Shown: positions 1 to 64,000 of the stretch, piece after piece | Numbering within the stretch: position 1 is the stretch's first letter | Layout of the letters: each line of letters begins with the position of its first letter | Source of the DNA: Winogradskyella endarachnes | GTDB taxonomy: Bacteria; Bacteroidota; Bacteroidia; Flavobacteriales; Flavobacteriaceae | Assembly (NCBI RefSeq): GCF_009741275.1 | Contig: NZ_WOWS01000002.1 | Coordinates: 1-64,000 of the forward strand | Length of the DNA stretch: 64,000 bases | Direction: 5' to 3' | Translations under genes and position numbers: made by a program | The notes under the pieces: model-generated | Databases searched by the model: none | Told to the model about the DNA's origin: nothing | What the model saw: the letters and a program-made list of their open reading frames with translations, nothing else

Positions 1-644
1 CAACAGATTACAGTTTTGTATGGACTTATGAAGGCGTAGAAATTGCAGGCGCAACAGAAGGTACTTATATGCCAACAGCAGAAGGTATTTATGGTGTTAC
101 AGTTACTAACACGCTAACCGATTGTGAGCATTACGATGAGACCTTAGTAATAGAAAGTGAGCCACCAAGTTTAACAATTGAGCAATTAACACAAGCATTT
201 GCAGAAAATCACGTTATACAAGTAGTATTAGGAGATGAGATAGGGGACTATGAATTTAGTTTAGATGGCGGACCATGGCAAGATGCGTTAGTATTTAGCA
301 ATGTATCAGCAGGTGAACATGAGGTTATAGCCAGAGATAAGAATGGCTGTGGAACAGAGACTGCGACAACGTTTATCGTAGATTACCCATTATACTTTAC
401 ACCTAATGGCGATGGATTTAATGAAACTTGGAATATCCCAGGTATTGGAAGTAATGCAAAAATTTATATATTTGACAGGTATGGAAAACTGTTGAAACAA
501 TTGAGTCCAGATGGAAGCGGTTGGGATGGAACATATAATGGTAGTTTAATGCCAACCAGTGATTATTGGTTTACAGTAGAATACGACGAACCAGGCACTG
601 ATATCCGTAAAGAATTTAAAGCCCATTTTACCTTGAAACGATAA
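1..644 (+). CDS. T9SS type B sorting-domain secreted protein, C-terminal part (5' end outside window)
   Basis: The reading frame is already open at base 3 and runs to TAA at 642-644, so only the C-terminal part of a larger exported protein is present. The first ATG inside the window (69) is not the true start, because coding continues upstream of it. The segment has Ig/PKD-like beta-sandwich sequence, then the gliding motility-associated C-terminal domain, seen as FTPNGDGFNETW, IYIFDRYGKLL, GWDGTYNG and a basic LKR end. In this family that domain is the signal for export through the type IX secretion system and surface attachment or release. A PorP/SprF-like gene starts 7 bases after the stop, the usual partner arrangement. 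The substrate or adhesive role of the full protein cannot be judged from this fragment. Confidence 0.9.
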   Translation, partial: TDYSFVWTYEGVEIAGATEGTYMPTAEGIYGVTVTNTLTDCEHYDETLVIESEPPSLTIEQLTQAFAENHVIQVVLGDEIGDYEFSLDGGPWQDALVFSNVSAGEHEVIARDKNGCGTETATTFIVDYPLYFTPNGDGFNETWNIPGIGSNAKIYIFDRYGKLLKQLSPDGSGWDGTYNGSLMPTSDYWFTVEYDEPGTDIRKEFKAHFTLKR

Positions 645-651
645 TAAAAAT

Positions 652-1665
652 ATGAAATTAAAAAAGTATTGTTTAGTAGCCCTAATATCCTTAGTAGCAA
701 ATTTTGGATTTACTCAAGAAGGAATCCCAGTCTATTCAGACTATTTAACAGACAATTATTACCTAATTCACCCGTCAATGGCTGGTGTTGCAAATTGTGC
801 AAAAATTAGATTAACAGCTAGGCAACAATGGTTTGGTGTAGATGATGCGCCGAGTTTGCAAACGCTAAGTATGAATGGTAGATTAGGAGACTCTCCTGTG
901 GCACTTGGTGGTGTTCTTTTTAATGACGCCAATGGTTATCACTCAACAGTTGGTGGTTATGCAACTTTTGCATATCATTTAATGTTTTCTAGAAATGAGA
1001 TTGATTTAAATATGTTATCATTTGGATTAAGTGCAGGATTCTTACAATATAAGTTAGATGAATCTACTTTTTTAGCGCCTGGTGAAATAGATGCAATTAT
1101 AAATGGAGGAGTGCAGAGCGCAACTAATTTTAATATGGATTTTGGTTTTTCTTATCATTTTATAGATTTCTATGCACATTTTACTGCTAAGAACATTTTA
1201 GATAATGATGGTATTAACTGGAATGGCGAGGATGGATTTGAATACAGAAATTTAAGAACTTATCTGTTATCCTCTGGTTATACTTTTAGTAAGTTTGGTA
1301 GTGAATGGAGTTATGAGCCTTCTATAATGTATATGTATAGAGATGCAACAGAAGAATCTTCTATTGACATTAATGCAAAGGTTTATAAAGAAATGGATTT
1401 TGGTAAAGTTTGGGGTGGATTATCTTACAGACGTAGTTTAGATGGTGCACAGTTTCAAGATGGTTCTGGTGTAAGTAGCCAAAAATTACAGTACATTACG
1501 CCTTTTGTAGGTGTAGATTATAATAATTTTGTATTTGCGTATACCTATTCTTATCAATCAAATACAGTGAATTTTAATACAGGCGGCTTTCATCAGTTTA
1601 CTTTAGGCTTCAACTTTAATTGTAGAAGAGAGAAGTATGAGTGTAACTGTCCGGCAATTAATTAA
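652..1665 (+). CDS. PorP/SprF family type IX secretion outer-membrane protein
   Basis: The 337-residue protein has an N-terminal signal peptide ending near FGFTQ, followed by NYYLIHPSMAGV and RLTARQQWFG, which are typical of the PorP/SprF family. The remainder looks like amphipathic beta strands of an outer-membrane barrel with a short Cys-containing tail. SprF-type proteins are needed for secretion or surface anchoring of the T9SS type B protein encoded just upstream, which fits the 7-base gap here. Family length (about 300-340) matches. A strong hairpin terminator follows. It probably acts with the upstream partial gene as one transcription unit; which cargo it serves is inferred only from position. 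Confidence 0.9.
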   Translation: MKLKKYCLVALISLVANFGFTQEGIPVYSDYLTDNYYLIHPSMAGVANCAKIRLTARQQWFGVDDAPSLQTLSMNGRLGDSPVALGGVLFNDANGYHSTVGGYATFAYHLMFSRNEIDLNMLSFGLSAGFLQYKLDESTFLAPGEIDAIINGGVQSATNFNMDFGFSYHFIDFYAHFTAKNILDNDGINWNGEDGFEYRNLRTYLLSSGYTFSKFGSEWSYEPSIMYMYRDATEESSIDINAKVYKEMDFGKVWGGLSYRRSLDGAQFQDGSGVSSQKLQYITPFVGVDYNNFVFAYTYSYQSNTVNFNTGGFHQFTLGFNFNCRREKYECNCPAIN

Positions 1666-1684
1666 GACCATATTTTATAATACA

Positions 1685-1714
1685 AAAAAGGCTCAATGTA
1701 AATTGAGCCTTTTT
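1685..1714. terminator. Bidirectional intrinsic terminator between convergent genes
   Basis: A perfect 13-bp stem (1685-1697 with 1702-1714) with a GTAA loop is flanked by A-tract and T-tract. It therefore gives a U-run on both strands and serves the PorP/SprF gene (plus) and the VWA lipoprotein gene (minus). Confidence 0.9.
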
Positions 1715-1731
1715 CTTTTTCTAAATTTAAC

Positions 1732-2901
1732 TTATTCCCATTTATAATTCCTCTTTTCAGCTTGTGATTTTAAAGCTTCAAGCATTGCACTTTCTAAATT
1801 ATTAGAACTTTTTGTGTTTTGTTTCGCAATATAATTTCGTCGTTTTTTGTTTAAGTTTTCAATTTCTTCTTGAAGTTTTTCTCGTGCCTTCCCTTTCTGT
1901 TCAACATAAGTTTTAATTTCTGCTTTAGATTTTCCTTTTAATTCGTTAGGTAGTTCCTCTTCATCTAAATCATCATAAGAAAAGCTTTTGTCCTTTTCAG
2001 CATCTACTAAATCCCAAGAGCTATTTATATATAAACGAGAGCTTTTACTAACTGTTCTACTTACTGCATTCGCTTTATTGTAGCTTAAAGCATTGGTGTC
2101 TTGTTCTGCTTGCATTTCCATTTTTTTTCTCCCAGCACTACCATACGCTACGTAGGTTTTATTTAATTTTTCATTCAATTCTAAAATTTTGTCATCGTAA
2201 GGAGAGGCAATATGTACGGTTGACTCATTGTGGTCTATAGCCATGTAATTACCATGTGTTAAATCTGCGCCATCTTTCCAAGATGTTGAGATGCCTAGAT
2301 TATAATCACCACAAAAAATGGTATTTACTGTAACATCGTTTTGATGTGCTAATTTAGTTGCATCCTTATAATTTACATTTCCTTGCGAGAAAGGTTCATT
2401 GCCAGCAATAAATATCAGTTTTAAATCGTCTTCGCTATTTCCCCATTCTAATTGGTTAAGTGCTGTTTTAATCACTTTTCCGCAATATTCATTTCCACCA
2501 TTAGTTGTTAATGAAAACAGTGATTTTGAGATGTCATCTAAGTCGTCACTAAATGATAAGACCTGTCTTAGGTAACCTTCTTCAGCATTAAGGTTATCAT
2601 TTCCATATTCGTAAAGCGCAATTTTTAAATTAGGGCTCTCATCTTCGCATTTTGCATAAGATAATTCATTTACAATTTTCCACAGTTGTGCTTTGGCTTG
2701 GTCTATTAAACCATCCATACTATTACTAGTATCTAACAAAAGGGCTACTTTAATTTCTGGTGTCGTTTCTTTTGTATTGGTGTTAATTATGGTTTCTGCA
2801 ATTAATTTGTCTGATATTTCTGTTTTTTTATTGTTTGCATTACAAGCCATAAGTGTTGTTAGGCTAAATGCAATGACTAAAGACTTAAGTACTGTTTTCA
2901 T
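1732..2901 (-). CDS. VWA domain lipoprotein
   Basis: The 389-residue protein starts with a lipoprotein signal ending LTTLMAC (lipidated Cys20), so it is predicted to sit on a membrane facing the periplasm or surface. Residues about 50-230 form a von Willebrand factor A domain with the MIDAS motif DTSNS at 57-61. The C-terminal third is Lys/Glu-rich and helical. It starts 4 bases after the stop of the upstream SIMPL-like gene, so the two are almost certainly co-transcribed. VWA domains bind partner proteins through a metal ion; no substrate is evident. A specific function is not recognised. Confidence 0.85.
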   Translation of the reverse strand: MKTVLKSLVIAFSLTTLMACNANNKKTEISDKLIAETIINTNTKETTPEIKVALLLDTSNSMDGLIDQAKAQLWKIVNELSYAKCEDESPNLKIALYEYGNDNLNAEEGYLRQVLSFSDDLDDISKSLFSLTTNGGNEYCGKVIKTALNQLEWGNSEDDLKLIFIAGNEPFSQGNVNYKDATKLAHQNDVTVNTIFCGDYNLGISTSWKDGADLTHGNYMAIDHNESTVHIASPYDDKILELNEKLNKTYVAYGSAGRKKMEMQAEQDTNALSYNKANAVSRTVSKSSRLYINSSWDLVDAEKDKSFSYDDLDEEELPNELKGKSKAEIKTYVEQKGKAREKLQEEIENLNKKRRNYIAKQNTKSSNNLESAMLEALKSQAEKRNYKWE

Positions 2902-2905
2902 TTTT

Positions 2906-3937
2906 TTAATTTTTTGTGTTTAATTCTTTTACATCTATGGTTCCGTTTGGAGAAATTACGTAGTATTTGTGGTCTATTTTTGTTTCTACAATTGGCGTTG
3001 GTTTTTGTTCCTTTGGTTTTGGTGTAAAAACAAGTTTTATGTTCATGCCAATTTGAACAACTGGTTCTAAAATTGAAGGGTTTATAACCACATCATAAGT
3101 TTCATAAGTGAGCGGTTGATAATAATATGAGGTTTGCTTCTTTACAGTGGTTACTCCTTTACTTTTACTTAAGGCTTCAACAGATGTACTATTATAAGCT
3201 TGGTAACTTTGGTAAAAATCCTTTGGGAAATAGCAATATTTATCATCTGCTATGGCAACATCATAATTAGCCATATCAAAACCCAAAACGGTATAGTATT
3301 TTTTCTTGTCTTCAATTAGTGTTAATAATTTATCTTGAAGATTTTTATAGACTTCTTGAATATTTTCAATATAATAATCAACCTTTACTAAATTGTAAAC
3401 TTCGCTATGTGCACAAGCTTCTAAAATGGCTTCAAACTGATTAGTTTTAGTAAATTGAATATGGATGTTTTGTTGCAACTCAAACCCTTTAGGAACTTCA
3501 GAATAGGTTTTACTGAATAGTTTTTTGGTAACCTCTACCTCATAAATAGGAATAAAAGAAATCACGTCTATAGCAATATCTTTAGCCAAAATTCCTTTGG
3601 TCTTTAGATGGTATTTAATACTATCAATTCGTGCTTTCATTAACTGATTGGTTTTGTCTGCAGAAGGTCCCATTTGAGACACATTAAAGATTGCTGTGTA
3701 AGTAGTAGCACTCACATTCTGTAAAGCTTTTACATCTACAGTAAGTACGTTGCTTGGGTATAATGTTTTATTAACCTGTTGTTGTACCGTTGGGTTATAA
3801 ATTTGGGCATTACCTGAGGATAATATATTCTGCCTAGATATATCTTGGGTAATTTCATTATAATTTCCTCTGTGTTGGGCATAAGCACTAAAACTAAATA
3901 GGAGCAAGAGTAGAATTGATAATTTAACTGATTTCAT
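2906..3937 (-). CDS. SIMPL-like (DUF541-related) exported protein
   Basis: A longer frame opens at 4018, but the likely start is the Met at 3935-3937. From there the protein begins with a clean signal peptide ending AYAQ, and the 27 residues upstream look non-coding. The mature part (about 320 residues) has the alternating strand/helix pattern of SIMPL/DUF541 proteins (DVKALQNVSATTYTAIFNVSQ, then RIDSIKYHLKTKGI), which are periplasmic proteins of poorly known role. It is the first gene of a two-gene unit with the VWA lipoprotein. The family assignment is tentative: the pattern fits but I see no diagnostic catalytic motif. The unit is divergent from the kinase gene that begins near 4151. Confidence 0.6.
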   Translation of the reverse strand: MKSVKLSILLLLLFSFSAYAQHRGNYNEITQDISRQNILSSGNAQIYNPTVQQQVNKTLYPSNVLTVDVKALQNVSATTYTAIFNVSQMGPSADKTNQLMKARIDSIKYHLKTKGILAKDIAIDVISFIPIYEVEVTKKLFSKTYSEVPKGFELQQNIHIQFTKTNQFEAILEACAHSEVYNLVKVDYYIENIQEVYKNLQDKLLTLIEDKKKYYTVLGFDMANYDVAIADDKYCYFPKDFYQSYQAYNSTSVEALSKSKGVTTVKKQTSYYYQPLTYETYDVVINPSILEPVVQIGMNIKLVFTPKPKEQKPTPIVETKIDHKYYVISPNGTIDVKELNTKN

Positions 3938-4100
3938 TTTTCTAATTGTTTTTTGATTTACGTGTAAAGCTCTGCTGAAAAAACAGTGATTTAAAACCAG
4001 AATGAGTGAAGTAACCATTTAGATGAGTGAAACGGTCTAGTATTTTAGTTGAATAGGTATATTTAGAGTAAAATTGATTTCAATTACAGATAAGCTATTT

Positions 4101-4129
4101 TTTGAAACCAAATAAAGTATGTAAGTTTA
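4101..4129 (+). promoter_or_regulatory. Predicted promoter of the LytS-like kinase gene
   Basis: TTTG at 4101-4104, then 17 bases, then TAAGTTTA at 4122-4129, a 7/8 match to the Bacteroidota element TAnnTTTG. If used, transcription starts near 4136, which rules out the GTG at 4130 as start codon and favours GTG 4151. Confidence 0.5.
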
Positions 4130-4150
4130 GTGCAACAAATAAGTAATTAC

Positions 4151-6325
4151 GTGAATATTTCTAAATCATATGGTCTTCTAATCCTCTTTTGGCTAATTGG
4201 CTTTTTTGCCTTTTCTCAACAAAGAGAAATAGATAATAGCGCTTCTAATATTAGCACTGTTTTTACTATAAGAGGTTCTGTTTATGAAAAAGAATCCTAT
4301 AAGCCGTATAAAAATGTGGAGATTTTAGTAAACGGCGGACAATATACCAGAACCTTTGCAGACGGAACATTTAATATTAAAGCTAAAATTGGAGACGAAC
4401 TTATTATTAGCCATGATGATTTTGAAACCATTTATTATACCGTAACCTCAAATGAACGCATAACTATTGAGGTTATTGATGCCAAACAAAATGGTAGACG
4501 TTCTAAAATTACATCTAATTTTAAGCGCTTTAATGAAATGATAGATTCTGCAGATGTCTATTTAAAGACTGATGCAGAAAAGAGTATTAAGTTTATTGGT
4601 GATGCGTTGAATGTTGATAGTAGCGCAGAGCAAAATGCACAAGCCTATGAATTATTAGGTGACGTTTATATGTATTGGAAACAATACGATTTGGCTATTT
4701 CTGCTTTTAAAACGAGTATACAAAACACCGAAAAAATCTCTGCAAAACTTAAATTAGCTAAGGCATACCGAAATGAAGGCAATTATGATAAAAGCTTAAA
4801 AGAATACACAAGTATAGATGAAAAGAAGTTATCTAATTATGAAAAAACGGTATGGTTTGAAGGCATTGGAGATACCTATGTAAAACTAAAAGATTTTTCT
4901 AAAGCGATAAAAGCTTACCAAGATGGTTTAAAAGTGGCTAATAAACATTTAATAGCACCTAAAGTCACAGATTTAAACTCTAAAATGGCACAAGTTTACA
5001 GTGACCAAGGCCAAACAAGTAAGGCAAAAGTGTTGTTTAATAATTCATTAAATTTAGCTAAAAATGAAAATAAAAAACGCGCTGTAGAAGAGCAAGTAAA
5101 GGTCGCTGAATTTAATAGTTTAAATGCGGATTACGATGATGAGATAGTATTAAGAAAAGAGGCGATTGAAGCTATAAAAGATATTGAAAAAGATTCTATA
5201 ATTGCCAACGAAAGCCCAATTACAATTCAAAAACAAAACTATAAAATTGGTAATGCCTATTATCTTCAGAATGATATGGAAAGCGCTATTCCATATTATG
5301 AAAAAAGTATAGAAGAAGCTGATAAAAAAGAAGATTTAGATGTAAAAATGGATGCAACACGGAAATTGTCCGAAGCACATTTAAGAGCAGGTAATACGGA
5401 GAAAGCCATAGCTTATAGTGAGGCGTATAACAATGTAGTGGATCAACAATATGCAAAAAAAATACAAGAAATTTCTCAAGCGGCACGTTTTAGTAGAAAC
5501 ATAGCAGAACAACAAAATAGAATTACCTCTTTAGAAAGCGACAGAGCCTTATCTAGAAGTAAATATGAGCTAACACAAGAACAAAACAAAAACCAAAAAA
5601 TTATTATTTATAGTTTAATAGGTGGTTTAATTTTACTTTTAATAACAGGTTATTTAATGTTTAAATACATTAAACAACAACGATTAGCAAATAATTTATT
5701 AGCACTAAAATCGTTACGTAGCCAAATGAATCCACACTTTATTTTTAACGCTTTAAATTCTGTAAATACATTTATTGCAACCAACGATGAACGCACGGCA
5801 AACAAATATTTAACAGACTTTTCAAAATTAATGCGTGCTGTTTTAGAAAATAGCGAAGAGGACTTTATTCCATTAAAAAAAGAGGTAGAATTATTAAATT
5901 TATACACTCAGCTAGAGCATTTTAGATTTCAAGATAAATTTGACTATTCCATAGACGTAGATGAATCTATTGATGTAGACGATTATCAAATTCCACCAAT
6001 GCTACTGCAGCCTTATATAGAAAATGCGGTTTGGCATGGCTTGCGCTATAAAAATGAAAAAGGACATTTACATATTTATATTCAACCAAAATCTAAAGAC
6101 GAAATTACCATAACCATTGCAGATAACGGCATTGGGAGAGAACGTTCTAAAGCGTTAAAAACTGACCATCAGAAAAAGCAGAATTCAAAAGGAATGAACA
6201 ACATAAAAAAACGTGTTTCAATTTTAAATGAAATGTATAAAGATAAGGTAGACGTAACCATTAGTGATTTTCAGGAATCTGAAGATGCAGGTACTAAAGT
6301 TGTTGTTACATTAAAAAAAGATTAA
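4151..6325 (+). CDS. LytS-type sensor histidine kinase with TPR repeats
   Basis: The frame is open from 4130 (GTG), but the next GTG at 4151 places the start just before the signal/anchor segment and downstream of a predicted promoter. Order of domains: N-terminal hydrophobic segment ending FAFSQQ; a carboxypeptidase regulatory-like beta domain (about 40-110); TPR-type helical repeats (about 130-440); a coiled coil; one membrane segment (about 490-512); a His_kinase domain with MNPHFIFNALNS, whose His is near residue 529; and an HATPase domain with PPMLLQPYIENAVWHGL and ADNGIGRERS. This is the LytS/YehU class. The TPR part is presumably periplasmic and sensory. Its regulator gene follows after 2 bases, so the two form a two-component pair. 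The signal sensed is unknown. Confidence 0.9.
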   Translation: MNISKSYGLLILFWLIGFFAFSQQREIDNSASNISTVFTIRGSVYEKESYKPYKNVEILVNGGQYTRTFADGTFNIKAKIGDELIISHDDFETIYYTVTSNERITIEVIDAKQNGRRSKITSNFKRFNEMIDSADVYLKTDAEKSIKFIGDALNVDSSAEQNAQAYELLGDVYMYWKQYDLAISAFKTSIQNTEKISAKLKLAKAYRNEGNYDKSLKEYTSIDEKKLSNYEKTVWFEGIGDTYVKLKDFSKAIKAYQDGLKVANKHLIAPKVTDLNSKMAQVYSDQGQTSKAKVLFNNSLNLAKNENKKRAVEEQVKVAEFNSLNADYDDEIVLRKEAIEAIKDIEKDSIIANESPITIQKQNYKIGNAYYLQNDMESAIPYYEKSIEEADKKEDLDVKMDATRKLSEAHLRAGNTEKAIAYSEAYNNVVDQQYAKKIQEISQAARFSRNIAEQQNRITSLESDRALSRSKYELTQEQNKNQKIIIYSLIGGLILLLITGYLMFKYIKQQRLANNLLALKSLRSQMNPHFIFNALNSVNTFIATNDERTANKYLTDFSKLMRAVLENSEEDFIPLKKEVELLNLYTQLEHFRFQDKFDYSIDVDESIDVDDYQIPPMLLQPYIENAVWHGLRYKNEKGHLHIYIQPKSKDEITITIADNGIGRERSKALKTDHQKKQNSKGMNNIKKRVSILNEMYKDKVDVTISDFQESEDAGTKVVVTLKKD

Positions 6326-6327
6326 TT

Positions 6328-7062
6328 ATGACACTAAAGGCTATTATAGTAGAAGACGAAGAAAACAGTAGGTTAATCCTAAGAAATTACCTCACCAAAT
6401 ATTGTCCTAATATTTCAATTTTAGGTGAAGCTTCTAACGTAGAGGAAGGCTTAGTTTTAATAAGAAATAATGATTTAGACGTTGTGTTTTTAGATGTAGA
6501 AATGCCATATGGTAATGCCTTTGATTTATTAGATAAAGTAGGAGATATTAATTTTGAAACCATTTTTGTAACCGCCTTTAATCATTATGCTATTGAAGCT
6601 TTAAATGCGCATGCTTCATATTACTTAATGAAACCAATTTCTATAGATGAATTAATAAAAGCTGTGGATTATGTAACAGAAATAAGGACTAAAGAAGATG
6701 CTTTACAAGATGAAGTTTTAGTGCCTAAAACAAATTATGTAAATGGAAAAATTACCATTCCGCAACAAGATGGTTTTGAAGTTATAGACACAGCAGATAT
6801 TATGTTTTGCAAAGCCGATGATAATTATACCGAAATATATCTCAATAACAATAAAAAGAAACTCGTTAGTAAAACTTTAAAATATATTGAAGAAAGTTTA
6901 GCTGAAGCCAATTTTGCTAGAGTACATAAAAGCTATTTAGTTAATGTCAATGAAATTGTAAAGTACGTAAAAGGCAAAGGAGGAAGCGTTGTACTAAGTA
7001 ATGGAAAAGAGATAATGGTATCAGCTTCTAAAAAAGCCGATTTGTTAGCTTATTTTAAATAA
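6328..7062 (+). CDS. LytTR-family response regulator
   Basis: The 244-residue protein has an N-terminal receiver domain (about 3-120) with acidic EDE at 9-11, phospho-acceptor Asp56 in FLDVEMP, a conserved Thr in FVTAFNHYA and Lys in YYLMKP. A LytTR DNA-binding domain follows (about 145-244), including ADDNYTEIYL and FARVHKSYLVN. It starts 2 bases after the kinase stop, so it is the cognate regulator. LytTR regulators usually bind direct repeats upstream of cell-envelope or secretion genes; the targets here are not visible. Confidence 0.93.
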   Translation: MTLKAIIVEDEENSRLILRNYLTKYCPNISILGEASNVEEGLVLIRNNDLDVVFLDVEMPYGNAFDLLDKVGDINFETIFVTAFNHYAIEALNAHASYYLMKPISIDELIKAVDYVTEIRTKEDALQDEVLVPKTNYVNGKITIPQQDGFEVIDTADIMFCKADDNYTEIYLNNNKKKLVSKTLKYIEESLAEANFARVHKSYLVNVNEIVKYVKGKGGSVVLSNGKEIMVSASKKADLLAYFK

Positions 7063-7140
7063 GTTTTTATCTGTTTTTTCAAGTTTAGATACATACTAGT
7101 TTAGTGTTGTTTCAATTAAAGAGATTCTTTTTTTAAGGAA

Positions 7141-7932
7141 TTAAACACTCAATTCAACTACCAATCCTTCATTAGACCTTACATTAAAAACTGTATTATC
7201 TTCAAAAATGAGGTATTGTCCTTTTATTCCAATTAATTTTCCAGAATAACTAGGAGTTTTATTAATATTAAGACTTTTAGGTTTTACAGGATATTGTTCT
7301 ACAGGGAAATGTAAGTGCGTTTCAGAATTGTTTTCTATATAATATTGTTGCGTTTGCTCTGGTATATATTGCTTTAACTTTTGACGCCATTCTAATAGAT
7401 TTTCATCTTTTATTTCATTTTTTAGCATAGTACGCCAATTAGTCTTGTCGCCAACATGTTCTTTTAGAGCAACTTCAGTAATTCCGGCTAAATAACGATT
7501 TGGTACTTCAACAATTTCTAAGGCTTCATGTGCACCTTGATCTATCCAACGTGTTGGTACTTGGCTTTTTCTGGTTACACCAACTTTTACATTGCTAGAA
7601 TTGGCTAAATACACAATATGTGGTTGCAGTTGTACCTTTTTCTCATAGTCTAAATCTCTATCTTCTTTGCCTAAATGTGCTGTACTTAACTCTGGCCTCA
7701 TAATCCAATCACCAGCCAAGGGTTGATCAAAAAAGCACGTTCTACAAAAGCCTTGTCGGTAAATAGGTTTGTCTAAGCCACAGCTTAAACATTGGTGCCC
7801 AACAAGTTTTATGTTAATGGTTTTATTCAATAATTGATTCATATGTATAAAATCATTTTCAAAGACCAAATAGTACTGAATGGGATCTAAAAACTCGGTT
7901 TGCATTTTTGTAAGAACTCCTGTAAAAACCAT
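7141..7932 (-). CDS. DUF2797 family zinc-binding protein
   Basis: The frame is open up to 8091, overlapping the divergent GH3-family gene, but similarity to DUF2797 starts only at MVFTGVLTKM, i.e. the Met at 7930-7932 (263 residues, the usual family length); Met at 7956 is a second option. Two CxxC-type pairs (CLSCG and CRTCF, residues about 45-65) suggest a zinc ribbon. A possible minus-strand -7 element (TAATTTTG, 8017-8024) lies downstream of the long-form start, supporting the shorter start. The biochemical role of DUF2797 proteins is not established. Confidence 0.8.
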   Translation of the reverse strand: MVFTGVLTKMQTEFLDPIQYYLVFENDFIHMNQLLNKTINIKLVGHQCLSCGLDKPIYRQGFCRTCFFDQPLAGDWIMRPELSTAHLGKEDRDLDYEKKVQLQPHIVYLANSSNVKVGVTRKSQVPTRWIDQGAHEALEIVEVPNRYLAGITEVALKEHVGDKTNWRTMLKNEIKDENLLEWRQKLKQYIPEQTQQYYIENNSETHLHFPVEQYPVKPKSLNINKTPSYSGKLIGIKGQYLIFEDNTVFNVRSNEGLVVELSV

Positions 7933-8077
7933 AAAAGAATTTAGTATTTTTATCATTCTGGCTTTACTTTGATTTTTGTGTTGTAGCCAGACATGAATAT
8001 TTAGATTATTTAGATTCAAAATTACAAACAATAACTGAAATATTAAATCTCGTTTAGCGAGTAAATATAGCTTATCC

Positions 8078-9595
8078 ATGCCAATTCCCATTGTAAATTC
8101 TATTGCTTCTTGGTTTTTAAAAAAGCGATTTCATCAAATAGAACTATTCATTAAATATCCTAACGAAGTACAAAATGAATTACTGTTTAAGTTATTAAAG
8201 TTTGCAAAAGATACTGAGATTGGCAGAAAATATAATTTTGAATCTATAAAAGACTACAGAGAGTTTAACCAAAGAATTCCTATTTCTAATTATGAAGAAG
8301 TTCACCCTTTAATTGAACGTTCTAGGCGTGGTGAACAAAATATATTTTGGCCAACCTCTATAAAATGGTTTGCTAAATCTAGCGGAACCACTAATGCTAA
8401 AAGTAAATTTATACCTGTTAGTATGGAGTCTTTAGAGGATTGCCATTACGCAGCAAGTAAAGATTTGCTTTGTATGTATTTAAACAATAACGAAGATGCA
8501 CAATTGTTTACAGGTAAAAGTTTGCGTTTAGGCGGAAGCAAAGAATTGTATAAAGAAAATGGAACTGTTTTTGGAGACTTAAGTGCTATTCTTATAGACA
8601 ATATGCCATTTTGGGCTGAGTTTAGTAGTACACCAAGCAGTAGAGTGTCTTTAATGAGTGATTGGGAAGTGAAAATGCAAGCCATTGTAGAAGAAACTAT
8701 AGAAGAGAATGTAACCAGTCTTGCTGGTGTGCCGTCTTGGATGTTGGTTTTATTAAACAATGTATTGGATAAAACAAATAAAGATAGTTTGTTTGATATT
8801 TGGCCTAATCTCGAAGTTTATTTTCATGGAGGCGTTAGTTTTAATCCTTATGCAGAGCAATATAAAGCCATATTACCGTCTAAAGATTTTAGATATTATG
8901 AAATTTATAATGCCTCTGAAGGTTTTTTTGCAATACAAGATCAAAATAATTCTTGCGACTTACTATTGATGTTAGATTACGGAATTTTTTATGAATTTAT
9001 TCCAATGGATACCTATAAAACGCCAGATCAAAAAGTAATACCTTTAAGTGAGGTAGAGCTCAATACTAATTATGCAGTTATTATAACAACAAACGCTGGT
9101 TTATGGCGCTACAAAATAGGAGATACAATAAAATTTGTTAGTTTAAGTCCACATAGAATTAAAGTTACCGGAAGAACTAAACACCATATTAATGCTTTTG
9201 GAGAAGAATTAATTATTGAAAATGCCGAAAGAGCCTTTAAAAGTGTCTGTAAACAAACAGCCTCAGAAATTGTAGATTATACAGCAGCACCAATTTTTAT
9301 GGAAGGAAAAGAAAAAGGTGCGCATGAGTGGATTATTGAGTTTAAAACACCACCAAAAGATATGTCTAATTTTGAAGTTTTATTTGATGAAGCCTTAAAA
9401 ACATTAAACTCCGATTATGATGCTAAGCGTCTAAATAATATGACTTTAAATAGTCCTAAAATACATAGTGCTCGCCCTAATTTATTTTATGATTGGTTAA
9501 AAAGTAACAATAAACTTGGAGGTCAGCATAAAGTACCACGTCTCTCTAATTCTAGATCATATTTAGAAGAATTATTGCGTTTAAATGAACAATAA
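8078..9595 (+). CDS. GH3-superfamily acyl-adenylating protein
   Basis: The 505-residue protein matches the GH3 auxin-responsive family in length and motifs: FAKSSGTTNAKSKFIPVS (phosphate/ATP-binding loop, about 93-110), YNASEGFFA (about 285), and RYKIGDTIKF plus GRTKHHINAFGEE in the C-terminal cap. In plants these enzymes adenylate carboxylates and join them to amino acids; bacterial members are common in Bacteroidota but their substrates are not known. ATG at 8078 is a good start, as the hydrophobic SIASWFLKKRFHQ region is typical. It is divergent from the DUF2797 gene. Confidence 0.88.
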   Translation: MPIPIVNSIASWFLKKRFHQIELFIKYPNEVQNELLFKLLKFAKDTEIGRKYNFESIKDYREFNQRIPISNYEEVHPLIERSRRGEQNIFWPTSIKWFAKSSGTTNAKSKFIPVSMESLEDCHYAASKDLLCMYLNNNEDAQLFTGKSLRLGGSKELYKENGTVFGDLSAILIDNMPFWAEFSSTPSSRVSLMSDWEVKMQAIVEETIEENVTSLAGVPSWMLVLLNNVLDKTNKDSLFDIWPNLEVYFHGGVSFNPYAEQYKAILPSKDFRYYEIYNASEGFFAIQDQNNSCDLLLMLDYGIFYEFIPMDTYKTPDQKVIPLSEVELNTNYAVIITTNAGLWRYKIGDTIKFVSLSPHRIKVTGRTKHHINAFGEELIIENAERAFKSVCKQTASEIVDYTAAPIFMEGKEKGAHEWIIEFKTPPKDMSNFEVLFDEALKTLNSDYDAKRLNNMTLNSPKIHSARPNLFYDWLKSNNKLGGQHKVPRLSNSRSYLEELLRLNEQ

Positions 9596-9630
9596 ATTCG
9601 ATTTATATTACTGTTATTGTTATAGTTAGT

Positions 9631-9646
9631 TTTTTATCGATAAAAA
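9631..9646. repeat. Perfect 16-bp palindrome TTTTTATCGATAAAAA
   Basis: A self-complementary 16-mer lies 35 bases after the GH3-family stop and about 90 bases before the PD40 gene. It could be a protein binding site or a weak hairpin end; the sequence does not decide. Confidence 0.4.
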
Positions 9647-9735
9647 TCGTTTCTTATCTGAAAAATGTTCTAGTATTCCGCCTGTGTCAAGGTAAATTGT
9701 ATCTTTAAGACGTATTAATCCATTATTCCTCAATT

Positions 9736-10959
9736 ATGAAATTTACTTTACACTCGCTATGCGTTATTTTGTTCTGTGCGTATGGGCTGTATACTATTAC
9801 AGATCCTGTAAACCGAACCAAAGTTGATGCTCTTAATAAAAGTGGCTATGCTTTTGAAGTAGAAGTCTCTAAAATAAATTCAGATTACTCTGAGATTGCA
9901 AGTGCAATGTTTAGAAACAAACTAGTTATTGTATCCTCTAAAAAGATTGGTGGCTTAGGTTCTGGTAAAGATCCAAAGACTAAAGAACCATATACAGATT
10001 TGTTTTGCTTAGACGTAAAAGGAACCAATAGTTTTTCTCAACCATTTTTATTTAGTAGAATATTAAATACAAAAGCAAATGAAGGTCAGGTTTCTTTTTC
10101 ACCAGATGAGCACACTATTTATTACACAAGGAGCGAAAGAGGTAGTGAAGGTAATTATAAAATGTATAAGGCTAATTTAAAAAAGAATTCTCAAGGTAAA
10201 TGGATTAACGAAACTGAATTATCTATAAGTAGCGATGATTATTCAGTAGAAAATCCTCATGTTTCTGCCGATGGCAAATTCTTATTCTTTTCTTCAAACA
10301 TGAAAGATGGATATGGTGGGTATGATATATATATGGCTAGAATTAATAAAGATGGTACCATAGGCTCTTATGTTAATTTAGGTGATAAGGTAAATTCAGA
10401 AAAAAATGAAAAGTACCCATTTACTACAGATGATAATAAAGAGTTGTTCTTCTCATCTACGGGTCATGGTAGTTTAGGAGGTTATGATATTTTTATTTCT
10501 AACCGAAGAAATATTGTTTATAGTGAACCTAGAAATTTAGGAAGAGCAATTAATTCTACCAGAGACGATATAGCTTTTATGATTATTGATGGGCAAACAG
10601 GTGTTTTTTCATCAAATAAAAACAAAAGAACACATGCCTATAACATGTACCATGTACAAGCTGAAATGATTTATAAAAACTTAGAAGGTATTATTACTAC
10701 AGAAGATAATGAAAAGTTGCCAAATACAACTGTTGTTTTATTAGATGATGAAGGTAAAGAGTTAGAACGCCAAGTAACAAGTGATGATGCGTCTTATCAT
10801 TTTAAGTTAAAACCATACCATTATTATCAAATTGTTGCGGAAAAGGATGGGTATGTAAATTATAAGGAAGAGCTTGTACCTAATACTTATTCAGAGAAGT
10901 CTGTAGTAAAATTAGCTCAAAAAAAAGTTAAACTTAGTTATACAAAAACTAAGCGATAA
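9736..10959 (+). CDS. PD40 (TolB-like) beta-propeller exported protein
   Basis: The 407-residue protein starts with a hydrophobic signal-like segment (about 5-22). It then has several PD40/WD40-like propeller blades, seen as the repeated pattern QVSFSPDEHTIYYTRSE, HVSADGKFLFFSSNMKDGYG, FTTDDNKELFFSSTGHGS, each followed by GGYDIY/GGYDIF. The last 90 residues form a carboxypeptidase regulatory-like beta sandwich (NLEGIITTEDNEKLPNTTVV). This is the arrangement of the OmpA-family T9SS-associated proteins but without the OmpA domain. It is probably periplasmic; the partner is unknown. Confidence 0.8.
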   Translation: MKFTLHSLCVILFCAYGLYTITDPVNRTKVDALNKSGYAFEVEVSKINSDYSEIASAMFRNKLVIVSSKKIGGLGSGKDPKTKEPYTDLFCLDVKGTNSFSQPFLFSRILNTKANEGQVSFSPDEHTIYYTRSERGSEGNYKMYKANLKKNSQGKWINETELSISSDDYSVENPHVSADGKFLFFSSNMKDGYGGYDIYMARINKDGTIGSYVNLGDKVNSEKNEKYPFTTDDNKELFFSSTGHGSLGGYDIFISNRRNIVYSEPRNLGRAINSTRDDIAFMIIDGQTGVFSSNKNKRTHAYNMYHVQAEMIYKNLEGIITTEDNEKLPNTTVVLLDDEGKELERQVTSDDASYHFKLKPYHYYQIVAEKDGYVNYKEELVPNTYSEKSVVKLAQKKVKLSYTKTKR

Positions 10960-11141
10960 CAGTTTAACCCAAAAAAAGGTATTGAATTTGTTTTTAGCGA
11001 TAGTTACAATCCTTTTAACCAATATTAATAAGAATTAATAGTGCTATGGATTAATCCTTCTATTTTTGATAAAAATAATGTGCTATTAATTTTTACTTTA
11101 CAAAATATATTGCTAGCAAAATTAATTAATCCCTAAACATA

Positions 11142-11175
11142 AAAAGCCACAAATTCTATTGAAATTGTGGCTTTT
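11142..11175. terminator. Intrinsic terminator downstream of clpX
   Basis: An 11-bp stem AAAAGCCACAA (11142-11152) pairs with 11165-11175 across a 12-base loop. A/T tracts on both sides allow use from either strand, mainly for clpX on the minus strand, which ends 23 bases away. Confidence 0.8.
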
Positions 11176-11197
11176 AGTTATTAGTTTAAAAATCTTT

Positions 11198-12427
11198 TTA
11201 AGACACTGCTTTCAACTTTTTTAAAGTTGACTTGTTTAATCTGTCTTGAGCATATGATTTGGTGATACTAAGTTTTGTTTCGCCAGAACCAGGTAACTCA
11301 AACATTGCTTCTGTTAAGATTTCTTCGCAGAGTGATCTTAATCCTCTGGCACCAAGTTTATATTCAATTGCCTTTTCAACAATATATTCTAAGGCACCAT
11401 CTGTAATTGATAGAGTAACTTCATCCATTGCAAACAACTTTTTATATTGTTTAATAATGGCATTTTTAGGTTCCGTTAAAATAGCTCTAAGTGTTTTAGC
11501 ATCTAATGGGTCCATATGCGTTAAAACAGGTAAACGCCCTATAATTTCCGGGATTAATCCAAAATCTTTTAAGTCTCTAGGAATAATATATTGTAAAATA
11601 TTATCCTTATCTACACTCTCTGCATTGATAGAACTGTAACCAATAGCTTGCATATTAAGGCGTTTAGATATTACACGCTCAATACCATCAAATGCACCAC
11701 CAGCAATAAATAAAATATTTTCGGTATCTACTTCAATAAATTTTTGATCAGGATGTTTACGTCCTCCTTTTGGCGGTACATTAACAACAGTACCTTCTAA
11801 AAGTTTTAATAACGCTTGTTGTACACCTTCACCCGAGACATCTCTAGTAATTGATGGATTATCACTTTTGCGAGCAATTTTGTCTATTTCATCAATAAAG
11901 ACAATACCACGTTGTGCTTTTTCAAGATTGTAGTCAGCCGCTTGTAATAAACGTGTTAAAATACTCTCTACATCTTCACCAACATAACCGGCTTCTGTTA
12001 ATACAGTGGCATCTACAATGGCTAAGGGTACGTTTAGCATTTTAGCAATTGTTTTGGCCATTAAAGTTTTACCTGTACCGGTTTGCCCAACCATAATAAT
12101 ATTACTTTTTTGTATTTCAATATCATCATCAGTTGGTGCCTGTAACAAACGTTTATAGTGATTGTAAACTGCTACTGACATAATACGCTTGGTATATTCT
12201 TGTCCAATAATATAGTCGTCTAAAAAGCTTTTTATTTCTTTTGGCTTTCTTAACATTAATTCAGCACTTAAATCTGCATTTTCAGATTGTTTAGATTCTT
12301 CTATAACAATACCGTGCGCTTGTTCTATACAACGATCGCAAATGTGTGCGTCTAAACCTGCTATTAAGAGGTTAGTTTCTGGCTTTTTCCTACCACAAAA
12401 TGAACATTCTAATTCTTCCTTTGCCAT
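11198..12427 (-). CDS. clpX: ATP-dependent Clp protease ATP-binding subunit ClpX
   Basis: The 409-residue protein is an AAA+ unfoldase that feeds substrates to ClpP. A C4 zinc-finger dimerisation domain is at 8-36 (CSFCGRK and CDRC). The Walker A motif GQTGTGKT is at 114-121, Walker B is in [10 protein letters not shown], and the IGF-like/pore region and C-terminal ClpB_D2-like helical domain are present. Length fits the family. It lies 135 bases downstream of clpP; between them a 6-bp inverted repeat (12528-12533 with 12544-12549) could be a weak hairpin, so clpX may be transcribed both with clpP and from its own promoter. Confidence 0.98.
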
Positions 12428-12562
12428 AATTTTAAATTGGTGTCATTTTCAATAATCTGAATATTTTAAATGTAGAAATGTTTAAACTTCACATTACAAA
12501 TATGACGGTATAAATAATTTAGTAAATCGACTACTGAAATTGTTAGTCGGTAATTAATAGAA

Positions 12563-13237
12563 TTACTTTCTTGTTAATACTTCATCAATCATTCCATACT
12601 CTAAAGCTTCTTGAGAACGCATCCAATAATCTCTATCAGAATCTTTCTCTACTTGCTCTATTGATTTGCCAGAATGTTTTGCAATAACAGCATATAATTC
12701 TTCTTTAACTCTTATAGTTTCTTTTAATGCAATTTGCATGTCACTTAACTGACCTTGTGTTCCGCTACTTACTTGATGAATCATTACACGAGAGTGCGTC
12801 AATGCAGAACGTTTACCTGCTGCACCAGCACACAATAAAACGGCTGCCATTGATGCTGCAATACCTGTACAAATTGTAGCAACATCTGGTTTTACAAACT
12901 GCATAGTGTCATAAATACCTAAGCCTGCATATACTGATCCTCCTGGAGAGTTAATGTAAATTTGGATATCTTTATTTGCGTCTGTACTTTGTAAAAATAA
13001 AAGTTGAGCTTGTATGATGTTAGCAACTTGATCGTTAACACCTGTTCCTAAAAAGATAATTCGATCCATCATTAGACGTGAAAACACATCAAAAACAGCA
13101 ATATTCATTTGACGCTCTTCTATAATATTTGGAGTCATATTAGAAGGATACATACTTTCTATTATTTTGCTGTAATAGTTACTGTTAATCCCTTGGTCTT
13201 TTATTGCAAATTTTTCAAATTCTTTTCCGTAATCCAT
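12563..13237 (-). CDS. clpP: ATP-dependent Clp protease proteolytic subunit ClpP
   Basis: The 224-residue protein is a tetradecameric serine protease subunit. The catalytic Ser129 is in GIAASMAA, His154 is in VMIHQ, and the Asp is in the DRDYWM region near 203. INSPGGSVYAG forms the substrate-side loop. The N-terminal extension of about 25 residues is normal for flavobacteria. It sits between tig and clpX, the widely conserved tig-clpP-clpX order, so it degrades proteins unfolded by ClpX. Confidence 0.98.
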   Translation of the reverse strand: MDYGKEFEKFAIKDQGINSNYYSKIIESMYPSNMTPNIIEERQMNIAVFDVFSRLMMDRIIFLGTGVNDQVANIIQAQLLFLQSTDANKDIQIYINSPGGSVYAGLGIYDTMQFVKPDVATICTGIAASMAAVLLCAGAAGKRSALTHSRVMIHQVSSGTQGQLSDMQIALKETIRVKEELYAVIAKHSGKSIEQVEKDSDRDYWMRSQEALEYGMIDEVLTRK

Positions 13238-13338
13238 ATAAATTTAAATTCTTTTAATTAATGTGTTGAATCTTATAAAACACTAATAATACGCTAATTA
13301 TTATTTTACTTTTTAATGAAAAAGCCAATTCATAAAAA

Positions 13339-13367
13339 AAAGCGCAAAACCAATAGTTCTACGCTTT
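13339..13367 (-). terminator. Predicted terminator of tig
   Basis: AAAGCG (13339-13344) pairs with CGCTTT (13362-13367), with a short inner AAC/GTT pairing. On the minus strand the hairpin is followed by a run of seven or more U residues. It lies 28 bases after the tig stop, so tig and clpP are probably separate units. Confidence 0.65.
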
Positions 13368-13394
13368 AAAGATACTAATTATTTTAAAGACTGC

Positions 13395-14717
13395 TTAACT
13401 ATAAAATTCTTTTACAAAATCATCGTAAGTAATGTCTTTGGTCTTAATATTTGCTTCAGTTTTATATAAGTTTAATAATTTCTGACTTACTAACTGCTCA
13501 GACATACGTTTTACTTCATCTTGATTAGATAATATACGTGCTGCAATATCTTCTAATTCTTTATCTGAAGGATTCATTTGACCAAATTGAGCCATTTGAC
13601 TTTTAATCATATCCATAGCATAGGATTTTAATTCTTCAAATTGTACCTGAAGATTATGGTCTGCAATTAACTTACCTTCAATAAGTTGGTAACGCATGCT
13701 TTTTTCAGACTTTTCGTATTCTTCTTTAGCTTGCTCTTCAGTCATTTCTTCTTCACCAGCTGTTTGCATCCATTTTTGTAAGAATGAAGCAGGTAAATCA
13801 AATTTTGTGTTTTCTATTAAACTTTCAGTAACGTCATTTAATAATTTTTGATCGCCTTGTTGTGCAAATTGCTTTTCAGAATCTTCTTTGATTTTTGCTT
13901 TTAATTCAGTTACAGAAGTCACTTTTCCTTCACCAAATAATTTATCAAATAATTCTTGATCTAAATCTGCTAATTCACGTTCGTTAATTTCAGTAATTGT
14001 AAAGTTTACTTCAATTTCTAATCCGTGAGCATCATTGTGAGGTACTTTTAAAGCATTCATTAAATCGTGCTCATTATTAAATAACCCTTTTGTCTTTAAT
14101 GTAATTACATCACCAACTTTTGCTCCAATAAATTTCTTAGGATTTGTTTTTCCTTTTAATTTATCTAAAGTAATCATTGTAGAGTTATCAATTTCTTTTT
14201 CTTCGTTAGTAAAAGTCCCTGTAATTTCAGAGTCTTTTGTTACTTCAGTTTGAGAAACGATTTTTCCGTATTGTTTTTGGATGTTTACAATTTGATCATC
14301 AATCATTTTGTCATCTGCAACAATGTTATAATGTGTAATAGCTTTTTTACTTTTTAATTCTACATCGAATTTTGGAGCAAGCCCTAATTCAAACTCAAAA
14401 GAAAATGCTTCAGCATCCCAATCTAAATCATCTTGTGCTTTTGGTAGAGGATTACCTAAAACGTCTAGTTTTTCTTCAACTAAATACTTACCAAGTGCAT
14501 CTTGTAGTAATTTGTTTACTTCATCTACTAATACAGCTTTACCATATTGCTTTTTTACCATTCCCATTGGTACATGACCTTTTCTAAAACCAGGAATGTT
14601 TGCAGACTTACGGTAATCTACTAATATTTTCTCTACTTTATCGCTGTAATCTTCCTTTGCGATATCAACGGTTACAACTGCATTTAATGCATCGATGTTT
14701 TCTCTTGTAATGTTCAT
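13395..14717 (-). CDS. tig: Trigger factor (ribosome-associated chaperone)
   Basis: The frame extends to 14765, but homology and a promoter at 14743-14773 place the start at Met 14715-14717 (MNITRENIDALNAVV), giving 440 residues. The N-terminal ribosome-binding domain contains PGFRKGHVPMGMV, close to the GFRxGxxP signature. The middle PPIase-like region is diverged, as is usual in Bacteroidota, and the C-terminal part is a long helical chaperone domain. It assists folding of nascent chains at the ribosome exit. It lies upstream of clpP and clpX in the same orientation. Confidence 0.95.
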   Translation of the reverse strand: MNITRENIDALNAVVTVDIAKEDYSDKVEKILVDYRKSANIPGFRKGHVPMGMVKKQYGKAVLVDEVNKLLQDALGKYLVEEKLDVLGNPLPKAQDDLDWDAEAFSFEFELGLAPKFDVELKSKKAITHYNIVADDKMIDDQIVNIQKQYGKIVSQTEVTKDSEITGTFTNEEKEIDNSTMITLDKLKGKTNPKKFIGAKVGDVITLKTKGLFNNEHDLMNALKVPHNDAHGLEIEVNFTITEINERELADLDQELFDKLFGEGKVTSVTELKAKIKEDSEKQFAQQGDQKLLNDVTESLIENTKFDLPASFLQKWMQTAGEEEMTEEQAKEEYEKSEKSMRYQLIEGKLIADHNLQVQFEELKSYAMDMIKSQMAQFGQMNPSDKELEDIAARILSNQDEVKRMSEQLVSQKLLNLYKTEANIKTKDITYDDFVKEFYS

Positions 14718-14742
14718 TTTTATTGAAACTAAAATTGGGCTG

Positions 14743-14773
14743 CAAAAATACAATATTTTTTGCAACCCAACAA
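14743..14773 (-). promoter_or_regulatory. Predicted tig promoter
   Basis: On the minus strand TATTTTTG (14743-14750) matches TAnnTTTG exactly. TTG triplets lie 17 bases (14768-14770) and 20 bases (14771-14773) further upstream. The predicted transcript starts about 20 bases before the chosen tig start codon. Confidence 0.65.
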
Positions 14774-14797
14774 CAGTTTTAAGCGTTTGTATATCAG

Positions 14798-15145
14798 CTA
14801 CTTTTTATCATCTTTTAAAAACGATTGTAGCAGCCATTGCAATATAGATAGTAGGATGCTAAATAAAACAGCGGTCCAAAAATTAGCAACATTAAATCCG
14901 TCTACTAATTTATCTGCCAATAAAATTATAATAGCATTAATAACCAGTAAAAATAGACCTAAAGTAATTATGGTAATTGGAAATGTTAAAATGACCAAAA
15001 TAGGCTTAACTAACAAATTTAAAATTGATAATACAATGGCTACAATTATTGCGCCTACATAGCCATCTACGGTTACACCAGTTAAAACATGTGCTAAAAC
15101 AAAAACGGCTAATGCGTTTAATAATAGTCTAATGAGTAAATTCAT
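14798..15145 (-). CDS. Phage-holin-family (PF04020-type) small membrane protein
   Basis: The 115-residue protein is almost entirely hydrophobic, with four probable membrane segments (about 3-20, 28-47, 52-75, 88-108) and a short Lys/Asp-rich tail. It fits the Phage_holin_4 superfamily II type found in most Bacteroidota chromosomes. Despite the name there is no phage context here. Neighbours are tig and an alpha/beta hydrolase. Its function is unknown. Confidence 0.8.
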   Translation of the reverse strand: MNLLIRLLLNALAVFVLAHVLTGVTVDGYVGAIIVAIVLSILNLLVKPILVILTFPITIITLGLFLLVINAIIILLADKLVDGFNVANFWTAVLFSILLSILQWLLQSFLKDDKK

Positions 15146-15162
15146 AATAATATGATTTATTC

Positions 15163-15927
15163 CTAAGATACAAAATTAATTACTGCATCATAAAAATCTT
15201 TAGGATTTTCTGCATGCAACCAATGGCCAGCATTAGATATAGTAATAATTTTTGAGTTAGGAAAATGACGATGAATAAGAGCTTCATCTGCTTCTGCAAT
15301 ATATTCGGAGCGGTCACCTCTTAGAAATAAAGTGTCTTTTTCAAAAATAGCATGTATAGGCAATGCTTCTCCAACTTCTGCGACGTTCTCTTTTAAAACT
15401 TTGAGATTAATGCGTAAGCCTAATTGGCCTTTTTCTACCCAATATAAATTTTTAAGTAAAAACATGCGTGTACCAATGTCATTAACATAGTTGCTTAATA
15501 CGTTATCTGCTTCTCCTCGTTTTTTTATTTTAGAGAAATCTAATTTGCTTAAACCTTCTAAAATGGCATCGTGATGAACAGGGTAATAGCGTGGTGAAAT
15601 ATCAGCAACTATTAACTTATTGACTAATTCGGGATATTTTGAAGCAAAAAGCATTGCGGTTTTTCCACCCATGGAATGACCTAATAATATAATATCTTTT
15701 AAATTATTAGAGTCGCAGTAGGCTTTTAAATCGTCTGCCATTAAATGGTAATCAAATGCATCAGAATGAAAACTACGACCATGATTTCTTTGGTCTACAA
15801 GGTGAATTTCAAAATTAGATTCAGAAAATTGTTTGGCTAAAGTTTTCCAATTGTCTCCCATGCCTAAAAATCCATGTAGAATAATAAATGGTTTGCCTTC
15901 GCCTATAATGTTTGCGTGTAATGTCAT
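15163..15927 (-). CDS. Alpha/beta-fold hydrolase (YbfF-like esterase)
   Basis: The 254-residue protein lacks a signal peptide, so it is cytoplasmic. It shows the alpha/beta hydrolase pattern: oxyanion HGFLGMGDNW near residue 18, DQRNHGRS, the nucleophile elbow GHSMGG (Ser near residue 83), an acid in FLRGDRSEYI, and the catalytic His in NAGHWLHAE near the C terminus. It is closest in style to the YbfF short-chain acyl esterases. It is followed in the same direction by the small membrane protein after 17 bases. The natural substrate is not known. Confidence 0.9.
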   Translation of the reverse strand: MTLHANIIGEGKPFIILHGFLGMGDNWKTLAKQFSESNFEIHLVDQRNHGRSFHSDAFDYHLMADDLKAYCDSNNLKDIILLGHSMGGKTAMLFASKYPELVNKLIVADISPRYYPVHHDAILEGLSKLDFSKIKKRGEADNVLSNYVNDIGTRMFLLKNLYWVEKGQLGLRINLKVLKENVAEVGEALPIHAIFEKDTLFLRGDRSEYIAEADEALIHRHFPNSKIITISNAGHWLHAENPKDFYDAVINFVS

Positions 15928-15994
15928 GTTTTTTAATGTAGTTTCAAAGTTTCAAAATGATAATATAGTCATAGAATTTTTGCAACGCTTTAAG

Positions 15995-16708
15995 CTATTT
16001 TAGCCGATCTAAATACATGGCAATAACATTTTCAACCCCTAAATATAGACTCTCGGCAATTAAAGCATGGCCAATAGAAACTTCTAATAAACCAGTGATA
16101 TTTTCTTTAAAGAATTTAATATTTTCTAAAGATAAATCATGGCCAGCATTAATGCCTAACTGCATTGTGTTTGCTAAGCCAGCACATTCCATATAAGGGT
16201 TAATGGCATCTTTGTTACCTAATCTATATTGATGTGCATAGGCTTCAGTGTAAAGCTCAATTCTATCAGTACCTGTTGCTTTGGCACCTTCAATTTGGTG
16301 TAAGTCTGGATCTACAAAAATAGAGGTTCTAATTCCGTTATTTTTAAACTCTTTAATCACATCTATTAAAAAATCTTTATGTTTTAAAGTGTCCCAACCA
16401 GCATTAGAAGTAATAGCATCTACTGCATCTGGCACCAATGTAACTTGTGTTGGTTTAATTTTTAATACCATATCCACAAATTTTGGGATTGGATTACCTT
16501 CAATGTTATATTCTGTGTATACTTCGGTTTTTAAGTCGTATGCGTCTTGGTAACGAATATGTCTTTCGTCTGGTCTAGGGTGTATGGTTACACCTTCGGC
16601 ACCAAAACGCTGCACATCTTTAGCAAACTGAACAACATTAGGTACATCACCACCTCGACTATTTCTTAACGTTGCAATTTTATTTATATTAACACTTAAT
16701 TTAGTCAT
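15995..16708 (-). CDS. pdxJ: Pyridoxine 5'-phosphate synthase PdxJ
   Basis: The frame opens at a TTG at 16736-16738, but the ATG at 16706-16708 (MTKLSVNINKIATLRNSRGG) is the expected start, giving 237 residues, the usual PdxJ length. Family motifs include the early NIDHxATLRxARG-like region, GITIHxRPDxRHI (GVTIHPRPDERHI), VTLVPD, SLFxDP-like SIFVDPD, ELYTE and NAGHDLS. It condenses 1-deoxyxylulose 5-phosphate with 3-amino-2-oxopropyl phosphate in vitamin B6 synthesis. It is divergent from the CBS gene. Confidence 0.97.
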   Translation of the reverse strand: MTKLSVNINKIATLRNSRGGDVPNVVQFAKDVQRFGAEGVTIHPRPDERHIRYQDAYDLKTEVYTEYNIEGNPIPKFVDMVLKIKPTQVTLVPDAVDAITSNAGWDTLKHKDFLIDVIKEFKNNGIRTSIFVDPDLHQIEGAKATGTDRIELYTEAYAHQYRLGNKDAINPYMECAGLANTMQLGINAGHDLSLENIKFFKENITGLLEVSIGHALIAESLYLGVENVIAMYLDRLK

Positions 16709-16798
16709 TATAATAGATTTTGAAATACAAAAATACAAAGTAGATAGTGCACTTTGTGGTTATTTTTAATTAATTTGCATTATAATTAATATTGAATA

Positions 16799-17455
16799 AT
16801 GGAGCTTCAAAATTTTGTAATTAACGATGTAAAACCGCTTAGTTTAACGGATAAAATTAGCGATTTAAAATTGTTATTTAATCAGTTAACGTATTCTCAC
16901 ATACCTGTTTTAAATGACAATATTTATTTGGGTTGTATATCTGAAACTGATACGCATTGTTTTGACAGTAGTATTACCATTAGTGACTGTAATTATGCAA
17001 TAGAGGGATTTTACGTTAGGACAACAACAAATTGGTTAGATGTTTTAGAAGCATTTGCTCAAAATGACTCTAACATTATGCCGGTGTTAGATCAACATAA
17101 TAAATATCTAGGGTATTATGAGCTTAATGATATTATTCACTTATTTAACGAGACGCCATTTTTTGCAGAACCAGGCGGTATTTTAATAGTAGAAAAAGGA
17201 ATTAATGATTATTCTTTTAGTGAAATAAGTCAGATTGTAGAGTCTAATGATGCTAAACTTTTAGGTGCATTTATCTCTAAAATGGATGGCGATTTAGTGA
17301 AAATTACAATTAAAATAGGTAATACTAGTTTAAATGAAGTAATTCAAACCTTTAGACGTTATAGTTATAATATTGTTTCTGGCCATGAAGACGATTCTTA
17401 CCTCGAAAGTTTAAAAGATCGGTCTCAGTATTTAGATAAATACCTTAACATGTAA
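16799..17455 (+). CDS. CBS-domain protein
   Basis: The 218-residue soluble protein has two CBS motifs in the first 130 residues (SHIPVLNDNIYLG and NIMPVLDQHNKYLGYY), forming one Bateman module that usually binds adenine nucleotides. An ACT-like half follows (about 140-205). This AcuB-like layout is standard in flavobacteria, where the gene is found directly ahead of nadK, as here (85 bases). It may regulate NAD(P) or general energy metabolism by nucleotide binding, but that is inference from context. Confidence 0.85.
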   Translation: MELQNFVINDVKPLSLTDKISDLKLLFNQLTYSHIPVLNDNIYLGCISETDTHCFDSSITISDCNYAIEGFYVRTTTNWLDVLEAFAQNDSNIMPVLDQHNKYLGYYELNDIIHLFNETPFFAEPGGILIVEKGINDYSFSEISQIVESNDAKLLGAFISKMDGDLVKITIKIGNTSLNEVIQTFRRYSYNIVSGHEDDSYLESLKDRSQYLDKYLNM

Positions 17456-17540
17456 TATTTTGTGCGGCTAAAAAAGTAAAAAAGAAGATTATTAGTCCAT
17501 AATAAAAGGTCGTTGTTAATAAGTAAGAGAGTAGAAAGAA

Positions 17541-18419
17541 ATGAAAGTAGCAATTTATGGTCAGAATTACATAAAGGAAACCACGCAGAAAGCTGTGGAA
17601 CAACTTTTAGATGTGTTATTAAGAAAAGAAGCTCATATTTTTTTTGAAAGTGAATTTATTAAAACGCAAAACTCTGCAATTCAAAACAGTTCCGCGGTTA
17701 GAAAATTTAAAGAGCTAGATGAGTCGTTTGATTTACTCATAAGTGTTGGAGGTGATGGTACCATATTACGAGCAGTAACCTATGTTAGAGATTTAGGAAT
17801 TCCTATAGTTGGCATTAATACTGGTCGTTTAGGTTTTTTAGCAACAATACAGATTAATGAAATTGAAAACGCACTTACAGAAATTTTTAAAGGCGAATAT
17901 AAAATATCAGAGCGTTCTTTATTAAGTGTTTCTACAGATCCAGAACATAAGGACATTCTTAAAACTAATTTTGCCTTAAATGAAATAGCCATCAGTAGAA
18001 AAAACACAACCTCTATGATAACGGTAGATACGCACCTTAATGATAAGTATTTAACGTCTTATTGGGCAGATGGACTTATTTTGTCTTCTCCCACTGGATC
18101 AACAGGTTATTCTTTAAGTTGTGGAGGTCCTGTAATTGCGCCAGATGCAAAAAGTTTTGCAATAACACCAATTGCACCTCATAATCTAAGTGCACGCCCA
18201 TTAATAATCCCAGATAGTACAATCATTAAATTAAAAGTAAACGGCAGAGAAGACCAATTTTTAATGTCTTTAGACTCTAGAATTGTTACACTTTCTAATT
18301 CAACAATAGTAACCATAAAAAAAGCAGATTTTGTTGTAAAGATGGTAGAGTTATTAGATGAATCTTTTTTAGAAACACTTCGCAAAAAATTACTTTGGGG
18401 AGAAGATAGACGTAACTAA
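17541..18419 (+). CDS. nadK: NAD kinase
   Basis: The 292-residue enzyme phosphorylates NAD to NADP. GGDGT at 70-74 is the catalytic/ATP motif. GINTGRLGFL, the NE motif in FALNEIAI, and the Gly-rich DGLILSSPTGSTGYSLS loop (about 178-194) complete the fold. Start ATG 17541 fits the family N terminus. It is in the same direction as the CBS gene and the following DUF6089 gene, but the latter has its own promoter. Confidence 0.97.
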   Translation: MKVAIYGQNYIKETTQKAVEQLLDVLLRKEAHIFFESEFIKTQNSAIQNSSAVRKFKELDESFDLLISVGGDGTILRAVTYVRDLGIPIVGINTGRLGFLATIQINEIENALTEIFKGEYKISERSLLSVSTDPEHKDILKTNFALNEIAISRKNTTSMITVDTHLNDKYLTSYWADGLILSSPTGSTGYSLSCGGPVIAPDAKSFAITPIAPHNLSARPLIIPDSTIIKLKVNGREDQFLMSLDSRIVTLSNSTIVTIKKADFVVKMVELLDESFLETLRKKLLWGEDRRN

Positions 18420-18481
18420 TCAATAAATTTTACAATAATTACCTATAAAAACAGTTAATCTGTAAGACATTTTGTTTCAAA

Positions 18482-18512
18482 TTGTTCCACAAAATCTTAA
18501 TTGTTATATTTG
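18482..18512 (+). promoter_or_regulatory. Predicted promoter of DUF6089-uppS-bamA
   Basis: TTG at 18482-18484, 20 bases, then TATATTTG at 18505-18512, an exact match to TAnnTTTG. It would give a very short leader ahead of the ATG at 18530, and it lies inside the longer open frame, ruling out the upstream start. Confidence 0.65.
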
Positions 18513-18529
18513 CAAACTTTGGAAAATTT

Positions 18530-19219
18530 ATGAAGTATTTTTTTCTATTTTTATTAGGTACGTTTATCATTAATATTACGAGCGCTCAAATTTATGAGGT
18601 TGGTATTTTTGCTGGTGGTAGTAATTTTATTGGAGACGTTGGTTCTAGTAAGTATATTTCGCCAAATCAGTCTGCTTTTGGAGTCTTAGCGAAATGGAAT
18701 AGGAGTCCAAGACACTCTTTTAGAATGTCAGTGATTTTTACCGATTTAGAAGGATTAGATAGTAAATCTGATGATGCCAGAAGAGTAGAACGCGATTACA
18801 AATTTAACACAAGTATTGTAGAAATATCTGCTGGAATGGAATTTACCTTTTTAGATTTCGATTTGCATACAGTGGGTATGAAAGGAACACCGTATTTATA
18901 TTCTGGTATTACGGCAGCGCATCATGATAATTTTTATTTTTTAGATTCAGGTCAGTTAATTTCAGAAGATACAACCAGTTGGGCTTTTGGTATTCCTATG
19001 GCATTAGGTTACAAAACCAATATTTCTAATCACCTTATATTAGCGGCAGAAATTGGTGCACGTTATACCTTTTCCGATGAATTAGACGGTAGTGTGCCAG
19101 ATGCAGATTTTAGAGAACAATATAGTTTTGGTAATACAAATAATAATGATTGGTATATGTTTACTGGATTTACGTTAACTTACACCTTTGGTCGTAGACC
19201 TTGCTATTGTAATTTTTAA
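18530..19219 (+). CDS. DUF6089 family outer-membrane beta-barrel protein
   Basis: The open frame begins at 18482, but the signal peptide begins at ATG 18530 (MKYFFLFLLGTF, cleaved after NITSAQ) and a promoter overlaps the upstream part, so 229 residues are expected. The mature protein has alternating hydrophobic strands ending in an aromatic C-terminal strand (TGFTLTYTFGRRPC), typical of an outer-membrane barrel. Flavobacteria commonly carry this family just before uppS and bamA, as here: the uppS ATG begins 1 base after its stop. A role in envelope assembly or T9SS is plausible from context only. Confidence 0.8.
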   Translation: MKYFFLFLLGTFIINITSAQIYEVGIFAGGSNFIGDVGSSKYISPNQSAFGVLAKWNRSPRHSFRMSVIFTDLEGLDSKSDDARRVERDYKFNTSIVEISAGMEFTFLDFDLHTVGMKGTPYLYSGITAAHHDNFYFLDSGQLISEDTTSWAFGIPMALGYKTNISNHLILAAEIGARYTFSDELDGSVPDADFREQYSFGNTNNNDWYMFTGFTLTYTFGRRPCYCNF

Positions 19220-19220
19220 A

Positions 19221-19961
19221 ATGAGTATCAAAGAACAAATAAATAAAGATAAACTTCCTCATCATCTAGCCATAATTATGGATGGTAATGGGCGTTGGGC
19301 TAAGCAGCAAGGATTAATTAGAGCTATTGGCCATGAGAACGGAACAAAAGCTGTAAGGCAAACTGTTGAAGCGAGTGCAGAACTTGGTATAAAGAATCTT
19401 ACACTTTATGCATTTTCTACAGAAAACTGGAACCGACCAAAATTAGAGGTTCAAACTCTAATGAAACTTTTGGTTAAATCATTAAAAAAAGAGATTAAAA
19501 CATTACAAGATAATGGCATTAAACTTAATGCTATTGGATGTTTACATGATTTACCTAAAAAAGCGCATACAGAACTATTAGATGTTATTGATAAAACAAA
19601 GAATAATAACAATATGACATTAACCTTAGCATTAAGTTATGGTTCTCGTGAAGAAATTGTTAATGTTATTAAAGAATTGTCAGTTAAAGTTAAAAATAAT
19701 ATAATTTCTTCTGAAAGTATTGACGAATCAATTATTAATAAGCATCTTTACACGCAAAATTTACCAGACGTAGACTTACTTATTCGCACAAGTGGAGAAC
19801 AACGTATTAGTAATTTTTTGCTATGGCAAATAGCCTACGCAGAGTTATATTTTACAGATATTTTATGGCCAGATTTTAAAAAAGAAAATTTATATGAGGC
19901 AATCATAAACTATCAAAACAGAGAACGAAGATTTGGAAAAACAAGCGAACAACTTACCTAA
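19221..19961 (+). CDS. uppS: Isoprenyl transferase (undecaprenyl diphosphate synthase)
   Basis: From ATG 19221 the protein has 246 residues. The catalytic Asp21 sits in IIMDGNGRWAK; YAFSTENW and the C-terminal LLIRTSGEQRISNFLLWQ motif bind the substrates. It makes the C55 lipid carrier for peptidoglycan and other glycans from isopentenyl diphosphate. It lies in a translationally compact run with DUF6089 upstream and bamA downstream, a conserved flavobacterial envelope-biogenesis order. Confidence 0.97.
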   Translation: MSIKEQINKDKLPHHLAIIMDGNGRWAKQQGLIRAIGHENGTKAVRQTVEASAELGIKNLTLYAFSTENWNRPKLEVQTLMKLLVKSLKKEIKTLQDNGIKLNAIGCLHDLPKKAHTELLDVIDKTKNNNNMTLTLALSYGSREEIVNVIKELSVKVKNNIISSESIDESIINKHLYTQNLPDVDLLIRTSGEQRISNFLLWQIAYAELYFTDILWPDFKKENLYEAIINYQNRERRFGKTSEQLT

Positions 19962-19971
19962 TAATTCAGTA

Positions 19972-22512
19972 TTGAAGTCATTTACTAAACTTTTTTGTAC
20001 TGTATTCCTTTTTACAATTTCATTTTACAGTAATGCTCAGGTAGAAGGTGGAGAGACCTATTTAATTAAAGAAATTACCGTAACAGGTAATACTAACTTT
20101 AGTGCACAAACTATTATTGCCTATTCTAAACTTAGAAAGGATGAAGAAATTCAAGTAGGTGGAGAAAAAATTGCAAATGCAGTTAAGACGCTGTGGAAAT
20201 CTAACCTTTTTAGTAGTATTGATATATATGTTACTGATATTGATGGTAGCACAGCTAACTTAGAAATTAACTTAAGTGATTTGCCAGAATTAAAAGACCT
20301 TACAATAGAAGGTATTAAGAAAGGTAAAAAAGATGAAGTTATCGCAGAGAACAAGTTAAAAACTGGTATTAAGGTTACTGAAAACTTAATTTCAACAACA
20401 AAAAATTATTTAACTAATAAGTACAGAAAGAAAGGATTCTTAAATACTAAAGTAAATATTTCAACATCTCAAGTTATAGATTCTGTAGAAAAAGAGCGTG
20501 TAAACATGCGTATAGACATTAATAAGGGAGAAAAAGTAAAAATAAAAGCCATTAATTTTGAAGGTAACGCTAAAATAACAGACAAAAAGCTTCGTAAAGC
20601 AATGAAAAACACGAAGCAAAAAAGTTTAAGTCCGTTAAGAATTTTAAAGCGTTCTAAATATATAGAAGACGATTTTAAAGAAGATTTAGTAAGTGTTGTA
20701 GATTATTATAAGGAGAATGGTTATAGAGATGCCAGAATTATTTCAGATTCTATTTCTTATTTAGATGATAAGACCATTAATTTAGATATTAAAGTAGAAG
20801 AAGGTGAAAAATACACCTTTGGTAAAATTACTTTTGTTGGAAATACAGTATACTCAGACAGGCAATTAGGACTTCTTTTAGGTATTAAAGAAGGTGATAC
20901 TTATAATGGAGTAGAATTACGAGAGCGTATTGCAGATGAAACTAATCCAGATGCTCAAGATATTACTAATGCCTATCAAAATAATGGTTATATGTTCTCT
21001 ACTATAAACCCAGTTGAGGTTAGTGCAGAAGGTAACGTTATAGATATGGAAATCAGAATTTCTGAAGGTAAGCCAGCTTATTTTAATAATGTAACGGTAG
21101 TTGGTAACGATGTCACAAATGATCATGTAATTTACAGAGAGATAAGAACACGTCCAGGTGAGTTATATAGAAAATCTGATATAATTAGAACCATTAGGGA
21201 ATTAGGACAGTTAGGATTTTTTGATGCACAACAAATCGCTCCAAATATTAAAAATCCAAATCCAGTAGATGGAACTTTAGACGTAGAATACTCTGTGGTA
21301 GAACAAGGGTCTAGTCAAATACAACTGCAAGGTGGTTACGGAGGAGGTGGCTTTATAGGTACTTTAGGGTTGTCGTTTAACAACTTTTCAATTAAAAATA
21401 TTTTTAATAAAGAAGCCTATAAACCAGTGCCAAGAGGAGATGGACAAAGTTTGGCACTAAGATTACAAGCTAGTCAATATTTCCAAACTTATAGTTTCTC
21501 GTTTAGTGAGCCATGGTTAGGTGGTAAAAAACCTTACCAAATGTCAACATCATTATCGCATTCTAAGCAGTTTTTATACGATTCCTCAACAGGAGGTGCA
21601 GATAGAGATAGAAGTTTTAATATTACTGGTATAACCTTTGGTTTATCTACAAGACTTTCTAAACCAGATGATTATTTTGTACTATCGCAAGCCTTAAGTT
21701 ATCAGCATTATAATCTAAATAATTACACGACGAGTTTATTTACTTTCGGAGACGGCTTTTCAAATAACCTGTCTTACACAATTGGATTAAGTAGAAATGA
21801 TCTTAGAGTAGATCCAGTTTTCCCAACAGGAGGTTCTAATTTTAGTGTGTCAGCTAAATTCTCATTCCCTTATTCATTAGTTAATGGTGTTGATTACGGA
21901 GAGTTGAGTGAAGAATACGATGGTTTAGATTCTTCTGATGCTGATGATTTTGAACGTATGGGAGAAATTGATCAAGAACGTTACAAGTGGTTAGAATTTT
22001 ATAAAGTAAAATTTAAGGCAGAATGGTATCAGTCATTAACTAAAAAGTTTGTATTAAGACCAAGTATAGAATTTGGGTTTTTGGGTGCATATAACAATGA
22101 TAGAGGTGTTATTCCTTTTGAAAGATTCTTTTTGGGTGGTGACGGCTTAGCTAATTATTCTTTAGATGGTAGAGAAGTAGTTCAGTTACGTGGTTATCCT
22201 AATCAGTCATTATCAGATACAGATGGAGGATCTATTTATAACAAGTTCTCTTTAGAGTTACGTTATCCTATTACACTAGGTGCAGCAGCAAAAATATATG
22301 CTTTATCGTTCTTAGAAGCAGGTAGTTCTGTAAATGAGTTTAAAGATTTTGATCCATTTAATCTTCAGAGATCTGCTGGTTTTGGTTTAAGAATATTTAT
22401 GCCAGCTTTTGGTTTATTGGGTATAGACTTTGGCCATGCGTTTGACGAATCTCCTTATGGAGCAACCGTTAAAAACTGGGAAACTCACTTTATAATCGGT
22501 CAACAATTTTAA
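19972..22512 (+). CDS. bamA: Outer membrane protein assembly factor BamA
   Basis: The open frame starts at TTG 19933 inside uppS; a second TTG at 19972, 10 bases after the uppS stop, leads straight into the signal peptide (KSFTKLFCTVFLFTISFYSN, cleaved after AQ). No ATG precedes the signal peptide, so a TTG start is needed either way. The mature part has five POTRA domains (about 35-435), for example EITVTGNTNFSAQ, INFEGNAKITDKKL and ITFVGNTVYSDRQLG, then a C-terminal 16-strand barrel with VQLRGYPN in the lid-loop region. It inserts beta-barrel proteins into the outer membrane, including SusC-type proteins. It is followed by two OmpH/Skp genes. Confidence 0.95.
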   Translation: MKSFTKLFCTVFLFTISFYSNAQVEGGETYLIKEITVTGNTNFSAQTIIAYSKLRKDEEIQVGGEKIANAVKTLWKSNLFSSIDIYVTDIDGSTANLEINLSDLPELKDLTIEGIKKGKKDEVIAENKLKTGIKVTENLISTTKNYLTNKYRKKGFLNTKVNISTSQVIDSVEKERVNMRIDINKGEKVKIKAINFEGNAKITDKKLRKAMKNTKQKSLSPLRILKRSKYIEDDFKEDLVSVVDYYKENGYRDARIISDSISYLDDKTINLDIKVEEGEKYTFGKITFVGNTVYSDRQLGLLLGIKEGDTYNGVELRERIADETNPDAQDITNAYQNNGYMFSTINPVEVSAEGNVIDMEIRISEGKPAYFNNVTVVGNDVTNDHVIYREIRTRPGELYRKSDIIRTIRELGQLGFFDAQQIAPNIKNPNPVDGTLDVEYSVVEQGSSQIQLQGGYGGGGFIGTLGLSFNNFSIKNIFNKEAYKPVPRGDGQSLALRLQASQYFQTYSFSFSEPWLGGKKPYQMSTSLSHSKQFLYDSSTGGADRDRSFNITGITFGLSTRLSKPDDYFVLSQALSYQHYNLNNYTTSLFTFGDGFSNNLSYTIGLSRNDLRVDPVFPTGGSNFSVSAKFSFPYSLVNGVDYGELSEEYDGLDSSDADDFERMGEIDQERYKWLEFYKVKFKAEWYQSLTKKFVLRPSIEFGFLGAYNNDRGVIPFERFFLGGDGLANYSLDGREVVQLRGYPNQSLSDTDGGSIYNKFSLELRYPITLGAAAKIYALSFLEAGSSVNEFKDFDPFNLQRSAGFGLRIFMPAFGLLGIDFGHAFDESPYGATVKNWETHFIIGQQF

Positions 22513-22651
22513 CTTTGGCACGATATTTTCTATTAGCTAAGTAAGAAATTCATCACTTGTTAAAATTTTTAAGAATATATTTCGTTAAATTTGAAGATTA
22601 GTAATACTAAAAGTGTAAACCTATAGTCTTACAAACAAAAGGTCTCAAAAC

Positions 22652-23764
22652 ATGGAAACAAAAATGATGAAATTCAAAGTTCTTTTTTTATTAATAATAG
22701 GGTTATTGAGCTTTAATGCAAATGCACAACGTGGCGTTAGAATTGGTTACATAGATACAGAGTACATTTTACAAAATGTACCAGAATATAAAGAAGCCAC
22801 TACACAACTTGATAAAAAAGTTCAGAATTGGAAATCTGAGATAGAAACCAAGTTAAATGCTATAGAGCAAAAGAAGAAAGAGTTAGATAACGAAAGTGTT
22901 CTTTTAACTAAAGAATTATATGACGAACGTTTTGAGGATATTACTTTTGAGGAAGCGGAGGTTTTAGATTATCAACAAAAACGATTTGGGCCAAATGGTG
23001 ATTTAATGATTCAAAAGCGTCAGTTAATAGAGCCAATACAAGACCAAATATTCGCTGCAGTTCAAGAAATTGCTGAAACAAAAAAATACGATTTTGTTTT
23101 TGATAAATCAGCAGATGTCGTTATGCTTTATTCTGCAGAACGTTATGATATAAGTGAGCAGGTATTAAGAACAATTACTAGAACTTCAAAAAGATCACAA
23201 GCCAAAAATAAAAAAGAGCGTAAGGAATTAGAAGAAGAAGAGGTGGTGCCAGAAGTAAGCCAAGCCAAAGATGATCGCCAAAAGGCATTAGATGAAAGAA
23301 AAGCTGCTAGAGAAGCTGAATTGGCAGCGAAAAGAGCAGAAAGAGAAAAGGCAATTGAGGATAGAAGAATTGCCCAAGAAGAATTAAAAGAAGCTAGAAG
23401 AGCTGAAGCTGAGGCGCGTCGCCAAAAAGCAGAAGATGCTAGAGAAAATAAAACCGAGACAGAAGAAAAGGCTAAAACGGTTGCAACAGATTCTACGAGC
23501 AAGGTAGTTTCTAAAATAAAAACAGATAGCACTATAGCTAAAGGTAGCGTTGTAAAAGATTCTACAAGTATTAAGAAACCTAAAACGGCAGCAGAAATTG
23601 CAGAAGCTAAACGTCTTAAAAAACTTGAAGAAAGAGCAGCGAGACAAAAAGCGTTAGAAGATAGAAAAGCAAAAATTATAGAACAGCGTAAAAAAGCACG
23701 AGAAGCTCGTGAGGAACAAGTAAGAATAAATGATTCTATTGCAAAAGCAAAGAAGAATGATTAA
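22652..23764 (+). CDS. OmpH/Skp family protein with long charged tail
   Basis: The 370-residue protein (start 22652, or Met 22667) has a signal peptide ending NANAQ and an OmpH/Skp domain at about 30-175 (RIGYIDTEYILQNVPEY). An additional tail of about 190 residues is very rich in Ala/Glu/Lys/Arg (repeated EAELAAKRAE-like units), predicted as a long coiled coil. Ordinary Skp is about 160 residues, so the tail is an extension; it may be a fibrous spacer between outer membrane and cell wall. It lies between bamA and a normal-length skp. TAAATTTG at 22586-22593 may be its -7 element, but no -33 element is at the right distance. Confidence 0.9.
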   Translation: METKMMKFKVLFLLIIGLLSFNANAQRGVRIGYIDTEYILQNVPEYKEATTQLDKKVQNWKSEIETKLNAIEQKKKELDNESVLLTKELYDERFEDITFEEAEVLDYQQKRFGPNGDLMIQKRQLIEPIQDQIFAAVQEIAETKKYDFVFDKSADVVMLYSAERYDISEQVLRTITRTSKRSQAKNKKERKELEEEEVVPEVSQAKDDRQKALDERKAAREAELAAKRAEREKAIEDRRIAQEELKEARRAEAEARRQKAEDARENKTETEEKAKTVATDSTSKVVSKIKTDSTIAKGSVVKDSTSIKKPKTAAEIAEAKRLKKLEERAARQKALEDRKAKIIEQRKKAREAREEQVRINDSIAKAKKND

Positions 23765-23812
23765 AAACAAAAACAACTATTAATTTATAACACACAAATA
23801 CAAATTAGAAAA

Positions 23813-24313
23813 ATGAGAAATTTAAAAACACTTTTATTTGCAGCAGTACTCTTTATTGGAGCGACTAGTTTTACTTCAGCACAAGGAAAAATTGCACATA
23901 TAAACAAGCAAGAGTTAATAAAAGCTATGCCAGAATATGCTACTGCACAGGCAGAAATTGAAAAGTTAGGTAAAACTTACGAGGCAGAAATACAAGGCTC
24001 TTATAAAGAGTTAGATGCTAAGTATAAGCAATACAATGCAGAGGCAGAATCTAAAACTGAAGAAGAAAACCTAGCACGTATGCAAGAGGTTGAAGGTATG
24101 AAACAAAGTTTAGGTCAATACCAACAACAAGCTCAAAAACAATTGCAAGAAAAAGAATTTAATCTTTTAAAGCCAATTGTTGAAAAAGCAGATAATGCAA
24201 TTAAAGCAGTTGCTAAAGCACAAGGTTTTGATTACGTGGTAGATGAAGCTATGCTTATTGTTGCAGAAGGAAAAGACCTTATGGCAGATGTAAAAAAACA
24301 ATTAGGAATGTAA
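23813..24313 (+). CDS. OmpH/Skp family periplasmic chaperone
   Basis: The 166-residue protein has a signal peptide ending TSAQG and the OmpH domain of normal length: KIAHINKQELIKAMPEYA at the core and a long hairpin of Gln/Lys/Glu-rich helices (about 45-120). Skp-type trimers hold unfolded outer-membrane proteins in the periplasm until BamA inserts them. It follows the longer paralogue after 48 bases, and a strong terminator follows 23 bases downstream. Confidence 0.95.
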   Translation: MRNLKTLLFAAVLFIGATSFTSAQGKIAHINKQELIKAMPEYATAQAEIEKLGKTYEAEIQGSYKELDAKYKQYNAEAESKTEEENLARMQEVEGMKQSLGQYQQQAQKQLQEKEFNLLKPIVEKADNAIKAVAKAQGFDYVVDEAMLIVAEGKDLMADVKKQLGM

Positions 24314-24336
24314 TTCTAATTAAAATATATCATTTG

Positions 24337-24371
24337 AAAGTCGCTTATTTATAAGCGACTTTTTATTTTTG
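24337..24371 (+). terminator. Intrinsic terminator after skp
   Basis: AAAGTCGCTTAT (24337-24348) pairs with 24351-24362, followed by TTTATTTTT. The T-run overlaps TATTTTTG (24364-24371), a possible -7 element for murI just downstream. Confidence 0.9.
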
Positions 24372-24376
24372 TGTTA

Positions 24377-25156
24377 ATGAGTAAAAGACCTATAGGCATT
24401 TTCGATTCTGGTATTGGAGGTACATCTATCTTCCATGAAATCCATACACTTCTTCCTAATGAAAACTGTATTTATTTAGCAGATAGTAAAAATGCACCTT
24501 ATGGTAATAAATCTAAAAAAGATATTCTAAAACTTAGCATTAAAAATACAGAGTTATTAATTAATAAAGGTTGTAAAATTATTGTTGTAGCCTGTAATAC
24601 AGCTACAACAAATGCTATTGATTATCTAAGAGAAAATTATAAACTGCCATTTGTTGGTATTGAGCCAGCCATAAAACCCGCAGCATTAAATACACAAACT
24701 AAAGCCATTGGTATATTAGCAACTAAAGGGACGTTAAGCAGTCAGTTATTTCATAAAACAACCGATTTATATGCTTCAGGTATTAAGGTAATTGAGCAAG
24801 TTGGTGAAGGTATTGTGCCATTAATAGAATCTGGTAAATTAGATTCTAAAGAGATGTACCTGCTTTTAAAAACGTATTTAAAGCCAATGCTAGAGCAAAA
24901 TATAGATTATTTAGTGTTAGGTTGTACCCATTACCCATATCTTGTTCCTATGCTCTCTAAAATGCTCCCAGACACGGTTAAGATTATAGATTCTGGCTTA
25001 GCAGTTGCAAAACAAACAAAGTCTATATTAACGTCTAATGCTCTATTAAATGAATATGCTAATAAACCAACTATCAAGTTATATTCAAATGGAGAGATTG
25101 CTATTTTAAATTCAATTTTAGAAAATAAGTTTAACAGCTTTTATTTAGACTTTTAG
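24377..25156 (+). CDS. murI: Glutamate racemase
   Basis: The frame opens at GTG 24371, but ATG 24377 (MSKRPIGIFDSG) is the family start, giving 259 residues. It interconverts L- and D-glutamate for peptidoglycan. The two catalytic cysteines are in VACNTATTNA (near residue 73) and GCTHYPYL (near 183); DSGIGG and NAPYGNKS are substrate-site motifs. It closes the envelope-biogenesis run uppS-bamA-skp-murI. Confidence 0.97.
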   Translation: MSKRPIGIFDSGIGGTSIFHEIHTLLPNENCIYLADSKNAPYGNKSKKDILKLSIKNTELLINKGCKIIVVACNTATTNAIDYLRENYKLPFVGIEPAIKPAALNTQTKAIGILATKGTLSSQLFHKTTDLYASGIKVIEQVGEGIVPLIESGKLDSKEMYLLLKTYLKPMLEQNIDYLVLGCTHYPYLVPMLSKMLPDTVKIIDSGLAVAKQTKSILTSNALLNEYANKPTIKLYSNGEIAILNSILENKFNSFYLDF

Positions 25157-25193
25157 TAAGGTTTTAGTTTCAAATCTTACTAACTCTGTATGA

Positions 25194-25541
25194 CAGACAT
25201 TACTTTTTGTATATAATGCTAATTCTGGTAAATTAAATACTTTGTTTGATGCTGTACATAAACTCTTTAGTCCTTCTACATATCAATGCAGTTTATGTGC
25301 ATTAACACATGATGTATTCTGGGAAAATAAAACATGGAAAAATTTTAGACTTCAAACCAATTTTGAAATGGTGTTTTACCATAAAAACGAATTTGAAGCT
25401 AAGTTTTGTAAAGTAGACGTAGCGTACCCAATTATTTTAAAACTAGAAAATAATAAGCTTACAACAGTTTTAATTGCTGAAGTTTTAAATGAAATTACAA
25501 GTATTGAAGCGTTAATAGAAAGAATAAACTCTCGTATTTAA
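25194..25541 (+). CDS. Small Cys-containing protein, start codon unclear (possible frameshift)
   Basis: A TTG at 25242 gives 99 residues, but coding-like sequence in the same frame extends upstream to an in-frame TGA at 25191-25193 (TLLFVYNANSGKLNTLFD). That segment resembles the start of a small flavobacterial family of unknown function with the CSLCALTHDVF motif (two Cys, about 20 residues further on). No ATG, GTG or TTG occurs in the extension. An ATG at 25190 lies one base out of frame, so a 1-base change here or in the sequence may have broken the start. The CxxC pair may bind metal. The family's function is not known to me; the start coordinate given is the limit of the open frame. Confidence 0.5.
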   Translation, partial: QTLLFVYNANSGKLNTLFDAVHKLFSPSTYQCSLCALTHDVFWENKTWKNFRLQTNFEMVFYHKNEFEAKFCKVDVAYPIILKLENNKLTTVLIAEVLNEITSIEALIERINSRI

Positions 25542-25543
25542 AC

Positions 25544-26059
25544 TTATTCTTTAAACCAGCTAGAGTACTTTATATAGTTGTTTGCAATTCGGTCAATTTC
25601 ACCTGAAATAAGTTCTTTACTAATATCTTTTACTTTTGTAGCAGGTACACCAGCATATATACTCCCAGATTCTACATGTGTATTTTTTGTTACCACAGCA
25701 CCTGCTGCAATAATACTATTGCTCTCCACAACGCAATCATCCATAATAATACTTCCCATACCAACCAGAACATTATCTTTAATTGTGCAACCATGTACAA
25801 GGGCATTGTGTCCTATAGAAACATTGTTGCCAATTGTTGTTGGTGATTTTTGGTAAGTAGCATGGATAACTGCACCATCTTGTATATTTACCTTATTGCC
25901 TATTTTAATAAAATGAACATCACCTCTAATTACGGCATTAAACCAAACACTACATTGTTTACCCATTGAAACGTCACCAACAATTGTTGCGTTTTCTGCT
26001 ACATAGCAATCATCTGGTATTTGAGGAGAGTTACCTCTAACGGTTTTTATTACTGGCAT
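25544..26059 (-). CDS. Gamma-carbonic anhydrase-like hexapeptide protein
   Basis: The 171-residue protein is a left-handed beta-helix made of hexapeptide repeats (VAENATIVGDVSMG through VVTKNTHVESGSIYAG). Family zinc ligands are present as His in RGDVHFIKIG, the AVIHATY segment and IGHNALVHGC. The YrdA/PaaY-type members bind zinc; carbonic anhydrase activity is shown for only some, so the reaction is inferred. It is convergent with the small gene to its left, with only 2 bases between the stops, so neither has room for a classical terminator. Confidence 0.9.
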   Translation of the reverse strand: MPVIKTVRGNSPQIPDDCYVAENATIVGDVSMGKQCSVWFNAVIRGDVHFIKIGNKVNIQDGAVIHATYQKSPTTIGNNVSIGHNALVHGCTIKDNVLVGMGSIIMDDCVVESNSIIAAGAVVTKNTHVESGSIYAGVPATKVKDISKELISGEIDRIANNYIKYSSWFKE

Positions 26060-26191
26060 AATTTTTTTTCTTACAAAACGGTTTGAATTAAACTCTAAAT
26101 TTAAGCTAATGATAGTGCAAAATTTTCATGTCATTAGTCTATATTAAAGATAAAATGAAAAATTAGAATTAAAGAATTTTTTGTATAAAAA

Positions 26192-26216
26192 AAGAGCAGC
26201 ACTAGGTGCTACTCTT
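26192..26216 (-). terminator. Intrinsic terminator of rpsU
   Basis: AAGAG/CTCTT and AGCAC/GTGCT stems (26192-26216) around a TAG loop. On the minus strand this is followed by a run of seven U. It lies 27 bases after the rpsU stop. Confidence 0.75.
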
Positions 26217-26243
26217 CAATCTTATTTTATAATAGAGAAAAGA

Positions 26244-26438
26244 CTATACGTTTTCTGCGTCTCTTAAACCTTGTATGTATTCAGCTTTCTGAATTTCTCT
26301 TCTTCTCTTAACAGAAGGCTTAGTGAAATAACGAGATTCTCTAAGGTTTTGCATAATTTGCACATTTCTGTGTTTACGCTTGTAACGCTTAAGTGCACGT
26401 TCTATATTTTCTCCTTCTTTGATTTCGATTTTAATCAT
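26244..26438 (-). CDS. rpsU: 30S ribosomal protein S21
   Basis: From the Met at 26436-26438 the protein has 64 residues with the S21 signature (MIKIEIKEGENIERALKRYK, then RKHRNVQ and FTKPSVKRRREIQKAEY). The open frame extends to 26471, but that part does not match the family. Lys/Arg content is high, as expected for a small-subunit protein. It is preceded by a TATATTTG promoter element and followed by a terminator, so it is a single-gene unit. Confidence 0.97.
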   Translation of the reverse strand: MIKIEIKEGENIERALKRYKRKHRNVQIMQNLRESRYFTKPSVKRRREIQKAEYIQGLRDAENV

Positions 26439-26479
26439 TATCGATATATTTTTGTTAACTAATTCTTGCAAATGGTCGG

Positions 26480-26487
26480 CAAATATA
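26480..26487 (-). promoter_or_regulatory. Predicted -7 promoter element of rpsU
   Basis: TATATTTG on the minus strand is an exact match to TAnnTTTG and sits about 42 bases upstream of the rpsU start. No clear TTG -33 partner is seen at the right distance. Confidence 0.55.
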
Positions 26488-26538
26488 GGCTAACTATTTG
26501 AAAATAAAAAATTAATTCCTTATTTTAGATAATTATTT

Positions 26539-27402
26539 TTATCCTAAATATGTTTTTAAGATTTTACTCTTACTTGCATGTCTTAGTCTTCTAATTCCTT
26601 TTTCTCTAATTTGTCTAACTCTTTCTCTAGTTAAATCGTAAATACTTCCAATTTCTTCTAGTGTCATTGGTGGTTGATCACCTATACCAAAGTTTAAGCG
26701 AATTACATCACTTTCCTTTTGTGTTAAAGTCTCTAGTGCACGTTCTACCTCTGTGTTTAAAGATTCTTTCATTAAATCTTTATCAGGTCTTGGTGATTCA
26801 CCAGAACTAACAACGTCGTAAAGACTAAACGTTTCTCCATCCTTTAATGGTGCATCCATTGATAAGTGACGTCCGGAGTTTTTCATAGATTGTTTAACCT
26901 CGCGTTCGCTTATATCTAACTCACGTGCAATTTCATCTGCATTCGGTGGTCTTTGGTTTATTTGCTCTAAGTGAGAAAACGCCTTGTTAATCTTGTTAAT
27001 AGTACCAATTTTATTTAATGGCAAACGTACAATACGAGATTGTTCTGCTAAAGCTTGTAAAATAGCTTGTCTAATCCACCATACAGCATAAGAAATAAAC
27101 TTAAAACCTCTAGTTTCATCAAAACGTTTTGCTGCCTTTACTAAACCAGCATTACCTTCATTAATTAAATCTGGTAATTTTAATCCTTGATTTTGGTATT
27201 GTTTTGCAACAGATACAACAAACCTTAAGTTGGCTGTTGTTAATTTATCTAATGCTGCTTGATCACCGTTTCTGATTAGTTGTGCTAATTCCACCTCTTC
27301 ATCAGCTGTTATCAACGGAATCTTACTGATATCTTGTAAGTACTTATCTAAAGATTTATCTTCTCTGTTGGTAACCTGCTTGGTGATTTTTAACTGCCTC
27401 AT
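26539..27402 (-). CDS. rpoD: Primary RNA polymerase sigma factor (RpoD/SigA type)
   Basis: The 287-residue protein is a group 1 sigma factor of the short Bacteroidota type: region 1.1 is missing. Regions in order are 1.2 ([20 protein letters not shown]), 2 with [20 protein letters not shown] and WWIRQAI, 3, and 4.2 with [19 protein letters not shown]. It directs transcription from the TAnnTTTG promoters seen elsewhere in this window. Start ATG is clear ([18 protein letters not shown]). Confidence 0.97.
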
Positions 27403-27518
27403 ATATCCTTTTTAATATTTAGTGAACCTACATTATAACGGAATATTTTAAATTTCCAAATTATTTATTAAATATTAACTTGTTTTTGTGAAATAATTGC
27501 AATTTTGTCGTTTAACGG

Positions 27519-30209
27519 TTAATTTTTAGTAGAGTCTTTTGCTTTAGTGTCTTCCGTTTTCTTTTTTCCTCCTAAGAGTCCGCCTAAAATATTCCCAACA
27601 CCTTCCGTTACTTTATCAACGGCTTCTTGTTTTGTAGTTTCTTGATTTGTAGGTGTATCAGTAGTTGTAGAATCAGTTTCTGTGGTTTTTGTATTTCCAC
27701 CTAAAAGTCCACCTATTAAATCAGTTACTTTATCTTTACCTGAGTTGATTAACTTTTGCTTTTCAATTTCAACTAATTGTTTCGTTAAATTAGTAACACC
27801 AGAAGTTAAATCCGTCTGTACATTAGGGCTTGTAAATGTACCGCCAATATTAGCTGTAACCGGAATGGTTAAATTACTAACTTCGCTATCATTTATCTTA
27901 CCTATTAACTGATTAACATCGCTACCTAAGTATTTTGCAGGCACTTGCAATACTGCATTATAATTCATAGTGTTTGAAAAACTATGAGAACCAGAAACTT
28001 CAATAGGAATGTCTTTGTAATTAATAGTAAATGGTTTTACAGAAACTTGGCCGTTTTCAAAACTTAATTTTGTTTTTAGGTCTTTTAAATCGAGCTTACT
28101 AAAGTCTATAAAATCTAATTTGCTGTCTAAATTTGAAAGTAAAGGACTATTAGTAGCATTAATATTATTGGTTAATATATCTGCAATGGCGCTACCAGAA
28201 ATAGAACTTAAGTCTGGTGAAAAACTGCTATCTAATAAGCCGTTAACATCTATTGTAGAATTTAATGTTCCTTGCAGCACTTTAGCAATTGGTGCTAAAG
28301 CTTTCAACATATCTAAATCTTTAAAAGATTGCGAAATATCAAAATTTTGCATGGCCAAACTCATATCAAAAGCAGGTTGAGCCTCTTTTGTAGATACATT
28401 ACCAGATAATCCTAATTGACCATTAAATATATCAGTAGTCATGTTTTTTAAAGTAGCACTTTGGTCTTTAATTAATAACTGTCCTTTTACATTTTTGAGG
28501 TTTAAGTTATCGTAAATAACCGTTTTTGCATTAGCCGTTATGGTACAATCTAAAAAATCTGGAATCTTTAAGGATTCTGTTGTTGAGGTGGATTCAGAAG
28601 GAGTTTTATTTGTTGTTTCGGCTGTAGGTTCATCTTCAGACATAAAATCTGAAATAGCAAACGTGTTAGAGTTTAAGTTAAAATTACCTTCTAATTTTTT
28701 ATCGCTTAAAAGAAAACCTAATAAGTTATTAATAGTTCCGGTGGCAGAAAAATCACTTTTTCCGGTTAAGGCATCAAATTTATTTAAGCTAACAGTGCCT
28801 GGTTTAAAGGATAAATCTGCTGTATTTATTTGAACAGGATTTATAATGTCTTCCGAAGAAAATATAAAATTGCTCATAGACAGATTACCAGTATTTTTAA
28901 TACGTTGGTAAGCATTAGTTTCTAGAGCATTCATGTCAAAAGATGTATTAATATTTGCTTTTAAAATACCACTTAATTCATTTTCTAATTCAACAGGATA
29001 GGCTTTGGTAATGTTGGCTAAATTTAAAACACCATCGAGTTTAGCATCGATTTGCTGATTTGTTGTTAAGTTTTTTACATGAATTTCAGACTTAAAAATG
29101 TCTTCATCAATCTGAAAATTAAGTTTATCAATATTTACAAACGTATCATCTACATTTCCGGTAGTGTTTTTTACTGAGGCATCAATGGCTATGTTTCTCA
29201 CACTTTTTGGAAGGTCTGGATATTTAAACGATGCATTGTTTGCGTTTAAATTAATATCTAAAGTCGGAATAGTTTCTTCTGAAACCAAACCTTTTACTAT
29301 GCCATTTACAGTGAAATTTCCTGTAGTGTTTACATTTTCAATATCCTTTGCATAGGCTTTTGGTATTACTGCTAAGAAATCTTTAAAAGACGCTTCAGGA
29401 TTTTTAAATGTAATATCTATTTGCTGACCTGCTTCTACCAATTGTACAAAACCATCAAACTCTAATGGCAGTGCGTTTATGTAGGCTTTATTTTCTTTAA
29501 AGGTATATTTCTGTTGTTCTAAATCTAAATCAATAAGCGCATCTAATTTAATGGTGTTATTACTTAAATACTCAGTACTATCCATTGCAAAAGTTACATT
29601 GGCTTCTGTGTTGGTGTCTAATTGCGAAGTGCCACCAGAGAAAATACCTGTTCCGTCGTGGTTAATTTCTGTGAGGTAAACTTTTAAATCTGAAGTATCA
29701 TCAATATAGGTAAATGCACTATTGTTTAATTCGTAGTGGTCTATGTCAAAACTAAAACCACCAGAACTCTCAGTTTCTGTTGATGTCTCAGTTTCTGCTG
29801 ATTCGCTTTCCTTTACAATATCATAATTTACTGCACCTGTTTTGTTGGTTTTAATAACAAGTAGCAGCTCATCTGCTATAATTTCATTGATTTCTAAAGG
29901 GTCTTCTGTTCCGTTTAATAATTGGGTCATTCCCATTTCAAAAGATAAAGACTTTGCAATCACAAGGTTTTCACCTTCAAAAGGTGCTCTGTTTGTGATT
30001 TTTAAATTTTCTACGCTCACTTCAGCTTTAGGAAAGCTACTAATAAGACTTAAGCTAATATCATCAAAGGATAAATCGGCATCTAAATTTTCGTCGGCAT
30101 AATTCTGTACAATACTGTCAATTTTAGATTCTAAAACAAAAGGTATGGTAATAAGAATTGCAATGAAGATTAGTAATACAATTCCGATAATTTTTAAAAA
30201 TTTCTTCAT
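27519..30209 (-). CDS. AsmA-like membrane-anchored protein
   Basis: The frame opens at 30257, but the Met at 30207-30209 (MKKFLKIIGIVLLIFIAIL) starts the N-terminal membrane anchor, giving 896 residues. The body has long repeating beta strands with N-terminal AsmA similarity (SLSLISSFPKAEVSVENLKI) and C-terminal AsmA_2-type sequence (NYKDIPIEVSGSHSFSNTM). The last 80 residues are low-complexity Thr/Lys/Glu with GGLLGG repeats. AsmA-like proteins form periplasm-spanning bridges thought to move lipids between membranes; the exact role here is inferred. It lies between rpoD and a queuosine-precursor transporter. Confidence 0.85.
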   Translation of the reverse strand: MKKFLKIIGIVLLIFIAILITIPFVLESKIDSIVQNYADENLDADLSFDDISLSLISSFPKAEVSVENLKITNRAPFEGENLVIAKSLSFEMGMTQLLNGTEDPLEINEIIADELLLVIKTNKTGAVNYDIVKESESAETETSTETESSGGFSFDIDHYELNNSAFTYIDDTSDLKVYLTEINHDGTGIFSGGTSQLDTNTEANVTFAMDSTEYLSNNTIKLDALIDLDLEQQKYTFKENKAYINALPLEFDGFVQLVEAGQQIDITFKNPEASFKDFLAVIPKAYAKDIENVNTTGNFTVNGIVKGLVSEETIPTLDINLNANNASFKYPDLPKSVRNIAIDASVKNTTGNVDDTFVNIDKLNFQIDEDIFKSEIHVKNLTTNQQIDAKLDGVLNLANITKAYPVELENELSGILKANINTSFDMNALETNAYQRIKNTGNLSMSNFIFSSEDIINPVQINTADLSFKPGTVSLNKFDALTGKSDFSATGTINNLLGFLLSDKKLEGNFNLNSNTFAISDFMSEDEPTAETTNKTPSESTSTTESLKIPDFLDCTITANAKTVIYDNLNLKNVKGQLLIKDQSATLKNMTTDIFNGQLGLSGNVSTKEAQPAFDMSLAMQNFDISQSFKDLDMLKALAPIAKVLQGTLNSTIDVNGLLDSSFSPDLSSISGSAIADILTNNINATNSPLLSNLDSKLDFIDFSKLDLKDLKTKLSFENGQVSVKPFTINYKDIPIEVSGSHSFSNTMNYNAVLQVPAKYLGSDVNQLIGKINDSEVSNLTIPVTANIGGTFTSPNVQTDLTSGVTNLTKQLVEIEKQKLINSGKDKVTDLIGGLLGGNTKTTETDSTTTDTPTNQETTKQEAVDKVTEGVGNILGGLLGGKKKTEDTKAKDSTKN

Positions 30210-30320
30210 AAGGACTATTTGTGGGTTAAAAACAGCATTTTTATAAGATATACGCAAATTACTCTATAAAAGTTGCACTCAGTGACAAGTTTAAGAAGAT
30301 TTTAATGTTTTGGTTAACCG

Positions 30321-31025
30321 TTACAGTAAATTTATTTCCTCATTTACCTTAAGCTTAAATCGTTTTCTAAATAAAAACACGCCAAGGTATAAAAATGGCG
30401 TGTCTAGTAAAGCGATGATAACTTTAAAAGCAAAACCACTAATGAGTAATCCAGCAAAGTTTTCCCATTCAATAATCCCAAAGGAGCAAAGTAAAGTTAC
30501 AATAGTAAAAGTGTCCACAAATTGCGAAAACCATGTAGAAAAATTATTTCTTAGCCAAAGATGGTTCCCTTTAGTGAGCCGTTTCCAGAAATGATAAATC
30601 TGAATATCCACAAACTGTGCAAATAAATAGGTAACCATACTAGAAAAAACGGCAAGTGCAGTATTGCCAAACACCAATTTAAAGGTGCTATCGTCTACAT
30701 AAGACCATTTAGTTGCAGGTACATTTGAAGCGGTGTAAATAATTAATAACGAAAATAATGAGGCAAATATACCTACAACCACAATGTCATTAGCGCGTTT
30801 TTTGCCGTAAATCTCACTGATTAAATCAGTGATAAGAAATGTAATAGGATATGGTAAGATACCTACCGAAATTTCAAATAATTTAGAACCAAATATGTCA
30901 ATATCAAAAGGATGCCAATAAAAGAATTTCTGAAAAATTAAATTTGAAACTACGAGTGATGTAATAAATAATCCACCAAGAACGAAGTAAATACGTTGTG
31001 CTAAAAGCTTGTCTTTTAATGACAT
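30321..31025 (-). CDS. yhhQ: Queuosine precursor transporter (YhhQ/VUT family)
   Basis: The 234-residue integral membrane protein has about six hydrophobic segments and the family features KFFYWHPFDIDIFGSKLFE, GILPYPITFLITDLISEIYG and QFVDIQIYHFWKR. The family imports 7-cyano-7-deazaguanine or related bases for tRNA queuosine synthesis. It is divergent from the folK fusion. It starts with a short cytoplasmic N terminus (MSLKDKLLAQRIYFVLGGL), so the start is credible. Confidence 0.9.
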   Translation of the reverse strand: MSLKDKLLAQRIYFVLGGLFITSLVVSNLIFQKFFYWHPFDIDIFGSKLFEISVGILPYPITFLITDLISEIYGKKRANDIVVVGIFASLFSLLIIYTASNVPATKWSYVDDSTFKLVFGNTALAVFSSMVTYLFAQFVDIQIYHFWKRLTKGNHLWLRNNFSTWFSQFVDTFTIVTLLCSFGIIEWENFAGLLISGFAFKVIIALLDTPFLYLGVFLFRKRFKLKVNEEINLL

Positions 31026-31097
31026 TGAAAATGGTTAATAAATAGTTTCTGTAAAGGTAAAGTTATAAAAATTGTTTTAGTTATTTTGTTGTTTCAA

Positions 31098-32246
31098 ATG
31101 AAACCGACTAAAATCACTCACATAGCATTAGGAAGTAACAAAGGCAATAAAATGCAATATTTGCAAGCTGCTATAGATGCTATATTTAAAAAAATTGGTG
31201 CAATAAAAAAGATTTCTAAAGTCTATAAAACACCAGCCTTAGGCTTTGAAGGCGATGATTTTTATAATGCCTGTATCATTGTAGAAACCGAATATAAACC
31301 AAAGAAAGTTCTAAAATTACTGCAATCAATTGAGGTAGAATTAGGACGAGAAACTAAAACAACTAATGGTTATGCATCTCGAGAAATAGATTTAGATATT
31401 TTATTTTTTGAAGAGGAAATTATAGACGAAAAAACCTTAGTGATTCCACATCCTCATTTACAGAATCGTAAATTTGTGCTGCAACCGCTTTTAGATATTG
31501 CTAAAGATTTAAAACATCCTGTTTTAGATAGAACTGTAGAAGTATTGTTAACAGAATGTACTGATGAGTCTACCATTGAACCTATAAATATCTGGCTAAA
31601 AAACCCAAGAAAATCTTATAGCTTTATTAGTAATAATTACATTGCTATTGAAGGTAATATTGGTGCCGGAAAAACGAGTTTAACCCATAAGATTTCTAAA
31701 GATTTTAATGCTAAACTTATTTTAGAACGTTTTGCGGATAATCCGTTTTTGCCAAAATTCTACAAAAACCCAGAACGTTACGCTTTTACCTTAGAAATGT
31801 CTTTTTTGGCAGACCGTTTTCAGCAAATTAGTGATGATTTATCGCAATTAGATTTGTTTAAAGACTTTATGGTGAGTGATTACGACGTTAATAAATCATT
31901 GATTTTTTCTAAAATAACATTGCCAGAAGACGAGTTTAGACTATACAGAAAATTATTTTACCAGGTATATAAGGACATTGCAAAACCAGATTTATACGTC
32001 TATCTCTACCAAAATACAGAGCGTTTACAACGAAACATTAAAAAACGCGGACGAAACTATGAGAAAAATATAAAGGACGATTATCTAAAAAAAATAAATG
32101 CTGGTTATCTCAATTTTCTCAAAAGTCAGCCAGAAATGAATGTGAAAATTATTGATATTTCCGATAAGGACTTTGTTAAGAATCGAGAGGACTATTTGTG
32201 GTTGTTGGGTGAGATTAATTCGGCTTCAGTTGGTAGTGAGAAGTAA
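31098..32246 (+). CDS. folK: Fused HPPK (FolK) and deoxynucleoside kinase
   Basis: From ATG 31098 the protein has 382 residues and two enzymes in one chain. Residues 1-150 are 6-hydroxymethyl-7,8-dihydropterin pyrophosphokinase (HIALGSNKGNK, YNACIIVET, REIDLDILFF, IPHPHLQNRKFVLQPL), a folate-pathway step. Residues about 175-382 are a deoxynucleoside kinase with Walker A GNIGAGKT, an ERF-type substrate motif (LERFADNPFL), DRFQQISDDL and the lid RNIKKRGRNYEKNI. The fusion is known from flavobacteria. The TTG at 31086 is a weaker start. Confidence 0.93.
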   Translation: MKPTKITHIALGSNKGNKMQYLQAAIDAIFKKIGAIKKISKVYKTPALGFEGDDFYNACIIVETEYKPKKVLKLLQSIEVELGRETKTTNGYASREIDLDILFFEEEIIDEKTLVIPHPHLQNRKFVLQPLLDIAKDLKHPVLDRTVEVLLTECTDESTIEPINIWLKNPRKSYSFISNNYIAIEGNIGAGKTSLTHKISKDFNAKLILERFADNPFLPKFYKNPERYAFTLEMSFLADRFQQISDDLSQLDLFKDFMVSDYDVNKSLIFSKITLPEDEFRLYRKLFYQVYKDIAKPDLYVYLYQNTERLQRNIKKRGRNYEKNIKDDYLKKINAGYLNFLKSQPEMNVKIIDISDKDFVKNREDYLWLLGEINSASVGSEK

Positions 32247-32305
32247 GAAGTTTTAAGTGTAAAGTTGAAAGTGAAAAGTAGGAAGTGAATAGTGTCAAGT
32301 CCTTG

Positions 32306-32423
32306 CTGTCATTGACTGCGTTGAACCACTTTGTTAGGTTTCCGAAATGAGGCACGATTGAGGAATCTCATTATTTATGCTAACAAGAACGATATGATTT
32401 CTTGCTTTCGCTCGAAATGACAG
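32306..32423. repeat. Palindromic repeat element, copy A (118 bp)
   Basis: The element is bounded by CTGTCATT (32306-32313) and its inverted copy AATGACAG (32416-32423). Inside it holds GAAATGAGGCACGATTGAGG followed by AATCTCAT, and the partly complementary arm near the right end (ATGATTTCTT…TTTCGCTCGAAATGAC). The same core occurs at 33149-33236. It lies just after the stop of the folK fusion and has no reading frame. Confidence 0.8.
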
Positions 32424-32426
32424 AAC

Positions 32427-33083
32427 CTATAAACTATAAAGCGAAGTAACAATAATCCCTTTATTATCCTTTGGAATTATTTCATTTAAAATTTTCACTT
32501 CTTTTGCCTTTAAATTGAAAGGTTCTACCAATACATCAACACCACTTTGTTTTTTAAGTCTTATGCCTTGACCTGAAATAATATCTTTATTCGGCTCAAA
32601 ATTTCCAAGTGGTAAATGTTCTGTGAGAATTACAAATTTATAGTTCGAAAGTTTTTTTACGACTTTCAAAATTTCAGCATTAGATAAATGTTGCAACACT
32701 TGTCTTAGTATAATGCAATCGGCTTTTGGTAAGTCTTCTTCAACAATATTTAAGCAATGAAATTCTAAATTTTCAGCTTTAAATAGGTGTTTGTTGCGTT
32801 CTATAAGTTTGTCTACAATATCAATACCTATATAATTTTTAGTGTACTGCGTTAGCTGTTTACCAATATTAAAATCGCCACAGCCTAAATCGCAAACTGT
32901 TTGTAAATTATTGTGTGATTTTAAAAACTTAGACACAGCATCTAAATAAGGTTTAATAATGTAAGCATCATGAGACCCAAATCCTGAATAAAAATCATAG
33001 TCTTTTCCGCCCCAAAGATGTAAATCATAAATCTGATTCATAACGTCTTTTGTTGGCCAAGGTGTCTTTTTTTTCTTTTTCAT
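32427..33083 (-). CDS. Class I SAM-dependent methyltransferase
   Basis: The 218-residue protein has the Rossmann SAM motif VCDLGCGDFNIGKQL (about 63-77), the acidic loop YIGIDIVDKLIERN, and a third motif ADCIILRQVLQHLSN that replaces the common DxVxxxxxLHH pattern. The N-terminal region (LWGGKDYDFYSGFGSHD) resembles small methyltransferases often found in accessory surface-sugar or natural-product loci. The gene is flanked on both sides by palindromic repeats and precedes no obvious partner, which suggests it is accessory. The substrate is unknown. Confidence 0.8.
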   Translation of the reverse strand: MKKKKKTPWPTKDVMNQIYDLHLWGGKDYDFYSGFGSHDAYIIKPYLDAVSKFLKSHNNLQTVCDLGCGDFNIGKQLTQYTKNYIGIDIVDKLIERNKHLFKAENLEFHCLNIVEEDLPKADCIILRQVLQHLSNAEILKVVKKLSNYKFVILTEHLPLGNFEPNKDIISGQGIRLKKQSGVDVLVEPFNLKAKEVKILNEIIPKDNKGIIVTSLYSL

Positions 33084-33148
33084 GATTTGTCGTTCATAGA
33101 GTGGAACTTCTTCATTATGTTATTGACTGCGTCAAACCTCTTCGTTAT

Positions 33149-33236
33149 GTCATTCTGAAATGAGGCACGATTGAGGAATCTCATTGTTATAAGGTAAACA
33201 AGAATTATGAGATTTCTCGCTTTCACTCGAAATGAC
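33149..33236. repeat. Palindromic repeat element, copy B (88-bp core)
   Basis: GTCATT (33149-33154) and AATGAC (33231-33236) bound a core whose left arm repeats copy A (GAAATGAGGCACGATTGAGG, then AATCTCAT). Here the right arm pairs better (ATGAGATTTCTCGC…CTCGAAATGAC). Similarity to copy A also extends leftwards to about 33119 (TTATTGACTGCGT). No coding frame. Confidence 0.8.
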
Positions 33237-33273
33237 GAAACTTTCGTTATCTGTCTTTTGTTCTTAATAACAT

Positions 33274-33298
33274 GGATTTCTGCCTACGCAGGAATGAC
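33274..33298. repeat. Half copy of GTCATTCCTGC-type palindromic repeat
   Basis: This 25-bp unit ends CGCAGGAATGAC and matches the right arm of the full element at 33901-33972 with few changes. It contains its own small hairpin (CTGCCTACGCAG). Confidence 0.75.
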
Positions 33299-33313
33299 AG
33301 GACTGAGTGAAAG

Positions 33314-33330
33314 TCTTCCCTTTGGGAAGA
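33314..33330. terminator. Short hairpin next to the RNA methyltransferase stop
   Basis: TCTTCCC-TTT-GGGAAGA, a perfect 7-bp stem with a 3-base loop, starts 1 base beyond the minus-strand stop codon. The following U content is low, so it may be part of the repeat cluster and not an efficient terminator. Confidence 0.4.
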
Positions 33331-33331
33331 T

Positions 33332-33889
33332 TTAGATGGACTTTTCCATCTTAGTAAACACATCCCAAATCACCACACCACAACTCACTGAAATATTCAA
33401 AGAATGCTTGGTGCCATATTGCGGAATTTCAATCACAACATCACTCGCGTCAACTACATTTTGGTCAACACCTTTTACTTCATTACCAAAAACAAATGCG
33501 TATTTTTCGTTAGGTTGAGGTTTAAAATTATTGAGCATCGTGGCGTTTTCGGCTTGTTCAATAGAGCATATGTTTACGTTCTCCGCTTTAAGTTTTTCTA
33601 TAATGTCTAATGTGTTTTCGGCGTATTCCCAATCTACAGTTTCTGTACTGCCTAAAGCGGTTTTTCTAATGTCGTTATGAGGTGGTTGCGCTGTGATTCC
33701 ACAGAGATAAATTTTTTCGATTAAAAAAGCATCACTTGTTCTAAATACAGAGCCAATATTGTTCAAGCTTCTAATATTGTCTAGAATAATTATTATTGGC
33801 GATTTTTTAGCATCCTTAAATTCGGAAACTTCTAATCGGTCTAATTCTTCGTTTTTTAGTTTTCTGCTTTTAGTGTACTTCTGTGACAT
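33332..33889 (-). CDS. TrmH/SpoU-family RNA 2'-O-methyltransferase
   Basis: The 185-residue protein has the three SPOUT signature motifs: ILDNIRSLNNIGSVFRTSDA (motif 1, about 32-52), YAFVFGNEVKGV (motif 2, about 131) and SLNISVSCGVVIWDVF (motif 3, near the C terminus). It is the short, catalytic-domain-only form. The family methylates ribose in tRNA or rRNA; the exact site is not predictable. Palindromic repeats lie on both sides. Confidence 0.92.
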   Translation of the reverse strand: MSQKYTKSRKLKNEELDRLEVSEFKDAKKSPIIIILDNIRSLNNIGSVFRTSDAFLIEKIYLCGITAQPPHNDIRKTALGSTETVDWEYAENTLDIIEKLKAENVNICSIEQAENATMLNNFKPQPNEKYAFVFGNEVKGVDQNVVDASDVVIEIPQYGTKHSLNISVSCGVVIWDVFTKMEKSI

Positions 33890-33900
33890 CGAATATGTTT

Positions 33901-33972
33901 GTCATTCCTGCATAGGCAGGAATCTATTTCTAATTAAATTCTTTTGTGGATTCCTGCCTTTGCAGGAATGAC
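33901..33972. repeat. Palindromic repeat element, GTCATTCCTGC type (72 bp, cruciform)
   Basis: The left arm (33901-33924) starts GTCATTCCTGC and the right arm (33948-33972) ends GCAGGAATGAC. The arms are inverted copies of each other, and each arm is itself a hairpin (CCTGCATAGGCAGG, CCTGCCTTTGCAGG), so it can form a cruciform. The A/T-rich middle is 23 bases. It lies between the RNA methyltransferase start and mutS. Confidence 0.85.
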
Positions 33973-34109
33973 GGCTTCTTTCACTTATCAACAGCTGTAA
34001 ATAACTTCTAGTCTTTCGGTTTTAATAAGCCTCAAAATATAAGTAATTTAGCAAACTTGCAATTCTGAAATAATTCAGCACAAAAGTATAATTTAAAACG
34101 CGATTTCCA

Positions 34110-36722
34110 TTGGCAAAGAAGGCAAAAAAAGTAACACCGTTAATGAAGCAGTATAATGCCATTAAGGTTAAATATCCTGATGCTTTATTGTTGTTTCGTG
34201 TGGGCGATTTTTATGAAACTTTTGGTAGTGATGCTGTAAAAGCTGCAAAAATTTTAGATATTATTTTAACTAAACGCGGTGCTGGTAGTGAAAGCGAAAC
34301 CGAATTAGCTGGTTTTCCACATCATTCGTTAAATACCTATTTGCCAAAACTAGTTAAAGCAGGAGAGCGTGTTGCTATTTGCGACCAGTTGGAAGACCCA
34401 AAACAAACCAAGACCATTGTAAAACGTGGCGTCACCGAATTGGTAACACCAGGAGTTGCGCTTAACGATGATATTTTACATTCTAAATCTAATAACTTTT
34501 TAGCTGCTGTTTATTTTGAAAAACAACGCATAGGCATCGCTTTTTTAGATATTTCTACAGGCGAGTTTTTAACCTCACAAGGCAATGCAGAATATATTGA
34601 TAAATTGCTTCAGAATTTTAAGCCCAGTGAAGTTTTAATTTCAAAACAAAGCCGAAAAGTGTTTTCTGAAACCTTCGGTAATGATTTTCATACCTTTTAT
34701 TTGGAAGATTGGGTGTTTCAAGCCGATTATGCTAATGAAACTTTAACTAAGCATTTCAATACGAAAACGCTAAAAGGTTTCGGAATAGAAGATTTATATG
34801 AAGGGATTATTGCTTCAGGTGTTGTATTGCATTATTTAGGAGAAACACGTCATAATAAGTTAGAGCATATTGCAACTATTTCTAGAATTGCAACCGACGA
34901 TTATGTGTGGATGGATAAATTCACTATTCGGAATTTAGAACTTTATAATTCTACCAATGCCAATGCCGTAACGTTAATTAACGTCATTGATAAAACGATA
35001 TCTGCAATGGGAGGACGAACCCTAAAACGTTGGTTAGCTTTACCTTTAAAACATGCCGAAAAAATAAAACAGCGTCATGAGGTGGTGAAGTATTTGGTGG
35101 AGAATGAATCTGTCCTTCAAGATATTCAAGGACAAATAAAGCATATTGGAGATATTGAACGCTTAATTTCAAAAATCGCCACGACTAAAGTGAGTCCTCG
35201 TGAAGTGATTCAGCTTAAAAATTCCTTAGATGCTATTGTTCCTATAAAATCAATTGCTGAAAATTGTGAGAATGAAGCCTTAAAAATTTTAGGCGATAAT
35301 TTACATCGCTGTGATTTGCTTCGCGATAAAATAAAGGAAACTATAAACGAAGAAGCACCAGTAAATATTTTAAAAGGCAGTACCATTGCTGCTGGTTTTT
35401 CGGAAGAATTAGATGAATTACGAGGGTTGTCTCAATCTGGGAAAACCTATTTAGACAATATGCTAAAGCGCGAAAGTGAGCGTACAGGGATTACTTCCTT
35501 AAAAATAGCATCTAATAATGTGTTTGGCTATTATATTGAAGTTAGAAATGCTCATAAAGATAAAGTTCCGGAAGAATGGATACGAAAGCAAACCCTCGTT
35601 AATGCGGAACGGTATATTACAGAAGAACTTAAAGAATACGAAGCAAAAATTTTAGGCGCAGAAGAGCGTATTTTGGCTATTGAGCAACAGTTGTTTGCAG
35701 AATTGGTGACGTGGATGCATCAGTTTATAATTTCGGTGCAGCAAAATGCACAGTTAATTGGGCAACTAGATTGTTTGTGTGGTTTTGCAAGTTTGGCTAA
35801 AACGAATAAATACACCTACCCACAAATAGATGATAGTTACGATTTGGATATAAAAGAAGGGCGTCATCCTGTAATTGAAAAACAATTGCCGCTTGGTGAG
35901 ACATATATTGCTAACGATTTGTTTTTAGATAGAGATGCACAGCAAATAATAATGATTACAGGGCCTAATATGTCTGGAAAATCGGCCATTTTAAGACAAA
36001 CAGCTTTAATTGTGTTGTTAGCCCAAATAGGTAGTTTTGTGCCTGCTGCTGAAGTTAGAATAGGTTTAGTAGATAAAATTTTTACGAGAGTAGGAGCGAG
36101 TGATAATATCTCAATGGGAGAATCTACGTTTATGGTAGAAATGAACGAAACGGCTTCTATTCTTAATAATATTTCAGACCGAAGTTTAGTATTGTTAGAT
36201 GAAATAGGACGAGGAACGAGTACCTATGATGGTATTTCTATTGCTTGGGCCATAAGTGAGTATTTGCATGAGCATCCATCAAAACCAAAAACATTATTTG
36301 CTACGCATTACCATGAGCTCAATGAAATGTGTGAAACATTTGAAAGAATTAAAAACTTCAATGTAGCGGTTAAAGAATTAAAAGACAATGTGCTTTTTGT
36401 TAGAAAATTAGTTGAAGGAGGAAGTGAGCACAGTTTTGGAATTCATGTGGCAAAAATGGCTGGAATGCCACAACAAGTCATTCGCCGTGCCAATAAAATT
36501 TTATCAAAATTAGAGAAATCTCACTCTAGTGAGGAGCTTACAGATAAGGTAAAAACGATAAAGGATGATTTACAATTGAGCTTTTTTAATCTCGATGACC
36601 CTCTACTTGAGGAGATTAAAGATGAGATTTTGAGCACTGATATCAATACTTTAACACCTGTTGAAGCCTTAATGAAACTTAATGAAATTAAGAGAATGTT
36701 GCTAAAGAAAAAGCAAGCTTAA
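34110..36722 (+). CDS. mutS: DNA mismatch repair protein MutS
   Basis: The 870-residue protein starts at TTG 34110 ([19 protein letters not shown], the normal flavobacterial N terminus; no ATG lies before the conserved region). The mismatch-reading motif is [11 protein letters not shown] near residue 32-42, with the family Phe-x-Glu. Connector, lever and clamp domains fill the middle. The ABC-type ATPase has Walker [15 protein letters not shown] (about 621), SIMGEST-like [12 protein letters not shown] and Walker [18 protein letters not shown], ending with a helix-turn-helix. It recognises mispairs and recruits MutL. Confidence 0.97.
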
Positions 36723-36750
36723 ATTTTTTTAAATTTTTTTTAAAAAAGGC

Positions 36751-36780
36751 TTTGAAGTTCTAAGAAATATTATAAATTTG
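36751..36780 (+). promoter_or_regulatory. Promoter of the tRNA-Gly/tRNA-Leu unit
   Basis: TTTG at 36751-36754, 18 bases, then TAAATTTG at 36773-36780: a full match to the Bacteroidota promoter consensus. Expected start is about 30 bases before mature tRNA-Gly. Confidence 0.8.
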
Positions 36781-36816
36781 CATCCGCTTTGAAAGCGAAA
36801 TAGTTCTTTAAAAACT

Positions 36817-36888
36817 GCGAAAGTAGCTCAGGGGTAGAGCATCACCTTGCCAAGGTGGAGGTCGTGGGTTCAAATCCCATCTTTCGCT
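36817..36888 (+). tRNA. tRNA-Gly (GCC)
   Basis: A full cloverleaf of 72 bases: acceptor GCGAAAG pairs with CTTTCGC (36881-36887), discriminator T. The D-arm contains AGCTCAGGGGTAGAGC. The anticodon loop is TTGCCAA between TCACC and GGTGG, and the T-arm has GGTTCAAATCC. The 3' CCA is not encoded. It is first in a two-tRNA unit. Confidence 0.97.
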
Positions 36889-36935
36889 CTATTCATTAAA
36901 AATATACCAATTTGATTACAGTCTGTAATCAAGAT

Positions 36936-37020
36936 GCTGAAGTGGTGGAATTGGTAGACACGTTGGACTTAAAATCCAATGTCCATTTAGGACGTACGGG
37001 TTCAAGTCCCGTCTTCAGTA
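36936..37020 (+). tRNA. tRNA-Leu (UAA)
   Basis: 85 bases with the long variable arm expected for leucine tRNA. Acceptor GCTGAAG pairs with CTTCAGT (one G-U pair) with discriminator A. The D-arm is TGGTGGAATTGGTAGACA, the anticodon loop is CTTAAAA between TTGGA and TCCAA, and the T-loop is GGTTCAAGTCC. CCA is not encoded. It lies 47 bases after tRNA-Gly and is followed at once by a terminator. Confidence 0.97.
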
Positions 37021-37023
37021 CTT

Positions 37024-37057
37024 AAAAGCCTTTATCTAGAGAGATAAAGGCTTTTTT
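37024..37057 (+). terminator. Intrinsic terminator of the tRNA unit
   Basis: A perfect 14-bp stem (37024-37037 with 37042-37055) with an AGAG loop is followed by a T-run. It lies 3 bases after mature tRNA-Leu. Confidence 0.93.
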
Positions 37058-37413
37058 ATTTTCTCAAAACAACTATTATTCTAACATGATTAATTTGTTG
37101 TAGTCCTCATATTTTGAAATAGTACTTCTTATTTATTTTTTGTTTTTATACCCATTTAGCTTTTCTGTGCCTAAATTTTTTTGAAAATGTATTTTTGTTA
37201 AATACGTATCTAATTTGTTTTTAAATAAATATTTCTTAAAATTTTATAAGTATTACGTAATTAACGTTAATTTATATCGTTTATTTTATTATTTTAATAA
37301 ATGAGCATGGTTTAATTATGTGATTTAAAACGTTGTAGAGATACTTAAAAAAGAAAAAATGGATATATTTCAGACTTAAAATTATGTTAAATCTACTATA
37401 GATAGTAACTTAT
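37058..37413. other. AT-rich intergenic region before the T9SS type B gene
   Basis: No reading frame or RNA gene is seen in these 356 bases. A 7/8 match to the -7 element (TATATTTC, 37364-37371) lies about 40 bases before the next start codon, but its nearest TTG is 28 bases away, so promoter assignment is weak. Confidence 0.5.
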
Positions 37414-40400
37414 ATGAAGTATTTAAGTTTAGTATTGTTTTTCTGTTTAAGTTATGTTGGCGTCTCTCAAAATGAAGCTAATATTTGGTATTTCGGTGAA
37501 AATGCTGGTTTGGATTTTAATTCTGGTATTCCAATTGCTTTAACTGATGGGCAACTTTCAACTTTAGAAGGGTGTTCTACTATATCAGACCAAAATGGTG
37601 ATTTGTTGTTTTATTCAGATGGTGTTACCGTTTGGAATAAAAATCATATCGTAATGTTAAATGGTACTGGTTTAAACGGAAATTCTTCAAGTACTCATTC
37701 TGCCTTAATAATACCTAATCCTAATGACAGTGATTTATACTATATTTTTACTGTTGACAGGGTTTTGAATTTTGGTACTTCTGCAAGCGGAAATGGTTTA
37801 CAATACTCAGAAGTTGATATGACTTTAGATGGCGGGTTAGGAGCTATTACAAATAAAAATGTTTTGTTGCATTCTCCAACAACCGAAAAAATAACTGGCG
37901 TTAAAAATGCTAATGGAGATGGTTTTTGGGTATTGAGCCATAAAGTTAATAGCAACGAATTTATTGCCTATGAGGTTACAGCAACTGGTGTCAATACTAC
38001 TCCAGTTACTTCTTCGGTAGGAAATGTTGTTACGGTTATAGGTTCTAATCAAGAACAGAATAATGCTATTGGTCAAATTAAATTTTCGCCAGACGGTACT
38101 AAAGTAGCAGTTGCAAGAAGAGGTGGTATGAATGAGGTTGTTTTGTTAGATTTTGATACGTCAACAGGTGTACTATCTAACCAAATTACCTTAATAGATG
38201 GTTTAGGTAGTTCGCCAGCGCAAGTGTATGGTTTAGATTTTTCATCTAATAGTAATGTACTGTATTCAAGCGCAGTCTCAGGAGAGGTTTATCAATTTAA
38301 TTTAGATGCTGGTAATGCTAATGACATTATTAACTCTAAAATACTAATTCAAAATAATTCTACTGAGGCTTATGGAGGTATTCAATTAGGTCCAGATTGT
38401 AAGATATATATTGCTAAGCTAAATTCAGGAAGTTTAGACGTTATTGATAATCCTAATGAAGTAGGAACAGGATGTAACTATATTGTAGATGGAGTTTCTT
38501 TGGGTGGTAACCTATCTAAGTTAGGTTTGCCTCCATTTAATCAATCTTTATTTAACGTTGATTTTAATTTGGAGGATGAAAATAGAAATATTTTAGCTGA
38601 TAATCTTGTACTTTGTGAGGATCAATATACATTGTACACAACAGAATTGGTTAATTCTACGGTATATACGTGGTATAAGGATGGAGAATTGATATCAGGT
38701 GCAGATTCTTCTACTTATATCGCAACAGAACCAGGAACATATGAGGTATTTGCTTTTGTTTCTGCTGCATGTGGAATTGAATATGAAGATGAGATTGTAT
38801 TAGAATTCGGTCAGCTTGAAGTTGTAGATGTGGAAGATGAGTATTGTTTAGACGGCAGTATTACAAGTGTAACACTGTCTGACTATGACCTAGAAATTTA
38901 TACAGGAAGTGTAAGTGCTACTATATCTTATCACTTGTCACAGTCAGATGCAGAATTAAATTTAAATGCTCAAAATACAATGGCTGCAGAGTCAGGTCAA
39001 TCAGTATTATATGTTAGAGTTGAAAACACAAGTTACCCAGATTGCGTAAGTTATTCTACTTTAACGGTTAATTTCTATGATTTACCAGTCTTTAACAATG
39101 TAGATGATTTGTATTTATGTGACGACGACTATGATGGTGTAGCTGCTTTCGATACATCTAATATTGAAACATCTTTATTAAATGGGCAAACAGATATTAC
39201 AATAGATTATTATGATGAATCAGGTAATTTGTTATCAAGTCCGCTGCCTGATCCCTTTGAAACTCAAACCCAATCTATAACGGTACGGTTAACCAATTCA
39301 TTTGTAGATGACTGTTATGTTGAGTCCAATATTAATTTTATTGTAAATGAACGTCCAATAGCTTATACATTTGATGGGGATTTTGTCTGTGATGATGTTT
39401 CAAATGATGGAGAACATATTTTTAATTTAGATGATTATACCTCTCAAGTGTTAAATGGTCAATCAAGTATAAATTTTGAAGTTCAATATTTTGAAACTGA
39501 AATTGATGCAGAAGATAATATTAATTCTTTGGAAAATTTATACACGGTAAGTTCAACTTCTCAAACCATATATGTTAGAATACATAATTTTGATGATATA
39601 GATTGTTATGATATAACATCTTTCGATATTGGTGTCTATTATTTGCCACTCGCAAACCAACCAGAGGATATAATTGTATGTGACGATGAATCAAATGATG
39701 GTTTTGAAATATTTGATTTAGCAGGTCAAAATGAAGCTATATTAGGAGGTCAGTCTGCAGATGAAAATGTCATAAGTTATTACTTAAGCGAACAAGATGC
39801 GGAAACTGGTGAAAATCCACAATCGACAAATTTTATGAATATTACTAATCCTCAAACAATATATGCACGCATTGAAAATGTAAATTCATCAACCTGTTTT
39901 TCAATTACATCGTTTGAACTATTGGTGCAGGATGTACCTGTTTTATTGATGAATGAAAATTGGCCTATTTGCGAGGATGGTTTTGTAGAAATTATTGCAG
40001 ACGAGGGTTATGATTATTATACGTGGTCTTCTGGTGAGACTACAAGAACTATAACGGTTGAGGAACCTGGTGAATATACTGTTACGGTATCAAATGTCTA
40101 TGGAGATTTAATTTGTAGTGAAGATAAAACGGTTACGGTTTCTATATCTGATATAGCCGTTATTACAAATATTGATACCGAAGATTGGTCACAAAGTAAT
40201 AATACCATTTCTGTATTTGTTGAAGGAAATGGCGATTATGAATATTCTATAGATGGTGTTAACTTTCAGGCTGATAATGTGTTTACGGATTTGTATGTTG
40301 GAGATTACACAGTATATGTTAGAGATTTGAATGGTTGTGGGGTAGTCGATGAAGATGTGTATCTAATTTATTATCCACCATTTTTTACACCGAACGGAGA

Positions 40401-40623
40401 TGGTAAAAATGAAACTTGGCAGTTAATAAACGCTCAGCTAGAACCGGGTAATGTTGTATATATTTTTAATCGTTACGGTAAATTAATTACAGAAATAAAA
40501 CCTAATGACTTTGGTTGGGATGGAACTTATAATGGTAAAAATATGCCAAGTTCGGATTATTGGTTTGTTTTAGAACGTCAAAATGGTAAAGTTTATAGAG
40601 GTCATTTTGCTCTAAAGAGATAG
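37414..40623 (+). CDS. Large T9SS type B sorting-domain secreted protein
   Basis: The 1069-residue protein has a signal peptide ending SYVGVSQ. An N-terminal propeller-like region (about 20-385) contains FGENAGLDFNSG and IKFSPDGTKVAVARRGG. Several repeated Ig-like units of about 90 residues follow (about 470-850), each with a short L/VCDDxxxDG element (YLCDDDYDGVAAFD, FVCDDVSNDGEHIF, IVCDDESNDGFEIF). The end is a gliding motility-associated C-terminal domain (FFTPNGDGKNETW, GWDGTYNG, FALKR) for T9SS export. Asp-rich repeats suggest calcium-stabilised stalks. Unlike the partial gene at base 1, no PorP/SprF gene follows. Likely a surface adhesin; the ligand is unknown. Confidence 0.88.
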   Translation: MKYLSLVLFFCLSYVGVSQNEANIWYFGENAGLDFNSGIPIALTDGQLSTLEGCSTISDQNGDLLFYSDGVTVWNKNHIVMLNGTGLNGNSSSTHSALIIPNPNDSDLYYIFTVDRVLNFGTSASGNGLQYSEVDMTLDGGLGAITNKNVLLHSPTTEKITGVKNANGDGFWVLSHKVNSNEFIAYEVTATGVNTTPVTSSVGNVVTVIGSNQEQNNAIGQIKFSPDGTKVAVARRGGMNEVVLLDFDTSTGVLSNQITLIDGLGSSPAQVYGLDFSSNSNVLYSSAVSGEVYQFNLDAGNANDIINSKILIQNNSTEAYGGIQLGPDCKIYIAKLNSGSLDVIDNPNEVGTGCNYIVDGVSLGGNLSKLGLPPFNQSLFNVDFNLEDENRNILADNLVLCEDQYTLYTTELVNSTVYTWYKDGELISGADSSTYIATEPGTYEVFAFVSAACGIEYEDEIVLEFGQLEVVDVEDEYCLDGSITSVTLSDYDLEIYTGSVSATISYHLSQSDAELNLNAQNTMAAESGQSVLYVRVENTSYPDCVSYSTLTVNFYDLPVFNNVDDLYLCDDDYDGVAAFDTSNIETSLLNGQTDITIDYYDESGNLLSSPLPDPFETQTQSITVRLTNSFVDDCYVESNINFIVNERPIAYTFDGDFVCDDVSNDGEHIFNLDDYTSQVLNGQSSINFEVQYFETEIDAEDNINSLENLYTVSSTSQTIYVRIHNFDDIDCYDITSFDIGVYYLPLANQPEDIIVCDDESNDGFEIFDLAGQNEAILGGQSADENVISYYLSEQDAETGENPQSTNFMNITNPQTIYARIENVNSSTCFSITSFELLVQDVPVLLMNENWPICEDGFVEIIADEGYDYYTWSSGETTRTITVEEPGEYTVTVSNVYGDLICSEDKTVTVSISDIAVITNIDTEDWSQSNNTISVFVEGNGDYEYSIDGVNFQADNVFTDLYVGDYTVYVRDLNGCGVVDEDVYLIYYPPFFTPNGDGKNETWQLINAQLEPGNVVYIFNRYGKLITEIKPNDFGWDGTYNGKNMPSSDYWFVLERQNGKVYRGHFALKR

Positions 40624-40998
40624 TGTATAATCTTATTTTTAAATGTTTTATATCGTGTAACTCAACTAAAATTATTACCCTAATTTGAGGTAATCATAAG
40701 TTTACTTTCATCTTTTTCTATGGGTCTATGGTTATTGTTTTCGGTGTCCTTACAATTTAAAATTCTTAAGTTTTGTATGTTAAATACAGTTTTATTTTTC
40801 TATTAACTATGTTATTTGGTTTTATAGAAATTTTTACTAAAATCGCAGGTTTAAACCTTGTGTATTGACCTTTACTTAAATATTCACAAGCTATACAGAG
40901 CTTCTTGTAACCTATTATTTATGTATATTAGTACCTTAACAAACTATTGTTTTTAGATGTTTTCATTTTAATTGCGTACTAATAATAACTTAACTACA
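40624..40998. other. Intergenic region upstream of the utilisation locus
   Basis: These 375 AT-rich bases contain no credible gene. The only structure noticed is a 6-bp inverted repeat ATTACC/GGTAAT (40674-40694), too weak to name. The promoter for the regulator gene must lie here but no consensus match is convincing. Confidence 0.4.
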
Positions 40999-43803
40999 AT
41001 GGGTTTTATTAAATATTTTCTCTACACCTTTTTTTTTGTTTTTACTTGTTTTTCTCAGGCTCAGGTATTTTCTCCAATTCAAATCTTTACAACAAAAGAT
41101 TATCAGGCAGAAGATCAAAATTGGTCAATTTCACAATCTGATAATAATTTTATATACGTTGCAAATAATAAAGGATTATTAGAATATAATGGAGCTTCTT
41201 GGAGCGTTTATAATTCTGCTAATCGTGGTATTTTAAGGTCTGTAAAGGTTTATGATAATCACATATATACAGGTGGATACATGGATTTTGGCTTTTGGAA
41301 AAGAGGAAGCAAAGGTCTGCTTATTTATTTGTCTTTAGTTGAAAAATTTAACCTAGACATAAAGGAAGATGAAGAATTTTGGCAGATAACAAAAGTTGGG
41401 GATTTTGTGTTATTTCAATCTTTAGAACGTATTTATGTCTTTAATACTAATAAGAACAATTTTTCGATAATAGATGAGGGGAAAAGAGTAAATAAAATAT
41501 TTAATGTTAATGGTACTATTTATTACCAAATTATTGAAGATGGTGTTTATGAGATAGTAAATGGAAATCCTATATTAAAGTTTTCATCTGATGATATAGC
41601 TAATAATAAATTGATAAACATTTTTGAAACTAAATCTGGGTTATTGCTTCAAACGGAAGAAAGTGGCTTTTATAGTTTTAATAATAATAAGGTAGGTAAA
41701 TGGAAGATTACTTCAGATAAATTGTTGTCTACGTTAAGTGTTTATAGTAGTATAAAATTAAAAAATGGGGACTTTATTTTGGGTACCATATCTAATGGTT
41801 TAATTCATTTAGATAAGGATGGAAATTACTTAATGAAAATCAATCGAAATAATGGGTTGAGTAATAATACAGTACTGTCTATTTTAGAAGATAATTTTGG
41901 AAATATTTGGTTGGGCTTAGATAATGGTATTAATGTTGTTAACATTAACTCGCCGTTTAAAGTTTACAAGGATAAACTGGGTAGTTTAGGTACGGTATAT
42001 GCCTCTGCTAAATTTAATGGATTCTTGTATTTAGGAACAAATCATGGCTTATTTTATAAACCTATTGATTCTAATGAAAAATTTCGATTTATACCAGGTA
42101 CCAAGGGGCAGGTTTGGGACTTGTCGGTTCTCTATGGTGATTTATTTTGTGGACATGATAAAGGAACTTTTGTTGTTAAAGGAGAGGATGTTGAAGTTGT
42201 TTCCGCGGAATTAGGAACATGGAGTGTTAAGAAAATTAGTGGTTTTCCTAATCTACTTATTCAAGGTAATTATAGAGGTTTAAATATTTTAGAGAAAAGA
42301 AGCGGTAAATGGCATTTTAGAAATAAAATAGAAGGATTTAATATATCCTCAAGATATTTTGAGTTTGTTAATTCTCAAGAGTTATTGGTAAGTCATGAGT
42401 ATAAAGGTGTATACAATATTAGGCTAGATAAAGATTTTAATGCTGTAAAGGATTATGAAAAAACACAAATTAATTCGGGTATAAAATCTGGTATTTTTAA
42501 GTATAATAATGAGGTTTTATATAGCGTAAGCGAAGGTGTTTTTGTTTATAGTCAACCAAAAAAGAAATTTGTAAGAGATAGTCTTTTAAGTGCTACTTTT
42601 AGTGGTGAGAATTATGTTTCAGGAAAATTGATAACTGAAAAAAATAGTAATAGACTATGGGGTTTTTCTAAGAATGATATTATATATGTTGAGCCAGGGA
42701 AATTAGATAACGTTCCTAAAATCAATAGAATAGCAATTTCTAGTGAAATACGAAAAACAAAGTCCTCTTTCGAAAATATTTTAGAGTTAGATACCAATCA
42801 ATATTTAATTGGCACAACGGAAGGCTATTTAATTGTAAATGTAAATATGATTGCTCAAAAACCGTTGAATATTTATTTGAATGAGGTTTCCAACGGAAGT
42901 CAGCCTAATGATTTATCACCCTTAAACCTAGATAGTATTCATACGTTTAAGAATAAAATTAACAATTTTAAGTTTAAATATAGTGTTACTAATTATAATG
43001 CTTTTTCATCTTCTAAATTTCAATATAAGCTAACAGGTATTTATGATAATTGGAGCCCTTGGTCTAGGACTTCAGAAGTAATTTTTAAAAATCTACCACA
43101 TGGCGATTACATTTTTGAAGCAAGAGCTATTACTGATGGTCTTGTGTCTAATAATGTAATTACATATCAATTTACAATAGAGAGGCCATGGTATCTTAAA
43201 ACTCTAGCTATTATTGTATATGTTCTCTTGGCAATACTTATTATATATATATTGTATTACTTTAATAAAAGACATTACAAAAAAATACAGGATAAACTTA
43301 TTGAAAAGAAGCAAAGACAATTAGAATTAGAACAGTTAGAAAATCAACGTCAGTTAATTCAATTTAAAAACAAAAATTTACAATTAGATATTGAAAATAA
43401 AAATAGAGAACTTGGCATGGCAACAATGAATTTAGTAAAACGAAATGAATTGTTGAGTAATATTAAAAGCGAATTATCTAAGAGCAAAAGCCTAGCGGAA
43501 GTTAACAAGGTAATAAAAACAATTAATTCTAGTATTAACGATAATAGCGATTGGGATTTGTTTGAAAAAGCATTCAATAACGTTGATAAAGATTTTATGC
43601 AGAGAATAAAATCCTTACATCCTACAATCACCCCTAACGATCTGCGTTTATGTGCGTATTTAAGGTTAAATCTATCTTCTAAAGAAATCGCTCCTCTATT
43701 AAATATTTCTCATAAAAGTGTAGAAGTTAAGCGATATCGTTTGCGTAAAAAGCTGGGTTTAGACCATAAAGAGAGCTTATCAAATTATATAATCGAACTT
43801 TAG
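40999..43803 (+). CDS. Membrane-spanning propeller/LuxR-HTH transcriptional regulator
   Basis: The frame opens at TTG 40972, but ATG 40999 starts the signal-like segment (MGFIKYFLYTFFFVFTCFSQ), giving 934 residues. Order: two periplasmic beta-propeller parts with Reg_prop-type units (WSISQSDNNFIYVANNKGL, ILEDNFGNIWLGLDNGIN); a Y_Y_Y domain (FQYKLTGIYDNWSPWS, about 640-730); one membrane segment (about 734-755); a coiled coil; and a C-terminal LuxR-type HTH (NDLRLCAYLRLNLSSKEIAP, about 880-934). There is no histidine kinase or receiver domain, so it is not a hybrid two-component system: it is a one-protein sensor with the HTH on the cytoplasmic side. It probably senses glucan fragments in the periplasm and controls the susC operon next to it. 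Confidence 0.88.
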   Translation: MGFIKYFLYTFFFVFTCFSQAQVFSPIQIFTTKDYQAEDQNWSISQSDNNFIYVANNKGLLEYNGASWSVYNSANRGILRSVKVYDNHIYTGGYMDFGFWKRGSKGLLIYLSLVEKFNLDIKEDEEFWQITKVGDFVLFQSLERIYVFNTNKNNFSIIDEGKRVNKIFNVNGTIYYQIIEDGVYEIVNGNPILKFSSDDIANNKLINIFETKSGLLLQTEESGFYSFNNNKVGKWKITSDKLLSTLSVYSSIKLKNGDFILGTISNGLIHLDKDGNYLMKINRNNGLSNNTVLSILEDNFGNIWLGLDNGINVVNINSPFKVYKDKLGSLGTVYASAKFNGFLYLGTNHGLFYKPIDSNEKFRFIPGTKGQVWDLSVLYGDLFCGHDKGTFVVKGEDVEVVSAELGTWSVKKISGFPNLLIQGNYRGLNILEKRSGKWHFRNKIEGFNISSRYFEFVNSQELLVSHEYKGVYNIRLDKDFNAVKDYEKTQINSGIKSGIFKYNNEVLYSVSEGVFVYSQPKKKFVRDSLLSATFSGENYVSGKLITEKNSNRLWGFSKNDIIYVEPGKLDNVPKINRIAISSEIRKTKSSFENILELDTNQYLIGTTEGYLIVNVNMIAQKPLNIYLNEVSNGSQPNDLSPLNLDSIHTFKNKINNFKFKYSVTNYNAFSSSKFQYKLTGIYDNWSPWSRTSEVIFKNLPHGDYIFEARAITDGLVSNNVITYQFTIERPWYLKTLAIIVYVLLAILIIYILYYFNKRHYKKIQDKLIEKKQRQLELEQLENQRQLIQFKNKNLQLDIENKNRELGMATMNLVKRNELLSNIKSELSKSKSLAEVNKVIKTINSSINDNSDWDLFEKAFNNVDKDFMQRIKSLHPTITPNDLRLCAYLRLNLSSKEIAPLLNISHKSVEVKRYRLRKKLGLDHKESLSNYIIEL

Positions 43804-43852
43804 TACCTATACGAGTCCATAATTTACCTATACATTACCTATACAATTATGG
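43804..43852 (+). promoter_or_regulatory. Phased TACCTATAC direct repeats (candidate operator)
   Basis: TACCTATAC occurs three times, at 43804, 43825 and 43836, with start-to-start spacing of 21 and 11 bases (near two and one helical turns). The last two copies are enclosed by a perfect 8-bp inverted repeat, CCATAATT (43817-43824) and AATTATGG (43845-43852), followed by TTTTT. It starts directly after the regulator stop and about 200 bases before susC. It may be an operator for the neighbouring regulator or a weak terminator of the regulator gene, or both. Confidence 0.5.
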
Positions 43853-44051
43853 TTTTTAACACTTTTTTCTGTTGCATTGTTAATTATTGTTAAGACCCAA
43901 ATTATAGTGCAAATTCTATAATTTAAAAGGCTTTCTGTTGTGTTATTATTATTTTTAACCTATTAATTTTATGATGTATGTTTTTTGTATAGTGGTATTT
44001 TAAGAATTTACTAATGATAAATTTTAAATTGCAGTAACTAAATAATAAACT

Positions 44052-47000
44052 ATGAAAATAAAACTTTTAGGGCTCATTACCTTCATTTTTACAATGGCGG
44101 TTTATGGGCAAAATGTAAATGTTTCTGGAACAGTTATAGAAGCTTCTTCAGGACAACCTTTACCAGGTGTTAACGTAGTTGTTAAAAACACATCAAAAGG
44201 AGCATCATCAAATTTTGATGGTGAATTTACTTTAAATGATGTGCCTATAAACTCTGTAATCGTTATTTCATATCTGGGTTTTGTAACACAAGAGATTACT
44301 ATTATAAATAGTGACCCACTTAGTATTTCACTAGAAGAAGATGCGGAGTCTTTAAGTGAAGTGGTGGTTATTGGGTATGGAACTCAGAAAGTAACCAATG
44401 TATCGGGTGCTATTTCAACAGTAAAATCAGAGTCAATAGAAAAACTAAAACCGCTTAGAGTTGAAGAAGCTTTACAAGGTAGTGCCTCAGGTGTATCGGT
44501 AATTCAAAGTGGTTCACCAGGGAGTAAACCTACTGTTTTGGTTCGTGGTATTCCTTCATTTACTGGTACAGATCCAGTTGTTATTATTGATGGTGTTCCA
44601 CAGAGTTTAGACGATTTAAACTCTATTAATTCAGCAGACATTAAGTCCCTTAATATCCTTAAAGATGCAGCTTCAACAGCAATTTATGGTGTTAAAGGTG
44701 GTAATGGCGTTGTGGTGGTTACTACTAAAGGTGGAAGAAATAACGAGAAAGCAGAATTTTCTTTTAATACATATACTGGTGTGCAATCGGTAGATCGAAA
44801 ATTAGGTTTGTTAAACGCTACGGAATATGCTGCAATGATAAATGAAGGAAGCGTTGTTTCAGGGGGAGATATTATTTTTTCTGACCTTTCTGTTTTAGGT
44901 GAAGGCACCGATTGGCAAGATGAGGTTTTTAAAGACGCGAGTGTTTCTTCTCATACTTTCTCAGCTAGAGGTGGAACAGAAAAAGTTGGATACTTCTTGT
45001 CTACTGGATATTTAACACAAGGAGGTATTGTTGGTGGAGAAGAAAAATCTAATTTTAATAGGGTTAATTTTACGGCTAATGTAGATTTTCAATTAACTTC
45101 TAAGTTAAAATTTATATTAAATACGAGTTATGCTAACATAAAAAGTAAATCTGTTGCGGAAAATTCTTTTAATTCTATATTAGGTAATGCAATAAATTTT
45201 GATCCTACAGTTTCTGTTTATAATGATGATTCAGATGATTTTGCTACATACGGTTATAGTAATTTATTATTGTCAGAAATCTTTAATCCTGTTCAAAGAT
45301 TAAATGATACTTACAATGAAAGCAATGGAAACAAATTGTATGGAAAGTTTGAAATTCAATACGACATACTAAAAAATCTTAAGATTACATCAAGATTTGG
45401 ATATACATATTGGAATCAAGTTGGAAAAAGTTTCACTCCTTTAGCATACTACGGCCCAAATAATGTATCTAGTGACTATAATTCAGACGGAACTGTAAAA
45501 ACGCAAGTTGTAGATAATGGAGATGGCACAACAACTACAATTCCATCTTTTCACAATAGTGTTTCAGAATATACTAACTCTAATTTTAATTACACATTTG
45601 AAACCTTTGCTAGCTACGGATTTAACCTTAATGATATTCATAATTTCGATGTAGTTTTAGGGATTTCTAGAAGTAAATCTACTGGAGAAGGTTTTGGTGC
45701 AACTAGGCAAGATGTAAGAGATAATTCTTGGGAATGGGCAGATATAAGTGCTGCTACAGGTGTTAATACAGAACTTAATACCAATGCATATACAGGTTAC
45801 AGTTATCAAAATTTAGAGCGTAGAAATGTTTCTTACTTTAGTAGAATTAACTATGATTATAATGGAAAATATTTAGCATCATTCTCTGCAAGACGAGATG
45901 GGTCTATTGCTTTTGGTGATGATAACAAATTTGCTAACTTTTATGCAGGTTCATTAGGTTGGGTTGTTACAAATGAAGATTTTTTTAATGTAGATGCTAT
46001 TAATTTCTTAAAAATTAGGGGAAGTTATGGTACGGTAGGTAACGAGAATGTAGACCCTCAATACGTAAGTATTACAGTAGGTGGTCCTAGTTATAATTCT
46101 ACTGCTAATAGTAATGGATATACCTTTGGAAGTGAATTTGTATCTGGAGCTACGGTAAATTCATTTAGTAATACAACTTTAAGTTGGGAAGAACAAACCC
46201 AATATAATATTGGTTTTGATGCTACTTTTTTTAATAACAATTTTTCACTAACAGCTGATTATTTTAATAAATCAGTTGAAGGTTTACTTTTTACAGATGC
46301 ACCACCACTTTATGCTGGTACTTCAGAGCCTGTAACCTCTAATATTGGTAGTACAGAAAGTAAAGGAATAGATTTAACACTTGGATATACAAATACAGGT
46401 GCAAAAAAGTTCAAAGTAAATACCTCTGTAACTTTTACAACATCCAAAAATGAAGTTACTGAAACTAATAGTGATGGTACTGCATTTGTTGCAGGTGGTA
46501 GCTATTTTAATGGTCAGTCTCAATTAGCTACTCGTTTTGAAAAAGGATTTACACCTGGTTATTTTTATGGTTACCAGACCAATGGTTTATTTCAAAATCA
46601 GGCAGACATAGAAGCGCATGCAACACAAGATGGTGCTTTACCTGGAGACATAAGATTTGTAGATACTAATAATGATGGTGTTATAAATGATGAAGATAAA
46701 ACAGAAATTGGTGATCCTTTTCCAGATTTTACAGTAGGTTGGAATTTAGCCTTTGAATTTAAAAATTTCGATTTTAGCATGTTCACATACGCGTCTGTTG
46801 GAAATGACATCTTTAGGGCTTATGAACGTAACGCACAGTTTACTAATAAAGACAGAAGTATTTTAAGTCGTTGGACAGGAGAAGGCACAACTAATGATGC
46901 TAATAGTCCGCGTTACACATTTTCAGATACTAACAGTAATATTAGACCATCAGATAGATATGTAGAAGACGGAAGTTTTATTAAAATTAAGAGCTTAATA

Positions 47001-47201
47001 TTAGGGTATACTTTACCAGAGTCATTAAGTTCAGTATTTAGTAAAGTTCGTTTATATGCCCAAGCTAAAAATTTATTAACACTTACCGAGTATACAGGTT
47101 ACGACCCAGAAATTTCTGGAGGTATTTTAGATACAGGTATAGATAGAGGTGCATACCCACAAGCTAGAACGGTTCTAATTGGTTTAGACCTTAAATTTTA
47201 A
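44052..47201 (+). CDS. SusC/RagA-type TonB-dependent outer-membrane transporter
   Basis: The 1049-residue protein has a signal peptide ending AVYGQ, then a carboxypeptidase regulatory-like domain (VSGTVIEASSGQPLPGVNVV, about 23-105). A TonB-dependent plug follows (EVVVIGYGTQKVTNVSGA, VLVRGIPSFTG, VVIIDGVPQ, IYGVKGGNGVVVVTTKGG), then a 22-strand barrel with an aromatic C-terminal strand. It imports glycan oligomers, with SusD as a lid, using TonB energy. It is 19 bases from susD and is the first gene of the induced operon. Confidence 0.96.
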   Translation: MKIKLLGLITFIFTMAVYGQNVNVSGTVIEASSGQPLPGVNVVVKNTSKGASSNFDGEFTLNDVPINSVIVISYLGFVTQEITIINSDPLSISLEEDAESLSEVVVIGYGTQKVTNVSGAISTVKSESIEKLKPLRVEEALQGSASGVSVIQSGSPGSKPTVLVRGIPSFTGTDPVVIIDGVPQSLDDLNSINSADIKSLNILKDAASTAIYGVKGGNGVVVVTTKGGRNNEKAEFSFNTYTGVQSVDRKLGLLNATEYAAMINEGSVVSGGDIIFSDLSVLGEGTDWQDEVFKDASVSSHTFSARGGTEKVGYFLSTGYLTQGGIVGGEEKSNFNRVNFTANVDFQLTSKLKFILNTSYANIKSKSVAENSFNSILGNAINFDPTVSVYNDDSDDFATYGYSNLLLSEIFNPVQRLNDTYNESNGNKLYGKFEIQYDILKNLKITSRFGYTYWNQVGKSFTPLAYYGPNNVSSDYNSDGTVKTQVVDNGDGTTTTIPSFHNSVSEYTNSNFNYTFETFASYGFNLNDIHNFDVVLGISRSKSTGEGFGATRQDVRDNSWEWADISAATGVNTELNTNAYTGYSYQNLERRNVSYFSRINYDYNGKYLASFSARRDGSIAFGDDNKFANFYAGSLGWVVTNEDFFNVDAINFLKIRGSYGTVGNENVDPQYVSITVGGPSYNSTANSNGYTFGSEFVSGATVNSFSNTTLSWEEQTQYNIGFDATFFNNNFSLTADYFNKSVEGLLFTDAPPLYAGTSEPVTSNIGSTESKGIDLTLGYTNTGAKKFKVNTSVTFTTSKNEVTETNSDGTAFVAGGSYFNGQSQLATRFEKGFTPGYFYGYQTNGLFQNQADIEAHATQDGALPGDIRFVDTNNDGVINDEDKTEIGDPFPDFTVGWNLAFEFKNFDFSMFTYASVGNDIFRAYERNAQFTNKDRSILSRWTGEGTTNDANSPRYTFSDTNSNIRPSDRYVEDGSFIKIKSLILGYTLPESLSSVFSKVRLYAQAKNLLTLTEYTGYDPEISGGILDTGIDRGAYPQARTVLIGLDLKF

Positions 47202-47220
47202 CATCTAAAAATAAACTAGT

Positions 47221-48720
47221 ATGAAAAACATAAAAAATAATATAGGGTTAATCATCATACTTTCAATCTTTTTAGGTTGTTCAGATGTGGTAGAATTTGA
47301 TCCGCACGATGAATATCAAGTTACAGAAGCTGATTATTTACAATCAGAATCAGATTATCAAACCATGGTAGTCAGTTGTTACACACCTACACAATGGTTG
47401 AATCAAGTAATTGTGGTTGGTGATATTGCTTCAGATAATGCTGTTGCAGGAGGAGAAAATGCATCAGATGTTGTTGCACTACAACAAATGGATGATTATA
47501 ATATTTTAACAAATAATAGCACTTTAGAAGATTTGTGGACTTCAGCATATGAAGGTGTAAACAGAACAAATTATTTAACAGATAATAGAGATGTTAATCT
47601 AGCTGGCGAATCAATAGATTTTGAAGGAAAAGATGCGCTTTATGGAGAGGTTCATTTTTTAAGAGCATTTTATTATTTTAATTTGGTGAAAATGTTTGGA
47701 GATGTGGTCTTGTTTACCGATCACAAATTAGGCTTATCAGATTTTGGAAATTTTGAGAGATCACCAAAGGAAGATGTATATGCTCAAATAGAAATTGATT
47801 TATTAGCTGCTATAGATGTTTTACCTACGCAGCAATCACAACAAGGTAGAATTACAAAATATGCTGCACAAGCTTTATTAGGTAAAGTCTATCTGTATCA
47901 AGAAAAATTTGATGAAGCGGTACCTGTGCTACAAAGCGTGGTTGATGGTCCATTTAGCTTAGTAGAAAACTTTGACGATATCTTTTTATTTGAAGGTGAA
48001 AATGGTCCAGAATCGGTATACGAAGTGCAATACTCTAACGGACAACCTTATTATAACTGGGCAGGGCAGACTAGAGGACAAGGAAATTATGCTGTTCAAC
48101 AATGTGGAGTGAGAGGTTTTAATGGTACAGCAGATATGCCTTATAACTCAGGGTGGAGCACAAATTTACCTACTCAAGATTTAGCAAGTGCTTATGAAGA
48201 TGGTGACCAAAGAAAAGAGGCTACCACCTTTGATGTAGAAGCTTATGCAAATGATAACCCTAGTTTAAATGTTACATACCAAGTAGCGCCTTATAAAAAT
48301 ACAGGGTTATATAATAAAAAATATCTACCTCGTAAAGGTCAAACTAGTGGCCAAGTTGAATTAAACTATGAAAACAATCAAAGAACTATTAGATATGCTG
48401 AAGTATTGTTAATGGCAGCAGAGGCAAATCTTCGAGCTTCATCGGTAAATCAAGCTTTAGCGCAAACTTATTTAGATATGGTAAGAGATAGAGCTTTTGG
48501 TGATCAAGACCATAGAGTTACAGCAACTGTTCAAGCGGTATGGGATGAGAGACGTTTAGAGTTAGCAATGGAAGGTGATCGTTTTTTCGATTTGGTAAGA
48601 ACGGGCCAAGTTGATAGTGTATTGGGTAATTTAGGTTACAATTCTGCAACAGAAGGATTATTTCCTATTCCTCAAAGGGAGATTGAGATATCAGGATTGT
48701 CTCAAAACAATGGCTACTAA
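47221..48720 (+). CDS. SusD/RagB-type surface glycan-binding lipoprotein
   Basis: The 499-residue lipoprotein has lipobox IFLGCS (Cys20). The N-terminal SusD-like part (YNILTNNSTLEDLWTSAYEGVNRTN) and TPR-like helices hold KDALYGEVHFLRAFYYFNLV, and the C-terminal RagB part ends with VWDERRLELAMEGDRFFDLVRTG and FPIPQREIEI, both family hallmarks. It forms the hinged lid on the SusC barrel and captures glycan at the surface. It follows susC directly. Confidence 0.96.
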   Translation: MKNIKNNIGLIIILSIFLGCSDVVEFDPHDEYQVTEADYLQSESDYQTMVVSCYTPTQWLNQVIVVGDIASDNAVAGGENASDVVALQQMDDYNILTNNSTLEDLWTSAYEGVNRTNYLTDNRDVNLAGESIDFEGKDALYGEVHFLRAFYYFNLVKMFGDVVLFTDHKLGLSDFGNFERSPKEDVYAQIEIDLLAAIDVLPTQQSQQGRITKYAAQALLGKVYLYQEKFDEAVPVLQSVVDGPFSLVENFDDIFLFEGENGPESVYEVQYSNGQPYYNWAGQTRGQGNYAVQQCGVRGFNGTADMPYNSGWSTNLPTQDLASAYEDGDQRKEATTFDVEAYANDNPSLNVTYQVAPYKNTGLYNKKYLPRKGQTSGQVELNYENNQRTIRYAEVLLMAAEANLRASSVNQALAQTYLDMVRDRAFGDQDHRVTATVQAVWDERRLELAMEGDRFFDLVRTGQVDSVLGNLGYNSATEGLFPIPQREIEISGLSQNNGY

Positions 48721-48734
48721 AAAAAGAAAATAAT

Positions 48735-50825
48735 ATGAAAATAATAAAATATATATTTAGTTTATGTCTTTTAGTACTTCTAGTTAATAGTTGTGATGAA
48801 GATGATAGTAATACAAGTTTTGTTGATTCAGCAGTCGCGCCGACAAACGTTTCAGCATTATTTGAAGTAACTCAAGATAATACAGGAACTGTAACGATAA
48901 CGCCTACAGCTGAAGGAGCAATTGGTTTCAATATTTTCTATGGTGATGATACAGCAGAACCAATAAATCTTTCACAAGGAGAAAATACTTCGCATGTTTA
49001 TGAAGAGGGTACTTACACGGTTACAGTAGTTGCTTTTGGCCCTACTGGTTTAGAAACCGAAATCTCCCAAGAATTAGTGGTGAGTTTTGAGCCTCCAACA
49101 AACCTAATTGTATCTGCAGAAAATGATGCAGCAGTATCTAAACAAGTTAATGTTACAGCTAGTGCAGATAATGCAGTTAGTTTTACTGTAGATTTTGGAG
49201 ATGGCAGTGAGATACTTTCTGGTAATATTGAAGAAACAGTATCTTATATATATGCAGATCCAGGAATTTATACAATTACTGTTGTAGCAATGGGTGCGGC
49301 TATTGAAACTACTGAGTATGTTTTTGCAGATTTTGAAGTTACAGCAATTTTACAGCCATTAACTTCGGCTCCAACACCTCCGGCTAGAGATGCTCAAGAT
49401 GTTATTTCAATTTTTAGCGCTGCATATACAAATGTATCAAATCCAGATTATTTTCCAGATTGGGGACAAGGTGGTCAAGGCAGTTCTTGGGCTATGTTCA
49501 ACTTGTCTGGAGATGAGATTTTACAGTATGTAAATTTAAGTTATCAGGGTGTAGATTTCGGACAAGAAATTGATGCGAGTCAAATGGAATATCTACACCT
49601 AGATGTTTGGACAGCAGATGTAATTACAGACCTAGAAGTTTCAGCAATTAGAACTGGACCAGAAGAGAATGCAGTAACATTACCGCTAGGTGCAGATCAA
49701 TGGACGAGTATCGATATACCAATGTCAGACTATACAGATCAGGGTTTATCATTAGCAGATTTAATTCAACTAAAATTTGTTGCACCTAATCAATGGGCAG
49801 CCGGTACAGTTTTTATAGATAATATATATTTCTATAAAGAAGCTTCAGTTCCTACTACTATTGCAGGTACATGGAAAGTAGCGCCAGAAGCTGGGTCATT
49901 AGCTGTTGGTCCTTCACCAGGTTCTTCAGAATGGTGGGCAATAGATGATGCTGGAGTCACACAAAGAACTTGTTTTTTCGATGATACTTATGTATTTGGT
50001 TCTGATGGTTCTTTTTCAAATGTTTTAGGAACTGATACTTGGATTGAAAGTTGGCAAGGAGGTTCAGACTATTGTGGTACACCAATAGCTCCACACGATG
50101 GTTCTAATCCAGCAACATATATACATGATGAAACTGCCGGAACAATCACTATTAATGGAACAGGGTCTTATTTAGGAATTCCTAAACCATATAATGGTGG
50201 TGAGTTATCTAATCCTTCAGATGCTCCTAGTTCTATAACCTATGATATTACATTGATAGATATAAATACTATGTCGGTTGGTATTGATGCAGGTAATGGA
50301 GTTTTTTGGACTTATAAATTAATTAGAGATGGTGCGGTTGCTTCACCACTTGCTGGTACATGGATGGTTGCGCCAGAGGCAGGTTCTCTTGCAGTTGGTC
50401 CAACCCAGGGTTCTTCAGAATGGTGGGCAATAGATGATGCAGGTGTAACGCAAAGAGCATGTTTCTATGATGATACTTATGTTTTTGGTACTGATGGTTC
50501 ATTTAGTAATGTGTTAGGCACAGATACTTGGGTAGAACCATGGCAAGGAATAGGTGCAGATAGTTGTTCAACACCAGTTGCACCGCATGATGGTTCTAAC
50601 CCAGCTACATATACTTACGATTCTTTGGCAGGTACTGTAACATTAAACGGAACAGGTTCTTACTTAGGAATCCCGAAACCGTATAATCAAGGAGAGTTAA
50701 CTAGCCCAAGTGAAGCGCCAGAATCAATAACTTATGATGTTTCATTTATTGATTCTAATACAGTAACTATAAGTATTGAAGCTGGTACAGGTGTATTTTG
50801 GATGTATAAGCTTGTTAAAATTTAA
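48735..50825 (+). CDS. PKD surface lipoprotein with glycan-binding-like module and tandem repeat domains
   Basis: The 696-residue lipoprotein (lipobox LVNSC) holds the place after SusD where surface glycan-binding proteins usually lie. Two PKD domains (about 38-118, 121-205) come first. A beta-sandwich module follows at about 208-372 (APTPPARDAQDVISIFS … MEYLHLDVWTAD … FIDNIYFYKE), which recurs twice in the last gene of the locus. Then come two tandem copies of a 163-residue domain (about 375-537 and 538-696) that agree at most positions (VAPEAGSLAVGP, SSEWWAIDDAGVTQR, GSYLGIPKPYN). A diverged copy is found in the GH16 enzyme next door. I do not recognise a named family for either module. Probable role: binding of beta-glucan on the cell surface. 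Confidence 0.8.
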   Translation: MKIIKYIFSLCLLVLLVNSCDEDDSNTSFVDSAVAPTNVSALFEVTQDNTGTVTITPTAEGAIGFNIFYGDDTAEPINLSQGENTSHVYEEGTYTVTVVAFGPTGLETEISQELVVSFEPPTNLIVSAENDAAVSKQVNVTASADNAVSFTVDFGDGSEILSGNIEETVSYIYADPGIYTITVVAMGAAIETTEYVFADFEVTAILQPLTSAPTPPARDAQDVISIFSAAYTNVSNPDYFPDWGQGGQGSSWAMFNLSGDEILQYVNLSYQGVDFGQEIDASQMEYLHLDVWTADVITDLEVSAIRTGPEENAVTLPLGADQWTSIDIPMSDYTDQGLSLADLIQLKFVAPNQWAAGTVFIDNIYFYKEASVPTTIAGTWKVAPEAGSLAVGPSPGSSEWWAIDDAGVTQRTCFFDDTYVFGSDGSFSNVLGTDTWIESWQGGSDYCGTPIAPHDGSNPATYIHDETAGTITINGTGSYLGIPKPYNGGELSNPSDAPSSITYDITLIDINTMSVGIDAGNGVFWTYKLIRDGAVASPLAGTWMVAPEAGSLAVGPTQGSSEWWAIDDAGVTQRACFYDDTYVFGTDGSFSNVLGTDTWVEPWQGIGADSCSTPVAPHDGSNPATYTYDSLAGTVTLNGTGSYLGIPKPYNQGELTSPSEAPESITYDVSFIDSNTVTISIEAGTGVFWMYKLVKI
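49858..50822 (+). repeat. Tandem coding repeat, 489-bp period
   Basis: The two units (49858-50346 and 50347-50822) are in frame and still similar at DNA level, for example CAGAATGGTGGGCAATAGAT occurs in both at equivalent places. This indicates a fairly recent internal duplication or ongoing homogenisation. Confidence 0.85.
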
Positions 50826-50836
50826 AAAAGAAAATT

Positions 50837-52459
50837 ATGAAAAAATTAAAAAATATGATATTTCTTTTTCTTTCACTGGCTTTGTTGGTAAGCTGTGATG
50901 AAGAAACATATGAATTTGGAGATATAACAACACCTACCAATTTAGAAGTAACAGCAGAAATAGTTGGTCAAGATGCAGATAATCCATATGGTGATGGAAG
51001 TGGTACGGTAAACTTTACAGCAACGGCTGATGATGCAATTTCTTACAGGTTTTCTTATGATGACTCTCAAGATATGGCACCTTTAGGTACAATTTCTTAT
51101 AATTTTTCGGATTTAGGAGTTAATACGTATACCTTAACGGTTGTAGCTATTGGAACCGCTGGTACCTCTACATCTACAACTATTGATGTAGAAGTGCTCG
51201 CAACCTATTCTCCACCTCAAGATTTATTAGATGCCTTAATTGGAGATGGAACCAAAGTATGGCGAATTAAATCTGAAACTGCAGGTCATTTTGGTCTAGG
51301 TCCTGTTGGAGGAACTGTGCCGTCAGAATGGTATGGTGCTGGACCAGATGAAAAAGTTGGTGTTGGTATGTACGATGACCGATTTATGTTTAGCGCAGAT
51401 GGTACATTTACATACATCACAAATAATACTAACGATGAGGCTGGTACTGATACTTCAGGTACAGTATTTGGTAGAGATGGTTTAATTAGTGATTTAGGTT
51501 CTGGTGGAACTGTAAACGGAGCTGATGTAGAAAATCTACCCTATTCAGATTATACAGAAGATTATGTGTTAATTGCTCCAGGTGGTGTAGAAACCATTAG
51601 TTTAAGTGGTATAGGATTTATCTCGTATTACATTGGTGGCAGTCACACTTATGAAATCTATGATAGATCTGTTCCTAATGAATTAGTCTTAAGATCAACA
51701 GATGGTAATGGTGAATTTGATTGGTGGTTTACAATAACCTCAGAAGAGGAGCCAGATGATGTTGTGACAGACTACGAGTTAGTTTGGTCAGATGAATTTG
51801 AAATAGATGGAGCTCCTGATCCTGCCAATTGGAACTATAACCTTGGTGCAGGTGGCTGGGGAAATCAAGAGGTTCAAACCTACACCGATAGTGCGGAAAA
51901 TGTAATTGTACAAGATGGTGTATTAAAAATTACAGCTAAAGCAGATGGAAATGGTGGTTATACTTCAGCTAGAATTAAATCAGAAGGCCTACAAGAATTT
52001 ACCTATGGTAAAGTAGAGATTAGTGCAAAATTACCTTCTGCTCAAGGAACTTGGCCAGCACTATGGATGCTTGGTGCTAATTTCTCTGAGGTGAGTTGGC
52101 CTTATTGTGGTGAAATTGACATCATGGAACAAACAGGTTGGGATAAAAACACCTCATTAGGTACTTTTCATTGGTTTGATAACGGAACCAATGCTAATGC
52201 TAGTTATGGAGAAACCATTGCTGTGGCAAATGCATCTTCAGAATTTCACCTATATACTTTAGAGTGGGATGAAACTGAATTGAAGATCTTTTTAGATGGT
52301 AACCTTATAGTAACATTAGCCAATAACGATGATTTTCCTTTTAACGCTGATTTCTTCTTTATTATGAACATAGCAATGGGCGGAACTCTGGGAGGAGATA
52401 TAGATCCAGCTTTCACAGAAGACACTATGGAAGTTGATTACATAAGAGTTTACCAATAA
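50837..52459 (+). CDS. GH16 beta-1,3-glucanase (laminarinase) lipoprotein
   Basis: The 540-residue lipoprotein has lipobox LLVSC. Domains are a PKD-like unit (about 35-125); a domain at about 128-302 that matches the repeated domain of the preceding lipoprotein (KVWRIKSETAGHFGLGP, SEWYGAGP, DDRFMFSADGTF); and a C-terminal GH16 catalytic domain (about 310-540). Catalytic residues are in GEIDIMEQ: nucleophile Glu426, Asp428 and acid/base Glu431, the ExDxxE pattern. WPALWMLG, GTFHWF and the terminal VDYIRVYQ are typical of laminarinase-type GH16. It cuts internal beta-1,3 bonds at the cell surface or in the periplasm. A terminator follows. Confidence 0.95.
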   Translation: MKKLKNMIFLFLSLALLVSCDEETYEFGDITTPTNLEVTAEIVGQDADNPYGDGSGTVNFTATADDAISYRFSYDDSQDMAPLGTISYNFSDLGVNTYTLTVVAIGTAGTSTSTTIDVEVLATYSPPQDLLDALIGDGTKVWRIKSETAGHFGLGPVGGTVPSEWYGAGPDEKVGVGMYDDRFMFSADGTFTYITNNTNDEAGTDTSGTVFGRDGLISDLGSGGTVNGADVENLPYSDYTEDYVLIAPGGVETISLSGIGFISYYIGGSHTYEIYDRSVPNELVLRSTDGNGEFDWWFTITSEEEPDDVVTDYELVWSDEFEIDGAPDPANWNYNLGAGGWGNQEVQTYTDSAENVIVQDGVLKITAKADGNGGYTSARIKSEGLQEFTYGKVEISAKLPSAQGTWPALWMLGANFSEVSWPYCGEIDIMEQTGWDKNTSLGTFHWFDNGTNANASYGETIAVANASSEFHLYTLEWDETELKIFLDGNLIVTLANNDDFPFNADFFFIMNIAMGGTLGGDIDPAFTEDTMEVDYIRVYQ

Positions 52460-52490
52460 TTATTAGAGTAATTTGTTGAATTAGTTTATC

Positions 52491-52518
52491 AGGTCGGGCT
52501 ATTTCAGTCCGACCTTTT
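52491..52518 (+). terminator. Intrinsic terminator inside the utilisation locus
   Basis: AGGTCGGGCT pairs with AGTCCGACCT (10 bp with one G-U) around an ATTTC loop, then TTTT. It lies 31 bases after the GH16 stop and about 35 bases before the phosphorylase start, so it separates the surface-capture genes from the downstream enzymes. Confidence 0.8.
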
Positions 52519-52550
52519 AAAAAATGTTTATTTACAATAGAAGTATTCCC

Positions 52551-55500
52551 ATGACAAAAAATCCCATTTATATAGGAAGTAAAAAAGCTTCAATAAACCA
52601 ATTAGAAGTTAAAGGCGAATTAGTATCACTTTATAATGAAGATTATTATAAAATTACTAATAGTGATAGTATGAGACCATTCTTTATGAGTTTGGTTAGT
52701 AACTCTAATCATTGGTTATTTATATCTAGTAATGGTGCATTAACTGCTGGTAGAAAAAATGCTAATAATGCCTTGTTTCCTTATTATACAGATGATAAAA
52801 TAACAGAATCATTAGAAACTACCGGAAGTAAAACTATTATTCAGGTTCATAAAGAGGGTAAAACATTTTTATGGGAGCCTTTTTCAAATAAATATTTAGG
52901 TGTTTATACAACTCAGCGAAACTTATATAAAAACAGTTACGGAAATAAAGTTGTTTTTGAAGAAATCAATACTGATTTAGGACTCACCTACAGATATCAA
53001 TGGAACTCGAGTGACCAATTTGGATTTGTTAAAAAGGCTGAAATTATCAATAACACAGCTCAAACAATAGATGTTACTATTTTAGACGGTATTCAAAACA
53101 TTCTACCTTATGGTTTAGCTTCAGATTTTCAAAACGCAACCAGTAATTTAATTGATGCTTACAAAAAATGCGAGCTCGAAACTGATACTGGCATCGGAAT
53201 TTTTGCTTTAAGTGCTATAATTGTTGATAAAGCAGAGCCAAGCGAAGCGTTAAAAGCAAATACAGTTTGGTTTTCAGGATTAGAAAATCCAACACATTTA
53301 ATTTCATCATTACAATTAGATGCGTTTAGAACTGGTAAAACAATTACTGAAGAAAAAGATATTAGAGCAGAAAAAGGTGCTTATTTTATTAGTAAAGATC
53401 TAAGCTTAGAGGCAAATGAAGAAGCTAATTGGATGTTTGTAGCAGAAGTCAACCAAACCATAAGTGATATCAATGCTATTTCAGAAAAAATAAAAAGCGA
53501 TTCTAATCTCGAAGTATTAGTACAACAAGACATAGATGCAGGTACAAAAAACCTTTTAGAGTTAGTTGGTGCTTCAGATGGTATTCAACTTGGCGAAGAT
53601 AAACTAAGAAACACAAGGCATTTTGCAAACACGCTTTTTAATATAATGAGAGGTGGCATCTTTGATGATAATTATAAAATAGAAAAACAAGATTTTGTAA
53701 ACTACATAGCAAAAGCTAATGTAAAAGTTTCAAAAAACAAAGAGGCTATATTAAATGATTTACCAGAAATATTCAGCGTAGATCATATAAGAGCCATTGC
53801 AGACCAAGATGACGATGCTAATTTTAAAAGACTTTGCTACGAATATTTGCCATTAAAATTTAGTAGAAGGCATGGCGACCCAAGTAGACCTTGGAACAAG
53901 TTTTCTATTAACACACGTAGTGAAGTTGATGGTTCTAAAATTTTAGATTACGAAGGTAATTGGAGAGATATTTTTCAGAATTGGGAAACATTAGCACATT
54001 CATATCCTGCATTTATGGAAGGAATGATTCATAAGTTTTTTAATGCCACTACGTTTGAAGGTTACAACCCATACAGAGTTACAAAAGATGGTTTTGATTG
54101 GGAAACCATAGAAGCTGACGACCCTTGGTCTTACATTGGATATTGGGGAGATCATCAAATAATCTACTTACTAAAGTTTTTAGAGTTTATAGAAAAGCAT
54201 TATCCAAATAAACTAGCGGGTAGTTTTACGCAAGATTTATTTGTTTATGCCAATGTACCATACAAATTAAAGAGCTATCAAGACACTTTAAAAAATCCAA
54301 AAGATACTGTTGATTTCGATTATGAATTAGATAAAAAAATCAACACAATAAAAGAAAGATTAGGTGCAGATGGCGCATTGTTAAGAGACCAAAATTATTT
54401 TATTTATAAAGTTAATTTAATCGAAAAATTATTAGCAACTGTACTGGCTAAAGTATCTAATTTTATTCCAGAAGGAGGGATTTGGTTAAACACACAACGA
54501 CCAGAGTGGAATGATGCTAACAACGCCTTAGTTGGTAATGGTGTCTCAATGGTAACGTTATATTACTTAAGACGATTTATTAATTTCTTTGAAGGTATTG
54601 TACAAGATTCTTCAAGTCCAAAATATAACCTTTCAGTAGAATTAAAAACGTTTTTTGAAGGTGTTGTATCAACATTAAACGATAATGTAAAGGTATTAGC
54701 AGGAAAAATATCTGATAAAGCAAGAAAAACCATTTTAGATGGGTTAGGTACAGCAGGAAGTGATTATAGATTAAAAATCTATGATACAGGTTTTTCTAGT
54801 GATAAAGAAACCATATCTAAAGAAAATTTATTAGAATTCTTCACCGTGCTAAAACAGTATTTAGATCATACTATTAAAGCAAATAAAAGAGAGGATAACT
54901 TATATCATGCTTATAACTTAATGACGGTAGAAAATGATACAGAAGTTTCTATTTCATATTTGCCAGAAATGTTAGAGGGTCAAGTTGCTGTATTAAGTTC
55001 TGGTTATTTAGAGCCAAAAGAAGCATTAAGTTTATTAGATGGTTTAAAAGCAAGTGCACTTTTTAGAGAGGACCAATACAGCTATATTTTATACCCAAAC
55101 AAAGAATTATCGCGATTTGTAGATAAAAATAATATTCCAGCTAAATCTGTTGAAAAATCAAGATTGTTAAAGCAATTAATTACTGATGGTAATACTCAGA
55201 TTATAGAAAAAGATGTTTTAGGTGTATATCATTTTAACGGTAATTTTAATAACGCAGATAGTTTAAAAGCCGCATTAAATAAATTACCAGAAGAAAAATA
55301 TGATGATTTAATTACATCAGATAAATCAATAGTACTAGACATTTTTGAAGAGATGTTTGACCATAAATCATTTACAGGTCGTTCAGGAACATTTTACGGT
55401 TATGAAGGTCTAGGGTCTATTTACTGGCACATGGTTTCTAAGTTATTATTAGCAACACAAGAAAACTGCTTGCTAGCCATAAATAATAATGAGAGCGAAG

Positions 55501-56012
55501 AAATTATTGGTAGATTATTAGAGCATTATTACGAAATTAATGAAGGTATTGGAGCTCATAAATCACCAGAGTTATATGGTGCATTTCCAACAGACCCATA
55601 TTCGCACACACCAGGAGGAAAAGGTGCACAACAACCAGGTATGACAGGCCAAGTTAAAGAGGATGTGTTGTGTCGTTTTGGAGAAATTGGCGTGTTTGTT
55701 AAAGACGGAAAACTATTTTTTAACCCAAGACTTTTAAGAAAAGAAGAATTTTTAAGCAAACCCAAAGAGTTTTCCTACACAAGTATTGCCAAAAATATTG
55801 AAACTATTCAGTTAGAAAAAGATACGCTTTGTTTCACGTATTGCCAAGTACCAATCATTTATACATTAGGTACTGAAAATAAAATCCAAGTTATAAATAA
55901 CAATGGTTCAACAATTGATTTTAAGGATTTACAATTAGATGAAATTACGAGCGATAAGATTTTTAAACGCACAGGAGAAGTAAAACAAATTGAGGTAACT
56001 GTAAAGAAGTAA
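52551..56012 (+). CDS. Cytoplasmic glycoside phosphorylase, best fit GH149 (beta-1,3-glucan phosphorylase)
   Basis: The frame opens at 52524; ATG 52551 (MTKNPIYIGSKKASINQLE) gives 1153 residues. There is no signal peptide or lipobox, unlike the neighbouring hydrolases, so it is cytoplasmic. An N-terminal beta-sandwich (YYKITNSDSMRPFFMSLVS) is followed by an (alpha/alpha)6-type catalytic region with DPWSYIGYWGDHQIIYLLKF and GGIWLNTQRPEWNDANNALV, and a C-terminal jelly-roll part. The size and these segments fit GH94-like phosphorylases, and of these GH149 (about 1100 residues, beta-1,3-glucan) fits best; GH161 or GH94 are alternatives. Predicted reaction: phosphate attack on imported laminari-oligosaccharides to give glucose-1-phosphate. 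Family call is from memory of motifs and context. Confidence 0.65.
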   Translation: MTKNPIYIGSKKASINQLEVKGELVSLYNEDYYKITNSDSMRPFFMSLVSNSNHWLFISSNGALTAGRKNANNALFPYYTDDKITESLETTGSKTIIQVHKEGKTFLWEPFSNKYLGVYTTQRNLYKNSYGNKVVFEEINTDLGLTYRYQWNSSDQFGFVKKAEIINNTAQTIDVTILDGIQNILPYGLASDFQNATSNLIDAYKKCELETDTGIGIFALSAIIVDKAEPSEALKANTVWFSGLENPTHLISSLQLDAFRTGKTITEEKDIRAEKGAYFISKDLSLEANEEANWMFVAEVNQTISDINAISEKIKSDSNLEVLVQQDIDAGTKNLLELVGASDGIQLGEDKLRNTRHFANTLFNIMRGGIFDDNYKIEKQDFVNYIAKANVKVSKNKEAILNDLPEIFSVDHIRAIADQDDDANFKRLCYEYLPLKFSRRHGDPSRPWNKFSINTRSEVDGSKILDYEGNWRDIFQNWETLAHSYPAFMEGMIHKFFNATTFEGYNPYRVTKDGFDWETIEADDPWSYIGYWGDHQIIYLLKFLEFIEKHYPNKLAGSFTQDLFVYANVPYKLKSYQDTLKNPKDTVDFDYELDKKINTIKERLGADGALLRDQNYFIYKVNLIEKLLATVLAKVSNFIPEGGIWLNTQRPEWNDANNALVGNGVSMVTLYYLRRFINFFEGIVQDSSSPKYNLSVELKTFFEGVVSTLNDNVKVLAGKISDKARKTILDGLGTAGSDYRLKIYDTGFSSDKETISKENLLEFFTVLKQYLDHTIKANKREDNLYHAYNLMTVENDTEVSISYLPEMLEGQVAVLSSGYLEPKEALSLLDGLKASALFREDQYSYILYPNKELSRFVDKNNIPAKSVEKSRLLKQLITDGNTQIIEKDVLGVYHFNGNFNNADSLKAALNKLPEEKYDDLITSDKSIVLDIFEEMFDHKSFTGRSGTFYGYEGLGSIYWHMVSKLLLATQENCLLAINNNESEEIIGRLLEHYYEINEGIGAHKSPELYGAFPTDPYSHTPGGKGAQQPGMTGQVKEDVLCRFGEIGVFVKDGKLFFNPRLLRKEEFLSKPKEFSYTSIAKNIETIQLEKDTLCFTYCQVPIIYTLGTENKIQVINNNGSTIDFKDLQLDEITSDKIFKRTGEVKQIEVTVKK

Positions 56013-56028
56013 ATTAATAATTGAGTAT

Positions 56029-57318
56029 ATGTTAAAGGGTTTCAAATTATCGATAGTTGTAATTATAGTACTTCTGGCATTTTCTTGTATAAATGAAAAT
56101 AAGAAAAGCGAAGCACTATCGATAAATGAAAACCACAGTATCAATGCAGAAAACATTTTAGGAAACCCAGAATATTTAGCTATTTCTTATGGTGGTTACC
56201 GTCATAAGGATAGAAATATTCAGCCAACAATTCCAGAACTTAAGGAAGATATTAAAATCTTAAGCGCTATGGGAATAAAAGTACTGAGAACCTATAATGT
56301 ACATTTTGAGCAAGCTGCCAACTTGTTAAAAGCAATTACAGAATTAAAGCAAGAAGATTCAAATTTCGAAATGTATGTAATGCTTGGTATATGGATTGAT
56401 TGTAAAAATGCTTTCAACTCTAGTAATGGAGCGCCAGACCATAATCAAGAAAGTGAACGAAATCCGGTTGAGGTTAAAACCGCTGTAGAGTTAGCAACGC
56501 AATACCCAGAAATTGTAAAAATTCTTGCTGTTGGTAACGAAGCTATGGTAAAATGGGCAACATCTTATTATGTAGAACCTTGGATTATTTTAAAATGGGT
56601 TAATCATCTTCAAGATTTAAAACAACGAGGCGATTTACCTAAAGATTTATGGATAACTAGTTCAGATGATTATTCATCTTGGGGAGGAGGCGATGCCATC
56701 TATCATACCAAAGATTTAGAGAAATTGGCGCATGCTGTAGATTACATTTCTATGCATACGTATGCTTATCATAATTCGCATTACAATCCAGAATTTTGGA
56801 AAGTTCCTGAAAATGAAGAAAATTTATCAGACAAAGAAAAAATTGACGCAGCCATGTTGCGTGCACTAGAATTTGCTAAAACGCAATACGATTCAGTTGT
56901 AAATTACATGAAAAGTATTGGTGTTAATAAGCCAATTCATATCGGAGAAACCGGTTGGGCTTCAATATCTGGAGGTCATTATGGTAAAAATGGGTCTAGA
57001 GCTACAGACGAATATAAGCAAGGGTTGTATTATAAACATATTCGTAATTGGACTAATAAAAATAATATATCAGTTTTTTATTTTGAAGCCTTTGATGAAC
57101 AATGGAAAGATGCAGCCGATGAATTAGGTTCTGAAAATCATTTTGGCTTAATCAATCTAAAAAGTGAAGCAAAGTATCCCTTGTGGAGTTTGGTAGATGA
57201 CGACGTTTTTAAGGGATTAACAAGAGACGGCAAACCAATTACAAAGACATATAACGGAAATTTAGACGCTTTAATGAAAGATGTCTTAGTACCAAATACA
57301 GATTATCCAAGAGATTAA
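56029..57318 (+). CDS. GH17 beta-1,3-glucanase lipoprotein
   Basis: The 429-residue protein has lipobox LAFSC (Cys near 20). It is a clan GH-A barrel with the GH17 features AISYGGYRH, KVLRTYNVHF, acid/base Glu171 in AVGNEA and nucleophile Glu307 in HIGETGWAS. GH17 enzymes cleave beta-1,3-glucan, mostly endo-acting or transglycosylating. It starts 16 bases after the phosphorylase stop and is 2 bases from the next enzyme, so these are one unit. It probably trims laminarin in the periplasm or on the surface. Confidence 0.9.
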   Translation: MLKGFKLSIVVIIVLLAFSCINENKKSEALSINENHSINAENILGNPEYLAISYGGYRHKDRNIQPTIPELKEDIKILSAMGIKVLRTYNVHFEQAANLLKAITELKQEDSNFEMYVMLGIWIDCKNAFNSSNGAPDHNQESERNPVEVKTAVELATQYPEIVKILAVGNEAMVKWATSYYVEPWIILKWVNHLQDLKQRGDLPKDLWITSSDDYSSWGGGDAIYHTKDLEKLAHAVDYISMHTYAYHNSHYNPEFWKVPENEENLSDKEKIDAAMLRALEFAKTQYDSVVNYMKSIGVNKPIHIGETGWASISGGHYGKNGSRATDEYKQGLYYKHIRNWTNKNNISVFYFEAFDEQWKDAADELGSENHFGLINLKSEAKYPLWSLVDDDVFKGLTRDGKPITKTYNGNLDALMKDVLVPNTDYPRD

Positions 57319-57320
57319 TA

Positions 57321-58376
57321 ATGAAGAAATTTTTAGTCATAATCACTGCTATATTCACTTTTGTTTCGTGTAAAAAACAGACAAAAAATGAAGAGGTTTC
57401 ATTTAAAGAGGAAGCTTCAAAATTTGATGTAGTTTCAGTATCGGGAAGACAATTATTGTTAAATGATGAACTTTATTTAATAAAAGGCATTTGTTATCAT
57501 CCTGTACCAAAAGGAGATTCTATTAAAAGAGATTTTGGCACCTTAACCCAAGATTTAAAACTAATGAAAGAAGCTGGCATAAATACTATAAGAGTTTATG
57601 CACCAATTGTAGAAGAACGTGTTCTCGATGAAATTAGTGAAGCTGGTATTAAAGTAATTGTAGGATTTGGTTACAACCAAGGTGGAAAAAATGATATCGT
57701 TTCGGGCACATTTATAGATTATGTCAATACATATAAAAACCACAAGGCTATTTTGATGTGGGAATTGGGTAATGAGTACAACTATCATCCAGAATGGTTT
57801 AATGGTGATATTAAAAACTGGTACACTGCAATGAATGATGCTGCAGCTCTAATTCATAAAAATGACCCATCGCACCCTGTAACTACGGCACATGGCGATT
57901 TACCAAAAGAATTAGCGCGTTCTATGAGTCCAAATATTGATGTTTGGGGAATGAACGTGTACCGTTCTGTAAGACCAGAAACCATTTTTAAAGAGTGGAA
58001 AGAAGTCAGTGATAAACCTATGTATTTATCCGAAACAGGAGCAGACAGTTATATGCAAATGGCAACCGATAAATATAAGCAAGGTGTAAATGAATTAATG
58101 CAAGCTGATGCTACAGAAATAATTTTAAATGCCACATTTAGTGGTAAAGATATTTGCTCTGGAGTTACTTTATTTCAATTTACAGATGGCTGGTGGAAAG
58201 CCGGAAACAACAATGTACAAGATACAGGAGGAACAGCACCAAATAGTACAGGAGTTCCTTTTGATGGTAGCCCAAACGAAGAATTTTGGGGTATTGTAGA
58301 TATCGATAGAAATAAGAAAAAAGTATATGAAATTGTAAAAGACATCTATTTAAAGGAAAATAAAATTGAAGATTAG
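57321..58376 (+). CDS. Clan GH-A glycoside hydrolase lipoprotein, family uncertain
   Basis: The 351-residue protein has lipobox TFVSC and starts 2 bases after the GH17 gene. It has a compact TIM barrel with LNDELYLIKGICYHPVPKGD, KEAGINTIRVYAP, acid/base Glu152 in LMWELGNEYNYHP and nucleophile Glu238 in YLSETGADSY. This clan GH-A pattern recalls the GH2 barrel, GH17 and GH72, but the protein lacks the GH2 sandwich domains and does not fit GH17 cleanly. Given its place it probably acts on beta-1,3-glucan or its oligomers, perhaps exo-acting or as a transglycosylase; the specificity is not predictable from sequence. Confidence 0.75.
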   Translation: MKKFLVIITAIFTFVSCKKQTKNEEVSFKEEASKFDVVSVSGRQLLLNDELYLIKGICYHPVPKGDSIKRDFGTLTQDLKLMKEAGINTIRVYAPIVEERVLDEISEAGIKVIVGFGYNQGGKNDIVSGTFIDYVNTYKNHKAILMWELGNEYNYHPEWFNGDIKNWYTAMNDAAALIHKNDPSHPVTTAHGDLPKELARSMSPNIDVWGMNVYRSVRPETIFKEWKEVSDKPMYLSETGADSYMQMATDKYKQGVNELMQADATEIILNATFSGKDICSGVTLFQFTDGWWKAGNNNVQDTGGTAPNSTGVPFDGSPNEEFWGIVDIDRNKKKVYEIVKDIYLKENKIED

Positions 58377-58509
58377 ATAGAAATAATTTAACTATTAAAT
58401 CCTCTATATAATTTCTCTATAAGATGAGCCTTTTTAAGAAACATTTTGTTGCGTTTTTTAAAGGATAAGAATAAACTAAAACTAAATAACTAAAACTAAT
58501 ATCTAGAAT

Positions 58510-60018
58510 ATGACAATAATAAGATATGGCTTAGCAGCACTTTTAATTTTCACAATTATGAGCTGCAATTCCGATAAAAAAGAAATTAAAAACTTAGATG
58601 TCGAAATTTATGAAACCTCAGAAAGTGGTAACAAGCTTACAAGGATTACTGAGTTTTCAACAGCAGACTCTTTAGCTGTTATTAAGATTTTACCAGAACA
58701 AAAATTTCAAACTATAACTGGTTTTGGAGGTTCGTTTACAGAATCTTCGGCTTACTTATTAAACAAGTTAAGTAAAAAGAATCGCGATACAATTCTTCAA
58801 GCTTATTTTGCAGAAGGTGGTGCACAGTACTCATTAACCAGAACGCATATTGCATCTTGTGATTTTTCTTTAAATAATTACACTTATGCGCCAAAGGAAG
58901 ATGATATGGAAATGGAGAGTTTCAATATTGATGAGGACCGAGACGATTTAATTCCTATGATAAAAGATGCACAAGCCATTTCTCAAGATGGTTTTAAAAT
59001 TATTTCTTCACCATGGACGTCACCACCTTGGATGAAAGATAACAAAGCTTACGTTGGCGGAAAATTATTACCAAAATATTACGATGCATTTGCACTGTAT
59101 TTTTCTAAATATTTAGAAGCTTACAAAGCTGAAGGTATAGATATTTGGGGTTTAACACCAGTTAATGAGCCACACGGAAATGGTAATAATTGGGAAAGCA
59201 TGCACTTTTCACCAGAAGAAGAAACAGATTTTGTACAAAATCATTTAGGACCTAAACTCGAATCAGATGGATTTGGAGACATAAATATCTTAGGCTACGA
59301 CCAAAACCGAAAAGGAATACAAGAATGGGTAGATGCTATGTATAAAGATGAAGCTTCTTCTAAGTATTTTGATGGATTAGCCATTCATTGGTACGAAAGT
59401 ACATTCGATTATTTACCAAAAGAATTACAATATGCACACAACAAATCACCAAACAAATACCTTATAGAAACGGAAGGTTGTGTAGATTCTGAAATTCCTA
59501 AATGGCAAGATGATGCTTGGTATTGGAAAAAAGAAGCAACTGATTGGGGTTGGGATTGGGCTTCGCCAGAAGACAAGCACTTGCATCCAAAATATGCGCC
59601 AGTAAATCGTTATGCTAGAGACATCATTGGTTGTTTAAATAATTGGGTTGACGGATGGGTAGATTGGAACATGGTTTTAGACCGACAAGGTGGACCAAAT
59701 TGGTTTGAAAATTGGTGTGTTGCTCCTGTTATTGTAGATCCAGATTCTGATGAAGTTTATTTCACACCACTTTATTATACAATGGCTCACTTTAGTAAAT
59801 ATATAAGACCAGGAGCAGAAGTTATTGGTGTAGAAAATACAGATGACGATTTAATGGTTACTGCTGCTAAGAATCCAGATGGTTCTATTGCAGTAGTTTT
59901 ATTTAATGAAGGTACATCATCTAAGAACTTTGCGTTGACACTTGGAGAAGAAAATGTAAGCGTAAAAATTAATGCACAAGCTATCCAGACTATTATAATT
60001 CCTAAAAAAGTTAGATAA
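58510..60018 (+). CDS. GH30 beta-1,6-glucanase-type lipoprotein
   Basis: The 502-residue lipoprotein has lipobox TIMSC. GH30 motifs are FQTITGFGGSFTESSAYLL, SLTRTHIASCDFSLNNYTY, SSPWTSPPWMKDN, acid/base Glu220 in PVNEPHGNG and nucleophile Glu322 in LIETEGC. A short beta-sandwich follows the barrel, as usual in GH30_1 and GH30_3. In laminarin loci this family removes beta-1,6-linked glucose branches so that GH16 and GH17 can finish the chain. A 133-base gap upstream may hold its own promoter; the transporter gene follows after 1 base. Confidence 0.92.
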   Translation: MTIIRYGLAALLIFTIMSCNSDKKEIKNLDVEIYETSESGNKLTRITEFSTADSLAVIKILPEQKFQTITGFGGSFTESSAYLLNKLSKKNRDTILQAYFAEGGAQYSLTRTHIASCDFSLNNYTYAPKEDDMEMESFNIDEDRDDLIPMIKDAQAISQDGFKIISSPWTSPPWMKDNKAYVGGKLLPKYYDAFALYFSKYLEAYKAEGIDIWGLTPVNEPHGNGNNWESMHFSPEEETDFVQNHLGPKLESDGFGDINILGYDQNRKGIQEWVDAMYKDEASSKYFDGLAIHWYESTFDYLPKELQYAHNKSPNKYLIETEGCVDSEIPKWQDDAWYWKKEATDWGWDWASPEDKHLHPKYAPVNRYARDIIGCLNNWVDGWVDWNMVLDRQGGPNWFENWCVAPVIVDPDSDEVYFTPLYYTMAHFSKYIRPGAEVIGVENTDDDLMVTAAKNPDGSIAVVLFNEGTSSKNFALTLGEENVSVKINAQAIQTIIIPKKVR

Positions 60019-60019
60019 T

Positions 60020-61429
60020 ATGTCTGCAATAGCCAATAAAGTTTCGCTTGGAAAAAAGATAGCATTTGGAGTAGGTATGCTTGCCAATCAAATGTTTCCT
60101 GCTGTTATTGGTATTTTCATTGTTGTACTGGTTAAAGATTTAGGTTTTCCTGGATGGATGTGGGGCGTGGTGTCTTTAGCACCAAGAATTTTTGATGCCA
60201 TTACAGACCCAATTATGGGTTACATTTCAGATAACACTAAATCGCGATACGGAAGACGACGACAATACGTTTTTATCGGTGCCATTATTATGGGAATTGC
60301 CTTTGTGATAATGTGGCAATTATTTAGAGAAAATTCATTAGACTTCAGCTTTTGGTATTTTTTGTTTACCTCTTTTCTGTTTTATTTAGGATTAACCATT
60401 TTCAGTGTGCCGTACGTAGCCATGGGTTATGAAATGAGTGATGATTTTCATGAACGTACAAGTATTATGGCTGTTGCACAATGGATTGGGCAATGGGCTT
60501 GGGTAATTGCACCTTGGTTTTGGGTAATTATGTACGATCAAGAGTGGTATGCTACTGCAGATATAGCTGTAAGGGAATTGGCGATTTGGGTTGGTGTTAT
60601 ATTTGCTATTTGCGCAATGGTTCCTGCTATTTTTATTAAAAGTAAGTCAACTGTAAATCAAAATTATTCGGCACTAACCATTAAAAATATTGGTGGTAGC
60701 TTAAAGGAAATTGGCAATAACTTTGTAGAGGCATTTAAATCAGTACCTTTTAAAAAACTATGTTTTGCAACGTTTTTTGTGTTTAATGCTTTTAATACTG
60801 TTGCAAGTTTTACCTTTTTTATTATTGTTTATTATCTTTTTAACGGAGACGCTGCAGCTGCTGGTATTTGGCCAACGCTTTTTGGAAGTGTTGGAGCTTT
60901 AGTTACCACCTTTATTGTGATTCCAATAGTGGCAAAAATGTCGAAAGCATTAGGAAAGAAAAAAGCATTTATGCTTTCTCAAGGTATATCAATAGCAGGT
61001 TATATAATGTTATGGTTTTTATTTATTCCGGGAAAACCATATATGTTTCTATTTGCACTTCCATTTTTTTCATTTGGTATAGGAGGTTTATTTACGCTTA
61101 TGATGTCTATGACAGCAGATGTTATTGACTTAGATGAATTGCAAACAGGCAAGCGTCGCGAAGGTGTTTTCGGTGCAATATATTGGTGGATGGTAAAATT
61201 TGGATTTGGTATTGCAGGTGGCTTAAGCGGTCTAATTTTAACCATAATAGGTTTTGATTCATTATTAGAAGTACAACCTGAAGGGGCAATAACTGGTTTG
61301 AGGTTATTTTTCTCTGGGTTTCCTATAGTAGGAACCCTTGCCGCAATGTATATAATGCGTAATTATGATTTGTCAGAAACGCGTGCAAATGAGATAAGAG
61401 CAGAATTAGAAAAGAGAAAATCCAATTAA
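60020..61429 (+). CDS. GPH-family (MFS) sugar:cation symporter
   Basis: The 469-residue protein has about 12 membrane segments and the glycoside-pentoside-hexuronide family motifs: DAITDPIMGYISDNTKSRYG in the first cytoplasmic loop, RRRQYVF, and DVIDLDELQTGKRREGVFG in the second half. It starts 1 base after the GH30 stop, so the two are translated together. It probably carries glucose or short laminari-oligosaccharides across the inner membrane, to feed the cytoplasmic phosphorylase encoded upstream. Confidence 0.93.
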   Translation: MSAIANKVSLGKKIAFGVGMLANQMFPAVIGIFIVVLVKDLGFPGWMWGVVSLAPRIFDAITDPIMGYISDNTKSRYGRRRQYVFIGAIIMGIAFVIMWQLFRENSLDFSFWYFLFTSFLFYLGLTIFSVPYVAMGYEMSDDFHERTSIMAVAQWIGQWAWVIAPWFWVIMYDQEWYATADIAVRELAIWVGVIFAICAMVPAIFIKSKSTVNQNYSALTIKNIGGSLKEIGNNFVEAFKSVPFKKLCFATFFVFNAFNTVASFTFFIIVYYLFNGDAAAAGIWPTLFGSVGALVTTFIVIPIVAKMSKALGKKKAFMLSQGISIAGYIMLWFLFIPGKPYMFLFALPFFSFGIGGLFTLMMSMTADVIDLDELQTGKRREGVFGAIYWWMVKFGFGIAGGLSGLILTIIGFDSLLEVQPEGAITGLRLFFSGFPIVGTLAAMYIMRNYDLSETRANEIRAELEKRKSN

Positions 61430-61506
61430 TGTTAAACGGTATTTAGAGGGATACTTTTTTAATAGCGCAATTGTTACTAAAATAAATAATAAACTAAATA
61501 AACACA

Positions 61507-63696
61507 ATGATTATGAGAAAATTTACATTTTTTTTAATCCTAATGACAATGTCATTTGGGTTTACTCAGAATTTAGCTCTAACAGGTAGTGCTTCCGCTT
61601 CTACTGAAGGGCAACCAGCAAGTAATGCTATAGATGGAAATGCAGCAACCAGGTGGGAATCAGCTTTTGAAGATCCGCAATGGATTACTATAGATCTTGG
61701 CGCAAGTTATACTATTGGGCAAGTAGTGCTTAATTGGGAAGGTGCTTATGCAAGTACATACGAAATTCAAATTTCTGATGATGCAACTTTTGCTACCTAT
61801 ACAACAATTTATGCTACAACTTCAGGAGATGGAGGTATAGATAATCTTATTGTTGATGGTACAGGGCAATACGTAAGAATGTATGGAACAGTTAGAGCAA
61901 CACCTTATGGTTATAGTTTGTGGGAATTCGAAATTTACGAATACAATGCGGCAACTGATGCGACATTGTCAGATTTACAAGTAGATTCTGCTACCATATC
62001 TGGTTTTGATCCAGGTATAACAAGCTATGACTATGAATTGCCGGCAGGTACAACAGTAGCACCAACAATTACTTCTGCAACAGCAACGGTTACAACAGGA
62101 ACAAATGTAACTATTACCCAGGCGTCATCTGTGCCAGGAAATGGGACGGTTGTAGTTACTGCTGCAGATGGTACAACTACAGAAACATATACGGTTTCTT
62201 TTGATGTACCAGCTGAAACCACACCAACCTCTGCAGCACCAACACCACCAGCAAGAAACACTTCAGATTACATATCAATATTTAGTGATGCTTATACCAA
62301 TGTAGCTACGGTAAATCTAAATCCAAATTGGGGACAATCTACAGTGCAATCGGTTGTGGATATTGCAGGTAATAACACATTGAGCTATGATAGTTTTAAT
62401 TACCAAGGAACAGATTTTGGAGGTGCACAAGATATTTCTAACATGGAATATTTACATGTAGATATTTGGACAAATACAGTAGCAACTAATATTTATGTTA
62501 TTAGTTCTGGACCAGAAATACCACATGCTATTTCGTCAGTTGATGGTTCTTGGCAATCATTAGATATACCTGTTGCTGGTATCACAGGAGATTTAACCAG
62601 TGCTATTCAATTTAAATTTGATGGTGGAGATGGAACAGGTATTATGTATATAGATAACTTATACTTTTGGAAAAACCCTTCTGCTTCAGGTACTGATGCT
62701 ACCCTAAGTGATTTACAAGTAGATAATGCAACAATAAGTGGTTTTTCTTCAAATACATTTAATTATACATACGAACTCGCACCAGGAACCACTGTTGTAC
62801 CGCAAATAACTTCTGCTACACCAACAGATGCAAATGCAACTTCTGTAACAATAACACAAGCTACCGACATACTTGGAAATGCCACTGTAGATGTAGTGTC
62901 TCAAGATGGAACAGTTACTGAGACTTATACTGTAACTTATTTGTTATCTGGTCCGGATGCTGCTGCACCAACACCAACACATGATGAAGTTAATAACCAA
63001 GTAATTTCAATTTTTAGTGATGCTTATACTGATTTAGCTGGTACTAACTATAACCCAGATTGGGGCCAATCTACAGTTGTTACCATAGAGTCTGTAATGA
63101 GTAATGATGCTCTAAAATATGCTGGCTTAAATTATCAAGGTACTAATTTAGGAAGTACAGATGGTGGTGTTTCTCAAGATGTATCTTCTACTACACACTT
63201 ACATTTAGATTTTTGGACAGCAAATTCAACTGTAATAGATTTTTATGTATTAGACCAAGGTGCTGGTGAGGTGTTTTATTCTTTGCCAATTCCGGCTGCT
63301 TTAGGTGGAGATTGGGTTAGTGTAGATATTCCGTTAAGTCATTATACTTCAGGAGGAGAAGTATTAACAGATATTCATCAGTTTAAGGTTACAGGAGATG
63401 GAACGGTTTATTTTGATAACATCTATTTTTATAATGAAACAGCTTTAAGCGTTGGTGATTTTGAAGTTGAAGAATTTAAGGTGTATCCTAATCCTACAAA
63501 CAGCGTATGGAATATTACTAGCAGTACTCAAATAAATATCGTAGAAGTATTTAATGTAATGGGTAAAAAAATTATCACAATCCAACCAAACGCAAATGAA
63601 ACTAGTATAGATGCTACATCTTTAAATTCGGGAATTTACTTTGTAAAAATTGATGCAGCAACAGGTTTAAAAACCATTAAATTAATTAAAGAATAA
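61507..63696 (+). CDS. T9SS type A secreted protein with discoidin domain and two glycan-binding-like modules
   Basis: The 729-residue protein (start 61507, or Met 61513) has a signal peptide ending FGFTQ. An F5/8 type C (CBM32-like) domain is at about 20-150 (ASNAIDGNAATRWESAF, PQWITIDLG). Two cadherin-like beta-sandwich units (DATLSDLQVDSATISGF, about 152-237; DATLSDLQVDNATISGF, about 398-480) each precede one copy of the module found in the PKD lipoprotein (APTPPARNTSDYISIFSDAY, about 241-392; about 484-645). The C terminus is a Por sorting domain (FKVYPNPTNS, GIYFVKI). There is no catalytic domain, so it is a secreted binding protein, likely for the same glucan. It is 77 bases after the symporter. 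Confidence 0.85.
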   Translation: MIMRKFTFFLILMTMSFGFTQNLALTGSASASTEGQPASNAIDGNAATRWESAFEDPQWITIDLGASYTIGQVVLNWEGAYASTYEIQISDDATFATYTTIYATTSGDGGIDNLIVDGTGQYVRMYGTVRATPYGYSLWEFEIYEYNAATDATLSDLQVDSATISGFDPGITSYDYELPAGTTVAPTITSATATVTTGTNVTITQASSVPGNGTVVVTAADGTTTETYTVSFDVPAETTPTSAAPTPPARNTSDYISIFSDAYTNVATVNLNPNWGQSTVQSVVDIAGNNTLSYDSFNYQGTDFGGAQDISNMEYLHVDIWTNTVATNIYVISSGPEIPHAISSVDGSWQSLDIPVAGITGDLTSAIQFKFDGGDGTGIMYIDNLYFWKNPSASGTDATLSDLQVDNATISGFSSNTFNYTYELAPGTTVVPQITSATPTDANATSVTITQATDILGNATVDVVSQDGTVTETYTVTYLLSGPDAAAPTPTHDEVNNQVISIFSDAYTDLAGTNYNPDWGQSTVVTIESVMSNDALKYAGLNYQGTNLGSTDGGVSQDVSSTTHLHLDFWTANSTVIDFYVLDQGAGEVFYSLPIPAALGGDWVSVDIPLSHYTSGGEVLTDIHQFKVTGDGTVYFDNIYFYNETALSVGDFEVEEFKVYPNPTNSVWNITSSTQINIVEVFNVMGKKIITIQPNANETSIDATSLNSGIYFVKIDAATGLKTIKLIKE

Positions 63697-63726
63697 GATT
63701 AATAGCGATATATCTAATTTTTTGAT

Positions 63727-63760
63727 AAAGCGTGTTTATATAATTTAAACACGCTTTTTT
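63727..63760 (+). terminator. Intrinsic terminator closing the utilisation locus
   Basis: A perfect 12-bp stem (63727-63738 with 63746-63757) around TATAATT, followed by a T-run, 31 bases after the last gene of the locus. Confidence 0.92.
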
Positions 63761-63823
63761 TATAAAATAACTTTTAGAAGTTTTAATTTAGTTGTACCTC
63801 TATAGTTAATAAGAAAATACTAG

Positions 63824-64000
63824 ATGTTTACTAAGTTACATTTCTACATATTATTAGTCGCAATTCTAACTAGTTGTTCTCAAGGTAAAGAAACTAAGGA
63901 AACTGATATTGCTAATAAGTCTAACGACTTAATAAATGAAACCAGTCCTTATTTACTGCAACACGCTTATAATCCTGTAAATTGGAAAGCATGGCATAAT
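63824..64000 (+). CDS. DUF255 thioredoxin-like lipoprotein, N-terminal part (runs off window)
   Basis: An ATG at 63824 opens a frame that continues past base 64000 (59 codons visible). A lipoprotein signal (LLVAILTSC) is followed by [17 protein letters not shown], the hallmark start of the DUF255/YyaL (spermatogenesis-associated protein 20-like) family, which combines a thioredoxin-like domain with a six-hairpin barrel. Only the first 59 residues can be seen, so the catalytic Cys and the barrel are not checked. It is outside the utilisation locus, beyond its terminator. Confidence 0.85.

Follow-up and report, generated by a model that had tools for sequence, protein, structure and literature searches.

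Gene content of the locus

The window, that is, the whole stretch of 64,000 nt of Winogradskyella endarachnes DNA that we analysed, carries within 40999..63696 a laminarin-type cluster of eleven genes, all on the + strand. They lie in the following order, with gaps of 1 to 133 bp between open reading frames from SusC through the symporter:

40999..43803, + strand: putative regulator with Reg_prop and Y_Y_Y domains (sensor type) that ends in a LuxR-type helix-turn-helix (GerE 22.7 bits, just below the cut-off of 23.5)
44052..47201, + strand: SusC/RagA TonB-dependent outer-membrane transporter (TIGR04056, 810 bits, cut-off 368)
47221..48720, + strand: SusD lipoprotein, charge -2 past the cysteine, predicted at the surface (PF07980, 91.9 bits; lipobox FLGC)
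48735..50825, + strand: PKD-domain lipoprotein, charge -4 past the cysteine, predicted at the surface (PF18911 and PF00801; lipobox VNSC)
50837..52459, + strand: GH16 lipoprotein, charge -3 past the cysteine, predicted surface endo-glucanase (PF00722, 78.5 bits; lipobox LVSC)
52551..56012, + strand: GH149 beta-1,3-glucan phosphorylase without signal peptide, predicted cytosolic (NF058639, 1814 bits; 6hq6, 1620 bits)
56029..57318, + strand: GH17 lipoprotein of the GH17A type, charge 0 past the cysteine, predicted periplasmic (PF00332; 6fcg, 574 bits; lipobox AFSC)
57321..58376, + strand: GH-A clan lipoprotein, charge +3 past the cysteine, predicted periplasmic (PF02836, 48 bits; lipobox FVSC)
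58510..60018, + strand: GH30 lipoprotein, charge +1 past the cysteine, predicted periplasmic debranching enzyme (PF02055, 269 bits; lipobox IMSC)
60020..61429, + strand: GPH-family inner-membrane symporter, 469 aa, stand-alone, predicted oligosaccharide importer (PF13347, 224 bits; TIGR00792, 175 bits, below the cut-off of 231)
61507..63696, + strand: T9SS-sorted protein combining an F5/8C (CBM32-like) domain with repeated beta-rich domains (PF22633, PF18962, TIGR04183)

The coordinates given by the first-pass annotation were correct for the ATG of the regulator (40999), the ATG of GH149 (52551) and the end of the T9SS protein (63696); each of the two start codons is the tenth codon within a longer mechanical ORF. 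Its family guesses were also borne out by domain matches for GH16 (PF00722), GH17 (PF00332), the GH-A TIM barrel (PF02836) and GH30 (PF02055). The domain search matched no histidine kinase domain in the regulator. The PKD-domain lipoprotein is predicted to sit at the surface, where it probably binds glycans. Regarding the T9SS protein, which we aligned with 10 of the 15 proteins from related loci that score >140 bits, a fold search with its model (pTM 0.36) gave TM-scores of about 0.1-0.15 and nothing usable. Genome-wide searches were run on the assembly, which comprises 3.6 Mb in 55 contigs and is 99.97% complete.

The large protein is a GH149 phosphorylase

The 1153-aa protein had been called a phosphorylase, with GH149, GH161 and GH94 as the families to be told apart. 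It matches the curated GH149 model NF058639 ('GH149_beta_1_3') with 1814 bits (cut-off 1150) over model positions 2-1134 of 1134. Its match to the solved GH149 structures 6hq6 and 6hq8 reaches 1620 bits; by comparison, a cellobiose phosphorylase scores 45 bits and the GH161 entry 9qqk 43 bits. No Pfam family matches the protein and the genome holds no PF17167 match which, together with the 43 versus 1620 bits, rules out a GH94 or GH161 identity. The protein is thus GH149, and assignment to a non-phosphorylase family did not occur.

The GH149 structure paper names a WND loop with the predicted catalytic Asp, an RD pair, a Glu and a His at the donor and phosphate site (PMC6771811). In the window protein these residues are W653-N654-D655, R472-D473, E952 and H960, and all of them are invariant in 80/80 related loci (the best 80 of 280 matches). 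The protein shares these residues, as well as the full-length match, with Pro_7066, the GH149 enzyme of 6hq6 and 6hq8. The assembly holds one GH149, whose nearest relative among the best 80 of 280 matches is that of W. litoriviva (89% identical). The characterised GH149 enzymes EgP1 and Pro_7066 are reported to phosphorolyse beta-1,3-gluco-oligosaccharides of DP 2 and above, while the GH161 enzyme PapP requires DP 3 (PMC6484121). Since GH149 enzymes act from DP 2 up, GH149 alone could in principle convert oligosaccharides to glucose-1-phosphate plus one glucose.

Export signals predict GH16 at the surface and GH149 in the cytosol

We judged lipoboxes and export signals with our own pattern and hydropathy scripts. 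As had been claimed, the GH16, GH17, GH-A and GH30 enzymes are lipoproteins, with lipoboxes LVSC, AFSC, FVSC and IMSC, respectively. The 1153-residue phosphorylase was said to have no export signal; indeed, an N-terminal hydrophobic stretch is missing from it and from its relatives in 80/80 loci (best 80 of 280).

In Bacteroidetes, an acidic motif directly past the lipidated cysteine is reported to direct lipoproteins to the surface (PMC5080379). The net charge at positions +2 to +6 in the window proteins is -2 for SusD, -4 for the PKD lipoprotein and -3 for GH16, versus 0 for GH17, +3 for GH-A and +1 for GH30. Among orthologues from the best 80 of 280 loci, a charge of -2 or below was found in 57/64 SusD, PKD and GH16 proteins and in 2/150 GH17, GH-A and GH30 proteins (Fisher p about 2e-41, for sequences that are related, not independent). 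This count covers hits above the score thresholds, ORFs starting beyond the first 3 bases of the locus and proteins with a lipobox pattern, for lack of which 3/76 GH17, 1/22 GH-A and 6/62 GH30 proteins were set aside. With a stricter lipobox pattern the split was unchanged, with fewer proteins. Lower-scoring GH16 paralogues were counted apart, and 29 of the 40 with a lipobox were at -2 or below.

The acidic N-terminus of GH16 and the non-acidic ones of GH17, GH-A and GH30 predict the former at the surface and the other three in the periplasm. Among the hydrolases of the locus, the surface cut would hence be made by GH16 alone. The first-pass annotation had placed cutting and debranching 'outside or in the periplasm'; its lipoprotein part stands, and the location can now be narrowed, GH16 being the only hydrolase with an acidic surface signal.

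A GH-A clan enzyme near GH158, GH157 and GH2

The two best sequence groups in the PDB for the GH-A protein (57321-58376) are GH158 (9oro, 48.9 bits) and GH157 (9fz9 and 9g4n, 38.3 bits), in both cases as partial matches with about 20-24% identity. These are beta-1,3-glucan-binding GH-A enzymes, and they are also among the best matches in a fold search with the model of the window protein (mean pLDDT 74). GH2 enzymes rank equally high in that fold search. By sequence and model the protein appears to lie near GH158, GH157 and GH2. Residues E152 and E238 are invariant across 21 aligned sequences (the window protein and 20 of the 22 proteins from related loci, the near-copy from L003 and a fragment from L046 being omitted) and, by analogy with the GH-A clan, they may form the catalytic pair.

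This protein has relatives acting on mixed-linkage glucan (9p2f, by title), so one could argue that laminarin is not the target and that the locus is meant for a different beta-glucan, be it mixed-linkage, fungal beta-1,3/1,6 or yeast glucan. Nevertheless, GH17A matches 6fcg, which we take to be the structure of Formosa FbGH17A, at 574 bits. GH16 enzymes do act on several glucans (PMC13188888), but the gene content of the window resembles that of the laminarin-induced Formosa PUL (PMC6246565), and we regard a substrate other than laminarin as very improbable.

The symporter and the missing GH17B

The phosphorylase had been described as lying with a GPH symporter. Both are in the locus, although they do not adjoin: the GPH/MFS_2 symporter (469 aa) is found three genes below the phosphorylase, with GH17, GH-A and GH30 between. 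Among the best 80 of 280 matches, GPH is present in 64/68 loci that extend 8 kb or more below GH149, and absent from 4/68. This companionship bears on the idea that GH149 works in the synthetic direction, building a cytosolic beta-1,3-glucan store from glucose-1-phosphate. Phosphorylases can also run in reverse, and GH149 enzymes can extend glucose (PMC6484121), but the gene stands within a SusCD uptake cluster and is accompanied by GPH in nearly all of those roomy loci, which leaves a synthetic role extremely unlikely.

Among the best 80 of 280 loci, 64 GH149 loci have a complete GPH followed by at least 1.5 kb, and 15 of these 64 carry a long symporter ORF of the fused type. From 15 fused tails we built a profile of a second GH17, GH17B. 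Its counterpart in Formosa, FbGH17B, is fused to the transporter and converts oligosaccharides to glucose (PMC6246565), while that of Muricauda is signal-less, described as a transglycosylase and likely cytoplasmic (PMC13188888). Because a signal is missing and the protein can be fused to the symporter end, GH17B would be cytosolic. It is present in 56 of those 64 GH149 loci (among the best 80 of 280) and absent from the other 8. We did not find it in the window, where the profile matches GH17A alone (44 bits), or in the assembly, where a GH17B protein query gave one 28-bit match, inside GH17A. Absence at the level of the locus leaves room for a copy elsewhere in the genome; whole-genome counts do not.

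We also considered the GH-A lipoprotein as a replacement for GH17B and rejected it, as GH17B occurs in 14/19 loci with GH-A and in 42/45 without (the 64 loci with a complete GPH, best 80 of 280).

GH149 is kept more steadily than GH17B

We surveyed 59 Winogradskyella genomes with a completeness of at least 90%. GH149 is present in 51/59 and GH17A in the very same 51, where both genes always adjoin (51/51) with gaps of 19-126 bp. GH17B occurs in 44/59 genomes, every one of them among the 51 with GH149; it lies at most 12 kb from GH149 in 43 and on a separate contig in one. Hence, seven of the 59 congeners, W. endarachnes included, have GH149 without GH17B, and the reverse was found in 0/59.

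At the family level (199 genomes from 198 genera, with the own genus represented twice), GH149 was detected in 75/199 and GH17B in 59/199 genomes. Both are present in 58, GH149 only in 17, GH17B only in 1 and neither in 123 (exact McNemar p = 1.4e-4). In the sole genome with GH17B only (G253), a GH3 lipoprotein lies immediately upstream of GH17A, followed by GH30, GPH and GH17B, and so occupies the place where GH149 stands in other loci. A swap of GH149 for GH3 has already been described in Muricauda (PMC13188888).

We mapped the presence or absence of GH17B at the level of the locus onto a tree of 65 GH149 proteins, made with a quick method and SH-aLRT support only. This label has to change state 8 times, and the starred branches force at least 6 of these changes. 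The nearest relatives of the window protein on the tree (from loci L002, L003 and L015) have GH17B in their loci, right after the symporter in L002 and L003. Taken together, the changes on the tree and the genome counts indicate that GH17B comes and goes, while GH149 stays.

Outside the genus, 16 genomes have GH149 only. We fetched the loci of 12 of them; in the other 4, which were omitted, GH149 lies close to the end of its contig. Six of the 12 have no GPH nearby, and three (L115, L118 and L120) contain GH3, so this PUL type seems looser outside the close relatives.

As a side observation, a protein of the uncultured Winogradskyella of locus L003 has a counterpart of 100% identity in a congener of the genus survey (G046).

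Other enzymes that could finish the oligosaccharides

The first-pass annotation had argued from the absence of GH3 in the locus that the phosphorylase is the expected last step. No gene of 40999-63696 matches GH3, as stated, but alone the argument is weak, since there are three GH3 elsewhere in the genome. Two of them are lipoproteins with beta-glucosidase-like domains, located on contig C34, where they flank a gluconolactonase-like gene, close to a SusCD pair and to a hybrid two-component regulator; the third is an exported GH3/beta-lactamase fusion on contig C1. Neither GH16 nor GH17 was found among the 10 proteins checked from the C34 and C1 stretches around these genes. In the assembly, we did not find GH1 (the control search was positive in 7/14 known genomes) or GH94 (PF17167; control positive in 2/14), and its one GH16 match is the GH16 of the locus. 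The argument gains weight because all three GH3 have export signals and neither GH1, GH94 nor GH17B was found genome-wide. Among GH1, GH3, GH16, GH94, GH149 and GH17B, all searched throughout the genome, GH149 alone is predicted to cut beta-1,3-glucan in the cytosol, so the phosphorylase is indeed the expected last step here.

GH3 is present in 11/80 related loci (best 80 of 280), with 13 ORFs. Judging from their N-termini, an export signal is visible in 12/13, the exception being that of L063. In the six other congeners without GH17B, 19/20 GH3 places start signal-like, and the remaining one, at a contig edge, is unjudgeable. GH3 as a cytosolic stand-in where GH17B is missing is thus unsupported.

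The exported GH3 also invite a mainly hydrolytic interpretation, in which periplasmic GH17 and GH30 together with exported GH3 would finish laminarin to glucose, GPH would import glucose and GH149 would serve for minor salvage. The lipoprotein GH3 pair could finish oligosaccharides in the periplasm and the substrate of GPH could be glucose; besides, polysaccharide pathways are generally viewed as hydrolysis in the periplasm followed by import of the monomers (PMC11345257), and Formosa FbGH30, FbGH17A and FbGH17B jointly take laminarin to glucose (PMC6246565). On the other hand, the GH3 pair is on another contig, away from any GH16 or GH17 among the neighbours checked, and GH149 is kept beside GH17A in all 51 congeners having either. 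Being steadier than GH17B, GH149 does not fit a minor role. We therefore consider this interpretation unlikely and favour GH149 as the cytosolic finishing enzyme.

A predicted split pathway

We think it quite probable that the locus is a laminarin cluster in which GH16 acts at the surface, the GH17, GH-A and GH30 enzymes act in the periplasm, and GH149 yields glucose-1-phosphate from imported oligosaccharides in the cytosol. The split between outer hydrolysis and inner phosphorolysis that was proposed at first finds support in the GH149 family call and fits the export signals. Laminarin, the presumed substrate, would be cut by GH16 at the cell surface, and SusCD would import the large oligosaccharides. 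In the periplasm, GH17, GH-A and GH30 would cut and debranch them, and the GPH symporter would bring short oligosaccharides into the cytosol. There, GH149 would phosphorolyse all those from DP 2 upwards, leaving glucose-1-phosphate and a single glucose. Phosphorolysis spares kinase ATP, and the saving would apply to all glucoses but one per oligosaccharide. A GH17A relative is reported to yield mainly laminaritriose, plus DP 2 and 4 (PMC13188888).

In most relatives, GH149 would share the cytosol with GH17B. Since GH149 without GH17B recurs and the reverse was seen in none of the congeners and in one genome of the family, phosphorolysis is the predicted core cytosolic step. A broader proposal, plausible but tentative, is that flavobacterial GH149 laminarin PULs have phosphorolysis by GH149 as their core cytosolic exit, with GH17B as a dispensable accessory gained or lost at least 6 times. 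W. endarachnes would then be a natural GH17B knockout that routes all imported laminari-oligosaccharides via glucose-1-phosphate, sparing one ATP per glucose but one per chain.

Whether the last oligosaccharides are hydrolysed or phosphorolysed would set the energy yield and the phosphate demand of the degraders. Of the 59 congeners, 51 carry GH149 beside GH17A, and GH17B is present in 44 of these and missing from 7. Close relatives can thus be compared to test what each of the predicted cytosolic enzymes does, which makes the genus Winogradskyella a ready natural experiment on GH149 versus GH17B.

Relation to known laminarin PULs

The window locus belongs to a laminarin PUL type already published for flavobacteria. 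Bacteroidetes PULs with GH149 plus GH16 and/or GH17 plus GH3 and/or GH30_1 were described in 2018 (PMC5827456), and a variant with GH16, GH30_1 and frequently two GH17 has also been reported (PMC6794258). Comparing gene order over the related loci (best 80 of 280), we found in the window the content of variant 1 in one cluster: SusCD, GH16, GH17, GH30 and GH149. This variant of marine Flavobacteriia (GH149-GH0-GH30_1-GH17) has all of these in common with the window, as well as an unassigned GH (PMC10108472, PMC13188888). The difference lies in the second GH17, GH17B, which the window does not have and 56/64 related loci (among the best 80 of 280) carry beside the symporter or fused to it; GH17B is thus a usual, non-universal part of variant 1. 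The laminarin PUL of Formosa sp. (FbGH17A, FbGH30 and an MFS-FbGH17B fusion), which is induced by laminarin (PMC6246565), shares with the window GH17A, GH30 and an MFS-type transporter. In contrast to Formosa, the window symporter stands alone, and GH17B is neither fused to it nor found elsewhere in the assembly.

In the portions of the open-access literature consulted, we did not come across any report of GH17B being almost restricted to genomes with GH149, or of its absence from some of them. To the known PUL type, our analysis adds a sharper predicted line between surface and periplasm and genome-level backing for GH149 as the only predicted cytosolic beta-1,3-glucan-cleaving enzyme among the classes searched. 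Expression of variant 1 laminarin PULs has been reported from a bloom in the North Sea (PMC10108472), and nearly all the Winogradskyella genomes studied in an earlier report carry laminarin PULs (PMC9723794).

Components of the predicted laminarin cluster and its surroundings

Four genes in and beside the cluster are considered here:
37414-40623, protein of 1069 aa that carries a CHU_C domain (T9SS type B) and weakly matches a propeller
40999-43803, putative regulator combining propeller and Y_Y_Y parts with a helix-turn-helix of LuxR type
57321-58376, GH-A lipoprotein with affinities to more than one family (GH158, GH157 and GH2)
61507-63696, T9SS-sorted protein

The CHU_C protein lies directly upstream of the cluster. 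In the regulator, we looked for a kinase or receiver domain by domain matching, and neither was matched.

Using the 80 fetched loci (the best 80 of 280 GH149 relatives), we found matches above 300 bits to the GH-A lipoprotein in 22 of them, together with 45 further, weaker matches (40-300 bits), mostly of around 1040-1075 aa. Regarding the T9SS-sorted protein, its N-terminal domain resembles discoidin domains of Paenibacillus glucanase/chitosanase (138 bits), and its middle part contains apparent repeats. Comparison of the loci showed that the gene following the GPH symporter varies.

Several congeners carry a tandem pair of matches to GH17A, the lipoprotein GH17 adjoining GH149; in two of these genomes (G024, contig C56, and G032, contig C82), one copy has in-frame stops. 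Among the 199 Flavobacteriaceae genomes searched, G253 is the only one with GH17B, the second, predicted cytosolic GH17, and without GH149. Here, in the stretch L123:3496-11283, a GH3 lipoprotein lies directly upstream of GH17A, in the position held by GH149 in other genomes.

GH3 genes elsewhere in the W. endarachnes genome

On contig C34 of the same genome, two lipoprotein GH3 genes flank an SMP-30/gluconolactonase-like gene (stretches L085:13943-19532 and L086:980-13506), with a SusCD pair and an FG-GAP/ASPIC protein nearby. This is a putative second sugar-uptake neighbourhood, and it differs from the laminarin cluster in having a hybrid two-component regulator.
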